From positions 7,440,001-7,504,000 of the forward strand of contig NC_134026.1 of assembly GCF_964204645.1 (NCBI RefSeq): a stretch of 64,000 nucleotides of DNA. Reading direction: 5' to 3'. This document shows positions 1 through 64,000 of the stretch, one piece after another. Each line of letters opens with the position of its first letter. Positions within the stretch are counted from its first letter, which is position 1. The notes under the pieces were generated by a model, which was given only the letters and a program-made list of their open reading frames with translations, did no database searches and was not told the origin of the DNA. Made by a program: the position numbers and the translations under genes. The DNA comes from Tubulanus polymorphus. Taxonomy: Eukaryota; Nemertea; Palaeonemertea; Tubulaniformes; Tubulanidae.

Positions 1-239
1 CAGGGACACAATGTGTCAGAGCAGATACACTGAATATCTACTGCGAAACTCGCTTTACAAACTCGCTCAAAATGTTGACGTTTTATTACATGAAATAAAT
101 TAGATAAATGATAAATGAATTTTGAGATCTCAAATATCTCGGGAATAGTTCAGGCAATTCTGACTTCTAGAAAGGTATTTATAAATCTAGGCAAAATTAA
201 CAACAAAAAGCCCCAACCACAGCTCTTCCAACCCTAACC

Positions 240-430
240 CACTGCCCTAACCCCCTAACCCCTTGGGCCGTGTGTCTAACCAGCGGACCACCAAGTTCTG
301 GCGACTGACTGAGTTTGTAAGTTAGTCTGGTCAGTTCTGGTGGCCATTTATCTGTGGAGACCAGTCAGTGTAGTAACTGATATGACCAGTCAGCTGTGTG
401 GTGACTGGAGACCAGTCAGGTTTGGTCATT
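240..430. repeat. degenerate dispersed repeat (GTGACCAGTCAG-type)
   Basis: The segment is rich in copies of the words GACCAGTCAG and GTGACTGG. The same words recur at 9,415-9,460, 11,770-11,830, 39,490-39,550, 51,180-51,240 and 54,500-54,570, usually next to a block with tRNA-like A and B boxes. I read this as an old copy of that dispersed family. No gene is visible between 1 and 600. Confidence 0.4.
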
Positions 431-599
431 CTTTTCATTAACAATACCCTCCATCATTCTCTGGTAACAACCATTTCTTATCATTTCAGTTAAAGCATTG
501 TTTTTATCAGTCCCCATTGAATAAATGATCACAGCATTAGACGAATAAAAACTTGTAGAAATTTTTAGAAATACGTTTTATTTTAATAGTATTTTATAG

Positions 600-1130
600 A
601 AAATATAGAATTGAGAACGATTTCGTTTGAAGTTGTCGGCCGCGACCTGTAGTCTGTGTGTGGCCTCACGTTTATTTTATTGTTCATTTTAATATCCGAT
701 ATTTTTGCGCCGACCAAAGAAAGAGACAAGCGCGTCTTTTATTTGTTTAATTGAGCGTGGCGCCCGCGGATCTGCCTGTTAGTCTACCGGCGGGCGGGCG
801 CGACAGGGCGCCCTCGTAAAGTGTCGTATTTTAAGGCTAATTATTTCGACGGACACACGTGAACCCCCGCCGAGCGTAAGACGCTCGCCGTCTTTAAGAC
901 TGATTGACGTCTTCCCCGCGTAAAGTGTCAACACTTCACGTCCTAGTCGTCGCTTTAAGAAAGTTCAAGTCTTATTTGTGAATCTAAGTAAGGAATCGAG
1001 TAACATAGGCCGAATCGTGGTTATCGTAATTCGGTTATAAGTAACGGAACCTCTTTAAGTCTGACCCTATAGTCCGTAGGAGGATTAGAGCGCGGCTCTC
1101 TTATAAATTAGGCAGGTGCGCTGAATGGCT
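600..1130. other. CpG-rich patch, no ORF
   Basis: This half-kilobase stands out from the AT-rich surroundings by its many CpG dinucleotides (for example GGCGGGCGGGCGCGACAGGG near 790) and by a repeated word CGTAAAGTGTC near 815 and 919. No long ORF or recognisable protein is present. It could be a promoter or non-coding first exon of a plus-strand transcript, such as an internal DCTN1 start, or part of a transposon. The sequence alone does not decide. Confidence 0.3.
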
Positions 1131-1489
1131 TCTTTCACCAACTCAATTATCGTTCAAATAGAACGTGAATAGAATAAATAAACAATGAATTTATGTTGTT
1201 GAGAATCTTTTATATTCGTCATGAACGGGGACCGTGTTATATTCGAAAGTCACATTTAACTCTTTGATGGTTTTTAGAAGCCACAATTTTCTATTTAATG
1301 GCGAAACGTTTTGTTTAATACGCGGTTTTTATTTGAGGCTCGCCCTGAGTGTAATTCGATATAAAGTCGATGATTTGGGGCAGTGTTTGATTTATCGTGT
1401 TACTTCTTCGTAAACTTCTAGCGACGAATTGTCATAATTGTCATTATTGCCCATATTTCCATAGAAAAGTAACATCTTTGAATAGAAGT

Positions 1490-2450
1490 AACTGTCTATC
1501 CTTGGAGTAATCATTGAATTACTCCAAGGACTATCTGTCTATGATAAGTAGCTGTCTATCTGTCTATGACAAGTAACTGTATATCTGTCTATGATAGGTA
1601 ACTGTCTATCTGTCTATGACAATTAACTGTCTATCTGTCAATGACAGGTAACTGTCTATCTGTCTATGACAAGTAACTGTCTATCTGTCTATGACAAGTA
1701 ACTGTCTATCTGTCTATGGCAGGTAACTGTCTATCTGTCCATGACAGGTAACTGTCTATTGGTCTATGATAAGTAACTGTCTATCTGTCTATGATAAGTA
1801 ACTGTCTATCTGGCTATGACAAGAAATAACTGTCTAACTGTCTATGACAAGAAGTAACTGTCTAACTGTCTATGACAAGAAGTAACTGTCTATCTGTTAA
1901 TGACAAGAAGTAACTGTCCATCTTTTTATGACATGAAGTAACTGTCTATCTGTATGACAAGTAACTGTATATCTGTCTGTGACAGGTGACTGTCTATCTG
2001 TATATGACAATTAACTGTCTAACTGTCTATGGCAAGTAACTGTCTTAACTGTCTATGGCAAGAAATAACTGTCTATCTGTTTATGACTAGAGTAACTGTC
2101 TATCTGTCTATGACAGGTGACTGTCTATCTGTATATTACAATTAACTGTCTAACTGTCTATGGCAAGTAACTGTCTTAACTGTCTATGGCAAGAAATAAC
2201 TGTCTATCTGTTTATGACTAGAGTAACTGTCTATCTGTCTATGACAGGTGACTGTCTATCTGTATATTACAATTAACTGTCTAACTGTCTATGGCAAGTA
2301 ACTGTCTTAACTGTCTATGGCAAGAAATAACTGTCTATCTGTTTATGACTAGAGTAACTGTCTATCTGTCTATGGCAAATAAATGTATATCGGTCTATTA
2401 TGAGTATCTGTCTATGACAAGTAACTGTTTATCTTGGGTCTGTTTTATAG
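1490..2450. repeat. minisatellite, about 25-bp unit, with a 131-bp higher-order repeat
   Basis: About 1 kb is built from variants of CTGTCTATCTGTCTATGACA plus AGTAA. From about 1,981 to 2,373 the variants form a longer period: the marker GACAGGTGAC occurs at 1,981, 2,112 and 2,243, exactly 131 bp apart. The ORF across 2,291-2,536 is a by-product of the repeat. There are no conserved repeats with unique spacers, so it is not a CRISPR array. Confidence 0.9.
1500..1529. repeat. small palindrome, CCTTGGAGTAAT arms
   Basis: Arms CCTTGGAGTAAT (1,500-1,511) and ATTACTCCAAGG (1,518-1,529) are perfect inverted copies around a 6-bp centre. The same arm occurs at 30,946-30,974 and in a longer perfect palindrome at 33,423-33,475. 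Confidence 0.7.
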
Positions 2451-5400
2451 ACTGTTGTTATGTTCACATGGGGATTCAATTAATTGGCAACAAATTCTCA
2501 AAGTTTCTTTCAATTGTTGGTTTGTCTAGAATATAATTATCGTCGTTAGCTACGTACTTCAAACATTGGTGGAAATTATGATTTTTCTTTCTGGCTCAAT
2601 GAAAATGAATCACGTCAGTAGAGACTAGGAAGGAAAGAGACAGGGACGGTTCAGTAAATCTGGCGCCGAACTTTCAATATTATTGTTCATCAAACAATAA
2701 ACATTTCTGAGAATGATCAGGGATGTTTTCTGCGTGGACGGATGACGGAGACGCGTTCGCGTATTTATTATCTTCGCATTCGATGTATTTAAGACGATCG
2801 TCTCGAAAGTGAGGAAATGATTTAACTCTGTCTCTGAGTTAACCACATTTGATAGTCTCAAAACCGACAATTTCACGCGTAATTTCACACGGAACTAATT
2901 GACATTCTGAGGTAAGAAATTCATCGGAAAAAAAACCAAATTTTTTTTTCTCATTCAAATGAAATGAAATGAAATGACGCGAATTGTAAATCGAATGTGG
3001 GTATGATTTGACGATTGTCGCTCTTAATGATAATGGATTGTTGAGATATAGTTTGAGGAGCGCACGGTGCCTGTCCTCTTGACCCTGAGTAGTCACTGTC
3101 TTTCTCTCCCTCTCTTTCTCTTCTCTCTCCCTCTCTCTCTGTAAGAGGTGAACAAAGTATATCTAACTGTGTCTATTTGCAGAAAACTTCACTTAGTTAT
3201 CATTAAATAAAGACTCACATGAAAAACGTGCCCAGAATTCATAATGAATCATAATATAGAGGGATATAGGTATTTAAACTAGGAGAGGTTGGCCATGTAA
3301 TGTAATATACTAGGTGGTCGACCCTATACAGACAAAAAATTTTCCAACTCGTGGTGGCAGGTGTGAGCTCTTCATCTGATTGAAGAAATGTAGCGAAAAT
3401 TATTTTGATATTCACGATTTTATTTCCTATAAAGGGACAAGGAGTTGAACTTGTGGGCGAAGTTTCACATTGCAAGTTCACCGAATTAGTGGAATTCTAA
3501 TAATTCATTTTCACTGTCATATTTGAACTAGTTTCGTCACAAAAAAGTAACCTTTTAAATCGATTTAGTTTCTTTATCAATTCAGTTTATCTTTAATAGA
3601 TTAAGGAGTTAATCATTTATGTTAAACCAAACCCAAGCCCGGGGAACCAGTACCTGAACTGGGTTCTGTAGAAATAGAAAAACTTCTAAGTGAATATTAT
3701 TGCATCAAATGATTGGTTTGTGAAAGCGTCCGATCTATTTATCGGTAAATTTAAAATAAGAATTTTCACTCGTGTCGATCCTACATAAAACATTGATTAT
3801 TTTTAATATGAAAAGAACCAATTAAATTTACCATAAATTGATTGAATATTCATTTATTTCGAGTTTGTTTATGAAATGATTTTATTCCTCGTTTCAGAAA
3901 AATATCCAAAAAGTAAATTTTAACTTTTTCATTTTCTCCGAATATTTCTGCTTCGCGCCGTTGCATCAAACATTGTTTTGTCATTACTTTGAAGATAATT
4001 TCATTTCTAATCGATTATCATTCAAAGTTCATTTTTAGATATTTAATTTTGTTATCTAAGAATAAACTTTGATTCATAATTTCAATTTAATGTTTTCATT
4101 TTATTCTAACTGCGCAGTACTTTCTTCTCCCATGGGGCTTATAACAAAAACTATGACCTAACCGACACCCATCTGATGCCTTTTCGTGAAATGTTAAAAA
4201 GTTAAAGACTTTCTAAAATCGATACCGTATCTCAAATTTGTACGAGCAGATTTAAAGCGAAGATGATAAAAAAGATTTTGTAACAGATTTTAAGAAAGTT
4301 TTGGTGAATGTTATTTGTGTTGATGAGGTGAAACTAAGAAGAGTAGAATGGATAACATGACTGTCAATGAATTGTTTTTAGTTTGAAACCGAAAATTCGG
4401 ATTCTTGACAAATTTTAGCATTTCAATATTTTAAGTTTTTCCACTTAGTGATTGTGGGACTTTACTTTAATACGTGTTGTTGAATGCGACCTACGGAATT
4501 CTTACCTGCCGTTGTGGAAATGGCGAATAATAAAACGACTATTAATCCGGGGATTATAATCCGCTGGTTAATCCGTATAATCTGTAATGTTAATCTCATG
4601 TTGATGCTGCTGGTAGTGTTTGTTGCGTGAGTGTTGAGTTTCCGAAGGGGAGGTCTCGTATTATACGAGATACTCTGTTACTATTGGATTAGACAACTAA
4701 CCGGGTATTGTGGGTAAATGTTGATATACAACCAATTATTGACTTCCTCACGTCAGTGTAGTCCCTAATTTCCACGCTTTACAATACGATCCCTATCTTC
4801 CATTCTTTACTGTCTCTATAACCCCCATTCTTCGGAATGGTATCTTTCAACAATCAAAGGTTATCTGCTCGCTATTTTCAAATCTGACTTCTATTGTTTA
4901 CAATGCAATCAGATTTATCTATCCGGCTTCCATTCCCTTTATTCAATTTATTTAAATTCAAATTTTATTTCCGGGTTTTGTTTCTCGCATTTTAGTCCCG
5001 AATTCATTTATTCATCTGATTTTATTTATTAGTTTTTATTCTTTTCATTTTCGCATAGTTTTCTTATGAATTGAATTCCATATTTTCTCTCACAACTTGT
5101 TATTTCAATGTACAGTATGAATATATGATTCCATTACGCGCTTTCAGCTAAATTTGCTGTTTTTCTCACTTCTACAGCAGCTCAGTACAGTTACATTTCG
5201 GTAGTTTGTGTTCTAATTAAATCAGTCTCTCGTACAAACAAATATCTTACATATGAATATCAATTGTTTTTTCATTGATTGTATGTTAAAGTGTTGATGA
5301 TGTAACAAAATGTAACGATAAGATTCAACAATTTGTATTTCCATTATTCATAACTACTGAATGTAACAAATAAATATTCTATGAAATCTAACAATTTTAT

Positions 5401-5811
5401 GTTACATGTGTAAACTCTTGTGTCATTGTGAACTCTTGTTACATCGTAAACTCTCGTCGCATCTGAACTCTTCAATTTTAGGTGATGATTTATTGTTATT
5501 CAGTATTTTGAGTTTTGAATTGTGTAAACAGCTTGAACTGATTAATAATATCAGTCAATAGTTTTACACTGTTCTCTCACTGCTCTCACTCTCTTCTTCC
5601 TATTGTCTCTCACTGCTCTCACTGGTCTCTTCCTATTGTCTCACGAAAATCCGTCCTCAATTTCTAACAGTTCTCAGGTGATCTTTCAATCACTTGAACA
5701 TTCTCAAACACGAATTCAAAGCGCTATGAAAAACTCCTAGCCCCAATAAAACTGATCACAACTATTTCTTATACGCGTATATTTAGTAAGACTAGTCTTA
5801 TATATCCAGGT
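2450..5811. other. intergenic or intronic AT-rich DNA, no supported gene
   Basis: Only short ORFs are present, without recognisable motifs or codon bias. A CT-rich microsatellite lies at about 3,096-3,140. ATG-initiated frames at 2,625-3,481 give no family resemblance. If DCTN1 begins left of the window, this stretch is part of its first large intron. Confidence 0.5.
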
Positions 5812-6160
5812 ACCCTCAGCCAGTCGGCTAGCAGGAACTCTCCCCCAAGGACCCTCAGCCAGTCGGCTAGCAGGAACTCTCCCCAAGGACCCTCAGCTGG
5901 TCGGCTAGCAGGAAGACTCCTCCAGGGCTCCTCAGCCGGTCGGCTAGCAGGAACTCTCCCCCAAGGAGCCTCAGCTAGTCGGATAGCAGGAACACTCCTC
6001 CAGGGCCCCTCAGCCGGTCGGCTAGCAGGAACTCTCCCCCAAAGACCCTTAGCCAGTCGGCTAGCAGGAACTCTCCCCCAAGGACCCTCAGCTAGTCGGC
6101 TAGCAGGAACACTCCTCCAGGGACCCTAAGCCGGTCGGTTAGCAGGACTCTCCTCCGTCG
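5812..6160. repeat. 39-bp minisatellite, nine units
   Basis: Nine units of 38-39 bp follow each other, each carrying a variant of CAGCCAGTCGGCTAGCAGGA. Two unit types partly alternate, ending CCCCCAAGG or CCTCCAGGG. The second unit is 38 bp, which shifts frame. One plus-strand frame stays open from that unit until TAA in the ninth and reads as repeats of GPSASRLAGTLPQ, but there is no start codon or flanking coding evidence. Confidence 0.85.
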
Positions 6161-6997
6161 CCTGGTACAAACTGTTCTATTGTTCTCTATGTGAAAACAC
6201 AATTAGTATTTATTTCGCTCATAAACTGTTTTTAATGATATTTTATAGTTCAGATAATTCTCTAAACACTCGTGTCACTAATAACTCTCTCTCTCTTCTC
6301 TCCAGTCCTCCCTCTCTCTTCTCTCTCTTTCTATCTGTCTTTTCTCTACTGTGTTATTTGGTGCAATATTGACTTGAATATTTGCCCAAGTTCAACTTGA
6401 CTTCACAGATATTACATACATAAGTATGTTTTATAGAGATATTAAAAAACGTATAGCAACAAAATTTTATAACGCGTGAAATCAGTTTAAAGGTAAAAGA
6501 TGAGAAGTGGTTTGTAGTAAACGGGTGTTTTAAAGGCCCACCCAGATACCTACCCCTAACCCCTCAAATCTTCAAATCAGTTGTAACTCTATTATTTTCT
6601 AGTACGTGTGAGATTTGAATAGATAATTCACGGACGAGGCACCTGTGTTCCGATTATTGTATTACGACGACTCCGTGACTCCGGCAACACGACTCCAAAC
6701 GACCCGTCGACTTTACTCGCGAGACAAAGACTCAATCGTCGATCGTTCCCAGAATTAAGCACGGACTATAGCGTCACGTTTATTGTGTCTCCGTTGATTA
6801 AATACCCATTTATTTGCGATGACGACCAATTTCATACAGCTACACGGAAAACGAGATTGACTGTAACTGGTTATAAACTCGTGCAGTTAATTAACTAATG
6901 ATGATTAGTTGTTGATATTCGTTAGTGTTTAAGCATGTTTATATGTAGTTAGATATTAAGAGGTCTGCGCGATCTGGAGCCATACGCTACAATTATA

Positions 6998-7352
6998 CAT
7001 AGAACTATAAGCGAAAGGGAAAGCCAAACTCCGCGATGTCACAATATATTTGCCTTTGCTATCTTCGAAATTGATCAGCGCCCTCACCGGTGGTGATAAA
7101 CAATGGGTTCTCGGAAATATTTTCGATTATGTTAATCTCTGCGAGCATTAAACATTACTGTTTTTCAAGATTTGCTATTAAGACTTAAACAAATCAATGA
7201 AAAACGTTAAATAAAGAATAGACACCGGCAACCAGTCTACAACATCTATTGTTTATCGCCACCGGTGAGGTCGCTGGACAAAATACAAGATTACCAGCGG
7301 TGCCAAGCGGATTTTTGAGGAGTCGGCCTTCCCTTTTGCTCATAGTTCTATG
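6998..7352. mobile_element. MITE with 28-bp terminal inverted repeats and 7-bp target duplication
   Basis: The ends are near-perfect inverted copies: positions 6,998-7,025 start CATAGAACTATAAGCG and 7,325-7,352 end CATAGTTCTATG. Further inside, a second inverted pair contains CACCGGTGG. The element is flanked on both sides by AATTATA (6,991-6,997 and 7,353-7,359). It has no coding capacity. The flank of the next GPCR gene (9,478-9,600) matches both sides here but lacks the element. The family is unassigned; a 7-8-bp duplication is closest to hAT- or P-like elements. Confidence 0.8.
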
Positions 7353-7533
7353 AATTATATATACGAGAATACCATAGTTATAGAGTAGCCACCTGGTGTG
7401 GAATCAGTAAAACATGAAAGACTAATAGCAACTTTATAGGTTACTCAGACAGGTACTAATTTACCTGATGAGGCTACTATACATAAGTAGCGAAAGCCAA
7501 TAAACGATAACGTATCAAACTTGAAATCATTGG

Positions 7534-8487
7534 TTATTTGTCTGACCTTCTACAGCGCATTTTCATACAGAAATATTCACGAATTTCTCGTCCCAGTAAA
7601 AGATACGTGTAGAAATTGAGCGCATAGTTACAAACGTGAATTTGATGAAAAATGTCATGTAGAAATTCTTTCCGATCCGGCGAGATCGGTAACATTGAAG
7701 TGAAAGCGGACGGAAGTATGAATGTCGCAAATGCGAGTGAAACTGTCACGAGCATTATTGTCGTACGTTTTGATTTCGTAGTTTTCTGATCAGACGAAAC
7801 CATTTTTGAACCTCTGAATAACTGAATTATTATAACACAATTCGATGTTAGAATCAAAGTTAAAGGCAGCACGTAAACATGGATGACAAATACCACAAAA
7901 TATGTTATTTGGTCAAATAATTCATAGTAACATCCGAAAAACTGGTTGGTAAAATGAATCGACAAAATAGGGCTGAAATATAGAAACAATGCATTCACTG
8001 CAGTGATTATCAATATAACGAATCTAGCGAATCTTGGTGTACATATCAAACGAGATGTGAACGGGAAGAGCACAACTGCCGCGCGTTCTAGAGTAATCGC
8101 TACTATCAACCACGAACTATTGCTGCACGCAAAGTCCATTATGAATTCATAGATTTTACAACTGATCATCGAATTCATGATGAATATAGGACCATCTTTG
8201 ACGTGGAAGAGAACGAACTGTAAAACAGGCATCAGCGTAAAATTGATACAGTACGTGAAATCACAGAGAGACAAAGCGATAAGATAGTTAGCGTAAGATA
8301 AACTGCGGAATCTGCGACTTATCATTATCAGGAAAGTAGCTGGATTTCCGAAGGCTCCAAATAGGAACACGACAGGTAGAATGACAAGTGACACAGTGAC
8401 AATGTAGATTCCAGACTTGTTCACCACAGACATGATGACCATGTAACTGTTATAAGTTCGACCAATCTGCATCTGAGTTGAATTCAT
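7534..8487 (-). CDS. orphan class A GPCR, intronless (copy 1)
   Basis: A 317-residue seven-helix receptor, expected in the plasma membrane and coupled to G proteins; its ligand is unknown. Visible marks are an NST glycosylation site at residues 2-4, a TM1 that reads GNPATF where the sisters read GNSATF, the TM2 motif SLCDF, the TM3 cysteine in ISCKIYEF, ERAAVV in place of DRY, the ECL2 cysteine in FFGCYYE, a basic third loop (SSDQKTTKSKR), FILP in TM6 and NFYTY for NPxxY. The start was chosen at MNSTQ, shared by all copies. An out-of-frame ATG 7 nt upstream opens a 14-codon overlapping uORF. The conserved upstream module spans 8,488-8,966 and is cut by a foldback element. It is antisense to DCTN1 and probably lies inside one of its introns. 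Confidence 0.9.
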   Translation of the reverse strand: MNSTQMQIGRTYNSYMVIMSVVNKSGIYIVTVSLVILPVVFLFGAFGNPATFLIMISRRFRSLSYANYLIALSLCDFTYCINFTLMPVLQFVLFHVKDGPIFIMNSMISCKIYEFIMDFACSNSSWLIVAITLERAAVVLFPFTSRLICTPRFARFVILIITAVNALFLYFSPILSIHFTNQFFGCYYELFDQITYFVVFVIHVYVLPLTLILTSNCVIIIQLFRGSKMVSSDQKTTKSKRTTIMLVTVSLAFATFILPSAFTSMLPISPDRKEFLHDIFHQIHVCNYALNFYTYLLLGREIREYFCMKMRCRRSDK

Positions 8488-8968
8488 GATTCATGAGGAT
8501 CAAATGAGAGAGTACTGACTGTCTGAGAGTGTACTGCCTTCCCGAGAGTTGACTGCCTGTCTGAGAATACACTGGAACTGATGGTGTCTTCTCGAGTATT
8601 GGAAGATTAATTTAAGTTAGGTATAGAAATATCATTTCGGTCTATTGCAGCTATAATTCATTTAAAAAGGATTCATCGTTAACAGCAAAAAGAAAATCAA
8701 TCCTTAGAGAGCGAAAGAAAGAGAAGAAATCTAATACAATTGACTCGGTTTTGGTGAAAGTTTGTTATTGTGTAAAATATAAATGTAACTAGATTGAATA
8801 TCGATATTAATTGTATGAAAATTCATTGTAAATGGTGAAATATGTTATCGTAAAAGATTTGAACAGGTTGGAAAATATCAATCAGTTCAATACGAGGAAA
8901 AACACAGGTAAAAAATATCAATTGTTTATTGAACCATATAAATACACAGGACAGTAGCCAGGAGTTCT

Positions 8969-9206
8969 GGTAAAAATCCCCTAGGTAAAAATCCCCTGGG
9001 CAAAAATCCCCAAATATTCAAAGTAGGTAAAAATCCCCCAAATATTCAAGGTACCTTATGATGTTCCACAATGATAAATTGGATATATGTATCAATATTA
9101 TGAATTAATTGACCTTAAGATTGTATCTACTTACACTACATTCAGAAGGAAGGGGATTTTTACCTACTTTGAGGAATTTGGGATTTTTACCGAGGGGATT
9201 TTTACC
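8969..9206. mobile_element. foldback MITE, GGTAAAAATCCCC ends
   Basis: The left end has three direct copies of TAAAAATCCCC and the right end has the inverted counterparts GGGGATTTTTACC. The element interrupts the sequence that elsewhere runs on from CAGTAGCCAGGAGTT, in the upstream flank of GPCR copy 1. GGAGTT lies on both sides (8,961-8,966 and 9,214-9,219), but I cannot define a clean target duplication. It has no ORF. Confidence 0.7.
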
Positions 9207-9654
9207 GCTAACAGGAGTTATCGATGCAGTTGTTTTTGTAATGTAATTCTTAGGATATTTTGAAGGGTCCAACAGGTCCTGCATTGTTGGACAATATTTA
9301 CACTAAAACCTGCAGCACGATTTATTGTTGTTGATCCCCATTCTAGCCAAACTAATTTAAGTTATGTATCGTTAAAAAAATGACAATCGATGACAACAGA
9401 TGACAAAAGGTAACTGGTGACCAGTCAGATGTAGTGACCGGTGACTAGTCATGTGTAGTGACTAATGATGATTGTTGTCGATATTCGTCAGTGTTTAAGC
9501 ATGTTTATGTGTAGTTAAATATGAAGAGGTCTGCGCAATCTGGAGCCATACATGTAATGATGATTATATGAATGAGAATAAGAGTTTTAGAGGAGCCACT
9601 GGTATCAAATCAGTAAAACGTAAAATACAAATAGTCACTTTATGGAGCTACTTT

Positions 9655-9751
9655 CGGATCATTCATTTGCTACGTTCGCATGAAACTTGACTTTTTCACC
9701 GCATAACGGCACTGCCCCTCCCCAAATGCGTACGTAATAAATGAATGATCC
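9655..9751. mobile_element. short MITE, GGATCATTCATTT ends
   Basis: The inverted ends read GGATCATTCATTTGCTACG on the left and GTAATAAATGAATGATCCC on the right. A longer relative with the same right end lies at 27,767-27,927 in a DCTN1 intron. The piece is just downstream of GPCR copy 2 (minus strand). Confidence 0.65.
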
Positions 9752-9850
9752 CTTTACAATACCAGCGAAGGTTTGTATCTTAAAAAGACTAGTTCATTTA
9801 CGTATTTACTGCTCTCTGCTGTTGCACCAAACCAAACTTGAAATCACTGG

Positions 9851-10801
9851 TTATTTGACTGAATTTCTACAGCGGATTTTCATACAGAAATATTCACGAA
9901 TTTCTCGTCCCAGTAAAAGATATATGTAGAAATTTACCACATAGTTACACATTTCAAACTGAGTGAACATATCATATAGAAAATCAGTCTTTTCCGGTGA
10001 GATTGGTAAAAATGTAATGATAGTGGATGGGAGTGTGAATATTGCAAATGCGAGTGAAACTGTTACAAGCATAATTGTTGTACGTTTTGATTTTGTAGTT
10101 TTCTGATCAGACGAAACCATTTTTGAACCTCTGAATAATTGAACTATTATAACAGTATTTGATGTTAGAATCAGAGATAAAGGCAGAACGAAAACGTGGA
10201 TGACAAATACCGCAAACAATGTTATTTGGTCTGACAATTTATAATAACATCCGAAAAACTGGTCGGTAAAATTCATGACCAAAGCTTGTAGAAGATTTAC
10301 AACCAGGATATTCATTGTAGTAATCATCAAAATAACAAATCTGGCGAATCTCGGTGTACATATCAAACGAGATGTGAACGGGAAGAGCACAACTGCCGCA
10401 CGTTCTAGAGATATTGCAACCAGTAGCCACGTACTATTGCTGCATGCAAGCACCATTACAAATCCATTGATTTGACAACTGATCAGTGAATTCATCATGA
10501 ATATAGGACCATTTTTAACGTGCAAGAGAACAAACTGTAAAACAGGCATCAGTGTAATATTGATACAGAACGTGAAATCACTGAGAGACAAAACGATAAG
10601 ATAGTTAGCGTAAGATAAACTGCGGAATCTGCGACTTATCATTAATAGGAAAGTAGCTGAATTTCCGAAGGCTCCTAAGAAGAACAAAGTTGGCAGAATG
10701 ACCAGTGACACTGTGCGGTAGATTCCAGACTTGTTCACCAGAGACATGATGACAATGTTACTGGTATAAGCGCGGGCAATTTGCATCTGAGTAGAATTCA
10801 T
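9851..10801 (-). CDS. orphan class A GPCR, intronless (copy 2)
   Basis: A 316-residue receptor of the same family. The open frame reaches 10,894, but the extra 31 residues come from the short leader repeats, and the family start MNSTQMQ lies at 10,801, so I use that. TM1 is FGNSATF, TM2 LSLSDF, TM3 ISCQINGF then CNSTWLLVAISLERAAVV, ECL2 FFGCYYK, TM6 FTLP and TM7 NFYIY, followed by LLLGREIREYF and a cysteine-bearing tail. The upstream module is at 10,802-11,252. With copy 1 it forms a pair whose downstream flanks (6,897-7,400 and 9,478-9,620) are also duplicated. Confidence 0.9.
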   Translation of the reverse strand: MNSTQMQIARAYTSNIVIMSLVNKSGIYRTVSLVILPTLFFLGAFGNSATFLLMISRRFRSLSYANYLIVLSLSDFTFCINITLMPVLQFVLLHVKNGPIFMMNSLISCQINGFVMVLACSNSTWLLVAISLERAAVVLFPFTSRLICTPRFARFVILMITTMNILVVNLLQALVMNFTDQFFGCYYKLSDQITLFAVFVIHVFVLPLSLILTSNTVIIVQLFRGSKMVSSDQKTTKSKRTTIMLVTVSLAFAIFTLPSTIITFLPISPEKTDFLYDMFTQFEMCNYVVNFYIYLLLGREIREYFCMKIRCRNSVK

Positions 10802-11252
10802 GATTATGCAGATCAAAAGAGCACTGACTGTGTGAGAATGTACTGACTGCCTGAGAGCGTACTTACTGTCTGAGATTGTTCTGGCACTGACCATCTCTTC
10901 TCACACATCGGAAAACTTAACTTTAATATAAAGACATCATTAAGTCCTTATTACAGCTATTATAATTCATTTGTATGCTTTATTGTTAACTGCGAATAGA
11001 GAATTACTTCTCAGAAATCTAACATAATTTAATCAGATTTTGTGAAAGTTTATTACTGTGTGAGATATAAATGTAACTAAATTAAATATCAATATTCGTT
11101 GTACGAGAATTCATTGTAATGAGTGAAATATCTTATAGCGAAACATCTGAACAGGTTGGAAAATATCCATCTATACAGGGAAAATACAGATCACAAAATA
11201 GCATCAGTTCATTAATTGAACCATTTGCATACACAGATCTGAAGCCAGGAAG
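10802..11252 (-). promoter_or_regulatory. conserved upstream module of the GPCR family
   Basis: On the minus strand this runs from the distal words CCTGTTCAGATG and TTTCACAAAATCTG, through GAATTGATTTTCTATTCGC-like and AATAAAGACTTAATGAT-like blocks, to short repeats of TGACTGTCTGAGAGTG close to the ATG. Equivalent modules precede the other copies: 8,488-8,966, 35,471-35,705 (distal part), 38,899-39,300, 43,158-43,520, 45,880-46,290, 47,965-48,235, 50,531-50,990, 52,501-52,840, 56,941-57,440, 59,834-60,200 and 61,942-62,350. It presumably holds the promoter and leader, but no TATA box can be assigned with confidence, and conservation may only reflect recent duplication. Confidence 0.5.
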
Positions 11253-11644
11253 GAGTTCACTTGGGCGTTTTATTCATTTATCCCTTGTATGTGAATTTTT
11301 GTTGTCTGGCTTCCGTGAGACCCTTATTCTAGTACCGCCTGGCTATGTGCGTGTATGTATGTGTCTGTCTTTAGCTACTTAGCTTTATTAATAGTTGGTT
11401 TCAATCTTGATGAAACTTGGGAACAATGTTAGTATGGGGGGTCTGCATCGAAAGAATCCACCCTGTGCGCCACCTAGTGGCAGAACTAGGCACTAAAAAC
11501 TGTTTTTCACTGAAATTACCTTGAAGTGACTGAGGAACAAGGTTGAAATTCAAAAAGTTGTATTGACAAAATTGGCAAAACTAGCAATTTGGTGATTTCA
11601 GAGTTCGAGTTCGAATCTGAGCCCGAGAACCATTGTGGTTATTG

Positions 11645-11835
11645 CTTGTTACATTTTCTATTAAAAACACAATTGGGATTTGAAACCGGGCCTCTCGCCT
11701 GCCTGCCTAGTACCTAACCAACTAGACAACCCTGTTCTCGTAACTGAAAGTATGAGTTATTCTGGTTCGCTGTGGTGACCCAATTAGCTGTGGTGACCAG
11801 CCCGGTGTGGTTACTGGTGACCAGTTAGTTGTAGT
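11645..11835 (-). repeat. tRNA-like (SINE-type) repeat
   Basis: On the minus strand, TAGTTGGTTAGG (A-box-like) is followed by GGTTTCAAATCC (B-box-like), the spacing and order of a tRNA-derived Pol III promoter. The flank to the right carries the GTGGTGACCAG words of the dispersed family. Related tRNA-like pieces occur at 35,852-35,915, 36,880-36,945, 43,656-43,715, 52,976-53,035 and 54,419-54,560. From here to 12,600 nothing else is supported. Confidence 0.55.
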
Positions 11836-12624
11836 GACACTGCTGTCATTCTCCGTTTCGATCAGGCTCGTTAAGGGCATTGTCTGGCGCTTTCATGACG
11901 TGTAATTTTCCATCAAATCTAAAATCAATTTCCTGTGTCTCCGTCTGCCTGTTGTATAGTTATAAAACTAATTACTATTTGAGATATAAAACGTTATCAA
12001 TAAAAACTAATTATGAATTTTTCTGCAGAATCTAAATTATTTCCCCAATAAAATCAATAACAATAAATACAGAATCCGCCTTATTGATAATAGATACTGC
12101 AGTTATATCAATTAATGGGAGGAAATCTTAGAATGTCTCAACTTCATTGAATAAAGGGAAACTTGCTGCCTAAGATGTTGCAGTTGTGGTGATCATTATG
12201 ACCGAAAATACATATTTTTGGTATTACTTAAAAGGATATATCAAAATTGAATTAAAAATTGAGATTCAAAACCAGAGACTACTTCAGTAACGTGACAACT
12301 TATCAGATGACGATTTAAGCAAGAAAATTTTTTATGTAATTTATGAATATAAAGCTTATTTAAGTCATTTTGACTCTGTATTTAATTTCAATTTTCATTA
12401 AGTCATGATTTATTCATTACCATTCCTGAATTTTTTAGTCGGGTCTGTTGCCAGAATAGCACAATTCTTTCACTCAACTGCCCGATTATCTGTAGAATTA
12501 AACTGCCCAACTTTCTGTAGAAATTAAACTTTATTTTGTGATATTTATTTTTGGGTTTCCAGCATCAGCAACACATTTATATTTCACTCACTGATTTATT
12601 TGATGATATTTTTTTTGGATAAAG

Positions 12625-12848
12625 GTACCGAGAGTTTGAGCAGTAACAGCAGCAAAGATGTCAGCCCGAGCCCGCGCAGTCACAGCCCGAGCCCGGCAAC
12701 TGCCGATACCAATAAATCGGAACCAATCGAAGAGAAACCGCCGGAAAAACGAGAAATACTGAAATCGGAAAAACGCCAATCGGCGGAAATTAAAGAAAGA
12801 CGACTTTCTGTCGATGTTTCTAAAGAGAAGCGAATGTCTTTAGCTCAG
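12625..12848 (+). CDS. DCTN1: DCTN1 exon: Ser/Pro-rich linker after the CAP-Gly domain
   Basis: This exon encodes 74 full codons that begin [20 protein letters not shown] and continue with a Lys/Glu-rich stretch ending SLAQ. In p150Glued this disordered, phosphorylatable basic/serine linker joins the microtubule-binding CAP-Gly domain to coiled coil 1. The acceptor at 12,623-12,624 is preceded by a T-run (12,610-12,616), and the exon opens with two bases of a split codon. The donor is CAG|GTACAT. The minus-strand ORF over the same bases is a shadow. Confidence 0.85.
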
Positions 12849-15800
12849 GTACATTAGTTCAACAGTATATTTAGCAGATCCTATGTTACTGGGATATACG
12901 ACCTAATCAATCAAGATTTCACTCCTTATACTTGGACAAAAGATCAGACTTGAGCAACGGGTATTTACTATAACTGTAACTGAGATTGATTGATCATTGA
13001 TTCTGTTGACCAGTGCTTAACCCTTTCGGTGCTGACTAATTAATACCATAAAATGCTGGAGATAATTTGAAAATGTTTGAAAAATTCCAGCCCAGTGCAT
13101 CAAATAACAAGCATCAGCTATAATGCATCTACACCACAGTGCGGTGTATCGTTAGTTACTTATATATATCTGTGTTTGATGCTGCAATCTTTCATTAGAG
13201 ATAAAAACGTTTACGAAATACATCAATACACCGCACTGCGGTGTACTAGCAAGGTCCATCACTGATTTGTATACCACAATGCGAAGTAGACAACGCACTG
13301 AAAGGGTTGAAGATCAAACTTGAACAAGGCATTTACTTACTATAACTATATAGATATCGGTACTTAACCCTTTCGCTACGTACACGCTTGCACCGCCGCG
13401 TACGTAAGGTATTTTCCGAAAAATTCGATTTTTTTCAAATTGTTTTTAACCCCGATTTTTCGCGTTTTTATCGAAGATTATGATGTTATTTAGTGAAAAT
13501 CAGTAAAAAATCATACCAACAGCCTTTTCTGTAGGGGGGGGGGGTCGTGTTGGGGGGGGGGGTCAGGATGGGTTAGAAATTTTTTTTTTTCAGTTCGTCC
13601 CAAGAGTCGTCTCCGCCCAGTCCGAAATCACCCCCGTCATCTAAATCGTCATCTTCATTGTCGCCGTCGGCGTAAATCTTGCCTAAAACTTGATTAGCAC
13701 TGAAAACTTTCTTTCGAGCAGCCATCTCAATCCCGCGCAAATTACCATGTGCTCAACAGGCTGACAGCACCAACTACTGACGCATTTTCGCCATCTGTTG
13801 TTTAGAAAGCTAACTATCTTGTCTTACATGCGTTTCCACACTGTTTGCTGTGTACGCGTTCGAGTTATAAATCAATAGGTGCATGACGTTTCTACAACGT
13901 CATACGCACAGCACGTGTCACTCATATGACGTTTCCAAAACGTCACACGTAGCAAAAGGGTTAAGGACAATATTTGTCCAAGTTAAAAGAGTGAAATCAT
14001 TATTTCATTAATGAAATAATGAAGCGTTTAAAAGTTAATGTATATGATAAGTCTGTATTCAATTAAATGATATTGCCTGAAAAAGAAATTTTTAGATATT
14101 TCTGAATTGATGTATATCTATCTCATTGTCGATCCATCAGTGAAAATATTGTGAGGACGGTGTTTGAAAATTGATCCTTTGAGCGAGATGAATATAAAAA
14201 ATGCTATTGCATCTGGAAAACAACATCATTTAAATGAAACGGAAACTAAAACTGCATGTATTGATAATTGTGTGGCATTGAAAGTAAAAGAAGATGATTT
14301 GAATGATATGTTTATGTGTTACAGGCTGCTGCAGCTGATGTCAGTGTTATGAATATCGCCGATCAATCTCAAACATTACAACATATACAAGAGATTGACA
14401 ATCTGAGATCTGAAGTGAAAGATTTAGAGGAAAAATTAGAGACGATTAAAGTGAAACGAGCTGAAGATAAAACGAAAATTAAAGAGTATGAGAAAACGAA
14501 GATACAGTTACAACAGGTGAATATAGGGGTATGACTGGATGTCTTTACCGGGGAGGAGGGTCTATACCAGGCTAGAGGTGTCTATACTAGGGGAGGGTGT
14601 CTATACCAGGGTAGAGGTCCGTGCCAGGGTAGAGGTGTCTATACTAGGGTAGAGAATGGTGTGTATACCAGGGTAGTGGTATCTATACCAGGGATAACCG
14701 AGGGGTGCCTATATGTAGGGATGTAAGTGTTGTAGACTCACTCAGGTCTAGAGGGGTCTATCTAAAAGTCTTAGTGAAAGTGGAGGTCTTATCTAATGCT
14801 CTAAAGGATGGGTGTGTTTATATAGAGGTATATAAGTATAGAGCGTTTTAGTGACTTTACATGGTACTTTAATCGTCTACAGGTTCTATAGGGTGCCTAT
14901 TTAGGTCTGTCTAGCTGGTCAGAATAGCTGTAGCGTTCTTTAATAGTTTAGATTTCTCGATACCGATCTATAGGAAGAGATGTGCTGTGGTTTTATAGAC
15001 TGAGCATCAAAGTTATCTGTGATATACCAGATATAACTTACTGTTAAAGCATCCATGAAAATAATTCACGTAGTAGCATGCAATTATTGTAGTAGCACCC
15101 AATCTATGAAACTCAGGATCAAGAAAGCCATGTTTAATGTACAAATGTTACATTACAATTTGTCAATGAGATTTTTCTATTACATGTACGTTTGATTAAA
15201 AGTTACAAGAATACAAGCAGAAAATGCAGGAATCGCAGAGAGAAATACAACATCAGTTACAACTAGCTAAGAAAGAGACTAAAGATGTGACGGATGCGTT
15301 TGATCGATACAAAGAAGACATGTCTGATTTATCGGAAACCGTAGAAATGGCGACACTTGATAAAGAAATGGCTGAAGAAAAGGTAATAACATATAAATTA
15401 TTTCTTTAAGTTCAAATATTAATCTACGCAGGTCCCAGTTCCACAGTTGTGAAAGAATGCATCCTCCCCCAGCAAGGATTCGAACTTGATGGCATCGCTA
15501 GATTCAGCCACAGCACAAAACCCTGCCACCCTAGATCTTGATGCCATCAAGTGAGAATCCCTGCCCGGGAGGATGGAAAAATTGGGACTCATAAGTTGGA
15601 AAACATTGAAAATGAACTTTTTAAATTCTAGAATCTTATCAGAGGACTGTAGAACTGGATCCAGTCCAACAGATCTCGGTTAAGATTTGACTTTAGAGTT
15701 AAAACATTTGAAATAGACTTGTCTTATCTCAATAGTGTCAAACCTTAACTGAACCAGGTTCTGATGTAAAACCCTAATCCTCAACTTGTGGAATTGAATC

Positions 15801-18800
15801 CAGAATTAAATCATTATGATGCTGATATAAATGAGCTATTGTTTTGTTTTCTCGTAGTGTGAAACTTTACAAATGGAACTGGAAACTTTAAAAGAGAAAA
15901 ACGAAGAACTAACTTTAGATCTTGAGATCATCAAACAAGAAATTTCTGATGCAGGTAAAACTTGTTTTTCTAAAGTCAGGGGTAGATATTGATTGGTGCT
16001 TGATGTTTACGATCTATTTCACTGTAGGTTCTGATGGCGCTGCTACTAATTACCAAGTGAAACAACTTGAACAACAAAATGAAAGATTGAAAGATGCTTT
16101 AGTCAAGTAAGTTATAGAAACTCATAGAAATCTAGTCTCACCACTGGCGATAAGTGAGGGACAAGTTGTTTTAAGCTACCTTCAGTAAGAATTTGAAATT
16201 CTGTTGCGATCAATAAGGGATGAGGGGTGAGGAATACTTAAAGTTTCAAGGTCAAGGTCAAGGTGAAACTGAATTCGAAGGTTTCATTAGTACCATTTCA
16301 ATGATGACATTGAAATAGAGAGTTACATTTTGAGTTAAGGAAACAACCCGGTCTTATTTAATACCATTACCAGTAACATTTAGTGTAAAAAGTAGCCGTG
16401 TTAACCTGAAATAATTAAAAGGAGATGGATAGTACTTTATAGGTGTGACTTCTTTATTTGAAGTACAAGTTTTCCAGCTAATGTATTTAGTAGCTTCATC
16501 AGGTGAATGAGATATGATGATCAACTCTTTCCTGGGGTTATTTTCACTCATTCACCTGATGAAGCTGGAATCGTACGTAAATTTATGAGAAGTCTGTCAC
16601 AATCTGCCTTTATTTTAACAGGTAGCATCTAATTTCACCTCATCTCCTGATTCCACTCTGGATTATTTTAAATTCTGTCCATGTATTTCAAAATAAATTC
16701 CGTTCATAGATACAGAAACGTCCAAATCTTTCGCAATTCACATCCGTACAGTGACACATTATATGAATGATAAAAATCAAACATAATCTTTCTCAGTTCA
16801 GAAACTGCACGCGAGCACTTAACACTGACCAATCAGATGACAGTATCAGTTGTACGAGAGAGAAAGCTGATTTAATAATGCTTCAACAATAGAATTCAAA
16901 TCGTTCGTTCACAAACGGACTTATTCATGACAGTGCAAATAATGATAATCAATTTCCTCAATTTCATGTTTTGTATCGACGAGTTTTTATCAAATTGTAG
17001 ATGAATTAAGATGATTAGTAGAGGAGCTGAGTTAACCTGGTGTAGAATAAGTAAAATGAGACATGTAGTACTTTATAGGTGTGACTTGTTTATTTGAATT
17101 GATTACTATTTAAATGGGTTTTTTTCTTTTTACGTCAGAATGAGAGATCTGTCGAATCAAGAGAAACAAGAAGCTTTAAGAATGAATAAACTGATTGAGA
17201 AAAGCGCAGCGGATATCAGTAGTCTGACTAAAGATAAAGAGAAATCCGCGGGAGAGATCAAAGAGTTACAGAATCAGATGGTCGAATTGAAGGAGCAAGT
17301 AGACGCGGCTTTAGGTGCCGAGGAGATGGTCGAGCAGTTATCGGATAAAATATTCAAATTTGAAGAGAGAATCGCTGAGTTGGAAGAGGAGAAATCTGAT
17401 CTGGTAAGACCAGAAAGAACTGTCTGTAGTTTCATACAGTAAAGTTTTCTATTATACTAAAAGTCAATGTCATATTGTAGGAACCAGTCTCACAGTCGAT
17501 AGTTAAGAAATAAACTAATTCTAATTCTAAACAACTGTTGAACTGGATCCAGATCTTTATCAGGGTTATGGGGTTAACATGAGGTTACTAGGCTCTGAGT
17601 TAAGCTCTGTATGAACCAATTGTAAAGTGAAGGCCTAGATTTAGGACCAGAATAAGCTCATCTTGGTTCCTCCAGCTTACGTAGTTCAATGTTACTTGAA
17701 ATTGAAGGTCATAGATCAGGACCCTGTTTAAACATTGGAAATGAATAGATTTAGCAGTAGCGTCAATTCTAAGCGACAACTTCAGAACTGGATCCAAAAC
17801 AATATTGTAATAGGGATAACACGAAGGTACTTGGTTCTGGGTTAAGCAAAGTGAATCAAGACTTAGATTTTAAGGCCAGTATAAAACCATTTTATGTTCT
17901 AGGGTCAATCTAACAAGACTAATCTTATGATTTTAGACCATCTTTGGACTTTTGTCTTGACTGTGTGACTGGGCCTGGAGTTTTAAAACTATGTTTTATG
18001 TTTGAAATTGTTTCCGGAGTTAACCCTCGTGGCGTGATGTGTTTTGTGTTTGTAGGAAGCGCTGTGTGATATGAATGAAGAGCTACAAGAGAACACGCAT
18101 GAAACTGAACTAGAACTGAGAGAAGAGTTGGATCTCGCTTCAATGAAAGTTTCTGAGGTAACTTACTCATCGTCGAAATCTCCGTCAGCTGGCGTCCCAG
18201 GACAGACAGCATTCTGTACGCACGATCTTAAATGGATGTTGAATGTTTTTATTGTAGTCTCATCGTAAAGTTGAAGGGATGCAGGAAACACTCGCCGATT
18301 ACGAGAATACGATCACTAAATTCAGAGATCTCGTCGCTAAGTTACAGGTGAGAGAAATCAATCTGGGATTGGAGTCGTTTAAAAGTTGTTTTAAGTTGAA
18401 CAGTAAATAGTAGACTCAGTGTGACGATTAATATTGCATTTTAACCATGATAACCATAATTGTACTCGACTTTTGTGCAACTGACCCCTGTTTTAACTGA
18501 CACCAGTAGATTTAATTTGAACCTGCGTATGTTTGAAACTGTATATTTGTGATGATGTATTCCAGGATGATAACCGTGTATTGAGAGCCAATTCACAAGT
18601 TGATATCCCTAAAGGCGAAACTCCTACCATTGAAATATTTGATTTCAAAGCGAAATTTGCCGAAACTAAAGCTTCTGCGAAGGTAAGTTATACTAAACCA
18701 TTATCTAAGTAGATATAGCTGGAATATCACTGATGTATCCAGTTTTGCAAATGTTCAGTGATAGTGTAACCCTGAACCCAGTTCCACAGTTATGAGACTT

Positions 18801-21800
18801 AAAATCTGATTGAAAATTATTTCATTTTCGTTTACTCCAAAATTAATTCAGATGAACTGTGGAACCGGTAATTTGTGCACAGTGGCTTAGTAGGTTAAAC
18901 TATTAGACACTGGTCCTTTAGAGATCCAGGGTTTGAAATCTTATGGTGGCAGAGTTTCTTGGGTCTTAGGAGATTCCTATTTGTGCTCTCCCTCCGCCTG
19001 TGAGATGGACAAAGAAACCTCAAACGAGTTAATCATGCCCTCTCTGCGTGGTGCTCAGCAGTTTGAGGGGAACCTGATAATAATGCCCTCCCCCTGACTG
19101 GTGGTGCTCAGCAGGTTGAAGGATAAGATAGACAAGTTTGATAAACGAACTGTTTGTTACTGTTTTCTAGGCAATAGATATGGAATTACGGAAATTAGAC
19201 GTGGACCAAGCGAATCAACACGTTCAATTCCTCAGTAGTTTCATGCCTGATTCATTTATGAGACGAGGCAGTGACCACGACGCTATTCTACTACTGTTAC
19301 TCATACCAAGGCTTATCTGTAAGGCTGAAGTGTTAGCCAATCAGCTGAGAGAGAAGTTTGAAATCCCCGACGAGTTAACGAGAGATGATGTAGTTAAAAG
19401 TAACAGAGCGGAACAATTCTGCTTCAGCAGAAATCTCATTTATATGCTGCGTATTTTACAGAGTATTTTACATCAGTATGAAAGGTGAGTCGCACTTGAA
19501 ACTAAAACTTGTCAACTAACAATCTCCATTCCTGCTGTCATTACAATTACAGTGTTTCTGATAGTGTCAGTTGTGTTTTTAGATAGATTTCCAGTTTAAA
19601 AGCGGATTATTGTTTGAAATCTTATGACATATCATTGATTTGAGAATTCTCTAGATAGCAGGACCCATTTCCACAGTTGTGAGTTAAAACATGAACTGAT
19701 TTTAACCCTTTCAGTGCTGACTAATTAATACCCTATAGTGCTGGAGAAAATTTGAAAATTCTAAAAAAATTCCACCCTAGTGTGTTGAACAATGGGAATA
19801 CCACTATAGTGCGTCTACACCGCAGTGCAGTGTATCGTTAGTTACTAGTATTTCACTATGTTTGACACTTGCTGCCATTTTTCAATAGAGATAATTACAA
19901 ATTACTAATTACATCAATACACCGCAGTGCGGTGTACTAGCAAAATCCATCACTGATTTATACACTGCACTGCGGTGTAGACGCACTGAAAGGGTTAAGT
20001 TTAGATTCAAATTCAACTACAAACTGTGGAACTGACTCTCAGAATTCACGTTTGATAAAGATGCAATGATGATTTGTATTTGTAGTGCTCTGAATTCGTG
20101 TAGCGTCGAACAGTTTCTGAAGATTGGTACTCTGTTGCCGGAGTTGGCGATTCATGAGAAACCTCTTGATTTCCTGATTGATTTACTGCGTAAAGATCAA
20201 CTCGATGAGACTCAATCTCTTGATCAACTTGACAAATCTATTCAATATTTCCAGGTGAGTTTTACATTCTATCCACTGATCTATTGAGGGGGCAATGCTG
20301 TGTCATTGCGATATCTCATGAGATATTACGGTATCTTGTCGGATGTTTAGATATCTCATGGGATATTGCGATATCTTATTGCATATTGAGATATCTTGCC
20401 GGATATTGTGATATCTCATGGGATATGTTGATATCTTATTGGGTATTGAGATACCTGGTGATATATGGCGATATATCATGGAATAGCAAGATCTTGTGTG
20501 ATATCTCATGAGATCTAGTGATATCTCACGAGACATTTTGATATCTCATGTGATAAAGTGATATGTTATGGGATATTGTGATATGCTATGGGATATTGTA
20601 ATATCCTGTATGATATTGAGATATCTCAAGTGATATTGCGATATCTTTTGGGATAGTGTGATATCTCGTGGCATATTCTGATATCTCGAGGAATATTGAG
20701 TTATCTGGTGGGTGGGATATTGTGATGAATTAGAATAATGAAGATAGTGATTATTATGTATATTTCAGCACTTGTATAGTGTGCACCTGGTGAATGAGCG
20801 AGTTGACTGTACATCGATGATGTCTGATCATGTTAAAGTCACTCAAGCAGCTTGTGACTCTATACACCTGGATATTACCCGATTGAAGCTGTTACTGACC
20901 GAGGGTCAGGAGATGACGGATATGGCGATTCTGCTGAAAGATCTCGATAAAATGAATGGCGAAATAAGAACCAGCGTTCGTAAAATAAAGCGTAGACTTC
21001 CGTCATCGGCTCAAGATCAATCAACACAACCGCTTTCATTCAGTAAAGATGTACGTATCATAGCAACACACTCATAGCATCCAGTATTACAATTCAGGAC
21101 CTACTTCAACAGTCCAGTTATCAGTTTGATAGTTCTGGACCCAGTTCCTATCGAACTGGATCTCGTTTCTTTCTATTGAGGGTATTTCTTTGAAATTGTT
21201 TGCCACAAAAACTTAAGGGGTCGGGGGTCGTTTTAGCTGCTGACATGATGTTTAATTTGAGTTCAGTTTTGGAGCTGTATAGAGAAAGCCTCGACTGACA
21301 GTAGATTTCAAAGTAGAAGTCAAATTTGACTGATATTTGTAGAACAGGATCCAAGGTTCCACAATAAACCTTCTAAAATTCCTCAGGATATAACGACTGA
21401 GGTTTGTTACAATTTGTATGAAGATAAGTTCATTTGTTTATTCATAAATGAAATCGTTATATGAATTGTTTTATGTCATGTTGTAGGTACGTAATACATT
21501 AGAACAGTGTATGAAGAACGTCAGTCGAGTCGTACAAACTCTACAGTTTATCGGTGATGGATCGATGCAGTTAGCCGTGACATTGCAAGGTAAAATCTCT
21601 CCCCTTCACCTCTTTACTGTAAACCCCCCTTATAGCCCCTCTCCCCGCGCAGTATCTGTTGTAATCCCCACGTTGTAAACCAGTGTTTGTGAGAAGCAAT
21701 ATTTTCAGTTTTATTAAGTAAAATTCATTCATTCATTCATTGCTGCAGCACTTTATAATTTAGCCTCAGTGCATCTTTAAACTACTAGCACACAGCAACC

Positions 21801-24800
21801 CTTCAGTCATGAGGGTCTCATCTCAGTTCAGGGTTTGAGGTGGGGGTAGAGGATTTCAAAGAGGGTTTGTTAGTTCAGATTTCTATCTCATTGTTTTGAG
21901 TTATGATTTTATGTATATTTTATTATCATTATTGACATGTAGTTTAATGTCTGATTTTGCCCACAGAGGGAGCTCACTCTAGTAAAGGTACCATCATGTT
22001 TTTGACGCATGTTGAAAATTAACCCTGATTAAATCACCACGAGCTACTACTATAATCATATATCGTTCCTGATTCTGTCTAATTCTGTCCAAATCTGTCT
22101 AATTCTATCCAGCCGATGTTTTTAGTAGAATGTTATATCTGCGCTTTAATTGAATTTGATTGAAACTGTTGCGTTCTGCTGCTGCGTTGCTATGCAATAA
22201 TCTCTCATTCGTAACTATGCAATTGCTTCCATGGTAACATATATTTGCATGTTGCTTGACTCGGCACAAACTACAGACCTCGTTCAGTAAATAGGTTTTC
22301 ATTTTACTCAAGTCGAATTCAAAGTCAGTTATTTTAAGATACGTGTAGATCATAAAGATGTTTATATCGATAAACTGTAAAAATAAAGTGAATAAGAAGT
22401 GAGCTGCATATGTTGTCATAACAAGAGTAAATGGATTTACCTCAAACTCTCATCAAGTGCAGATGAATTAATGCATGCTTGCTTTTGATATTCTGATTTT
22501 AGCGACATCCTTTGATGGTAGGATTTTATGATGATTGCTTATTTTTACAAGATTTTATTTAGAAGCTTTTGTCTTGAAATATTATTCCAATATCTCTAGA
22601 TATGAGTGCGATGTCTTGTGGGCTATTGCGATAAATCATTGGATATTGCAATATCTCACGGAATATTGCGATATTTTCAGGGTTATTGCAATAACTCATT
22701 GGATGTGGCGATATCTAACGGAATATTGCAATATTTTCAGGGGTATTGTGATGTTTTCATGGGATATGTTGGTATCTCAAGGATATTACAATATCTGGAC
22801 GAATATTGCAATATCATGTGAGATTTCGTGATATCCTGAGGGATATTGAGATACCTCGTGCGATGTAGCGATAACTCAATGGATATTGTAATATCTCATT
22901 CTGATATCTTGAGGAATATTGCAATATCTTGTGGGATAAATGAAGAAATCCCACACTTCGAATTAAATCATACGATAGAATTTATTGTTATGGTTTCAAA
23001 ATAATAAATTCTATCGTATGATTTAATTTGAAGTGTGGGATTTCTTCATTTATCTACCGTGTACATGGATTATAGCGTTTATTCTTGTGATGTCTCAAGA
23101 GATATTGAGATATTTGGGACATCTTTTGAGATATTTGAGATATCTCATGAGTCTATCTGCTGCTAGTGAACTGTGCTTTCAATTGTTTCTGTACTTAATA
23201 AATACAGGGTTTTATCTTGTTTGTGTCTGCACAAAAAAAAACTGTAAAACGTTTATTGAAACAAAAAGAGAAATTGAGCTTTCATTGTTTGAAAGGTTTC
23301 TATTTGTATCAGTTGTGCGTAGTGAAATATCTTCGAGATTTTTGAAATTCATATTTTATCTGTGTAGTATAGTTAGATCAGAGGCTTTTTTAGTTGAAAT
23401 ATTAACTAATCAGTCCTGGTGGTATTTTACGAAATAGTAGCTGTGTGTATATATGAAATTTTTCTATGCGCTATAGTCTATAGTGTCGGTATTCGGGTTG
23501 AGATATTGATTATTTTGTTGTTTCATGTTTCAGATGGTGAAGGGTTAATGGCTAATAAACTAGAATCGATGGCTTTCGTCGCGACGAATAAAATCTACGA
23601 AAGAGAAAACACCGGACCTTACGAGTGTGTCAGGTATATACAAACTCTTAATACGGCTTATTCAGTGCACTCGAAAAACTGCGGCACTGGATTTCAAATC
23701 TAAATCCCCTGTTCTGCTCCTGGCAGGTGTGGGTGTGACAGAACTCTCTGCCCCTTCCCCTTATTAAACAATGCGTAATTCGAGAGAAAAATATCTATAT
23801 GGTATTTCATATGGTATATTGTAGGATTCTTTATTTCAATCTTCAGGATCTAGTTATGGACTGGGGTGGATAACACCCTCCTTTCCGCTATCCCCTCTCC
23901 GATATCCCCTCATCTCCCCCTGGATATATATGAAATTGCTGTGTTTCTATTTCTAGGAATTCTTACAAACAAACCGTTGATATATTTTTGAATATTGCCG
24001 CTGCTATGGAGAATGGTGAATATGATTTCGATGGAACCAGAGACAAAAAGGTTTGTGTCCTTAAAAATCCTGGACCCAGATTTATAGACTGGTGTTAACT
24101 TTAACCCAGGGGCTAACTCAATTCATTTTCAATCGAGTTAGCCCCAGGGTTAAAGATAATACTAGTGTTTAAAACCAGCCCCTGAGGTTTGGTAATGACT
24201 CGAACACTGCAAGTTTACTAACAAAGAAAGGTGCCACCGTAATGAAAGCTGAAAGCAATAGAACTGCGTAAATATTCCTGATTGTGACACGAGTAGTTTG
24301 ATATGTTTGAGTGTTTACGTATTTTGTAGCCGGCTGCTCCTGTGATGTCACGAGCGATGACCATTAAATCGGAAATGTCTGAAGCTGAAAACGTTCGTTT
24401 CAAATTCGAATCGAAAGAAGACGATTTGAAAGAATTACGAAAACAACTTAAAATGAAAGTAAGAAGAAATCGGCGCCTGAATCAAATAACACCTCAGTTC
24501 TCTGGATTCAGTTCCACAGTTGTGAGGTAGAGTTAACTCTGCTCAGTTAAAATCAATTCATTTTCTTTGAGTTAACTCTGGTGTCTAATCTTAACCATGG
24601 AACTGGATCCTGAATTTCATCCCCAAATGTTTGCAATAATAGTTGTCTGGGTGAAAATTGTACTTAAAGTCTATCAGTTGATGATAGTTATTTAACCCTT
24701 TCAGTGCTGACTAATCAATACCCTATAGTAATTCCACCCTAGTGTGTTGAATAATGGGAATATCACTATAGTGCGTCTAGCAGTGTATTGTTAGTTACTA

Positions 24801-27800
24801 ATATTTCACTATGTTTGAAAGGTGCTGCCATCTTTCAATAGAGATAAAAACTAATTATTGATTACATCAATACACCGCAGTGCGGTGTACTAGCAAAATC
24901 CATCACCGATTCGTACACCGCACTGCGGTATAGACGCACTGAAAGGGTTGATTTACTATTTTGAAGGAAATACACAAATTCAAAATGGAGGGACGCATGA
25001 AGATAAGATTTTCATGCCACCCTCATTGTACACCCGATTACGCTCTCTTTCTCACCACATTACCATTTCTTCATGTTGTTTGAATGTTCTTCCTGTTGAC
25101 TCATGAAATGCTTTTTAATAATGTTCTGTAGCAAGAGGAATTGAGTGAAATGCAGGTTAGACTCGGACTGACGGAGAAAAAATTGGAGAATTCCACACGA
25201 GATGCGGATGAAAGAGTCGATAAAGTTCAGCGTAGACTCGACGAGGCTTTACAACAACTGAAGAAGAAAGAAAAGTAAGTAACATTTCTAAATTCAGACT
25301 CAGTTCCACAGTTGTCAGTTTGACAGTTATAAGCAACGAGGATGTAGAACTATGGAAACTGGGTCCCGGTTAAGTTTCTTAACCCAAGAGATAGAAATAG
25401 AAGGATATTTCATGCTTTATCCTATCTATAAGGTATCCCTTAAATCAGATTTCACCAGTCTTAGAGATACATTTCTCAGACTTCCATAGTGTTGCTACCA
25501 TACTGCTATGAGATACATGTATCTCAATACTTCAGCATCTTCTCAGCATGTTGTTTACGGTTTCATATCTAGCACTCTGGCAATGAGGATTACACAGTTC
25601 CTGATTGGCTGAGACGGTGGACGCCTTCAAAGGTGATGGGTCAATTCTAAATTGTTTTGTTTGTATTGTAGGGAATTTGAAGAGACTATGGATGCTCTAC
25701 AGGCCGATATCGATGCTTTAGAACATGAGAAATCCGAATTAAAAGATCGTCTAAAAACGTTATCAAAGAAGTCATTATTGGAAGGATTAAGTCGTCAAGG
25801 AGGAATCACTACGGCAGTATCAGGTCAGTTCAATATCAATCAGGACTTGTGTTCCACAAATCAGGATCCATTTCTACAGTTCTGGATCCAGTTCCATAGT
25901 TCAGGATCCAGATCCACAGTTCAGTATCCAGTTCCACAATTCAGGATCCAGTTCTACAGTTCTGGTTCCAGTTCTACAGTTCAGGATCCAGCTCAACAGT
26001 TCGTGGTTAAGTTAGACTCAATGGATAAAATGAGTTCATTCAAGTGTAATGTCTCGCTCATTTACCCCATGAAGCTGCTCATCAACTATTAGGGAAAACT
26101 TGTACTTCAAATAAAGGAATTTACCTTTAAAGTACCATTGTCTTTAGGCTAACCGTCTCAAGTGCGAAATTGTTGATCAGTTACTGGAGCGAGAAAATAA
26201 GAAATTGTGGAGTATTTTAATAGTATGTTGATTTTATTTGTATTTTTAACAGGAAGTGGATCGCCATCTAGTCCGGGTTCATCTTATCCTCCGAGTTTAT
26301 CAGTTCGGGGAGAGTCTCCAGTTCTTATACAACAGGTAATCCGACAGATTCCACCGATCCTGGGTCATGCAATAGTTTACTGTTTTACAGTTATACAATT
26401 GACCAGTTGTTGTACAGGGTCCAGTTTCATGAAAAACTTTAAACTCTTAAATTGATTTCATTAATTCAGTTTATCTTATTTCGATTAAGCAGGTTAAACA
26501 TTATTGCGAAATCAGACCCAGGATCATTTCTTACATAATCATTGGTTAAAAACTCTCTAACAGTTTTAAGATGATATCGAACCTAATATCTCAAATCTAA
26601 ACTTAATTTCAGCCTCGTTTGTCCTTTAACGCTATAATGTGCTCTTCTGTGGCTGCAGTGTGTGAATTTGTATTTGATTTCAGATCGAGTCTTTACGCCA
26701 AGCTTTGAAACACGTCAAAAATGAAAACTTGCGATTCCAAGCAAAACAAATCAAGGTATTAAGACTAAATCGTTTCTGGTTGAAATTTATTCTAAAAAGC
26801 GAGAAAAATCATAAACTTAATGTTTAACGATGGTTTTTAGTGTGAGATGGAGAAGTTACCGAAACTGAACGTTCCCAAGAAACCGACTGGAATGCAACAT
26901 ACAACTGGACTAGTGAAAATAGGAGAAGGAATTGAAGACGAAAACTTGAAAACAGAAATTAATAAACTTACACACAAGTCATCAGCTTTACTGACAGTAG
27001 GTTACTCCCCCTCCCCTTCCCTCTCTTTTCTGTATGTGAGAGAAGAGAATCCATTGACGGTCTCGCGGTAATCGAAGGCATTCTTCAATTGAACCCGACC
27101 AATTCTGGACTTCTCTTCTGGTGTGTTCGTTTCGACAAGAATAGACTGGCATTGCCCATTCTGAAATAGTACAATCTGTAAACCTGGTAGAGAGTTTGTA
27201 ATCTGGAATTGCTTTTTCCTAAACAGCCTATACATTCAGTCAAAACCTGTCTAAAAAAAGAACAATTTAAAAACGTGTTAGATGTTTGTATTTGTAGCAA
27301 TTACATACAATGAGTTGTTGTCCTATGGTTGTCGATATCACTAAACGTAAACCAGCTGAGCATCCTGTTATTGAGAAAGTCAATCCAGCCAATCAGCTCA
27401 TAGAACACACAGCTAAACTACGTGATATGCAGAAACAAGCTACTGAGGTAATTCTATTTCTCCTTCTTCTCTCCCATTTCCATCCTCCCTCTCCCTCATA
27501 TTTTTGCATTTTTCCCCACTTACCTAGAATTCAGGGAATTTTCTTTTCTTTAAAAAAGTCAGGGAATTGTCAGGGAATTTTGTGGAAAAGCTAAAAATCA
27601 GGGAAAATCCTGTGGGAATCCTATCTCCTCTAGCTGCTCTGCCCTTCATCTTTCCTTTCTCTTACTCTCCCTGCCTTTCTGTCAATCTCTCTTTCCTCTA
27701 CTCAATTTCATGATTCCCTCTTCACAATCTCTCCCCTCCTCTCTTTCTATTTTGTCTTCACCTATGGGGTAATTCATTTAATACGTACACATTAGGGGAG

Positions 27801-28575
27801 GGGAGGGGTCAGTGCAATTGCGTACTGTAATGCTTAATGTATATGAAAAAATGGCCGATTTTGCGTACAGAGGGGAGGGGGGTTGAAAAATTCAAATTTT
27901 ATGCGTACGTAATAAATGAATGATCCCTATATGATATTTCTAGCTGTATTTCGATGATAGGTTGGTCATTTCATACACTGTTTATGTCTTTTATAGTTAC
28001 AAGTACAAGTGACGTGTTTAATGGCTGCTAATAGAACTGGAGGTCGAGTTAAAACTGATTTCTCTCTCTTCCCAACTCCTGCATTCGCTAAGGTTTGTTT
28101 TGTAGTATACCGTAATTTATATCTTATAGTTTTGTCATAACATTTTGCAGATGACTATTAGAATTAAGTCGAAAGTTGAATTATCTACTTGCCCAAGGAA
28201 ATGTTACGGACTTTATAACATAAGTATTCCTGAAGATGACTATTAGAATAAGTCAAAACATTGAAAAAAGTTTTAGCTCAGGGAAACATTTTGGACTTTA
28301 TGACGATATTATTTCTGAAGATCACTATTAGGATGGATATGATCGAAATGTCGAATAGACTACTAGCTCAAGGAAACATTTCGGACTTAGTTTTTCATTC
28401 TTACCATGAGCGTGGTTATAATTGTTTTATTTGATTGTAGGTGTTACATGAAAGGAGTGGTGAAATGAGACGAGTTGGTAGAATACAGATACCCAGTAAA
28501 CAGCACAGTGAAACGATACCAGTTCATATTCACCCCGATCAACTTAAACATATTCACGCTAGGTTTATCAGATAG
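12625..28575 (+). CDS. DCTN1: dynactin subunit 1 (p150Glued), 24 exons, 5' end outside window
   Basis: The largest dynactin subunit: it links cytoplasmic dynein to the Arp1 filament and to microtubules. Exons: 12625-12848, 14325-14516, 15203-15382, 15858-15954, 16028-16106, 17139-17403, 18056-18157, 18258-18347, 18566-18682, 19171-19484, 20086-20254, 20769-21050, 21487-21589, 23534-23633, 23957-24050, 24330-24458, 25132-25274, 25672-25823, 26253-26335, 26684-26755, 26841-26996, 27298-27447, 27997-28092 and 28441-28575. All junctions are AG/GT and phases agree throughout, giving about 1,173 codons to TAG. Human p150Glued is about 1,278 residues, so roughly 100 N-terminal residues with the CAP-Gly domain are missing. 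The first exon here starts mid-codon, so it is not the initial exon. Identity rests on hallmark strings such as [16 protein letters not shown] and [12 protein letters not shown]. Confidence 0.95.
13021..13306. mobile_element. TTAA-flanked MITE, copy A
   Basis: The ends are CCCTTTCGGTGCTGACTAAT and CGCACTGAAAGGG in inverted orientation, with TTAA on the left (13,017-13,020) and TTGA on the right. Inside are short palindromes of the type CACCGCACTGCGGTGTA. The TTAA target and CCC..GGG termini are the pattern of piggyBac-type elements. It lies in a DCTN1 intron. Copies B and C are at 19,706 and 24,696. Confidence 0.8.
13368..13960. mobile_element. piggyBac-like deletion derivative
   Basis: Termini CCCTTTCGCTACGT and ACGTAGCAAAAGGG are inverted copies with one mismatch, flanked by perfect TTAA on both sides (13,364-13,367 and 13,961-13,964). 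The 593-bp interior has two G-runs (about 13,535-13,562) and a minus-strand coding remnant. This fits an internally deleted piggyBac element lying in a DCTN1 intron. Confidence 0.8.
13573..13725 (-). pseudogene. remnant of piggyBac-type transposase N-terminus
   Basis: Fifty codons begin [20 protein letters not shown] and continue with a strongly acidic stretch ([10 protein letters not shown]). Short acidic N-termini of this kind are usual for piggyBac transposases. The frame runs into an A-run and stops at TAA; the catalytic domain is absent. Position inside TTAA-flanked inverted repeats supports the assignment, which remains inference without a database search. Confidence 0.55.
14325..18347 (+). 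CDS. DCTN1: DCTN1 exons: coiled coil 1 (CC1)
   Basis: Seven exons (14325-14516, 15203-15382, 15858-15954, 16028-16106, 17139-17403, 18056-18157, 18258-18347) encode a long heptad-rich helix. Marker strings in order are [77 protein letters not shown] and [20 protein letters not shown], all close to vertebrate p150Glued. CC1 binds the dynein intermediate chain and folds back on itself. Junction phases are 0,0,0,1,2,0,0,0. The lysine at the 16106/17139 junction is split AA|A. Confidence 0.93.
14535..14705. repeat. intronic degenerate tandem repeat
   Basis: About six units of 22-28 bp vary around GTCTATACCAGGGTAGAGGT. They lie directly after a DCTN1 donor site. No coding or regulatory role is visible. 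Confidence 0.7.
15460..15576. mobile_element. foldback element with tRNA B-box-like arms
   Basis: The left arm contains GGATTCGAACTTGATGGCATC and the right arm GATGCCATCAAGTGAGAATCC, inverted copies with small differences. GATTCGAAC is the complement of a Pol III B box. Relatives lie at 37,020-37,106 and 55,396-55,502. Confidence 0.6.
16354..16620. repeat. intronic repeat with TTCATCAGGTGAAT hairpin
   Basis: The word AGCTTCATCAGGTGAATGAG near 16,490 and its inverse CATTCACCTGATGAAGCT near 16,550 form a hairpin around about 45 bp. The motif ACTTTATAGGTGTGACTT occurs here (16,433) and again near 17,070. The phrase TCATCAGGTGAA also ends a repeat at about 30,810. This resembles terminal hairpins of Penelope-like elements, but I see no coding part. 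Confidence 0.35.
18566..21589 (+). CDS. DCTN1: DCTN1 exons: inter-coil domain
   Basis: Five exons (18566-18682, 19171-19484, 20086-20254, 20769-21050, 21487-21589) encode the segment between the two coiled coils. Diagnostic strings are [68 protein letters not shown] and [20 protein letters not shown], each with a direct vertebrate counterpart in the same order. In cryo-EM work this globular helical part (ICD) lies between CC1 and CC2 in the projecting arm. The split codon at 19484/20086 is AG|T. The last exon ends in phase 1 at LQ. Confidence 0.93.
18885..19130 (+). repeat. tRNA-derived SINE-like repeat in DCTN1 intron
   Basis: TGGCTTAGTAGG fits the Pol III A-box consensus and GGTTTGAAATC, about 40 nt later, the B box. 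The body continues with two related segments that both contain GTGGTGCTCAGCAG and GATAA-type ends. It lies between exons ending at 18,682 and starting at 19,171. Confidence 0.5.
19672..20042. repeat. TTCCACAGTTGTG foldback, split by a MITE
   Basis: The left arm (CATTTCCACAGTTGTGAGTT) and right arm (AAACTGTGGAACTG) of the dispersed foldback family are here separated by MITE copy B. Other copies of the family are at about 15,430, 18,775-18,872, 24,500-24,612, 36,733-36,830, 54,263-54,362, and in multiplied form at 25,862-25,995 and 37,150-37,400. Confidence 0.65.
19706..19994. mobile_element. TTAA-flanked MITE, copy B
   Basis: Ends CCCTTTCAGTGCTGACTAAT and ACGCACTGAAAGGG lie inside perfect TTAA duplications (19,702-19,705 and 19,995-19,998). 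The interior palindrome ACACCGCAGTGCGGTGTA appears near 19,920. It is 289 bp long and non-coding, and it is inserted within an older foldback repeat in a DCTN1 intron. Confidence 0.85.
20310..20735. repeat. ATATCTCATGGGATATTG-type intronic tandem repeat
   Basis: About twenty degenerate units of roughly 18-21 bp vary around GATATCTCATGGGATATTGC. The unit is itself nearly palindromic (ATATC/GATAT). A second array of the same unit is at 22,600-22,940, with stray units near 23,090-23,150, so several neighbouring introns of one gene share the satellite. ORFs on both strands here are repeat artefacts. Confidence 0.85.
21967..21987 (+). CDS. DCTN1: possible 21-nt DCTN1 microexon
   Basis: Between the exons ending 21,589 and starting 23,534, a CCCACAG acceptor precedes 21 nt that keep phase 1 and would add EGAHSSK, followed by GTACC as donor. 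Length and phase fit an alternative microexon. There is no other support, and the exon chain is complete without it. Confidence 0.2.
22600..22940. repeat. second ATATC-type intronic tandem array
   Basis: It has the same near-palindromic unit as 20,310-20,735, here with variants such as GGATATTGCAATATC. It lies in the intron between 21,589 and 23,534 and directly abuts a long hairpin at 22,935. Confidence 0.8.
22935..23054. mobile_element. 120-bp near-perfect hairpin, 52-bp arms
   Basis: Positions 22,935-22,986 and 23,003-23,054 are inverted copies with a single mismatch and a 16-bp loop. The outer end reads GATAAATGAAGAAATCCCAC. As it is transcribed within DCTN1 pre-mRNA it would fold into a long dsRNA stem. 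It may be a recent foldback element. Confidence 0.8.
23534..25823 (+). CDS. DCTN1: DCTN1 exons: second ICD part and coiled coil 2
   Basis: Five exons (23534-23633, 23957-24050, 24330-24458, 25132-25274, 25672-25823). The first two give [13 protein letters not shown] and [11 protein letters not shown], matching vertebrate YGTPSSSPYECLR and AMQEGEYD. The next three form coiled coil 2, with [40 protein letters not shown] and [22 protein letters not shown]2 leads into the part that meets the Arp1 filament shoulder. Split codons are G|AT, AG|G, AA|G and a final G| in phase 1. Confidence 0.93.
24090..24165. repeat. intronic foldback
   Basis: TAACCCAGGGGCTAACTC and GAGTTAGCCCCAGGGTTA are inverted around about 18 bp. 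The outer parts, GACTGGTGTTAACT and ACTAGTGTTTAAAACCAG, are only partly inverted. It is non-coding. Confidence 0.65.
24696..24947. mobile_element. TTAA-flanked MITE, copy C
   Basis: It has the same ends as copies A and B, with TTAA on the left (24,692-24,695) and TTGA on the right, and the inner palindrome CACCGCAGTGCGGTGTA. It is shorter than copy B because part of the left half is missing. It lies in a DCTN1 intron. Confidence 0.8.
25862..25995. repeat. intronic 22-bp tandem repeat
   Basis: About six units vary around GGATCCAGTTCCACAGTTCA. The unit is one arm of the dispersed TTCCACAGTTGTG foldback family, so this array looks like local amplification of that arm. It directly follows a DCTN1 donor, and the open frame through it is accidental. 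Confidence 0.75.
26253..28575 (+). CDS. DCTN1: DCTN1 exons: C-terminal domain and stop
   Basis: Six exons (26253-26335, 26684-26755, 26841-26996, 27298-27447, 27997-28092, 28441-28575). They open with a Ser/Pro-rich linker ([20 protein letters not shown]), a short helix ending [15 protein letters not shown], then [14 protein letters not shown] and [14 protein letters not shown], and [13 protein letters not shown]. The end [16 protein letters not shown] corresponds to vertebrate VLTQEQLHQLHSRLIS. The stop is TAG at 28,573-28,575. In the exon ending 26,996 the donor is ACA|GTAGGT, which keeps phase 0 with the next exon. Confidence 0.92.
27767..27927. mobile_element. MITE with AATTCATTTAATACGTAC ends
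   Basis: Left GGGGTAATTCATTTAATACG and right GTAATAAATGAATGATCCC are inverted copies. It shares its right end with the 97-bp element at 9,655-9,751. It lies in the DCTN1 intron before the exon at 27,997. Confidence 0.65.
28150..28388. repeat. three tandem units of about 85 bp in the last DCTN1 intron
   Basis: Each unit contains GAAGATGACTATTAGAAT-like, CTAGCTCAAGGAAACATTT-like and GGACTTTATGAC-like words. They are degenerate and non-coding. Confidence 0.6.
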
Positions 28576-29465
28576 ATATATCCGAATGAAGCCTAGTAGG
28601 TGTTTGTAATGGATGCTTGAATTATCACACAGTAGACTGCGTTTACCGCTGATTGCCTCGGATCTCAGCTTGCCCCAGAATCCATCTACTCCGGAGTCGA
28701 TTGCTTCGGATTAGCCTCCCACTGCCTCCGAATTTGCATACCTCAGAGAGAATTGATTGGTCTGTACGAAATCTGAGGCGAACGCAGAGTCTACTGTACA
28801 AAGCAGTTCTTGTAAAACTGACAACTTTCATCAGCATAAAATCTTCGATTTTTGTCAGCTAGAAGAAATCATTAGACGGGAACCAGTTCTAGAAGTTTGG
28901 CGTTTGAGGTTGTATAATTACCGGTTAAAATGAACTCATTGCGAATGAAAATGGAATCCGCAGTGGAATTTGTGTCCAGAAAACTATATTCCAATTCTGT
29001 GTGAAAGTTGTTTGCTTTTTACAAGTGCCGACATTATCTTGTGGATTTATGAATTATTTCTGTGCATGGTTTAAAATCGAGTACGATTATGTCGTATTAT
29101 TATTTATATATATATTATAATTTATCTTTTCGAGGTTAAAAATCCTCTTCATGGTTTCATTTGAGTGAAATGGCTCTCCGTCAAACTGGTCTATAAGTCT
29201 ATTCTACATATTGTATAACGTGTGTGTAAGACTTTCGCTGGTAACAATAGAGGAAGAAACTATAACTTTAGAAACGCGTGATTCTTCGAGGAAAATTTGA
29301 CCTTTAGGTATTACACATATAGAGCTTAGTGTTCAGTGGTGAAAATCAGAGAGAAATTTAGGAAAATATTAGAATATTTTACTATTGGTTTTGAAGCTTA
29401 TCTTCAACGGTGAAATGTGTACTTAAAGAAACTAAGACTTCGAAATAAAGCGTTTACGAGTTTAT
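28576..29465 (+). other. DCTN1: DCTN1 3' UTR with poly(A) signal
   Basis: After the stop there is no further exon. A canonical AATAAA is at 29,444-29,449, giving a 3' UTR of about 0.9 kb; a second AATAAA is at 29,858-29,863. A foldback (28,629-28,797) with ends ACAGTAGACTGCGTT and AACGCAGAGTCTACTGT lies inside the UTR. UTR extent is inferred from the signal only. Confidence 0.55.
28629..28797. mobile_element. foldback element in DCTN1 3' UTR
   Basis: The terminal inverted repeats ACAGTAGACTGCGTT and AACGCAGAGTCTACTGT differ by a 2-nt indel. The interior holds several CTCCGGA/TCCGAA-type words. The short ORFs on both strands come from the inverted structure. Confidence 0.55.
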
Positions 29466-30320
29466 AAAATGTAAGATAATGGTATTTAGTTTAAGCTTCG
29501 GGGGTTTGAAATCTGCAGATCTCTCATATATACATTTTCCTTTAAGAAAGTATAGAGGACACGGGGAGGGGGTTTCGCTATTGTGTAGAAGAGGGGAGAA
29601 TATGATATACTGTTGTAGCTATATGAACGTACGATGTAAATCTGTATTCTGCCGATTGTTTGTCAAATTTGTTTTTGAGGGAGACCTGAAAATAAGTTAG
29701 GGCATGTTTCGGTATGTGTATCACAGTAGATGGCTCTGCAGGTCGGTTAACAATGTCTGACCTTCATAGATGAGTACAGTCCCTGCGAACAATCCCTCTC
29801 AACCCCCGGGATCAATCCCCACGTGTTGTATCTATATACTGCAGACAGTTTATGAATAATAAATGAAGATGTGTCAGGTTTTCGCCGTTAAACACATTGC
29901 TCTAAAACTCTCCCGGGTAATAGGGGTCTACAGTAAATATTGTCTGATGACCTATAAACATTACACCTAGCTCATCATCGCTTTCCATCTCCTGATATCA
30001 CTTTTACAATAACACGAAAAAATGTAGAACATGAGAAATTTATTCGAAATATCTCGGATCCTTACATAGGTGGAACAATCTTTAAATTGTGGGCTTATCC
30101 GAGTACAATATATAATGACTGAAAACGATTGGGTGAATTGAAAATACAAATTGGGACTCAGAAATAGAGATGACTTCAGTAATGTGGTGATTTATCAAAG
30201 TGATGATTTAGATGGATTTGGCTGAGTTTACATATAGAAATGGTCTACGGTTCTAGTTCAATGAGACCTTTCTCGTAATTTCACTCTCTGATGAATACAC
30301 GAGTGTTTCCTGTTTTAGTA

Positions 30321-30542
30321 AGGCCAAAAAAAATTGATACCTTGTTTCTCCGCTCTGCTGAGCTTAAATGTTGACCCGGCCGGCCGCCTATCTACCCTAT
30401 ACATTACTTTTTTTAAAATCGTGATCAATTTCACCATAACGGACCCGGCCGCTATAGAAATGAACTGTTTATAAATTTTATCATATTTTACAAAAATGAC
30501 CCGGCCGCTGCGGAGAAACAAGGTATCATTTTTGTTCAGCCT
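30321..30542. mobile_element. hairpin MITE with CCGGCC interior
   Basis: The ends ATTGATACCTTGTTTCTCCG and CGGAGAAACAAGGTATCATT are inverted copies extending outward to AGGC/GCCT. Three GACCCGGCCG words lie inside. There is no ORF of note and no clear target duplication beyond TA-like flanks. Confidence 0.65.
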
Positions 30543-30945
30543 AATATCTGATTTATATCAATTATGTGGCTATTACTGATATTTGAAACCGAAATCTATG
30601 ACCGCATTGACGCGTATTAGTGACGTAGGCTTATTGTTTGAACGTACACGTAATGTAGTAGTATCACCTTTGAGTAATCAATGATTAGATCTTAGGCAGA
30701 GAGTTCAAGTATCCGAATAGCCATATAAGCGATAACACTAAAAACCTCATTTTCTAATGAGTAAATACAGTTTATTAACACGAACGTTTTCGGGATCATA
30801 TCCCCTCATCAGGTGAAATACAAGTGAATCGAATGATTAAACTACAGGTTTATATACAACATAAGTTACAAAATTACAAGTGCTAAATTCTAAGCTAATT
30901 ACAAACCCTCTTATTACCTCCCTCTAATCAATGATTACTCCAGAT

Positions 30946-30974
30946 CCTTGGAGTAATGAATTATTACTCCAAGG
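30946..30974. repeat. small palindrome, CCTTGGAGTAAT arms
   Basis: Arms of 12 bp surround the centre GAATT; they are identical to those at 1,500 and 33,434. ATGATTACTCCAG just to the left (30,931-30,943) looks like a broken third arm. Confidence 0.65.
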
Positions 30975-32032
30975 AATTACTCTGTAGCGGTGAAGCGTGA
31001 ATATTTCACTAGCAGTTCTTCGATTCCGGATTCAGGAGAAAATATTTTCAAAAGGGTTTAGTCTGCAGTGTCTAAACACACTCTAATCTTTTCATCGGAT
31101 GTTGTATGTTGTATGTACATGTACCATATTTAAACTACATGTGTTATCGATTTCAAACGTGAACATTTTTGAAGAATAGTTCCTTCTCCGAGCGTGCCAT
31201 CTCTAGGGAATATATGGGGAACTAATTTCGTATTCTGAAGGTTGATATCGTATTTTCTCGGGTGTCAATTCGTTGAAATCACAAGAGGGGATTTTTATAC
31301 GAAGAATAGGCTTCAATCATGTATGGTGCGGTAAGAGAGGGATGGAGAGACCAGTGTATATCCGGGTAGATCGAATACCATACAGAGCCGATTCTGAAAA
31401 TTGATTCCTTTTCATCAACGATAGCAGATCCGCGCAACAGATTCTGCTGAAATGAAATTAGAAAAAAACCTCGTCGTAATATCATCGTCCTCTTTGGAAT
31501 TAGACGCAAGTCGTCGGAAATTCAATCTAGTTTCTTTTTTTAACTGAATCCAATCGAATTTCGCTGCTCAATTTTGGCTGAAACTGCTTAACTTGTTACT
31601 AATGCCGACTTTCAACTTGAAATTAATCTCTGTTGAATAGACTATCTATAGTCAACGATTAAACCGGTTCTGTGATTGGCTATCTATCTATTCTCGCTGG
31701 TATCAGCTCTCCTGTCTCTCTTACAGTGTAATCCATTGACCTTGATATTAAGAGTCTCCTTATGATCTGGGGCCTCATTCTTACTACAGCACGATTTCAA
31801 TGTTTCGATTTACAACATCGTGTTTTAAAAACTCCTGCAGATTAATTTATTTTCTTGTCATAAAAAGCCGAGATTGTATAGTTACAACGAGAGGAATGCG
31901 AGTTCATCAATTTGACCCCTGTTTGATTCACAATTACTTGTACATCTTAAAAACAGACAACACTGCATTGAATTCCTGAAGATATTCATTTTTACCTCAG
32001 AGACACTTTTACCTCAGTGGCACCGAACCCAG

Positions 32033-32308
32033 GGGCCGGTCGCTTAGTCATGGCTTAGACTTAAGACCAGTCTAAGACCAACTTAGTTCAATAGCCAATT
32101 CAACAACTTAAGATCAGTCTTAAGATTTAAGACCACTTTTGGACTTAAGTCACGACTGTGCAACTGGGGCCGGTTCCATAGTCGAGACTTAAGTACAAAA
32201 GTCGTCTTTAAACCTTAAGACTGGTCTTAAGCTTTTAGATTAGCTATAGAACTAGGATAGTCTTAGACTGGTCTTTCGTCTAAGCGATGATTATGGAACC
32301 GGCCCCAG
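32033..32308. mobile_element. two adjacent GGGGCCGGTT foldback MITEs
   Basis: Each half begins GGGGCCGGT and is filled with alternating CTTAAGACTGGTCTTAAG words that are self-complementary. The second ends GGAACCGGCCCC. A third copy is at 55,767-55,903. Confidence 0.7.
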
Positions 32309-33235
32309 GAGCCAGGGTAGTTAACTGAGCCCACATTATTCATTATCGATTGTGGCGTGTTGCTATGGTAGTGGTTTACAGATCCTTTCTGTTTTAAAAT
32401 GCAGTCATTATTTGATTAATTTCTACAATGTAATTAGAGGTGATTAACTATTGATATTTGAAATTAGGCTTTATGTGTGTAAAGTTTAGGTGCATCAATG
32501 AGTCGACTAAAAAGCTAATAAAATATATCTTTCGTTGCAAATCATTTGTAGTTTTCTTGTGGTATATTTTTTACGAAGAAAAAGAATTCTAGTGATTAAA
32601 GTCCATTTTGGAGTTTTTGAGTCATCTCTGTGCAACTCGGGCTGGGATCGGTGTTTACATGACTGTCTGAGCTTGGAGTAATTCAAGGTCTGAGCTCGTT
32701 TTAGCTCTATAACAATAAAGACCAGTATCAGTTGATTATCTCTCATTGTATGGCTAATCTGGAAAGTTAAGACCAGTCTTTAGATTTAGGACCATTTCAG
32801 AAGAAGTAAGTCAGAAATGTATACAACCGCTCCCCGATTGGGACACTAGTCAGAGAGTCAGTCAGTCGGGAGATGTGAAGATTGGAGTTTATCAAAATGA
32901 AATGATGTGGGCACAGGGACTTGTCACGATTGATAGTAAATTAATAAAACCAGTATCATTGACCAACTCCAGTATCCCTGTATAATAAATTTTTTTGTTA
33001 TACTGGAGTTGGTCTCTGCTACTGGTTGGGGGGGGGGGGGGGGGTTGGCAAGTAAACCTCAGCTGGCAGCAGCGACGGTGGCGGCTGGGTTCTGATGACA
33101 ACAATTCACTTCGTGATTCGTATTTTGTGGCTTCATGAATATTGTATTTCTCGGGATCCTGCTGAATATCAATACAGTTCGAAAATAAGTTGTAGAGCAT
33201 TTACATTTTATTGGATAATCGCGAATGCTGTAAAC

Positions 33236-33402
33236 TTGAGATCAATAGTTATTTGTCCGAATTTATACAGCGAATATTCACGAACTTCTCGCCCCAGTAA
33301 AAGATTTGTGTAGAAATTAACCACAAAGTTGCATACATGGAATTGTGCGAAAATATCGTATAGAAAATCTCTGTTCCGGTGGGATTGGTAAAAATACTGC
33401 AA
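33236..33402 (-). pseudogene. GPCR 3' fragment joined to leader repeats
   Basis: Read on the minus strand, this is the last TM6-TM7 and tail part of a receptor of the broken clade (compare 33,614-33,780), with altered frame. It is joined at about 33,402 to TGACTGTCTGAGAATG-type leader repeats that normally stand before a start codon. Most of the gene between leader and TM6 is therefore deleted. Confidence 0.75.
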
Positions 33403-33422
33403 GACTGTCTGAGAATGCACTG

Positions 33423-33475
33423 ACTGTCAAACCTTGGAGTAATCATTTGAAATGATTACTCCAAGGTTTGACAGT
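33423..33475. repeat. perfect 53-bp palindrome
   Basis: Two 26-bp arms around a single G. The arm begins ACTGTCAAACCTTGGAGTAA and carries the CCTTGGAGTAAT core seen at 1,500 and 30,946. It sits in leader repeats of the collapsed GPCR copy. Confidence 0.85.
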
Positions 33476-33613
33476 GTGACTGCGTGAGAGTGTACTGACT
33501 GTCTGATCTGATAGTGTACTGACCGTTGGAGGTACCGTACATCACTGAATGTCGCTGTAACCAGGTCGGGTTCAAGTTGTATGAAGTGAACCAAACTTGA
33601 GATCATTAGTTAT

Positions 33614-34572
33614 TTATTTGTCTGAATTTCTACAGCGGATTTTCATACAGAAATATTCACGAATTTCTCGTCCCAGTAAAATATATATGTAGAAATTAAC
33701 CACAAAGTTGCATACATGGAATTGTGCGAAAATATCGTATAGAAAATGTCTGTCAGTTGCGGTGACATTGGTAAAAATACTGTAATAGTGGATGGAAGTG
33801 TGAACATTGTAAATGCAAGTGAAACAGTAACAAGCATTATTGTTGTACGCTTGGATTTTGTAGTTTTCTGATCAGATGAAACCATTTTTGAACCCCTGAA
33901 CAACTGCATTGTTATAACAGAATTTGATGTAATGATTAAAGTAAAAGGTAGAATATTAACGTTGATGACAAATATGGAGAACACTTTTATTTGATCAATC
34001 AACAGATAAAAACATCCATAAAACTGGTCAGCAAAATGTACCGACAAAGTAGGTGTGAGATAGAGAACCAGTACATTTACTGCAGTAATTATCAAAATAG
34101 TAACTCTAGCGAATCTCGGTGTACATATCAAACGAGATTTGAACGGGAAAAGCACAACTGCCGCACGTTCTAGAGATACTGCTACTATTAGCCACGAACT
34201 GTTGACGACTGCAACCGCAAATACAAATTCATAGATTTGACAACTGATCAATGAATTCATGATGAAGATAGGACCACCTTTAACGTTGAAGAGAATAAAC
34301 TGTATAACAGGATTCAGTGTAAAACTGATGCAGTACCAAAAGTCACTGATAGACAAAACGATCAGATAGTTAGCGTAAGATAAACTGCAGAATCTATGAC
34401 TTATCATTATCAGGAAAGTAGCTGAATTTCCTATGCCTAAGGCTCCGAACAGAAACAAGACAGGCAGATTGCCCAATGACACGATACGGTAGATTTTGGA
34501 CTTGCTCACCACATACATCAGAACAATGTAACTGTTGTATGTTCGACCAATCTGCATCTGAGTAGAATTCAT
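33614..34572 (-). pseudogene. class A GPCR pseudogene (copy 4), frameshift in TM6-TM7 loop
   Basis: The frame is open from MNSTQMQ at 34,572 to 33,643. Near 33,750 an extra base relative to the paralogues turns the TEFLYDIF region into another frame, so TM7 and the tail are lost (309 residues ending NISV). The family stop in the original frame is at 33,614. A 6-bp insertion adds Gly-Ile in TM1 (GALGIGNSATF). TM3 reads ISCQIYEFVFAVAVVNSSW. An out-of-frame ATG 7 nt upstream opens a 64-codon overlapping frame. The upstream flank carries the 845-bp TTCTG array. Confidence 0.85.
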
Positions 34573-34625
34573 GATTCATGGAGATCAAATGAGAGTGAAC
34601 GGACTGTCCGAGAGAGCACTGCCTG

Positions 34626-35470
34626 TTCTGTTCTGTTCTGTTCTGTTCTGTTCTGTTCTGTGCTGTTCTGTTCTGTTCTGTTCTGTTCTGTTCTGTTCTG
34701 TTCTGTTCTGTTCTGTTCTGTTCTGTTCTGTTCTGTTCTGTTCTGTTCTGTTCTGTTCTGTTCTGTTCTGTTCTGTTCTGTTCTGTTCTGTTCTGTTCTG
34801 TTCTGTTCTGTTCTGTTCTGTTCTGTTCTGTTCTGTTCTGTTCTGTTCTGTTCTGTTCTGTTCTGTTCTGTTCTGTTCTGTTCTGTTCTGTTCTGTTCTG
34901 TTCTGTTCTGTTCTGTTCTGTTCTGTTCTGTTCTGTTCTGTTCTGTTCTGTTCTGTTCTGTTCTGTTCTGTTCTGTTCTGTTCTGTTCTGTTCTGTTCTG
35001 TTCTGTTCTGTTCTGTTCTGTTCTGTTCTGTTCTGTTCTGTTCTGTTCTGTTCTGTTCTGTTCTGTTCTGTTCTGTTCTGTTCTGTTCTGTTCTGTTCTG
35101 TTCTGTTCTGTTCTGTTCTGTTCTGTTCTGTTCTGTTCTGTTCTGTTCTGTTCTGTTCTGTTCTGTTCTGTTCTGTTCTGTTCTGTTCTGTTCTGTTCTG
35201 TTCTGTTCTGTTCTGTTCTGTTCTGTTCTGTTCTGTTCTGTTCTGTTCTGTTCTGTTCTGTTCTGTTCTGTTCTGTTCTGTTCTGTTCTGTTCTGTTCTG
35301 TTCTGTTCTGTTCTGTTCTGTTCTGTTCTGTTCTGTTCTGTTCTGTTCTGTTCTGTTCTGTTCTGTTCTGTTCTGTTCTGTTCTGTTCTGTTCTGTTCTG
35401 TTCTGTTCTGTTCTGTTCTGTTCTGTTCTGTTCTGTTCTGTTCTGTTCTGTTCTGTTCTGTTCTGTTCTG
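34626..35470. repeat. TTCTG pentanucleotide microsatellite, 169 units
   Basis: The array is 845 bp of pure TTCTG with one variant unit TGCTG at 34,661-34,665 (CAGAA on the GPCR strand). It starts about 50 bp upstream of the copy-4 start codon. At the equivalent place the paralogues have 6 units (43,211-43,240) and 2 units (about 52,553-52,562). The array has replaced a short stretch (CAGCAGAGTGTTCTAGATC) that both paralogues keep. The VLFCS-repeat ORFs are artefacts. Confidence 0.97.
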
Positions 35471-37953
35471 TTATCGGATAATTAATTCAACCTACCTTAA
35501 AGAAATTATTTAAGTCTTTATACTTCAGCTCCAATTCATTTGTCAGATGTATCAAATTCGTAAAATCTAACACAATTTACTCAGATTGAAACTTGACGTT
35601 TTATCATGTGAAACATGAATGTTACCAAGATATATATATGAACACTCATTGAACGAGAATTCATCGTAAATAATGGAATATATATATGTTACAGTAAAAC
35701 AGAACAGGCTGGAAAATATCTAACGGTTCTATAGAGAGAAAACACGGGTCAAAATAGCATCAGTTCATTATTCAACCACATGAATACACAGACCAACAGT
35801 ACCCACAGGAGTTCGCGGGGCTAAGTTCTTAATGGAATTATAACCTTGGATGGATTTGAACCCGGGCTTCTCACCTGCCAGCCTTGTATCTTAACACTTG
35901 ACAAACAAGTTCAGGCCATTGTCGATGACTTATCTAAACGACGGCATACACTTAGTCACAAAATCACAGACGATTTCGACCGTAATGTGACGACTTATTA
36001 TCTGATGGAGACTTACGTACACCTAGAAAATTGAGTTGGATATACAAATTGAGACTATGGGATAGAGATGACTTTAGTAATGAGACAACTTACGCAAATG
36101 ACGAGTTATATTTTGAAAACTGAATTTGAACCGTCGTTTTACTCTAGTTGTTATGGTGGGTGATTCGGGCCATGCTAGAAAATTTTTCTGTACGGCTAGA
36201 GCAACGATAAAAAAAATCACATTGGCCCGTTTTGTGGTTTTTCTCGCGCGATGACTCAAAATACGTTTTGTTTTCTCGGGCGATAATTCAAAACTTTTGT
36301 TGATTTTCTCGCGCGAGAAAACCAAAAGTTTTGAATTCTCGCCCGAGGAAATCAACCTTTTTCTACTGACTGTCTGAGAATGTTCTGGAACTGACCGTGT
36401 CTTCTTGAGTATTGGAAAATTCATTCAACTTTAATATAAAGATATCATTAAAGCCTTTATTGCAGCTACAATTCGTTTATAAAATGTCTATAGTTAGTAG
36501 CGAATAGAAAATAGATTCTCTGAAATCTAACACAATAAACTCAGATTTGTGAAAGTTTATTATTGTGTACGTAAAATGTTACTGCAATTTAAATTTCAAA
36601 TATTCGTCGTTAAATGGTGAAATATCGTATACATAGTACAACATCTGAACAGGTTGAAAAATATGTATCAGTTCTATACAGGGAAAACACAAAATAGCAT
36701 TTCATTATTCAACCACGAACAGGATAGTAGGCAGGACCCAGTTCCAAAGTTGTGAGTTAGAGTTAACTCTGAGTTAAAGTTAGTTCATTTTCAGTGATTT
36801 AACTGGATGGAACTGTGGAACTGGACCCAGGACTCCTCGTGGGCTCAAATTCTCAAGACTTCCTAAAATGTCATTTTTCCATTTTGTATTTGAACCTGGG
36901 CCTCTCGCAAGCCAGCCTTGTATCTAACGAATCGCGGATTCCACGTATGGCATGCGAAGATCCGGCCAGATTTGAGTCCGAATACGTTCTTCGATGTCGG
37001 GTAAGGTATGTTGCGAATGGACATCTCCCCCGGCAGATTGCCACGGTTCGCGCCGTGGCTGAGTGTAGCGATGCCATCAGGTTCGAATCCCTGCCGAGGG
37101 AGGATGCGAATCTACACGTATACACGGGACAGTTGTTTTGGTTTTCATTGAACTCGGTTCCAGTTCCAGTTGTACAGCTGTGATGGTTTGAACTCAGTTC
37201 CACAGTTGTGTGGGTTCAATTCTATCCTGAACCCAGTTCTACAGTTTTATGAATTAGATTTGACTCATAGTGGACGCAGTTCCACAGTTGTGTTGGCATA
37301 TTTAACTCTGAACCCAGTATGGGTTTTATTGGACTCCTGCTCCAGTTCCAATTGTGGCTTCTTTCATTGGACTTGATCCTGTTTGACAGTTGTGGGTTCA
37401 TTTTGACTGTTAACCCAGTTCACACATCTACTTGCTAAACCATGTTCACTGGTTTTTATGGGTTTAAGTCATTCAGATTTTAATTAGACTGCTGTCTGAA
37501 CAGTGCTGTGTGTATTGCTGGCAAACACGCGCTTTGATTAATTGAATATTTACTGTGAATTCAATAGAACAACAGTTAATGTAATGAATGGATGGAGAAT
37601 GTTAATTGTCCGAGGTTTTACATGTTCAAGAGTTGCACAAATCAAAAATGAAATGCAATTATTTACTGAATGTCACTGTAACCAGTCCGCAGTGGATCGA
37701 AGTGAGACGAATACTTTTTGCCCGCACCATCAACACATCCACACGTGAAAGCGCTGCCCGTAGCGTTATAGGTTGTCAGGCTAATAATTCCATTATCGAA
37801 GAAAACCTTTTCGGAATGGTTTTTTTTCGTTCTAAAGAAACGAAAAAATTGATTCTTTACCCCTTTGTACGAGTCTGTGAGTTGTGTGGACAATTAGAAT
37901 ACAAACAATGATTTGTGGAAAAGGAATTTTAATCCGAAGAATCATACTTGAAA
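35471..37953. other. intergenic flank with duplicated segments, tRNA-like pieces and foldbacks
   Basis: 35,471-36,660 matches 43,255-44,400 and 52,575-53,790, the upstream flanks of copies 6 and 10. It includes a tRNA-like piece (35,852-35,915), a CTCGGGCGATAATTC hairpin (36,255-36,360), a TTCCACAGTTGTG foldback (36,733-36,830), a B-box foldback (37,020-37,106) and a run of TTCCACAGTTGTG units (37,150-37,400). 37,440-37,953 matches the downstream flanks of copies 7 and 14. I see no gene. Confidence 0.7.
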
Positions 37954-38898
37954 TCAATGGTCTGAATTTCTACAGCGGATTTTCTTACAGAAATATTCAC
38001 GAATTTCTCGCCCCAGTAACAGATATATGTAAAAATTTACGACATAGTTGCACATTTGAAACTGTCCAAATATGTCATAGAGAAAATCTTTCTGTTTCTG
38101 TGAGTTTGGTAACAATACTGCAAAAGTAATTGGAAGTGTAAATACTGCAAATGCGAGTGAAACTGTTACAAGCATTATTGTTGTACGTTTTGATTTTGTA
38201 GTTTTCTGATCAGACGAAACCATTTTTGAACCTCTGAATAACTGAACTATTATGACAGAATTTGATGTTAGAATCAAAAATAAAGGCAGTACATAATTCT
38301 GGATGACAAATACCGTAAAATATGTTATTTGGTCAGAAAATTCATAGTAACATCCAAAAGACTGGTCGAAAAAATGTATCGAAAAAGTAGGAAGAAAATT
38401 GATAACCAGGACATTGACCGCAGTTAATGTTAATATAACAAATCTAGCGAACCTCGGTGTACATATCAAACGAGACGTGAACGGGAAGAGCACAACTGCT
38501 GCACGTTCTAGAGATATTGCTATTATAAGCCATGAACTGTTGCATTGAACAAGCGCCATTACAAATTCATAATATTGACAAATGATCAGTGAATTCATGA
38601 TGAATTTAGGACCTTCTTTAACGTGCAAGAGAACAAACTGTAAAACAGGCATCAGTGTAAAATTGATGCAGAATGTGAAATCGCTGAGAGACAAAACGAT
38701 TAGATAGTTAGCGTAAGATAAACTGCGGAATCTGCGGCTTATCATTATCAGGAAAGTAGCTGAATTTCCGAAGGCTCCTAACAAGAACACTAAAGGCAGA
38801 ATGACCAGTGACACAGTACGGTAGATTCCAGATCTCTTCGCAACAGACATCAGAACGGTATTACTAAGATAAGCAAGACCAATCTGAGTTGAATTCAT
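37954..38898 (-). CDS. orphan class A GPCR, intronless (copy 5)
   Basis: A 314-residue receptor with a shorter N-terminus (MNSTQIGLAYLSNTVLM). TM1 FGNSATF, TM2 LSLSDF, TM3 cysteine in IICQYYEF, then the variable stretch VMALVQCNSSW, ERAAVV, ECL2 SFGCYYEF, FTLP in TM6, NFYIY in TM7. Its closest relative is copy 9 (49,586), and the upstream flanks 38,899-39,560 and 50,531-51,245 are nearly identical, so the two come from one duplication. The start context CAAGAATCATG lacks the upstream out-of-frame ATG. Ligand unknown. Confidence 0.9.
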   Translation of the reverse strand: MNSTQIGLAYLSNTVLMSVAKRSGIYRTVSLVILPLVFLLGAFGNSATFLIMISRRFRSLSYANYLIVLSLSDFTFCINFTLMPVLQFVLLHVKEGPKFIMNSLIICQYYEFVMALVQCNSSWLIIAISLERAAVVLFPFTSRLICTPRFARFVILTLTAVNVLVINFLPTFSIHFFDQSFGCYYEFSDQITYFTVFVIQNYVLPLFLILTSNSVIIVQLFRGSKMVSSDQKTTKSKRTTIMLVTVSLAFAVFTLPITFAVLLPNSQKQKDFLYDIFGQFQMCNYVVNFYIYLLLGREIREYFCKKIRCRNSDH

Positions 38899-39525
38899 GA
38901 TTCTTGAGGATCAAATGAGAACTGATTGTCTGAAAGTGTTCTGACTGCCTTAGAGTGTAATGACTGTCTGAGAGTGTAACGATCTGAGAGTGTAACGGTC
39001 TGAGAATGTTCTGGAACTGACCGTGTCTTCTCGCGTATCGGAAAACTAATTTAACTTTGACATAAAAAAATCATTAAGTCTTTATTCCAGCTATAATTCA
39101 TTTGTGAAATTTATTGTTAACAGCGAATAGAAAAAATCAATTTTCAGAAATCTAACACAATGCACTCAGATTTTGTGAAAGTTTACATCGTGTAAAATAT
39201 AATATGTATAAAATATTTAATATCAATTTTCATTGTACAAGAATGTATTAAAATGGTGAAATATTTAATATCAAAAATTCTGAACATTTTGGAAAATATT
39301 TATCAGGACGGGACAGTAGCCAGGAGTTGTTTAGGGCTCAAGTTCTCAAGTTCTTATTTCCTTAAGGGTAATTTTTTCCATTTTCTTCAAAAAGACAAAA
39401 CGTGGAATGATAACCAGGTATGTGAATGTGGGTCCCTCGTCCTCCGGCCCTATATCTAACAACCAGACCGCCAGATTATGGCTGTGAGTCCGCTCAGTGT
39501 GGTGATCCAGTTAGCTCTGGTGAAA

Positions 39526-40505
39526 GGACTGATGGCCAGTCAGGTGTAGTGACTCGATTCATTTACATTAACTGCTATATAATTCTTTGATTTTTTTTGG
39601 TGAAAATGTGGTTACATTGCATTCACTTAATCAATTAGATCCGTTGACTCAATCCGTTCACTTTATCAATTAGATCCGTTGTACTGACCGTCTGAGAGTG
39701 TTCTGACTGTCTGAGAGTGTACTGACTGTCTGACAGTGTACTGACTGTCTGAAAGTGTACTGACTGTCTGATCTGACAGTGTACTGACCGTCTGACAGTG
39801 TGTTGACCGTTGGAGGTACCGTACATTACTGAATGTCGCTGTAACCAGTCGGGTTCAAGTTGTATGAAGTGAACCAAACTTGAGATCAATAGTTATTTGT
39901 CTGGATTTCTACAGCGGATTTTCATACAGAAATATTCACGAATTTCTCGCCCCAGTAAAAGATATATGTAGAAATTAACCACACTGACGGCCAGTCAGGT
40001 GTAGTGACTCGATTCATTTACATTAACTGCTATATAATTCTTTAATTTTTTCTGGTGAAAATGTGGTTACATTGCATTCACTTAATCAATTAGATCCGTT
40101 GACTCAATCCGTTCACTTAATCAATTAGATCCGTTGTACTGACCGTCTGAGAGCGTTCTGACTGTCTGAGAGTGTACTGACTGTCTGAAAGTGTACTGAC
40201 TGTCTGAGAGTGTACTGACTGTCTGAAAGTGTCCTGACTGTGTGAGAGTGTACTGACTGTCTGAAAGTGTACTGACTGTCTGACAGTGTACTGACTGTCT
40301 GAAAGTGTACTGACTGTCTGATCTGACAGTGTACTGACCGTTGGAGGTACCGTACATTACTGAATGTCGCTGTCCAGTCGGGTTCAAGTTGAATGAAGTG
40401 AACCAAACTTGAGATCAATAGTTATTTGTCTGAATTTCTACAGCGGATTTTCATACAGAAATATTCACGAATTTCTCGCCCCAGTAAAAGATATGTGTAG
40501 AAATT
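39526..40505. repeat. tandem duplication of a 458-bp intergenic unit
   Basis: The unit starting at ACTGATGGCCAGTCAGG (39,526) begins again as ACTGACGGCCAGTCAGG at 39,984. Each copy contains two ATCAATTAGATCCGTTG words, an array of TGACTGTCTGAGAGTG leader-type repeats, GGAGGTACCGTACATTACTG and the start of a GPCR 3' end. A single version is at 51,218-51,620. The ORFs reading QSVHSQTVST come from the leader repeats. Confidence 0.85.
39898..39983 (-). pseudogene. GPCR C-terminal fragment
   Basis: About 86 bp match the last codons of the receptors (TM7 tail LLLGREIREYF and the basic C-terminus). The fragment is cut off by the tandem duplication boundary at 39,984 and has no TM1-TM6. Confidence 0.8.
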
Positions 40506-43158
40506 AACCACAAAGTTGCAAACATGGAATTGTGCGAAAATATCGTATAGAAACTCTGTCAGTTGCGGTGACATTGGTAAAAATACTGTAATAGTGGATG
40601 GAAGTGTGAACATTGCAAATGCGAGTGAAACAGTAACAAGCATTATTGTTGTACGTGTTGGGAGAGTTCTCGGTCCAACACCACGGGGTTTCGGGCTCAC
40701 TCCACTGACAGGCGATGGGAGTGAGGAAGCGAGCGAGGAGGACTGTATAGGTTCTCGGACAGAAGCAAAGCAAAGGCCGGGCAGAAACAGAAGCCAGGCG
40801 GGTCGACAAGGCAGAAGCAAAGCCAGGCGGGTCACCAGACAGAAGCAAAATTAGCGAGTCGGCCAGAGTCACGTTCCCTGGTTGAAGCAGCAAGGCAGAG
40901 TCGTCGTCCTGTCCCTTGAAGCAGCCGTTCCTTTCGTCATGAAATGACTAACTTTAAGACTTTCTTCAGACTATAGCGATTTATTTAGCGGAGAGATGTG
41001 TACAGTCAGGCTTGGATAGATGAACTGATTTTACAGGATATTTGTTGCGGCTTTTATACAAAATCAGGCTGGGAACTAATTATGATTACAATCTGGTGAG
41101 AATGTTACAAACTGTCAAAATGTTACTATAAAAAGGATTAAAATATACAAACGAGAGAACAGGCACAGTCTTAAACTAGTTAGAAACAAGAAAATTAACT
41201 TTAATAAATTATTTGACGCCTGCGAAAAAATGTAGAATTTCTGGTATAAGCTAATGTGGAATTGCAAATTTGAAATCGAAGTTTTAAGAAATTTCGGGAA
41301 TTATGAGATTTGGCGATTGGGTAGATGATACAGTCTTCGACTGGTCTAATAAAAAAAAATTGTCAACTTGTGACTTCGATTCACTTTTGCCTCTAAGCTG
41401 GTCTGCAACTTCATTACCTCCATGGTTGAAGAAAGAGCTCTTCTGATGTCTGCTTCATCATGACTTTGAGCATATCGTGTAGCCAGCCAGCCCAGTCCTG
41501 GGGCCCGGTCTGGCTGTCACTTGATATCCTAGACTTGAGTCTGGGTTGAAGTAGACATTGTCATATAATTAACTTATTCATGTTATTCTGTATGAAATTA
41601 CCCGTGTGTCTTGTATTTTCTTATTTTAAAATTTGTAAATGTATTGATTTTTGGAATTTTATCCCGGAATTTCAATGTAATAAGGATCAATAAAGTATTG
41701 AATTTAATTGTCACCTTATACACATGCCATCAGTGGACGCGGAGCCGTATATGACAGCTATGCTATAATAAATTGCTAATCTCATGAAACCTGCATACGT
41801 CTAATATCGAACATATTTTCTAAAACATTTGAATATTGAAATTATTTTACACGTTTTTATATAGACCGCTTGTAGCCGCCGATGAAATTCACGCCGGCCC
41901 TACTCAGATCGTAGATAGCTTCGTCATTCCACTAGCAGCCCAATGTCAGGGTCTGACTTTTATATCAGACTTCCAAATCGTGTATACATCCGCCATTTAA
42001 CCGAATGATCCGATTTACTTATCATTTCTATTTATCCCTGCCGCTCCTGATATAATCATACATCCTTTACTATTACAATACGTCTTCTCATGATATTCAA
42101 TGCGATATAACATTTCGACGTTCAAATAGAGGTCATTATATAATCCCAGGGAGCCATTCTACATCTTTATCAATAATATTTTGCCATATAGCTTGTATGT
42201 GTACACATAAACCTGTGACGTTTTGCACATCGATTTACGGTTGTCGTTTGTAAAATGACGCTGAATGGTTATCATTGTTTAGGTTTCATAATGGTAACGT
42301 TTTATAAGGCGTCAAACAAAATAATACACGTGTTATTGATTATGAAACGCGAGTTCACACGGGATCTCGGTGGTAACCAGGTCCACGCGCACTATAGCCA
42401 TCTGGCTTCGATAAACTGTTGTAACGGTTACAACGGTACGTTTGGATTTTGTAGTTTTCTGATCAGATGAAACCATTTTTGAACCCCTGAACAACTGAAT
42501 TGTTATAACAGAATTTGATGTAATGATTAAAGTAAAAGGTAGAATATTAACGTGGATGACAAATATGGAGAACACTTTTATTTGATCAATCAACAGATAA
42601 AAACATCCATAAAACTGGTCAGCAAAATGTACCGACAAAGTAGGTGTGAGATAGAGAACCAGTACATTTTACTGCAGTAATTATCAAAATAGTAACTCTA
42701 GCGAATCTCGGTGTACATATCAAACGAGATTTGAACGGGAAAAGCTCAACTGTCGCACGTTCTAGAGATACTGCTACTATTAGCCACGAACTGTTGCCGA
42801 CTGCAACCGCAAATACAAATTCATAGATTTGACAACTGATCAATGAATTCATGATGAAGATAGGACCACCTTTAACGTTGAAGAGAATAAACTGTATAAC
42901 AGGATTTAGTGTAAAACTGATGCAGTACACAAAGTCACTGATAGACAAAACGATCAGATAGTTAGCGTAAGATAAACTGCAGAATCTATGACTTATCATT
43001 ATCAGGAAAGTAGCTGAATTTCCTAAGGCTCCGAACAGAAACAAGACAGGCAGAATCCCCAGTGACGCGATACGGTAGATTCTGGACTTGCTCACCACAG
43101 ACCTCAGAACAATGTAACTGTTGTATGTTCGACCAATCTGCATCTGAGTAGAATTCGT
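40422..43158 (-). pseudogene. class A GPCR pseudogene (copy 6) split by a 1.78-kb insertion
   Basis: The N-terminal part lies at 42,436-43,158 and the TM6-tail part at 40,422-40,655, with a foreign segment between. Three lesions are visible: the family start codon is changed ATG to ACG (43,156-43,158), one extra T at 42,667-42,670 shifts frame in TM4, and the insertion splits the gene at the base of TM6 (after TTKSKRT). It belongs to the clade of copies 4 and 10. The leader has 6 TTCTG units. Confidence 0.9.
40656..42435. mobile_element. 1.78-kb insertion in GPCR copy 6, probable retroelement
   Basis: The sequence GTACG stands on both sides (40,651-40,655 and 42,436-42,440) and occurs once in intact relatives, consistent with a 5-bp target duplication. 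The left end begins TGTTGGGAGAG; on the minus strand this reads ...CCCAACA, an LTR-like terminus. The opposite end (ACAACG) is not a perfect partner. The interior has GC-rich GCAGAAGCAAAGCCAGGCGG repeats (40,760-40,850) and AATAAAGTATTGAATTTAA near 41,690, which resembles a LINE 3' end, so it may be composite. No long ORF is present. Confidence 0.6.
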
Positions 43159-43254
43159 GATTCATGGAGATCAAATGAGAGTGAACGGACTGTCCGAGAG
43201 AGCACTGCCTGTTCTGTTCTGTTCTGTTCTGTTCTGTTCTGCAGCAGAGTGTTC

Positions 43255-44413
43255 TAGATCTGACCGGTCTTCTCACGTATCGGATAATTAATTCAACCTA
43301 CCATAAAGAAATTATTTAAGTCTTTATACTTCAGCTCCAATTCATTTGTCAGATGTATCTAATTCGTAAAATCTAACACAATTTACTCAGATTGAAACTT
43401 GACGTTTTATCATGTGAAACATGAATGTTACCAAGATATTTATATAAACACTCATTGAACGAGAATTCATCGTAAATAATGAAATATATATATGTTACAG
43501 TAAAACAGAACAGGCTGGAAAATATCTAACGGTTCTATAGAGAGAAAACACGGGTCAAAATAGCATCAGTTCATTATTCAACCACATGAATACACAGAAC
43601 AGTACCCACAGGAGTTCACGGGGCTAAGTTCTTAATGGAATTATAACCTAGGATGGATTTGAACCCGAGCTTCTCGCCTGCCAGCCTTGTATCTTAACAC
43701 TTGACAAACAAGTTCAGGCCATTGTTGATGACTTATCTAAATGACGGCATACACTTAGTCACAAAATCACAGACGATTTCGGCCGTAATGTGACGACTTA
43801 TTATCTGATGGAGACTTACGTACACCTAGAAAATTGAGTTGGATATACAAATTGAGACTATGGGATAGAGATGACTTCAGTAATGAGACAACTTATGCAA
43901 ATGACGAGTTATATTTTGAAAACTGAATTTGAACCGTCGTTTTACTCTGGTTGTTATGGTGGCTGATTCGGGCCATGCTAGAAAATTTTTCTGTACGGCT
44001 AGAGCAACGATAAAAAAAATCACATTGGCCCGTTTTGTGGTTTTTCTCGTGCGATGACTCAAAATACGTTTTGTTTTCTCGGGCGATAATTCAAAAATCG
44101 CGCGAGAAAACCAAAAGTTTTGAATTCTCGCCCGAGGAAATCAATCTTTTTCTACTGACTGTCTGAGAATGTTCTGGAACTGACCGTGTCTTCTTGACTA
44201 TTGGAAAATTCATTCAACTTTAATATAAAGATATCATTAAAGCCTTTATTGCAGCTACAATTCGTTTGTAAAATGTCTATAGTTAGTAGCGAATAGAAAA
44301 TAGATTCTCTGAAATCTAACACAATAATATTCAGATTTGTGAAAGTTTATTAGTGTGTACGTAAAATGTTACTGCAAATTTAATATCAAATATTCGTCGT
44401 ACAATAATTTATT
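43255..44413. other. duplicated GPCR upstream flank
   Basis: Very similar to 35,480-36,600 and 52,575-53,730. It contains the GPCR module remnants, a tRNA-like piece (43,656-43,715) and the CTCGGGCGATAATTC hairpin (44,077-44,145), which here lacks about 18 bp of one arm relative to 36,260-36,360. No gene. Confidence 0.7.
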
Positions 44414-44928
44414 GCTAGATAGACCTTGTTAACAACTGGTTTTAGGGGTTTTTACGCCATTCGGATTTAAATTAGACTGCTGTTTGAACAGTGTTGTGCG
44501 TATTGCTGGCAAACACGCGTTTTGTTTAATTGAACATTTGCTGTGAATTCAATAGAACAAAAGTTTATGTAATGAATGGATGGAGAATTTTAAAGGTTTT
44601 ACATGTTTAAGAGTTGTACAAATCAAACATGAAATGCTATCATTTATTGAATGTCACTGTAGCCAGTCCGCAGTGGATCGAAGTGAGACGAGTACGTTTT
44701 GCCGGCACCATCAACACACCCACACGTGAAAGCGCCGCCCGTAGCGTTATAGGTTGTCAGGCTAATAATATCACTATCGAGGTAAACCTTTTCGGAATGG
44801 TTTTTTTTTCGTTCTAAAGAAACGAAAAAATTGATTCTTTACCCCGAGTCTGTGTGTTGTGTGGACAATTAGAATATAAACAATGATTTGTGGAAAAGGA
44901 ATTTTAATCCGAAGAATCATACTTGATA

Positions 44929-45879
44929 TCAATGGTCTGAATTTCTACAGCGGATTTTCTTACAGAAATAATCACGAATTTCTCGCCCCATTAACAGATA
45001 TATGTAGAAATTTACCACAAAGTTACACATTTGAAACTGTGCAAATATGTCAAAAAGAAATTCTCTCTGTTCTGCTGAGATTGGTAAAAATGTAGCAATA
45101 GTGGATGGAAGTGTAAATATTGCAAATGCGAGTGAAACTGTTACAAGCATTATTGTTGTACGTTTTGATTTTGTAGATTTCTGATCGGACGAAACCATTT
45201 TTGGACCTCTGAATAACTGAATTATTATTACAGAATTTGATGCAATGATCAAGATTAATGGTAACAGATAAACGTGGACAACAAATAAGGAGAAAAATTT
45301 TATTTGGTCGAATGATTCATAATAACATCCAAAGAACTTGTCAGTAAAATGTATCGAAACTGTTGGTAGAAGAATGGGAACCAGTACATTTACTGCAGTT
45401 ATTATCAATATAACGAATCTAGCGAATCTCGGTGTACATATCAAACGAGATGTGAACGGGAAGAGCACAACTGCCACACGTTCTAGAGATATTGCTACTA
45501 TTAACCACGTACTATTGCTGCATGCAACCGCAAATACACATTCGTAGAGTTGACAACTGATCAGTGAATTCACGATGTATATTGGACCTGTTTTCAAATG
45601 CAAGAGAACAAACTGTAAAACAGGATTCAGTGTGAAGTTGATACAGAACGTGAAATCACTGAGAGACAAAACGATGAGGTAGTTAGCGTAGGACAAACTG
45701 CGGAATCTGTGACTTATCATTATCAGGAAAGTAGCTGAATTTCCAAACGCCCCAAACAGGAACAAAATAGGCAAAGTGACCAGTGACACAGTTCGGTAGA
45801 TTGCTGACCTGTTCACTAGAGACATGAGAACAATGTAACTGTTATAAGTTCGGCCGATTTGCATCTGAGTTGAATTCAT
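44929..45879 (-). CDS. orphan class A GPCR, intronless (copy 7)
   Basis: A 316-residue receptor. Residue marks: GN 46-47 (TM1), D75 (TM2), C109 (TM3), ERV 133-135 where the family has ERA, C185 (ECL2), a basic third loop 224-240 containing SSDQKSTKSKR, FTLP 255-258, NFYIY 290-294 and tail cysteines 306 and 311. TM3 reads CQLYECVFAVACSNSTW. It is nearly identical to copy 14 (60,991), with five differing residues. The upstream flank is 45,880-46,290. The downstream flank 44,414-44,928 is shared with copies 5 and 14. Confidence 0.9.
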   Translation of the reverse strand: MNSTQMQIGRTYNSYIVLMSLVNRSAIYRTVSLVTLPILFLFGAFGNSATFLIMISHRFRSLSYANYLIVLSLSDFTFCINFTLNPVLQFVLLHLKTGPIYIVNSLISCQLYECVFAVACSNSTWLIVAISLERVAVVLFPFTSRLICTPRFARFVILIITAVNVLVPILLPTVSIHFTDKFFGCYYESFDQIKFFSLFVVHVYLLPLILIIASNSVIIIQLFRGPKMVSSDQKSTKSKRTTIMLVTVSLAFAIFTLPSTIATFLPISAEQREFLFDIFAQFQMCNFVVNFYIYLLMGREIRDYFCKKIRCRNSDH

Positions 45880-46650
45880 GATTCTCGCAAATCAAATGAG
45901 AGTGAACTGACTGTCTAAGAGTCTACTGACTATCTGCGAGTTTACTGGCTGTCCGAGAGTATGCTGACTGCCAGTGAGAGCAATGACTATCTGAAAATGT
46001 ACTGGAACTCGACCGCGTCTTCTCACGGCTTGCAAAATTAATTCAAAGATATCATTTAGGTCTTTATATACAGTTACATTCATTTCTAAGATTTATTGTA
46101 AACAGCGAATAGAAAATCAATGCACTGAAATCTAACACACATTTTCAAATTTTGTGAAAGTTTATTATTGTGTAAAATATAAATGTAACTATATCAAATA
46201 TTATTATACGTTGTACGAGAATTCATTGTAAATTGTAAAATATATTATACTAAAACATCTGAACAGGTTGGAAAATGTACACACAGATCAAAACAACATC
46301 AGTTCATTATTAAACTACACACAGGACAGTAGCCAGCAATACTCAAGGGCTCATAGTTGTGACGGGCATCTATGATTTATTGAAATGACTACTTATACTT
46401 AGTAAATTGAACTGCAAAAACATTTTGAGACTCAAACCGGGAGATGACTCTAGTAATGTGAGAACTTAGATGGTGACTTAAGCAAGAAAATCTAAAATGT
46501 CATTTATGTAATTTATGAATATAAAATTCTTTTGTATTTAAGATTTTCATATCTTATTTTCAATTTTCAGTTAGTCAGTGTCTACCATTCCTGAGTTAGT
46601 TTTTAATTTTGATGCTCGTGGTCAAAAGAGCACATTTTTTCTCCAAAGTT

Positions 46651-46813
46651 TCCATTTTATTTTCCGAGTTTGTAACTCGGAATAAACCTTCAAAGATCGC
46701 ATTTAACAGAGAAAACTAGTTTATTCCGAGTTGCAAACTCTGAATAAACCTCCAAAATCGCATTTAACTGAGAAAACTAGTTTATTCCGAGTCACAAACT
46801 CGGAATTAACCTC
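46651..46813. repeat. about 2.6 tandem units of 62 bp, each with a hairpin
   Basis: Units contain TTATTCCGAGT..ACTCGGAATAAACC followed by ATCGCATTTAAC and GAGAAAACTAG. CCGAGTTTGTAACTCGG is self-complementary. The identical array is repeated at 62,713-62,875 as part of the large duplication. Confidence 0.8.
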
Positions 46814-46903
46814 GAAATATTTTTTTGATAGATATGTCGCCAGGACGCTTCCGTAGGTACCAATGCAGTAATGGTGATTAGAAATTACTGAATGTCACTG
46901 TAA

Positions 46904-46949
46904 CCTACGAGCAATTATCTAACAATTATCTTAGATAATCGCTCGTAGC
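46904..46949. repeat. imperfect palindrome TACGAGCAATTATCTA
   Basis: TACGAGCAATTATCTA and TAGATAATCGCTCGTA are inverted with one mismatch. It is duplicated at 62,966-63,011, and a half-site CCTACGAGCAATTATCC is near 57,458. Confidence 0.6.
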
Positions 46950-47010
46950 TGTAACAGGTCCACAGAAAAGTTAAAAGTTGTATGCAGTAACTCAAACTTG
47001 AAATGAATGG

Positions 47011-47964
47011 TTATTTGTCTGAATTGCTACAGCGGATTTTCATACAGAAATATTCACGAATTTCTCGTCCCAATAAAATATATATGTAGAAATTTACCAC
47101 GTAGTTACAAACATGGAATTGTGTGAATATATTGTATAGAAAATTTCTCCGTTCCAATGGGATTGGTACCAATGCAGTAATAGTGACTGGAAATGTGAAT
47201 ATTGCAAATGCTAGTGAAACTGTTACAAGCATTATTGTTGTACGTTTTGATTTTGAAGAATTCCGATCAGACGAAACCATTTTTGACCCTCTGAATAACT
47301 GAACTATTATAACAGAATTTGATAGAATGATTATTATAAACGGTAAAAGATAGATATGGGTGATACCTACGATACGATAGGTTATTTGGTGAAGCGATTG
47401 AAAGTAACACCCAAAAAAAGACTGTTCAGTAAAATGTATCGAAAAAGTAGGTAGAAGATTTATAACAAGTACATTCACTCCAGTCATTATCAATATAACA
47501 AATCTAGCGAATCTCGGGGTACATATCAAACGAGATTTGAACGGGAAGAGCACAACTGCTGCACGTTCTAGAGATATTGCTACTATAGACCACGAACTAT
47601 TGAAGACTGCAAGGTACATTATAAATTCATAGGTTTGGCAACTGATCAGTGAATTCATCATGAATATAGGACCATTTTCAGCGTGGAAGAGAACAAACTG
47701 CAAAACAGGCATCAGTGTAAAACTGGTGCAGAACGTGAAATCACAGAGAGACAAAATGATAAGATAGTTAGCGTAAGATAAACTGCGGAATCTGCGACTT
47801 ATCATTATCAGGAAAGTAGCTGAATTTCCAAACGCTCCAAACATGAACACGACAGGCAGAATGACCAGTGACAAAGTGCGGTAGATTCCAGACTTGTTCA
47901 CTACAGACATTAGAACGATGTTACTGTTATAAGTTCGATCTATTTGAATCTGAGTTGAATTCAT
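47011..47964 (-). CDS. orphan class A GPCR, intronless (copy 8)
   Basis: A 317-residue receptor with one extra residue in ECL2 (EQSFFGCYF). The third loop differs from all other copies (SSDRNSSKSKR in place of SSDQKTTKSKR), as does TM5 (IIIILSNS). TM2 SLCDF, TM3 ISCQTYEFIMYLAVFNSSW, ERAAVV, TM6 FTFP rather than FTLP, TM7 NFYIY. The start has an upstream out-of-frame ATG. The upstream module (47,965-48,235) is shorter than in other copies. The copy at 63,091 is its recent duplicate. Confidence 0.9.
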   Translation of the reverse strand: MNSTQIQIDRTYNSNIVLMSVVNKSGIYRTLSLVILPVVFMFGAFGNSATFLIMISRRFRSLSYANYLIILSLCDFTFCTSFTLMPVLQFVLFHAENGPIFMMNSLISCQTYEFIMYLAVFNSSWSIVAISLERAAVVLFPFKSRLICTPRFARFVILIMTGVNVLVINLLPTFSIHFTEQSFFGCYFQSLHQITYRIVGITHIYLLPFIIIILSNSVIIVQLFRGSKMVSSDRNSSKSKRTTIMLVTVSLAFAIFTFPVTITALVPIPLERRNFLYNIFTQFHVCNYVVNFYIYILLGREIREYFCMKIRCSNSDK

Positions 47965-48239
47965 GATTCATGCATATCAAATAAGAATGTACTGACAGTT
48001 TAAGAATACACTGAGAGTGTATAAGACTGTCTGAGCGCGTACTGGCTGTCTGAGAGAGCACTGAGAGTAGTGACTGACTGAGAATTTATCGGAAAATTAA
48101 TTTGACTTCAATATTAAGATATCATAAGTCCTAAATTTATTGTTGACAGCTAATGAAAAAATCTATTCTCAGAAATCTAACAGAATTTGTGAAAGTTTAT
48201 TATTGTGTAAAATATATACGTAACTGAATTAAAGGTCAT

Positions 48240-49585
48240 TGGCGCATTAAAAAGATTTATTTCAGAATTCAAGAATTACACTCTTAATAGATAGATTGAA
48301 GTGAATGAAATGCTTGAGTACTGCTTTGATATATCATAATAAAAGAAGGCATGACGGTTTGCGATCAGTATATATATATTCAACTGTAAGCAACAATCAT
48401 TTCTATATACTGTATAAAGTGAGTAAAAATCATTGACAAAACTCCCAATGTAGCTTACAGCTAGCTAGCATTCTAGCTAGCTAACCGTTTCGGAATGTTT
48501 TTTCTTTTAAATCTGAGCGTTGGATTTTTTTTTGTATGACCTGCAAGCAATCGAGAATAAGAGCTTCACATGCTCACGATTCAACGAGACTGTAACTGAA
48601 TTTCTCAATTAAAAGGTTAATTTTTTTCCTCTCCAAACCCTTTGTGACTATAGAATTTGAACAGTGTAGGTAATATAATATCTCCTTGTTTGTCTCCGTG
48701 GGTTGTGACAAATCCATTGATATAGCGACCATTTATTCGAATACCTGTAACATAGCGTCTGCGTACGTTGAAGAAATACTTCTAATTCCCTGATGGCAAA
48801 GCCTAACCTTATTGATGTTTACCTAGTTGAAAGCCTTTGTTAAATCATCCAAAGTATATTCTTTGAAATTTAGGATTTCTATGATACAAGTGATAGAAAT
48901 AGGTATTCAAGGCGAAAAATCATTTTTTAGATTTCATTTCACAAACTGCAAATAACCCTCTTTAACCTCTGTGAATAAAGGAAATATAGCTTCAAGAGAT
49001 ACTTAGATATTTCAAAATTCATAAATATTGCAATTTCACATTTTTTGGTTTCACATCGTCACTGTTCTCAATTATTGCGTTCAAAGATTCCAAGAATCGC
49101 CAGCAAATATCTGCATTTCATTTCCTTTAAAAGGGTGTATGAATTATATTCGTAGAGCAAGAGGCTTCAGAACTATATGATATTCAATCTAAACTTATGT
49201 TTTAAAAATGAGCGCAAATCATCGCAACAATAGGGACCTCGAGGGACCGCCACAAAATGGCGCCTAGAAACTGGAAACTTCTTTTATTGAATACCGTATA
49301 CCGAAATTAAGTACGTTTCCATAACATCACTGCAGCAATTCACGTCGTGATTCACAATCTATGGCTTCAAGACGTTTTTGAAGCACGATTCTAAAGATCG
49401 ATGCAGTTCGAGATCGAAAACAGTCGCCGAGGATTTCATTGGTTTCGCCTGTGAAGGAATCATTCTATTATGCATTAGTAGCGAAAGCTCGTATACAAAT
49501 AAGACTAGTTAATTTTTACAGAACTATCTTTCTTTCCTTTTTTACTTATTAATGAGTGTTGTGTCAACTTCAATCATTAGACAAG
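48240..49585. other. intergenic spacer between GPCR copies 8 and 9
   Basis: Unlike its neighbours this 1.3 kb is not obviously shared with another part of the window, although the right duplicate would lie beyond the edge. It holds a degenerate reverse-transcriptase piece (48,640-48,865) and otherwise AT-rich non-coding DNA. Confidence 0.5.
48640..48865 (-). pseudogene. degenerate non-LTR reverse transcriptase fragment
   Basis: On the minus strand, DDLTKAFN is followed, after stops and frameshifts, by TGIRINGRYINGFVTTHGDK, QGDII and LPTLFKFYS. This is the order found in LINE-type reverse transcriptases (DLTKAFD.VN, then V.VNG, then GV.QG..LSP.LF). It is clearly dead. The clade cannot be told from this piece. 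Confidence 0.6.
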
Positions 49586-50530
49586 TTATTTGACTGGAAT
49601 TCTACAGTGAATGTTCATGCAAAAATATTCACGAATTTCTCGTCCCAGTAAAAGATATATGTAAAAATTTACCACATAGTTACACATTTCAAACTGTCCA
49701 AATATGTCACAGAGAAAATCTTTCTGTTCCTGTGAGTTTGGTAAAAATACAGTAATAGTAGTTGGAAGTGTGAATATTGCAAATGCGAGTGAAACTGTTA
49801 CAAGCAATATTGTTGTACGTTTTGATTTTGTAGTTTTCTGATCAGACGAAACCATTTTTGAACCCCTGAATAACTGAACCATTATGACAGAATTTGATAT
49901 TAGAATCAAAAATAAAGGCAGTACATAATTCTGGAAGACAAATATCGTAAAATATGTTATTTGGTCAGACAATTCGTAGTAACATCCAAAAGACTGGTCG
50001 GAAAAATGTATCGAAAAAGTAGGAAGGAAATTAATAACCAGGACATTGACCGCAGTTAATGTAAATATAACACATCTAGCGAATCTTGGTGTACATATCA
50101 AACGAGATTTGAACGGGAAGAGCACAACTGCTGCACGTTCTAGAGATATTGCTACTATCAGCCATGAACTATTGCAATGAAAAAGCACCATTACAAATTC
50201 ATATGTTTGACAACTGATCACCGAATTCATGATGAATATAGGACCATCTTCAACGTGGAAGAGAACAAACTGTAAAACAGGCATCAGTGTGAAATTGATG
50301 CAGAATGTGAAATCACAGACTGACAAGATGATAAGATAGTTAGCGTAAGATAAACTGCGGAATCTGCGACTTATCATTATCAGGAAAGTAGCTGAATTCC
50401 CAAACGCCCCAAACAAGAATACGACTGGCAGAATGACAAGTGACGCAGTACGATATATTCCAGATCTCTTCACAACAGACACGAGAACGGTATTACTAAG
50501 ATAAGCAAGACCAATCTGAGTTGAATTCAT
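49586..50530 (-). CDS. orphan class A GPCR, intronless (copy 9)
   Basis: A 314-residue receptor, sister of copy 5 with the same short N-terminus (MNSTQIGLAYLSNTVL). Differences concentrate in TM2-TM4: LSVCDF, ISCQTYEFVMVLFHCNSSW. Intracellular parts are unchanged (RGSKMVSSDQKTTKSKR). TM6 is FTLP, TM7 NFYIY, and the tail ends NIHCRIPVK, where most copies have KIRCRNSDK. The upstream flank 50,531-51,245 repeats that of copy 5. Confidence 0.9.
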   Translation of the reverse strand: MNSTQIGLAYLSNTVLVSVVKRSGIYRTASLVILPVVFLFGAFGNSATFLIMISRRFRSLSYANYLIILSVCDFTFCINFTLMPVLQFVLFHVEDGPIFIMNSVISCQTYEFVMVLFHCNSSWLIVAISLERAAVVLFPFKSRLICTPRFARCVIFTLTAVNVLVINFLPTFSIHFSDQSFGCYYELSDQITYFTIFVFQNYVLPLFLILISNSVIMVQLFRGSKMVSSDQKTTKSKRTTILLVTVSLAFAIFTLPTTITVFLPNSQEQKDFLCDIFGQFEMCNYVVNFYIYLLLGREIREYFCMNIHCRIPVK

Positions 50531-51554
50531 GATTCTTGAGGATCAAATGAGAACTGATTGTCCGAGAGTATACTTACTGTCTTAGAGTGTAATGACTGTC
50601 TGAAAGTGTTCTGACTGTCTAAGAGTGTACTGACCGTCTGAGAGTGTAACGGTCTGAGAGTGTAACGGTCTGAGAGTGTAACGGTCTGAGAATGTTCTGG
50701 AACTGACCGTGTCTTCTCGCCTATCGGAAAACTAATTTAACTTTGACATAAAAAAATCATTAAGTCTTTATTCCAGCTATAATTCATTTGTGAAATTTAT
50801 TGTTAACAGCGAATAGAAAAAATCAATTTTCAGAAATCTAACACAATGCACTCAGATTTTGTGAAAGTTTACATCGTGTAAAATATGATATGTATAAAAT
50901 ATTTAATATCAATTTTCATTGTACAAGAATGTATTAAAATGGTGAAATATTTAATATCAAAAATTCTGAAAATTTTGGAAAATATTTATCAGGACGGGAC
51001 AGTAGCCAGGAGTTGTTTAGGGCTCAAGTTCTCAAGTTCTTATTTCCTTATGGGTAATTTTTTCCATTTTCTTCAAAAAGACAAAACGTGGAATGATAAC
51101 CTGGGATGTGAATGTGGGTCCCTCGTCCTCCGGCCCTATATCTAACAACCAGACCGCCAGATTATGGCTGTGAGTCTGCTCAGTGTGGTGATCCAGTTAG
51201 CTCTGGTGAAAGGACTGACGGCCAGTCAGGTGTAGTGACTCGATTCATTTACATTAACTGCTATATAATTCTTTGATTTTTTTTTTGTGAAAATGTGGTT
51301 ACATTGCATTCACTTAATCAATTAGATCCGTTGACTCAATCCGTTCACTTTATCAATTAGATCCGTTGTACTGACCGTCAGAGAGTGTTCTGACTGTCTG
51401 AGAGTGTACTGACTGTCTGAGAGTGTTCTGACTGTCTGAGAGTGTACTGTCTGATCTGACAGTGTACTGACCGTTGGAGGTACCGTACATTACTGAATGT
51501 CGCTGTCCAGTCGGGTTCAAGTTGAATGAAGTGAACCAAACTTGAGATCAATAG

Positions 51555-52500
51555 TTATTTGTCTGAATTTCTACAGCGGATTTTCATACAGAAATATTCA
51601 CGAATTTCTCGCCCCAGTAAAAGATATGTGTAGAAATTAACCACAAAGTTGCACACATGGAATTGTGCGAAAATATCGTATAGAAACTCTGTCTGTTGCG
51701 GTGACATTGGTAAAAATACTGTGATAGTGGATGGAAGTGTGAACATTGCAAATGCGAGTGAAACAGTTACAAGCATTATTGTTGTACGTTTGGATTTTGT
51801 AGTTTTCTGATCAGATGAAACCATTTTTGACCCTCTGAACAACTGAATTGTTATAACAGAATTTGATGTAATGATCAAAGTAAAAGGTAGAATATTAACG
51901 TGGATAACAAATATGGAGAACACTTTTATTTGATCAATCAACAGATAAAAACATCCATAAAACTGGTCAGCAAAATGTACCGACAAGTGTGAGATAGAGA
52001 ACCAGTACATTTACTGCAGTAATTATCAAAATAGTAACTCTAGCGAATCTCGGTGTACATATCAAACGAGATTTGAACGGGAAAAGCACAACTGCCGCAC
52101 GTTCTAGAGATACTGCTACTATTAGCCACGAACTGTTGCAGACTGCAACCGCAAATACAAATTCATAGATTTGACAACTGATCAATGAATTCATGATGAA
52201 GATAGGACCACCTTTAACGTTGAAGAGAATAAACTGTATAAGAGGATTCAGTGTAAAACTGATGCAGTACACAAAGTCACTGATAGACAAAACGATCAGA
52301 TAGTTAGCATAAGATAAACTGCGGAATATATGACTTATCATTATCAGGAAAGTGGCTGAATTTCCTAAGGCTCCGAACAGGAACAAGACAGGCAGAATGC
52401 CCAGTGACACAGTGCGGTAGATTCTGGACTTGCTCACCACAGACATCAGAACAATGTAACTGTTGTATGTTCGACCAAACTGCATCTGAGTAGAATTCAT
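51555..52500 (-). pseudogene. class A GPCR pseudogene (copy 10), 5-bp deletion
   Basis: The frame is open from MNSTQMQFG at 52,500 to TM4, then breaks. Relative to copies 4 and 6, five bases (around CGACAA|GTGTG, 51,986) are missing, so the second half (51,555-52,010: ECL2, TM5-TM7, tail) lies in another frame. The second half is otherwise perfectly open to the family stop. Start codon intact; a 70-codon out-of-frame ORF overlaps the N-terminus. Only 2 TTCTG units in the leader. An assembly error could mimic this lesion. Confidence 0.88.
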
Positions 52501-52574
52501 GATTCATGGAGATCAAATGAGAGTGAACGGACTGTCCGAGAGAGCACTGCCTGTTCTGTTCTGCAGCAGAATGT

Positions 52575-53790
52575 TCTAGATCTGACCGGTCTTCTCACGT
52601 ATCGGATAATTAATTCAACCTACCATAAAGAAATTATTTAAGTCTTTATACTTCAGCTCCAATTCATTTGTCAGATGTATCAAATTCGTAAAATCTAACA
52701 CAATTTACTCAGATTGAAACTTGATGTTTTATCATGTGAAACATGAATGTTACCAAGATATATATATAAACACTCATTGAACGAGAATTCATCGTAAATA
52801 ATGAAATATATATATGTTACACTAAAACAGAACAGGCTGGAAAATATCTAACGGTTCTATAGAGAGAAAACACGGGTCAAAATAGCATCAGTTCATTATT
52901 CAACCACATGAATACACAGAACAGTACCCACAGGAGTTCACGGGGCTAAGTTCTTAATGGAATTATAACCTAGGATGGATTTGAACCCGGGCTTCTCGCC
53001 TGCCAGCCTTGTATCTTAACACTTGACAAACAAGTTCAGGCCATTGTTGATGACTTATCTAAATGACGGCATACACTTAGTCACAAAATCACAGACGATT
53101 TCGGCCGTAATGTGACGACTTATTATCTGATGGAGACTTACGTACACCTAGAAAATTGAGTTGGATATACAAATTGAGACTATGGGATAGAGATGACTTC
53201 AGTAATGAGACAACTTATGCAAATGACGAGTTATATTTTGAAAACTGAATTTGAACCGTCGTTTTACTCTGGTTGTTATGGTGGCTGATTCGGGCCATGC
53301 TAGAAAGTTTTTCTGTACGGCTAGAGCAACGATAAAAAAAATCACATTGGCCCGTTTTTTGGTTTTTCTCGTGCGATGACTCAAAATACGTTTTGTTTTC
53401 TCGGGCGATAATTCAAAAATCGCGCGAGAAAACCAAAAGTTTTGAATTCTCGCCCGAGGAAATCAATCTTTTTCTACTGACTGTCTGAGAATGTTCTGGA
53501 ACTGACCGTGTCTTCTTGACTATTGGAAAATTCATTCAACTTTAATATAAAGATATCATTAAAGCCTTTATTGCAGCTACAATTCGTTTGTAAAATGTCT
53601 ATAGTTAGTAGCGAATAGAAAATAGATTCTCTGAAATCTAACACAATAATATTCAGATTTGTGAAAGTTTATTAGTGTGTACGTAAAATGTTACTGCAAA
53701 TTGAATATGAAATATTCGTCGTACAATAATTTATTGTAAATGGTGAAATACCGTATACGTAGTACAACATCTGAACAGGTTGAAAAATAT
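52575..53790. other. duplicated GPCR upstream flank
   Basis: Third copy of the block also seen at 35,480-36,660 and 43,255-44,400, including a tRNA-like piece (52,976-53,035) and the CTCGGGCGATAATTC hairpin (53,398-53,463). No gene. Confidence 0.7.
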
Positions 53791-54188
53791 TGTTAGAGGT
53801 ACGAATAGCTCATAGTGAGCCTCATCACGAGTTACGTGTAACAACGAAATCTAGGATGAGAACTTAAGTAGATACAACGAGCGACACGTCGATTCTTTTT
53901 TAGAGATTAGATTTCATGCAATCAAATGAGTATTTAGGAGAATATATTGGTCAAAAACATGTAAGTTTAACCAGTTGATTTGTATTCTATCATATTTGAT
54001 AATGAATGTTTTAAATAGGAAATTAATCACAGATCAGTGTTCAAATTTATTTAAGATCAGAGTTTAAATTCTATATGTTATTAATTTCAGATCAGCATTT
54101 CATCATATCATGTTCGTTATGTCTCGATATTAAAATCCAATATAAATCCTAAAGAAAGGTCTTCTTCATATTAATGGAGCCAACTACA
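53791..54188. mobile_element. probable solo LTR, 398 bp
   Basis: It begins TGTTAG and ends CTACA, the TG..CA termini of LTRs, and is flanked by AATAT on both sides (53,786-53,790 and 54,189-54,193). The paralogous block at 36,650-36,670 has AATAT once and reads straight through (GAAAAATATGTATCAG), so the empty site is known. There is no ORF, so it is a solo LTR or another LTR-like insertion. Confidence 0.75.
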
Positions 54189-55395
54189 AATATGTATCAG
54201 TTCTATACAGGGAAAACACAAAATAGCACTTCATTATTCAACCACGAACAGGATAGTAGGCGGGACCCAGTTCCACAGTTGTGAGTTAGAGTTAACTCTG
54301 CGTTAAATTAGTTAGTTCATTTTCAGTGATTTAACTGGATGGAACTGTGGAACTGGACCCAGGAGTCCTCATGGGCTCAAATTCTCAAGTTCTATTTCCT
54401 GAAATGACATTTTTCCATTTTGTATTTGAACCTGGGCCTCTCGCAAGCCAGCCTTGTATCTCACCAATAGTTCTGGCGACTGAAAGAGTTTGAAAGTTTT
54501 TCCGATCAGTGTGACCACCCAGTTAGCTGTGGTTGCCAGTTAAGTGCGGTAAGTGGTCACCAGTTAGATCGGTTTACGCAAAAACTGTCTGTATGTTTAA
54601 AAGTCAAAGTCAATTTGACATGCAAGCTATGTAGATACTAGAGGCCTACGAATTACCAGTTCTAGAATGACCAGTTTTAAACAAAGTGATAAATGTATTG
54701 CAAATTTTACTTCGATGGGTACCGGCACCGATGTGGCAATCGCGGATTCCACGTATGGCATGCGAAGATCAGGCTTACCGGTTTACCGCGCTTCAATCTT
54801 ATTCTACATTTCAATTAAATTCGAATAACCTTTTCCAATTAGTAAATCTTTCTAAAACTATACATTTCACTAACCGGGAAACGTCAATCTTATATATATA
54901 TTTGATAACTTGTTTGACACCATTTCCATTTGGGAGCCTTTTCAAAGTCCAGTTCGAAGTTCATTGAAAATGAACTAATTTTCAGGTGTTACGCCCATCT
55001 GTCGTGAGCCGGTACCCCATTCGTCGTGATATTGATCCATCCTTGCCGCGGACTCTCCTGGAATGAATGTAACTCAGAAAGAATCCACTTTCATTGGTTT
55101 CGCTAGCTAGATCCAGAACTAGATACGCGGAAGTAAACAACTTGAATCGCAATAGTTTCAGATTTATTTGATATGCAGCCCCCACATACATCAATATGGT
55201 TGATCGATTGACTCTACACCTATGTTAATGTTGCCGATCTGCAAACAACTGAAATTGTTTGAAATGCATACAAATGCCGATAAATCTTGCGGTTTTGCGT
55301 GGATGCGTTAAGTTAAAATGACGTATCCGTACAGGCGTTCCGGATTTGAGTCCGAATACGTTCTTCGATGTCGGGTAAGGTATGTTGCGAATGGA

Positions 55396-55502
55396 CATCT
55401 CCCCCGGCAGGGATTCGAACCTGATGGCATCACGAGATTGTCATCGCGCCATGACTGAGTGTAGCGATGCCATCGGGTTCGAATCCCTGCCGAGGGAGGA
55501 TG
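55396..55502. mobile_element. foldback with tRNA B-box arms
   Basis: GGCAGGGATTCGAACCTGAT and ATCGGGTTCGAATCCCTGCC are inverted copies around about 60 bp. The right arm contains GGTTCGAATCC, a perfect Pol III B box. Relatives are at 15,460 and 37,020. Confidence 0.7.
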
Positions 55503-55766
55503 CTAATTCCTCTATTCTAGTCAGCGCTATCGGTTTTTGTGGCATGATTGATTCGAAGTTTTATACATTTCGAAGAGTTCTAACCTACGTATGCTTTCAG
55601 ACCGTCATAATTCTCACCACATTGATTAGAGCGTTTATTACCGATTGGTCGTCGAATCCGAGAGAGGATGACTTTTTTGTTCGAAAGTGGATGAATAACA
55701 ATATCATGAGGAATACAGACTACAATAGGGTGTCTGACCGGAATCAGAAAACCCTAATAATAACCA

Positions 55767-55903
55767 GGGGCCAGTTGCACAGTCGTGACTTAAGTCAAAA
55801 AGTGGTCTTAAATCTTAAGACTGGTAAGTTGTTAGATTGGCTATAGAACTAAGTTGGTCTTAGACTGGTCTTAAGTCGAAGCCATGACTACGCAACCGGC
55901 CCC
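55767..55903. mobile_element. GGGGCC foldback MITE
   Basis: It runs from GGGGCCAGTTGCACAGTCGT to ACGCAACCGGCCCC with CTTAAGACTGG-type inner words, the same family as 32,033-32,308. The word CAGAAAACCCTAAT occurs just outside both ends (about 55,745 and 55,936). Confidence 0.7.
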
Positions 55904-55989
55904 AGGAGATAATCAATAGGGTTTTCCGTGAAGTAACAGAAAACCCTAATTAGTATAGTTACTTTATACGTACAACTGTAAATCGATGG

Positions 55990-56940
55990 TTATTTGTCTG
56001 GATTTCTACAGTGGATTTTCATACAGAAATACTCACGAATTTCTCGTCCCAGTAAAAGATATATGTAGAAATTAACCATATAGTTACACATTTGAAACTG
56101 TGTGAAAATATCATATAAAAAATCTCTCCGTTGCGGTGAGATTGGCAAAAACGTAGTAATAGTGGATGGAAGTATAAATATTGCAAATGCGAATGAAACT
56201 GTTACAAGCATTATTGTTGTACGTTTTGATTTTGTAGTTTTCTGATCAGACGAAACCATTTTTGAACCTCTGAATAACTGAACTATTATAACAGTATTTG
56301 ATGTAATAATCAAAGACAACGGAAGTATATAAACGTGGGTGACGAATATGGTAAAGACTATTATTTGGTCAAACAATTTAAAGTAGCATCCGAAAAACTG
56401 GTCAGTAAAATGTATCGACAAAGTTTGTAGAAGATTTATAACCAGGACATTTACTGTAGTGATTGTCATTATAGCAAATCTAGCGAATTTCGGTGTACAT
56501 ATCAAACGAGATGCGAACGGGAAGCGCACAACTGCCGCACGTTCTAGAGATATGGCTACTATTAACCAAGAACTATTGCTGCTTGCAAGTAGCATTACAA
56601 ATTCATAGATTTGACAACTCAGCAGAGAATTCATCATGAATATAGGACGATCTAGAACGTGAAGGAGAACAAACTGTAAGACAGGCATCAGTGTTAAACT
56701 AATGCAGTACATAGAATCACTGAGAGACAAAACGATAAGATAGTTAGCGTAAGATAGACTGCGGAATCTGCGACTAATCATAATCAGAAAAGTAGCTGAA
56801 TTTCCGAAGGCTCCTAAGAAGAACAAAGTCGGCAGAATGACCAGTGACACAGTATAGTAGATTCCAGACCTATTCACCACAGACATGAGAACGATGTAAC
56901 TGCTGTAAGTTCGACCAATCGCAATCTGAGTAGAATTCAT
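55990..56940 (-). CDS. orphan class A GPCR, intronless (copy 11)
   Basis: A 316-residue receptor. The ORF extends three codons further (MSL), but the family start MNSTQ at 56,940 is preferred. TM1 FGNSATF, TM2 LSLSDSMYC (the Asp kept, the usual Phe replaced), TM3 LSCQIYEFVMLLASSNSSW, ERAAVVRFPFASR (an Arg and an Ala where others have Leu and Thr), TPKFARF, ECL2 FFGCYFK, TM6 FILP, TM7 NFYIY. An array of GTGTGAGAGTGTACTGA leader repeats lies upstream (56,960-57,150). Ligand unknown. Confidence 0.9.
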   Translation of the reverse strand: MNSTQIAIGRTYSSYIVLMSVVNRSGIYYTVSLVILPTLFFLGAFGNSATFLIMISRRFRSLSYANYLIVLSLSDSMYCISLTLMPVLQFVLLHVLDRPIFMMNSLLSCQIYEFVMLLASSNSSWLIVAISLERAAVVRFPFASRLICTPKFARFAIMTITTVNVLVINLLQTLSIHFTDQFFGCYFKLFDQIIVFTIFVTHVYILPLSLIITSNTVIIVQLFRGSKMVSSDQKTTKSKRTTIMLVTVSFAFAIFILPSTITTFLPISPQRRDFLYDIFTQFQMCNYMVNFYIYLLLGREIREYFCMKIHCRNPDK

Positions 56941-57828
56941 GAGGCTCAAATGAGAGGTTACTGACTGAGTGACAGCGTACTCACTGCGTGAGAGTGTGCG
57001 GACCGTGTGAGAGTGTGCGTACCGTGTGAGGGTGTACTGATTGTGTGAGAGTGTACTGATTGTGTGAAAGTGTACTGACTGTGTGAGAGTGTACTGACTG
57101 TCTGAGAATGTACCGACGACTGTCTGAGAGTGTGCTGACTGTCTGAGAATGTTCTGGAACTGACCGTGTCTTCTGGCATATTGGAAAACAAATCTTGCGT
57201 TGTTATGAATACATTATCAACCTCTTTATTAAAGCTACAATTCATTTGTAAGATTTATTATTATCTGTAAATAGAAAATCAATTCTCAGAAATCTGACGC
57301 AATTTACTCAGATTTTGTGAAAGTTTATTATTGTGTAAGATATATATGTAACTGAATTAAATACTAATATTCGTCGTACAAGAATTCATTGTAAATGGTA
57401 ATAAATGTTATAGTAAAACATCTGAACAGGTTGGAAAATATTTCATCTGTTCGTTGATCCTACGAGCAATTATCCAACGGAAGTTACGGTAGATCGTCTG
57501 CTGCGTCTGTTTTGTTACGATCGTCTGTGGTTGGTCTAGAACTAGTTCCGGTTCCGTTGCGGGTAACGGGTACTCTCAATAGTTTCTATCGTTCCATCCT
57601 CACTATCCACAGTCGGTTCCTCATGGCAGTTAGTATTCACGTGATTTCAGCCCTTTTGATTCAGGAAAAAAGCAATTGAATTGATATCAATGACTGAGTG
57701 GCTGCTTTGCGGCCATCTTGTGAGGAGTTAAAAAACCAACTGCAATCGATAACATAAAATTACGAAACGATGAATTACCAGATTTTTAGTTTTTGATCAG
57801 CACTTAACCCGAGAATAAAATATAATGC

Positions 57829-57900
57829 AGGTTCTACCGAGATTCGAACTCGGGCTACTGGATTCAAAGTCCAATGTGCTAACCACTACACCATAGAACC
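57829..57900 (-). tRNA. tRNA-Gln (anticodon TTG)
   Basis: A complete 72-nt cloverleaf: the acceptor GGTTCTA pairs perfectly with TAGAACC, the D arm has GTGTAGTGGTTAGCAC, the anticodon loop is CTTTGAA (TTG) on stem TTGGA/TCCAG, and the T arm is CCGAGTTCGAATCTCGG. The discriminator is T, as in other eukaryotic tRNA-Gln. No intron; CCA is not encoded, as expected. A TTTT terminator follows about 9 nt downstream (57,817-57,820). The A and B boxes are intact, so it is likely functional. Confidence 0.93.
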
Positions 57901-58205
57901 ATATGTTATCAGACACAGTTCTGAGCCTAGTTTATCGCTTCTTTGAGCTGGTCAGCGTGGGAGTCAAGGTCCCTTTGAATAAACTTGTTTGGTAATATTT
58001 CGTATTGTATTTCTAGTTTTATGTCTAGGGGAGGAGGGGGCTGCTCTGGATGACTATCGGGATAAAATCTTGAACGTCGAAACCTTGAATCGATAAATCA
58101 TTAGCAAAGAAACTCCTCGTTTTATTAGTCTGGGATTCTCTATCGTTACAACACGTTAAAGTGTTTCACCAATGGTTGTATGCAGTGAATCTAACATGAA
58201 ACCAA

Positions 58206-58300
58206 TGATATTCACGAATTTCTCGTCCCAGTAAAAGATATAAGTAAAAATTTACCACATAGTTACACACATTTGAAACTGTCCACAAATGCCGTAGGAA
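58206..58300 (-). pseudogene. GPCR C-terminal fragment
   Basis: The TM7-tail region (matching CNYVVNFYIYLLLGREIREY with changes) survives over about 90 bp, without the rest of a receptor. The sequence to the right, up to 58,550, has no further similarity that I can see. Confidence 0.75.
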
Positions 58301-58556
58301 AAAATTTCAAAATTATTCATGGATGGAGAGCATTTCTTCGTAATAGATCCTTGACTCAAAAATATGATAATTCCTATGGTGTACGCATTTTTCATAGCTG
58401 TTTTATTTTTTTTAAATTTTTTTGTATGGCCAAAACACTCAATCACTTAACGATCTCAAACTGAATGCCTATGAGATGTATGAATATAATAATTATGAAT
58501 GTATCTATGCACGAGAATTGTTTTCGGATCTTAAAATGCGTTTATTTTTCTGAAAT

Positions 58557-58618
58557 ATTCTGAAATGTCTGCTAGTTCATATAAACTGTTTATTAACAGC
58601 TAGCAGACATTTCAGAAT
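58557..58618. repeat. hairpin with perfect 19-bp arms
   Basis: ATTCTGAAATGTCTGCTAG and its exact inverse CTAGCAGACATTTCAGAAT surround a 24-bp loop. It lies between a GPCR fragment and copy 13. Confidence 0.8.
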
Positions 58619-58882
58619 AATACTAGATCTTGGTTTTCAAATCAGGACGGTATGGAAAGTCAAAGTGAGGATCTAACTCTACTACGGTTTCATCAGTAGT
58701 TGGAGTTTTGTCGTCAACTTTACCGAGGACTTGAAACTGGAAGTCACAGATCACCAACGGAATCTACGATACGTATTATTCACGCTGAAAATCGAGCTTT
58801 TTCCCAACTGACAAGCGGAAATTCTAAGTTACTTAGTTTTACTGAATGAATTACAATATTGTATCAAACTTGAATACAATGG

Positions 58883-59833
58883 TTATTTGACTGAATTTCT
58901 ACAGCGAATTTTCGTACAGAAATATTCACGAATTTCTCGTCCCAGTAGAAGATATATGTAAAAATTAACTACATAGTTAAACATAAAGAATTGTGTAAAT
59001 ATATCATAAAGAAAATCTCTCTGTTCCACTGAGATTGGTAAAAATGTAGCTATAGTGGATGGAAGTGTAAATATTGCAAATGCGAGTGAAACTGTTACAA
59101 GCATTATTGTTGTACGTTTTGCTTTTGTAGTTTTCTGATCAGACGAAATCATTTTTGAACCTCTGAATAACTGAACTATTATAACAGAATTTGACGCTAG
59201 AATCAGAATTAACGGTAACAGGTAAATATAAATGACTATTATGACGAAAAATTTTATCTGGTCAAACAATTTGTAGTAACATCCAAAAAACCGGTCGGTA
59301 AAATGTATGGACAATGCCGGTGTAAGATTCATAACCAGTACATTCACTGCAGTAATTATCAACATAGTAAATCTAGCGAATCTCGGTGTACATATCAAAC
59401 GAGATGTGAACGGGAAGAGCACAACTGCCGCACGTTCCATAGATATTGCTACTATTAACCACGAACTATTGCAGGCTGCAAGGTTCATTGTAAATTCATA
59501 TGTTTGACAACTGATCAGTGAATTCATGATGAATATTGGACCATCTTTAACGTGCAAGAGAACAAACTGTAAAACAGGCAACAGTGTATAATTGAAACAG
59601 TACGTGAAATCACAGAGAGACAAAACGATAAGATAGTTAGCGTAAGATAAACTGCGGAATCTGCGACTTATCATTATCAGGAAAGTAGCTGAATTTCCGA
59701 AGGCTCCTAACAGGAACACGATAGGCAGAATGACCAGTGGCACAGTGCGGTAGATTCCTGACCTGTTCACCACAGACATGATGACTATGTAACTGTTATA
59801 AGTTCGGCCGATTTGCATCTGAGTTGAATTCAT
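58883..59833 (-). CDS. orphan class A GPCR, intronless (copy 13)
   Basis: A 316-residue receptor. TM2 LSLCDF, TM3 ISCQTYEFTMNLAACNSSW, SMERAAVV, the third loop slightly changed (KMISSDQKTTKAKR), TM6 FTLP, TM7 MFNYVVNFYIY where the usual Cys is Phe. The start codon has the upstream out-of-frame ATG. The upstream flank is 59,834-60,200. It is a possible donor for a short patch in copy 14 (RFARFT). Confidence 0.9.
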   Translation of the reverse strand: MNSTQMQIGRTYNSYIVIMSVVNRSGIYRTVPLVILPIVFLLGAFGNSATFLIMISRRFRSLSYANYLIVLSLCDFTYCFNYTLLPVLQFVLLHVKDGPIFIMNSLISCQTYEFTMNLAACNSSWLIVAISMERAAVVLFPFTSRLICTPRFARFTMLIITAVNVLVMNLTPALSIHFTDRFFGCYYKLFDQIKFFVIIVIYIYLLPLILILASNSVIIVQLFRGSKMISSDQKTTKAKRTTIMLVTVSLAFAIFTLPSTIATFLPISVEQRDFLYDIFTQFFMFNYVVNFYIYLLLGREIREYFCTKIRCRNSVK

Positions 59834-60200
59834 GATTCATGAGTATCAAATATTCTGCCTGAGAGTGTACTGACTGTGTGAGAGTGTATACTGACTCTCT
59901 GAGAGTACTGAATGTACAGGCTGACCGTGTCTTCCCGCGTATCGGAAAATATATTTATTACAGTAATATAAAGAAATCATTAAAGTCTTTATTAAAGCTA
60001 CAATTCATTTGTGAGATTTATTGTTAATAGCGATTAGAAAATCAATTCTTAGAAACCTAACTCAATTTACTTTGATATCGTGAAAGTTTATTATTCGGTA
60101 AAATATTGATTTCTAAATCAAATATAAATATACGTTGTACAAGGATTTATTGTAAGTGGTGAACTATCTTATAGTAAATCGTCTGAACTGGTTGCATAAT

Positions 60201-60990
60201 GTCTCTCGTCAGTTCTATACAGAGAAATCACAGGTATAATTGCATCGGTTCATTATTCAACTACATAGATACACAGGACAGTTGTTTGGGTTTCATTGGT
60301 TCCAGTTGTACAGCTGTGACGGCTTGAACCCATTTCCACAGTTGTGTGGGTTTAATTCGACTGTGATCCCAGTTCCAGTTCCAGAGTTGTGTGGGTTCAA
60401 TTTGACTGTTAACCCAGTTCACATAGTCTACGTATATTTTGATCAACTTGCTAGAAGTCTAAATTTTGATCAACTTGCTAGATAGACCATGTTAACAACT
60501 GGTTTTAGGGGTTTTTACGCCATTCGGATTTAAATTAGACTGCTGTTTGAACAGTGTTGTGCGTATTGCTGGCAAACACGCGCTTTGATTAATTGAACAT
60601 TTACTGTGAATTCAATAGAACAACAGTTAATGTAATGAATGGATGGAGAATTTTAAAGGTTTTACATGTTTAAGAGTTGTACAAATCAAACATGAAATGC
60701 TATCATTTATTGAATGTCACTGTAGCCAGTCCGCAGTGGATCGAAGTGAGACGAGTACGTTTTGCCGGCACCATCAACACACCCACACGTGAAAGCGCCG
60801 CCCGTAGCGTTATAGGTTGTCAGGCTAATAATATCACTATCGAGGAAACCTTTTCGGAATGGTTTTTTTTTCGTTCTAAAGAAACGAAAAAATTGATTCT
60901 TTACCCCGAGTCTGTGTGTTGTGTGGACAATTAGAATATAAACAATGATTTGTGGAAAAGGAATTTTAATCCGAAGAATCATACTTGATA
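60201..60990. other. intergenic spacer, TTCCACAGTTGTG units then duplicated flank
   Basis: 60,290-60,420 holds several TTCCACAGTTGTG-type units as at 37,150-37,400. From 60,477 on the sequence is the second copy of 44,414 onwards. The segment around 60,720-60,840 (CACCATCAACACACCCACAC) is conserved also at 37,680-37,800, but has no intact long frame. Confidence 0.65.
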
Positions 60991-61941
60991 TCAATGGTCT
61001 GAATTTCTACAGCGGATTTTCTTACAGAAATAATCACGAATTTCTCGGCCCATTAACAGATATATGTAGAAATTTATCACAAAGTTACACATTTGAAACT
61101 GTGCAAATATGTCAAAAAGAAATTCTCTCTGTTCTGCTGAGATTGGTAAAAATGTAGCAATAGTGGATGGAAGTGTAAATATTGCAAATGCGAGTGAAAC
61201 TGTTACAAGTATTATTGTTGTACGTTTTGATTTTGTAGATTTCTGATCGGACGAAACCATTTTTGGACCTCTGAATAACTGAATTATTATTACAGAATTT
61301 AATGCAATGATCAAGATTAATGGTAACAGATAAACGTGGACAACAAATAAGGAGAAAAATTTTATTTGGTCGAATGATTCATAATAACATCCAAAGAACT
61401 TGTCAGTAAAATGTATCGAAACTGTTGGTAGAAGAATGGGAACCAGTACATTTACTGCAGTTATTATCAATATAGTAAATCTAGCGAATCTCGGTGTACA
61501 TATCAAACGAGATGTGAACGGGAAGAGCACAACTGCCGCACGTTCTAGAGATATTGCTACTATTAACCACGTACTATTGCTGCATGCAACCGCAAATACA
61601 CATTCGTAGAGTTGACAACTGATCAGTGAATTCACGATGTATATTGGACCTGTTTTCAAATGCAAGAGAACAAACTGTAAAACAGGATTCAGTGTGAAGT
61701 TGATACAGAACGTGAAATCACTGAGAGACAAAACGATGAGGTAGTTAGCGTAGGACAAACTGCGGAATCTGTGACTTATCATTATCAGGAAAGTAGCTGA
61801 ATTTCCAAACGCCCCAAACAGGAACAAAATAGGCAAAGTGACCAGTGACACAGTTCGGTAGATTGCTGACCTGTTCACTAGAGACATGAGAACAATGTAA
61901 CTGTTATAAGTTCGGCCGATTTGCATCTGAGTTGAATTCAT
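60991..61941 (-). CDS. orphan class A GPCR, intronless (copy 14)
   Basis: A 316-residue duplicate of copy 7. The five differences are ERA for ERV at 133-135, RFT for RFV near 155, ALNS for ASNS in TM5, TTIIL for TTIML at the start of TM6, and NFVIN for NFVVN in TM7. All family marks are kept. The first two differences make it resemble copy 13. The upstream flank 61,942-62,350 matches 45,880-46,290. Confidence 0.9.
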   Translation of the reverse strand: MNSTQMQIGRTYNSYIVLMSLVNRSAIYRTVSLVTLPILFLFGAFGNSATFLIMISHRFRSLSYANYLIVLSLSDFTFCINFTLNPVLQFVLLHLKTGPIYIVNSLISCQLYECVFAVACSNSTWLIVAISLERAAVVLFPFTSRLICTPRFARFTILIITAVNVLVPILLPTVSIHFTDKFFGCYYESFDQIKFFSLFVVHVYLLPLILIIALNSVIIIQLFRGPKMVSSDQKSTKSKRTTIILVTVSLAFAIFTLPSTIATFLPISAEQREFLFDIFAQFQMCNFVINFYIYLLMGREIRDYFCKKIRCRNSDH

Positions 61942-63090
61942 GATTCTCGCAAATCAAATGAGAGTGAACTGACTGTCTGAGAGTCTACTGACTATCTGCG
62001 AGTTTACTGGCTGTCCGAGAGTATGCTGACTGCCAGTGAGAGCAATGACTATCTGAAAATGTACTGGAACTCGACCGCGTCTTCTCACGGCTTGCAAAAT
62101 TAATTCAAAGATATCATTTAGGTCTTTATATACAGTTACATTCATTTCTAAGATTTATTGTAAACAGCGAATAGAAAATCAATGCACTGAAATCTAACAC
62201 ACATTTTCAAATTTTGTGAAAGTTTATTATTGTGTAAAATATAAATGTAACTATATCAAATATCATTATACGTTGTACGAGAATTCATTGTAAATTGTAA
62301 AATATATTATACTAAAACATCTGAACAGGTTGGAAAATGTACACACAGATCAAAACAACATCAGTTCATTATTAAACTACACACAGGACAGTAGCCAGCA
62401 ATACTCAAGGGCTCATAGTTGTGACGGGCATCTATGATTTATCGAAATGACTACTTATACTTAGTAAATTGAATTGCAAAAACATTTTGAGACTCAAACC
62501 GGGAGATGACTCTAGTAATGTGAGAACTTAGATGGTGACTTAAGCAAGAAAATCTAAAATGTCATTTATGTAATTTATGAATATAAAATTCTTTTGTATT
62601 TAAGATTTTCATATCTTATTTTCAATTTTCAGTTAGTCAGTGTCTACCATTCCTGAGTTAGTTTTTAATTTTGATGCTCATGGCCAAAAGAGCACATTTT
62701 TTCTCCAAAGTTTCCATTTTATTTTCCGAGTTTGTAACTCGGAATAAACCTCCAAAGATCGCATTTAACAGAGAAAACTAGTTTATTCCGAGTTGCAAAC
62801 TCTGAATAAACCTCCAAAATCGCATTTAACTGAGAAAACTAGTTTATTCCGAGTCACAAACTCGGAATTAACCTCGAAATATTTTTTTGATAGATATGTC
62901 GCCAGGACGCTTCCGTAGGTACCAATGCAGTAATGGTGATTAGAAATTACTGAATGTCACTGTAACCTACGAGCAATTATCTAACAATTATCTTAGATAA
63001 TCGCTCGTAGCTGTAACAGGTCCACAGAAGAGTTAAAAGTTGTATGCAGTAACTCAAACTTGAAATGAATGGTTATTTGTCTGAATTGCT

Positions 63091-64000
63091 TCAGCGGATT
63101 TTCATACAGAAATATTCACGAATTTCTCGTCCCAATAAAATATATATGTAGAAATTTACCACGTAGTTACAAACATGGAATTGTGTGAATATATTGTATA
63201 GAAAATTTCTCCGTTCCAATGGGATTGGTACCAATGCAGTAATAGTGACTGGAAATGTGAATATTGCAAATGCTAGTGAAACTGTTACAAGCATTATTGT
63301 TGTACGTTTTGATTTTGAAGAATTCCGATCAGACGAAACCATTTTTGACCCTCTGAATAACTGAACTATTATAACAGAATTTGATAGAATGATTATTATA
63401 AACGGTAAAAGATAGATATGGGTGATACCTACGATACGATAGGTTATTTGGTGAAGCGATTGAAAGTAACACCCAAAAAAAGACTGTTCAGTAAAATGTA
63501 TCGAAAAAGTAGGTAGAAGATTTATAACAAGTACATTCACTCCAGTCATTATCAATATAACAAATCTAGCGAATCTCGGGGTACATATCAAACGAGATTT
63601 GAACGGGAAGAGCACAACTGCTGCACGTTCTAGAGATATTGCTACTATAGACCACGAACTATTGAAGACTGCAAGGTACATTATAAATTCATAGGTTTGG
63701 CAACTGATCAGTGAATTCATCATGAATATAGGACCATTTTCAGCGTGGAAGAGAACAAACTGCAAAACAGGCATCAGTGTAAAACTGGTGCAGAACGTGA
63801 AATCACAGAGAGACAAAATGATAAGATAGTTAGCGTAAGATAAACTGCGGAATCTGCGACTTATCATTATCAGGAAAGTAGCTGAATTTCCAAACGCTCC
63901 AAACATGAACACGATAGGCAGAATGACCAGTGACAAAGTGCGGTAGATTCCAGACTTGTTCACTACAGACATTAGAACGATGTTACTGTTATAAGTTCGA
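63091..64000 (-). CDS. orphan class A GPCR (copy 15), 5' end beyond window, premature stop
   Basis: Duplicate of copy 8, cut by the window edge after the codons following RTYNS; by alignment the start would lie about 26 bp outside. The only coding changes seen are a Val-to-Ile in TM1 and a TGT-to-TGA change at 63,091-63,093 that removes the last six residues (CSNSDK). The seven helices are complete, so the protein may still work without its terminal cysteine. Confidence 0.88.
   Translation of the reverse strand, partial: RTYNSNIVLMSVVNKSGIYRTLSLVILPIVFMFGAFGNSATFLIMISRRFRSLSYANYLIILSLCDFTFCTSFTLMPVLQFVLFHAENGPIFMMNSLISCQTYEFIMYLAVFNSSWSIVAISLERAAVVLFPFKSRLICTPRFARFVILIMTGVNVLVINLLPTFSIHFTEQSFFGCYFQSLHQITYRIVGITHIYLLPFIIIILSNSVIIVQLFRGSKMVSSDRNSSKSKRTTIMLVTVSLAFAIFTFPVTITALVPIPLERRNFLYNIFTQFHVCNYVVNFYIYILLGREIREYFCMKIR

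Follow-up and report, generated by a model that had tools for sequence, protein, structure and literature searches.

What kind of receptor is encoded by the run of similar one-exon reading frames in this stretch, how far does the family extend beyond it, and do its unusual signature motifs belong to it alone? The window, meaning the whole 64,000-nucleotide stretch that was analysed, contains nine intact one-exon class A receptor ORFs of 314-317 aa, all on the minus strand. They lie at 7534-8487 (317 aa), 9851-10801 (316 aa from the conserved ATG), 37954-38898 (314 aa), 44929-45879 (316 aa, with ERV in place of ERA), 47011-47964 (317 aa), 49586-50530 (314 aa), 55990-56940 (316 aa), 58883-59833 (316 aa, used as the reference for residue numbers) and 60991-61941 (316 aa). 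The second would encode 347 aa if an in-frame upstream ATG were used, and the genes at 44929-45879 and 60991-61941 are near-identical (dS 0.009). A tenth minus-strand ORF (63091-63999) extends past the window's right-hand end; its near-twin is the 47011 gene, before whose stop its own falls by a few codons, with homology continuing to 63076. These nine ORFs and the edge-crossing one account for the ten intact or nearly intact minus-strand genes counted by the initial annotation, which was filed under positions 33236-64000; the genes at 7534-8487 and 9851-10801 fall outside that interval but inside the whole window, as it had claimed.

The three pseudogenes it reported were likewise recovered, as frameshifted copies at 33617-34572, 42438-43155 and 51558-52500. 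A (CTGTT)170 array begins 51 bp upstream of the ATG of the first of these. Gene fragments are present as well, but four rather than three are found at E up to 1e-3: 33274-33414 (query residues 258-304), 39896-39982 (residues 288-316), 40425-40667 (residues 236-316) and 58190-58300 (residues 274-310). All frameshifted copies and fragments are on the minus strand.

Class A membership, for which an HMM search had been suggested, is supported by Pfam 7tm_1, which all 10 window proteins match at 48-68 bits (cut-off 30.5). Across 80 intact copies from the genome, N1.50, D2.50 and C3.25 are invariant and the ECL2 cysteine is kept in 79, as had been noted for the TM1 Asn, the TM2 Asp and the TM3-ECL2 cysteines of the window genes; R3.50, P5.50, P6.50 and an N-terminal sequon are also present in all 80, and D2.50, S3.39, N7.45 and N7.49 occur together in 78. 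The altered motifs described earlier, ERA, F(T/I)(L/F)P and NFYxY, are genuine and close to fixation in the same set: positions 3.49-3.51 read ERA in 66 copies, ERV in 12 and ERG in 2; positions 6.47-6.50 read FTLP in 59, FTIP in 5, FILP in 5 and other combinations in 11; and positions 7.49-7.53 read NFYIY in 75, NFYVY in 3 and NFYTY in 2. Four residues that are usual, though not obligatory, in class A, namely W4.50, Y5.58, W6.48 and P7.50, are not found in the family, although one or more of them is missing from many class A receptors. Position 5.58 is Asn and 7.50 is Phe in every copy, 6.48 is Thr in 72 and Ile in 5, and the nine intact proteins of the window have a TM4 segment devoid of Trp.

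Beyond the window, two coding markers of the family were found at 390 and 419 sites genome-wide, against 0 for reversed controls, so the family is not a product of chance. In all, about 400 similar genes and gene remnants of this one-exon receptor type are spread across every large chromosome. At least 126 copies were scored among 1833 candidates; the matches listed are at least 74% identical and occur on all 12 large contigs. The nearest copy lies on the same contig for 39 of 80 copies (shuffled mean 11.3, maximum 24), a pattern that is usual for chemoreceptor families. Intact ORFs are present at 71 of the 80 extracted loci and at 12 of 20 loci chosen by marker alone. The family is large, clustered, one-exon and accompanied by broken copies, as a chemoreceptor set should be. 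The same genome carries a Hox cluster with peptides that we take to be of Lox5 and UbdA type, which makes a spiralian origin likely, and the intactness of this cluster presumably speaks against a flatworm. Among the open-licence papers that the literature searches listed, none described the family or a minisatellite associated with receptor genes.

The motifs, nearly fixed as they are, are largely shared with other receptors. When 50 further class A receptors encoded by this genome were aligned with it, 28 of these proved to lack W6.48, and 13 combine that loss with F7.50 (three of these 13 are near-copies of one another). In the resulting tree the family forms one clade (SH-aLRT 100), nested in a larger clade with 12 of those 13 receptors, and this grouping persists when the motif columns are removed from the alignment. 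The least shared change is Ala at 3.51, found in 2 of the 50 others, L132 with ERA and L135 with DRA. The suggestion that the motifs had been rewritten within this family is thus mostly not borne out, and the companion statement that they are rarely all changed together is likewise not supported, L132 and L135 being among the 13. The flatworm family PROF1, which is intronless, has been published with the same pattern in TM6 and TM7. The absence of W6.48, Y5.58 and P7.50 in the present family is most simply explained as inherited from a broader clade of receptors in this genome, which corrects the motif argument: their loss would mark that clade as a whole.

Variability is unevenly distributed along the receptor. 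Median dN/dS over 3160 pairs is 0.30, indicating purifying selection. Entropy is 0.21 bits in cytoplasmic loop 2 versus 1.27 bits in ECL2, while helix 8 and the C-terminus average 0.66 bits and are less constant than the cytoplasmic loops. Putative pocket positions reach 1.48 bits versus 1.10 at the remaining helix positions of the outer halves (permutation p 0.014; TM4 omitted for lack of an anchor), and inner halves average 0.41. The contrast within the outer halves is modest. Because AlphaFold models of the nine window proteins had a mean pLDDT of 36, the pocket positions rest on residue numbering. Pocket dN/dS is 0.38 over all pairs (bootstrap 0.20-0.63) and 0.54 in the 797 pairs with dS below 0.45, so that neither value demonstrates positive selection on the pocket; in the per-codon list, codons of undefined value were ignored. 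A PHI-type test for gene conversion detected no surplus of local compatibility: the observed value was equalled or undercut by 300 of 300 shuffles for the 80 copies (the opposite direction), by 258 of 300 for 20 dispersed copies and by 36 of 300 for the nine window genes. Strong regional rate differences confound this test, and gene conversion therefore remains compatible with the data.

The explanation that we consider probable is a lineage-specific expansion of one-exon class A GPCRs derived from peptide receptors, most likely working as a set of chemoreceptors. The earlier suggestion of a large one-exon class A family of chemoreceptor-like character agrees with the copy number, the clustering, the broken copies, the variable pocket and the constant cytoplasmic loops. 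Chemosensory use, a common G protein and the mode of gating are what we infer for these proteins. Ligand choice would be set by the outer halves of TM3, TM5, TM6 and TM7, which vary between copies. The cytoplasmic face, with ER at 3.49-3.50, the SRLICTPRFAR sequence of loop 2, loop 3 and helix 8, is kept nearly constant, as are the sodium-site residues; since the cytoplasmic loops are nearly the same in the copies, these receptors probably couple to one G protein. Signalling may proceed via E/R3.49-3.50, P5.50/F6.44, N7.49 and Y7.53 rather than through a tryptophan toggle. Should the family be a chemoreceptor set, it would amount to a natural mutagenesis series in which one nearly fixed G-protein face is combined with many pockets.

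Among the alternatives, an expanded family of receptors for neuropeptides or other internal signals, for example reproductive or developmental peptides, fares best and is still rather unlikely. The solved sequences closest to the family are the peptide receptors galanin 2 and CCK-A, which makes an internal peptide role possible, and opioid and galanin receptors are nearest to one of its relatives. To our knowledge, peptide receptor families seldom reach this size, and the 390 and 419 marker sites, together with variability that is spread very unevenly and peaks in the pocket, argue against such a role. A planarian NPY-type receptor is reported to be necessary for reproductive development (PMC4862687), in keeping with the peptide alternative.

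Less probable again is the view that the copies were dispersed in the form of a short cassette, mobile or retrocopied, comprising at most about 430 bp upstream, the ORF and about 20 bp downstream, and that much of the family is passenger DNA. The flanks speak for it. The 60 closest pairs that have 2-kb flanks include 40 on different contigs (dS 0.30-0.38), and in 38 of these homology begins between -4 and -439; in the other two it begins further upstream, in one case in an area occupied by other receptor genes. On the downstream side, coverage never exceeds 47 bp in the 40 pairs, simulated flanks were detected in 60 of 60 cases at 0.3 and 41 of 60 at 0.45, and copies are present on every one of the 12 large contigs. 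Real intergenic turnover could, however, exceed the simulated rate, and both the dN/dS of 0.30 and the frequency of intact ORFs (71 of 80 loci; 12 of 20 marker-only loci) count against passive spread. At the 20 dispersed loci, flanks beyond the core match few other copies unless another receptor gene, or a piece of one, is present there, and some copies share a longer 3' stretch (75-100 nt by eye), so that such a cassette lacks a single fixed end. Inspection by eye of the 95 nt that follow the stop codons revealed no poly-A, which speaks against the cassette, and retroposition was rejected on this ground. Membership in the srw chemoreceptor family proper (PF10324; nematodes and other protostomes) is very improbable, for although srw is reported across protostomes (PMC3963977) and the relatives L124 and L137 score 83.5 and 53.3, just one of 10 family proteins exceeds the srw cut-off (27.7 vs 22.2 bits), nine fall under it or are unmatched, 7tm_1 outscores srw in all 10, srw is never the best match, and two of the 10 score above the cut-off of Srsx instead.

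The DNA just upstream of the genes is itself distinctive. Copies have in common an upstream block that reaches about 430 bp at most, and a 19-bp minisatellite associated with the family sits immediately before the ATG. It begins 18 bp upstream of the ATG of the 7534-8487 gene (8505-8574) and lies upstream of 9851-10801 (10823-10883), 37954-38898 (38930-39009), 44929-45879 (45897-45970), 47011-47964 (47982-48063), 49586-50530 (50553-50695), 55990-56940 (56951-57156), 58883-59833 (59859-59906, where the period was called as 21) and 60991-61941 (61959-62032); two further arrays adjoin gene fragments (39680-39810 and 40135-40338), and another (51367-51471) separates a receptor gene from a frameshifted copy. 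In addition, a 33-nt coding stretch (codons 139-149, cytoplasmic loop 2) is almost frozen at synonymous sites. It is conceivable, if improbable, that the family both moves and is regulated as a compact cassette of up to about 430 bp of upstream DNA, often with the minisatellite, and a 33-nt loop-2 element that would be conserved as DNA in about 400 copies and serve, for example, as a shared regulatory site through which receptor genes are chosen or silenced. Given the loop-2 block and the linked minisatellite, whether so large a receptor family is under coordinated control becomes a testable question.

Regarding known systems, vertebrate odorant receptors are also one-exon genes that occur in clusters with many pseudogenes and carry an N-terminal sequon. 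Their TM6 motif is likewise changed (KAFSTCxSH), but they retain D(E)RY and NPxIY, unlike the present family (PMC12294341). The platyhelminth rhodopsin orphan family 1 (PROF1), which includes some planarian Srfb members, is intronless, lineage-specific and orphan, with 19 and 47 proteins in two flatworms (PMC3261222). Its group II, known here by its published pattern, shows [F/V]...T.P in TM6 and [N/D]F..[Y/F] in TM7 (PMC3261222, Table 3), to which the present family corresponds in its single exon, T6.48 (72 of 80 copies) and NF..Y (80 of 80). Group II has DR[L/V] in TM3, however, and [H/N] in place of the TM2 Asp, whereas the present family has ER[A/V/G] and D2.50 in all 80 copies, and PROF1 is stated in that paper to lack significant homology to known GPCRs, whereas the present proteins match 7tm_1 well. 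In Aplysia, AcCRb and AcCRc are one-exon, rhodopsin-like molluscan families, partly clustered, with 38 and 24 full-length genes; AcCRb proteins have 319-364 aa and 43-92% identity, AcCRb transcripts occur in rhinophore and oral tentacle and those of AcCRc in oral tentacle, and the candidate receptors also have a changed DRY, but as ERC rather than ERA (PMC2700072). The candidate chemosensory GPCRs of Biomphalaria are clustered and comprise 241 genes that fall into 14 subfamilies, with one receptor demonstrated in tentacle, whereas the present set is one close family (PMC5440852). The planarian Srf/w group, with 199 genes in four subclusters, resembles the family, as does srw, in being a protostome chemoreceptor-like group related to peptide receptors (PMC4862687); the srw profile nevertheless fits the present proteins poorly. 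The Aplysia, Biomphalaria and planarian sets are precedents for the chemoreceptor reading, and as a chemoreceptor set the family would be large and close-knit beside them. It looks like a fresh example of a familiar type of family, one made up of probable chemical sensors peculiar to a lineage.

The 64-kb window (G000:C2:7440001-7504000) holds nine intact one-exon open reading frames of 314-317 aa and a tenth receptor frame, open at the window's right edge and ending a few codons prematurely. Three further copies are frameshifted and four are fragments, and all of these lie on the minus strand. All ten receptor proteins searched scored above the Pfam 7tm_1 cut-off. The one-exon, minus-strand class A receptor array proposed in the initial annotation is confirmed. 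A Pfam search of ten non-receptor open frames in the window identified a Dynactin-type frame (20751-21074, plus strand; 40.5 bits, cut-off 25.6) between the two receptor-gene blocks and on the strand opposite to the receptors; it probably represents one exon of a dynactin p150-like gene. A tRNA-Gln(TTG) gene is located between two receptor genes (57829-57900, minus strand). A recent tandem duplication of ~16 kb repeats the gene pair 44929/47011 at 60991/63091 (44929-47964 and 60991-64000), and the gene at 58883 has a 100% identical copy 16 kb further on (C2:7514838-7515785).

Most of the 267.8 Mb genome (77 contigs) is contained in 12 contigs of 11.5-32.1 Mb. With one window protein as query, scores were obtained for 126 of 1833 genomic candidates; all of those listed are at least 74% identical to the query, 122 lack an internal stop, and every one of the 12 large contigs carries some, as does one small contig. 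Two independent coding markers, allowing up to 3 mismatches each, gave 390 and 419 genomic sites with broken copies counted, and their reversed controls gave 0. Eighty loci were fetched, 60 from the scored list and 20 from marker sites outside it. An intact frame of 305-325 codons was found in 71/80 (20/20 in L001-L020, 12/20 in L021-L040 and 39/40 in L041-L080, the first and last groups having been selected in favour of intact copies); two further frames, 304 and 344 aa long, were open but fell beyond these limits and were left out. Together with the nine window genes, these 71 loci form the 80 intact copies analysed. The same genome carries a Hox cluster on contig C6, with ten homeobox matches on one strand over ~316 kb (G000:C6:5318225-5634756); one gene has KLNGPN after the homeodomain and another IKELN, which we take to be the Lox5 and Lox4/Lox2 marks of spiralians.

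With residue labels assigned from the anchor of each helix, and residue roles as usual for class A receptors, positions 3.49-3.51 read ERA in 66 of the 80 copies, ERV in 12 and ERG in 2. TM6 carries FTLP in 59/80, with close variants also present, and NFY(I/V/T)Y in TM7 and N5.58 occur in all 80. E3.49, R3.50, P5.50, P6.50, N7.49 and Y7.53 are each kept throughout, F6.44 in 79 copies, and all four sodium-site residues jointly in 78. The motifs named in the initial annotation were thus read correctly, and an argument for novelty from them mostly fails. For comparison, 60 non-family class A matches were taken from this genome; 58 yielded a scored frame, of which 50 reached 250 aa and entered the alignment. 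In this set, biased to canonical receptors because it was drawn from the best 7tm_1 scorers, W6.48 is present in 22, P7.50 in 29 and Y5.58 in 33. Thirteen of the 50 combine absence of W6.48 with F7.50, and N5.58 accompanies this in 12 of them; the 13 are not all independent cases, since L113, L122 and L123 are near-copies of one another. Alanine at 3.51 occurs in only two, L132 (ERA) and L135 (DRA), both among the 13. When 20 family members were placed in a tree with the 50 others, the family came out as a single clade (SH-aLRT 100) with a long stem. It falls inside a group of 33 rows (support 99) that also holds 12 of these 13 receptors as well as L140, a long-branched, broken row that bears W; L121, the thirteenth, falls outside. 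With motif columns removed and eight family members included, the same 12 and L140 again group with the family (support 92), in a tree where long branches meet and details are unsure. Because these 12 group with the family, the losses of W6.48, Y5.58 and P7.50, three of the four changes, would most simply be inherited from a wider clade.

Entropy over the 80 copies is lowest in loop 2 (0.21 bits), followed by loop 1 (0.36), loop 3 (0.48) and helix 8 with the C-terminus (0.66), and reaches 1.2-1.5 in the outer loops. The three most variable helix positions are 3.33, 5.40 and 3.36. With TM4 omitted, 28 positions presumed to line the ligand pocket average 1.48 bits vs 1.10 at 64 other outer-half positions (p 0.014), and inner halves average 0.41. 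The pocket has a pairwise dN/dS of 0.38, against 0.31 at the remaining outer positions, 0.16 for inner halves and 0.30 overall, a pattern that reads as relaxed and diversified rather than as demonstrated positive selection.

In 9/9 intact window genes, an array of tandem repeats with a period of 19 (in one case 21) begins 11-32 bp upstream of the ATG (8505-8574, 10823-10883, 38930-39009, 45897-45970, 47982-48063, 50553-50695, 56951-57156, 59859-59906 and 61959-62032), with the gene-strand unit CTCTCAGACAGTCAGTACA. This minisatellite is linked to the family genome-wide. The genome has 187 occurrences of a two-unit pattern and 0 of its reversed control; the 100 places listed form 32 arrays. Of these, 16 lie within 300 bp of a listed family ATG, in the same orientation in 16/16; two more adjoin sites of the 32-mer coding marker (C2:7874844 and C2:8663384, assigned by hand); and the remaining 14 have no neighbour among the genes listed, with fragments beside some of them. 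The unit, at a match of at least 14/19, is present within the last 200 bp upstream in 51/80 copies vs 1/80 shuffles, so about a third of copies lack it, and in 0/80 downstream stretches of up to 100 bp. Elsewhere in the window, a nearly pure (CTGTT)170 array (34623-35472) starts 51 bp upstream of a frameshifted copy's ATG, a short (CTGTT) array (43209-43241) adjoins another frameshifted copy, and arrays with 20-25 bp units lie at 1531-2415, 20305-20706 and 22619-22794.

For nearly all examined pairs of copies on different contigs, homology reaches no further than about -440 upstream and stop +50 downstream, and the commonest upstream 9-mer is found in 38/80 copies vs 7/80 in shuffled sequence. 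In simulation, neutral flank was detectable in 60/60 cases at dS near 0.3, 41/60 at 0.45 and 15/60 at 0.54. Because such flank should still show at dS near 0.3, either short units would have been copied or intergenic DNA would turn over fast. Recent duplicates mostly arise within a contig, since the nearest copy shares the contig in 39/80 cases (shuffled mean 11.3) and, among nearest neighbours, the 17 closest cases (dS <0.299) are all on one contig.

Synonymous divergence is itself uneven, with dS of 0.255 in cytoplasmic loops and helix 8 and about 0.7 in outer helices. Codons 139-149, 33 nt of cytoplasmic loop 2 (for example 59388-59419), are nearly frozen: relative synonymous diversity is 0.07, compared with 0.39 for 144 other codons that are well conserved (rank test p 2e-6), for a block picked after looking as the lowest of 114 windows. 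A 32-mer over these codons has 419 genomic matches, with zero mismatches in all 100 listed. Such a freeze could come from constraint at the regulatory or RNA level or from local homogenisation; a PHI-type test on family copies found no recombination signal.

Taken together, the family is a large-scale case of an ordinary kind, a lineage's own class A receptor expansion, with chemosensation as a probable candidate role. By sequence likeness its stock is peptide-receptor-like, since the solved sequences nearest to it, at E about 1e-8, are galanin 2 and CCK-A receptors and L131, a related receptor, is nearest to opioid and galanin receptors. Judged by the trees, it is nested in a wider clade in which the NPxxY proline and the tryptophan toggle were already missing. 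Less expected are the minisatellite's link to the family and the nearly frozen coding block. Among known systems, the platyhelminth rhodopsin orphan family 1 (PROF1) of flatworms is a published intronless family with F...T.P and NF..Y (PMC3261222), features that it shares with most copies of the present family.
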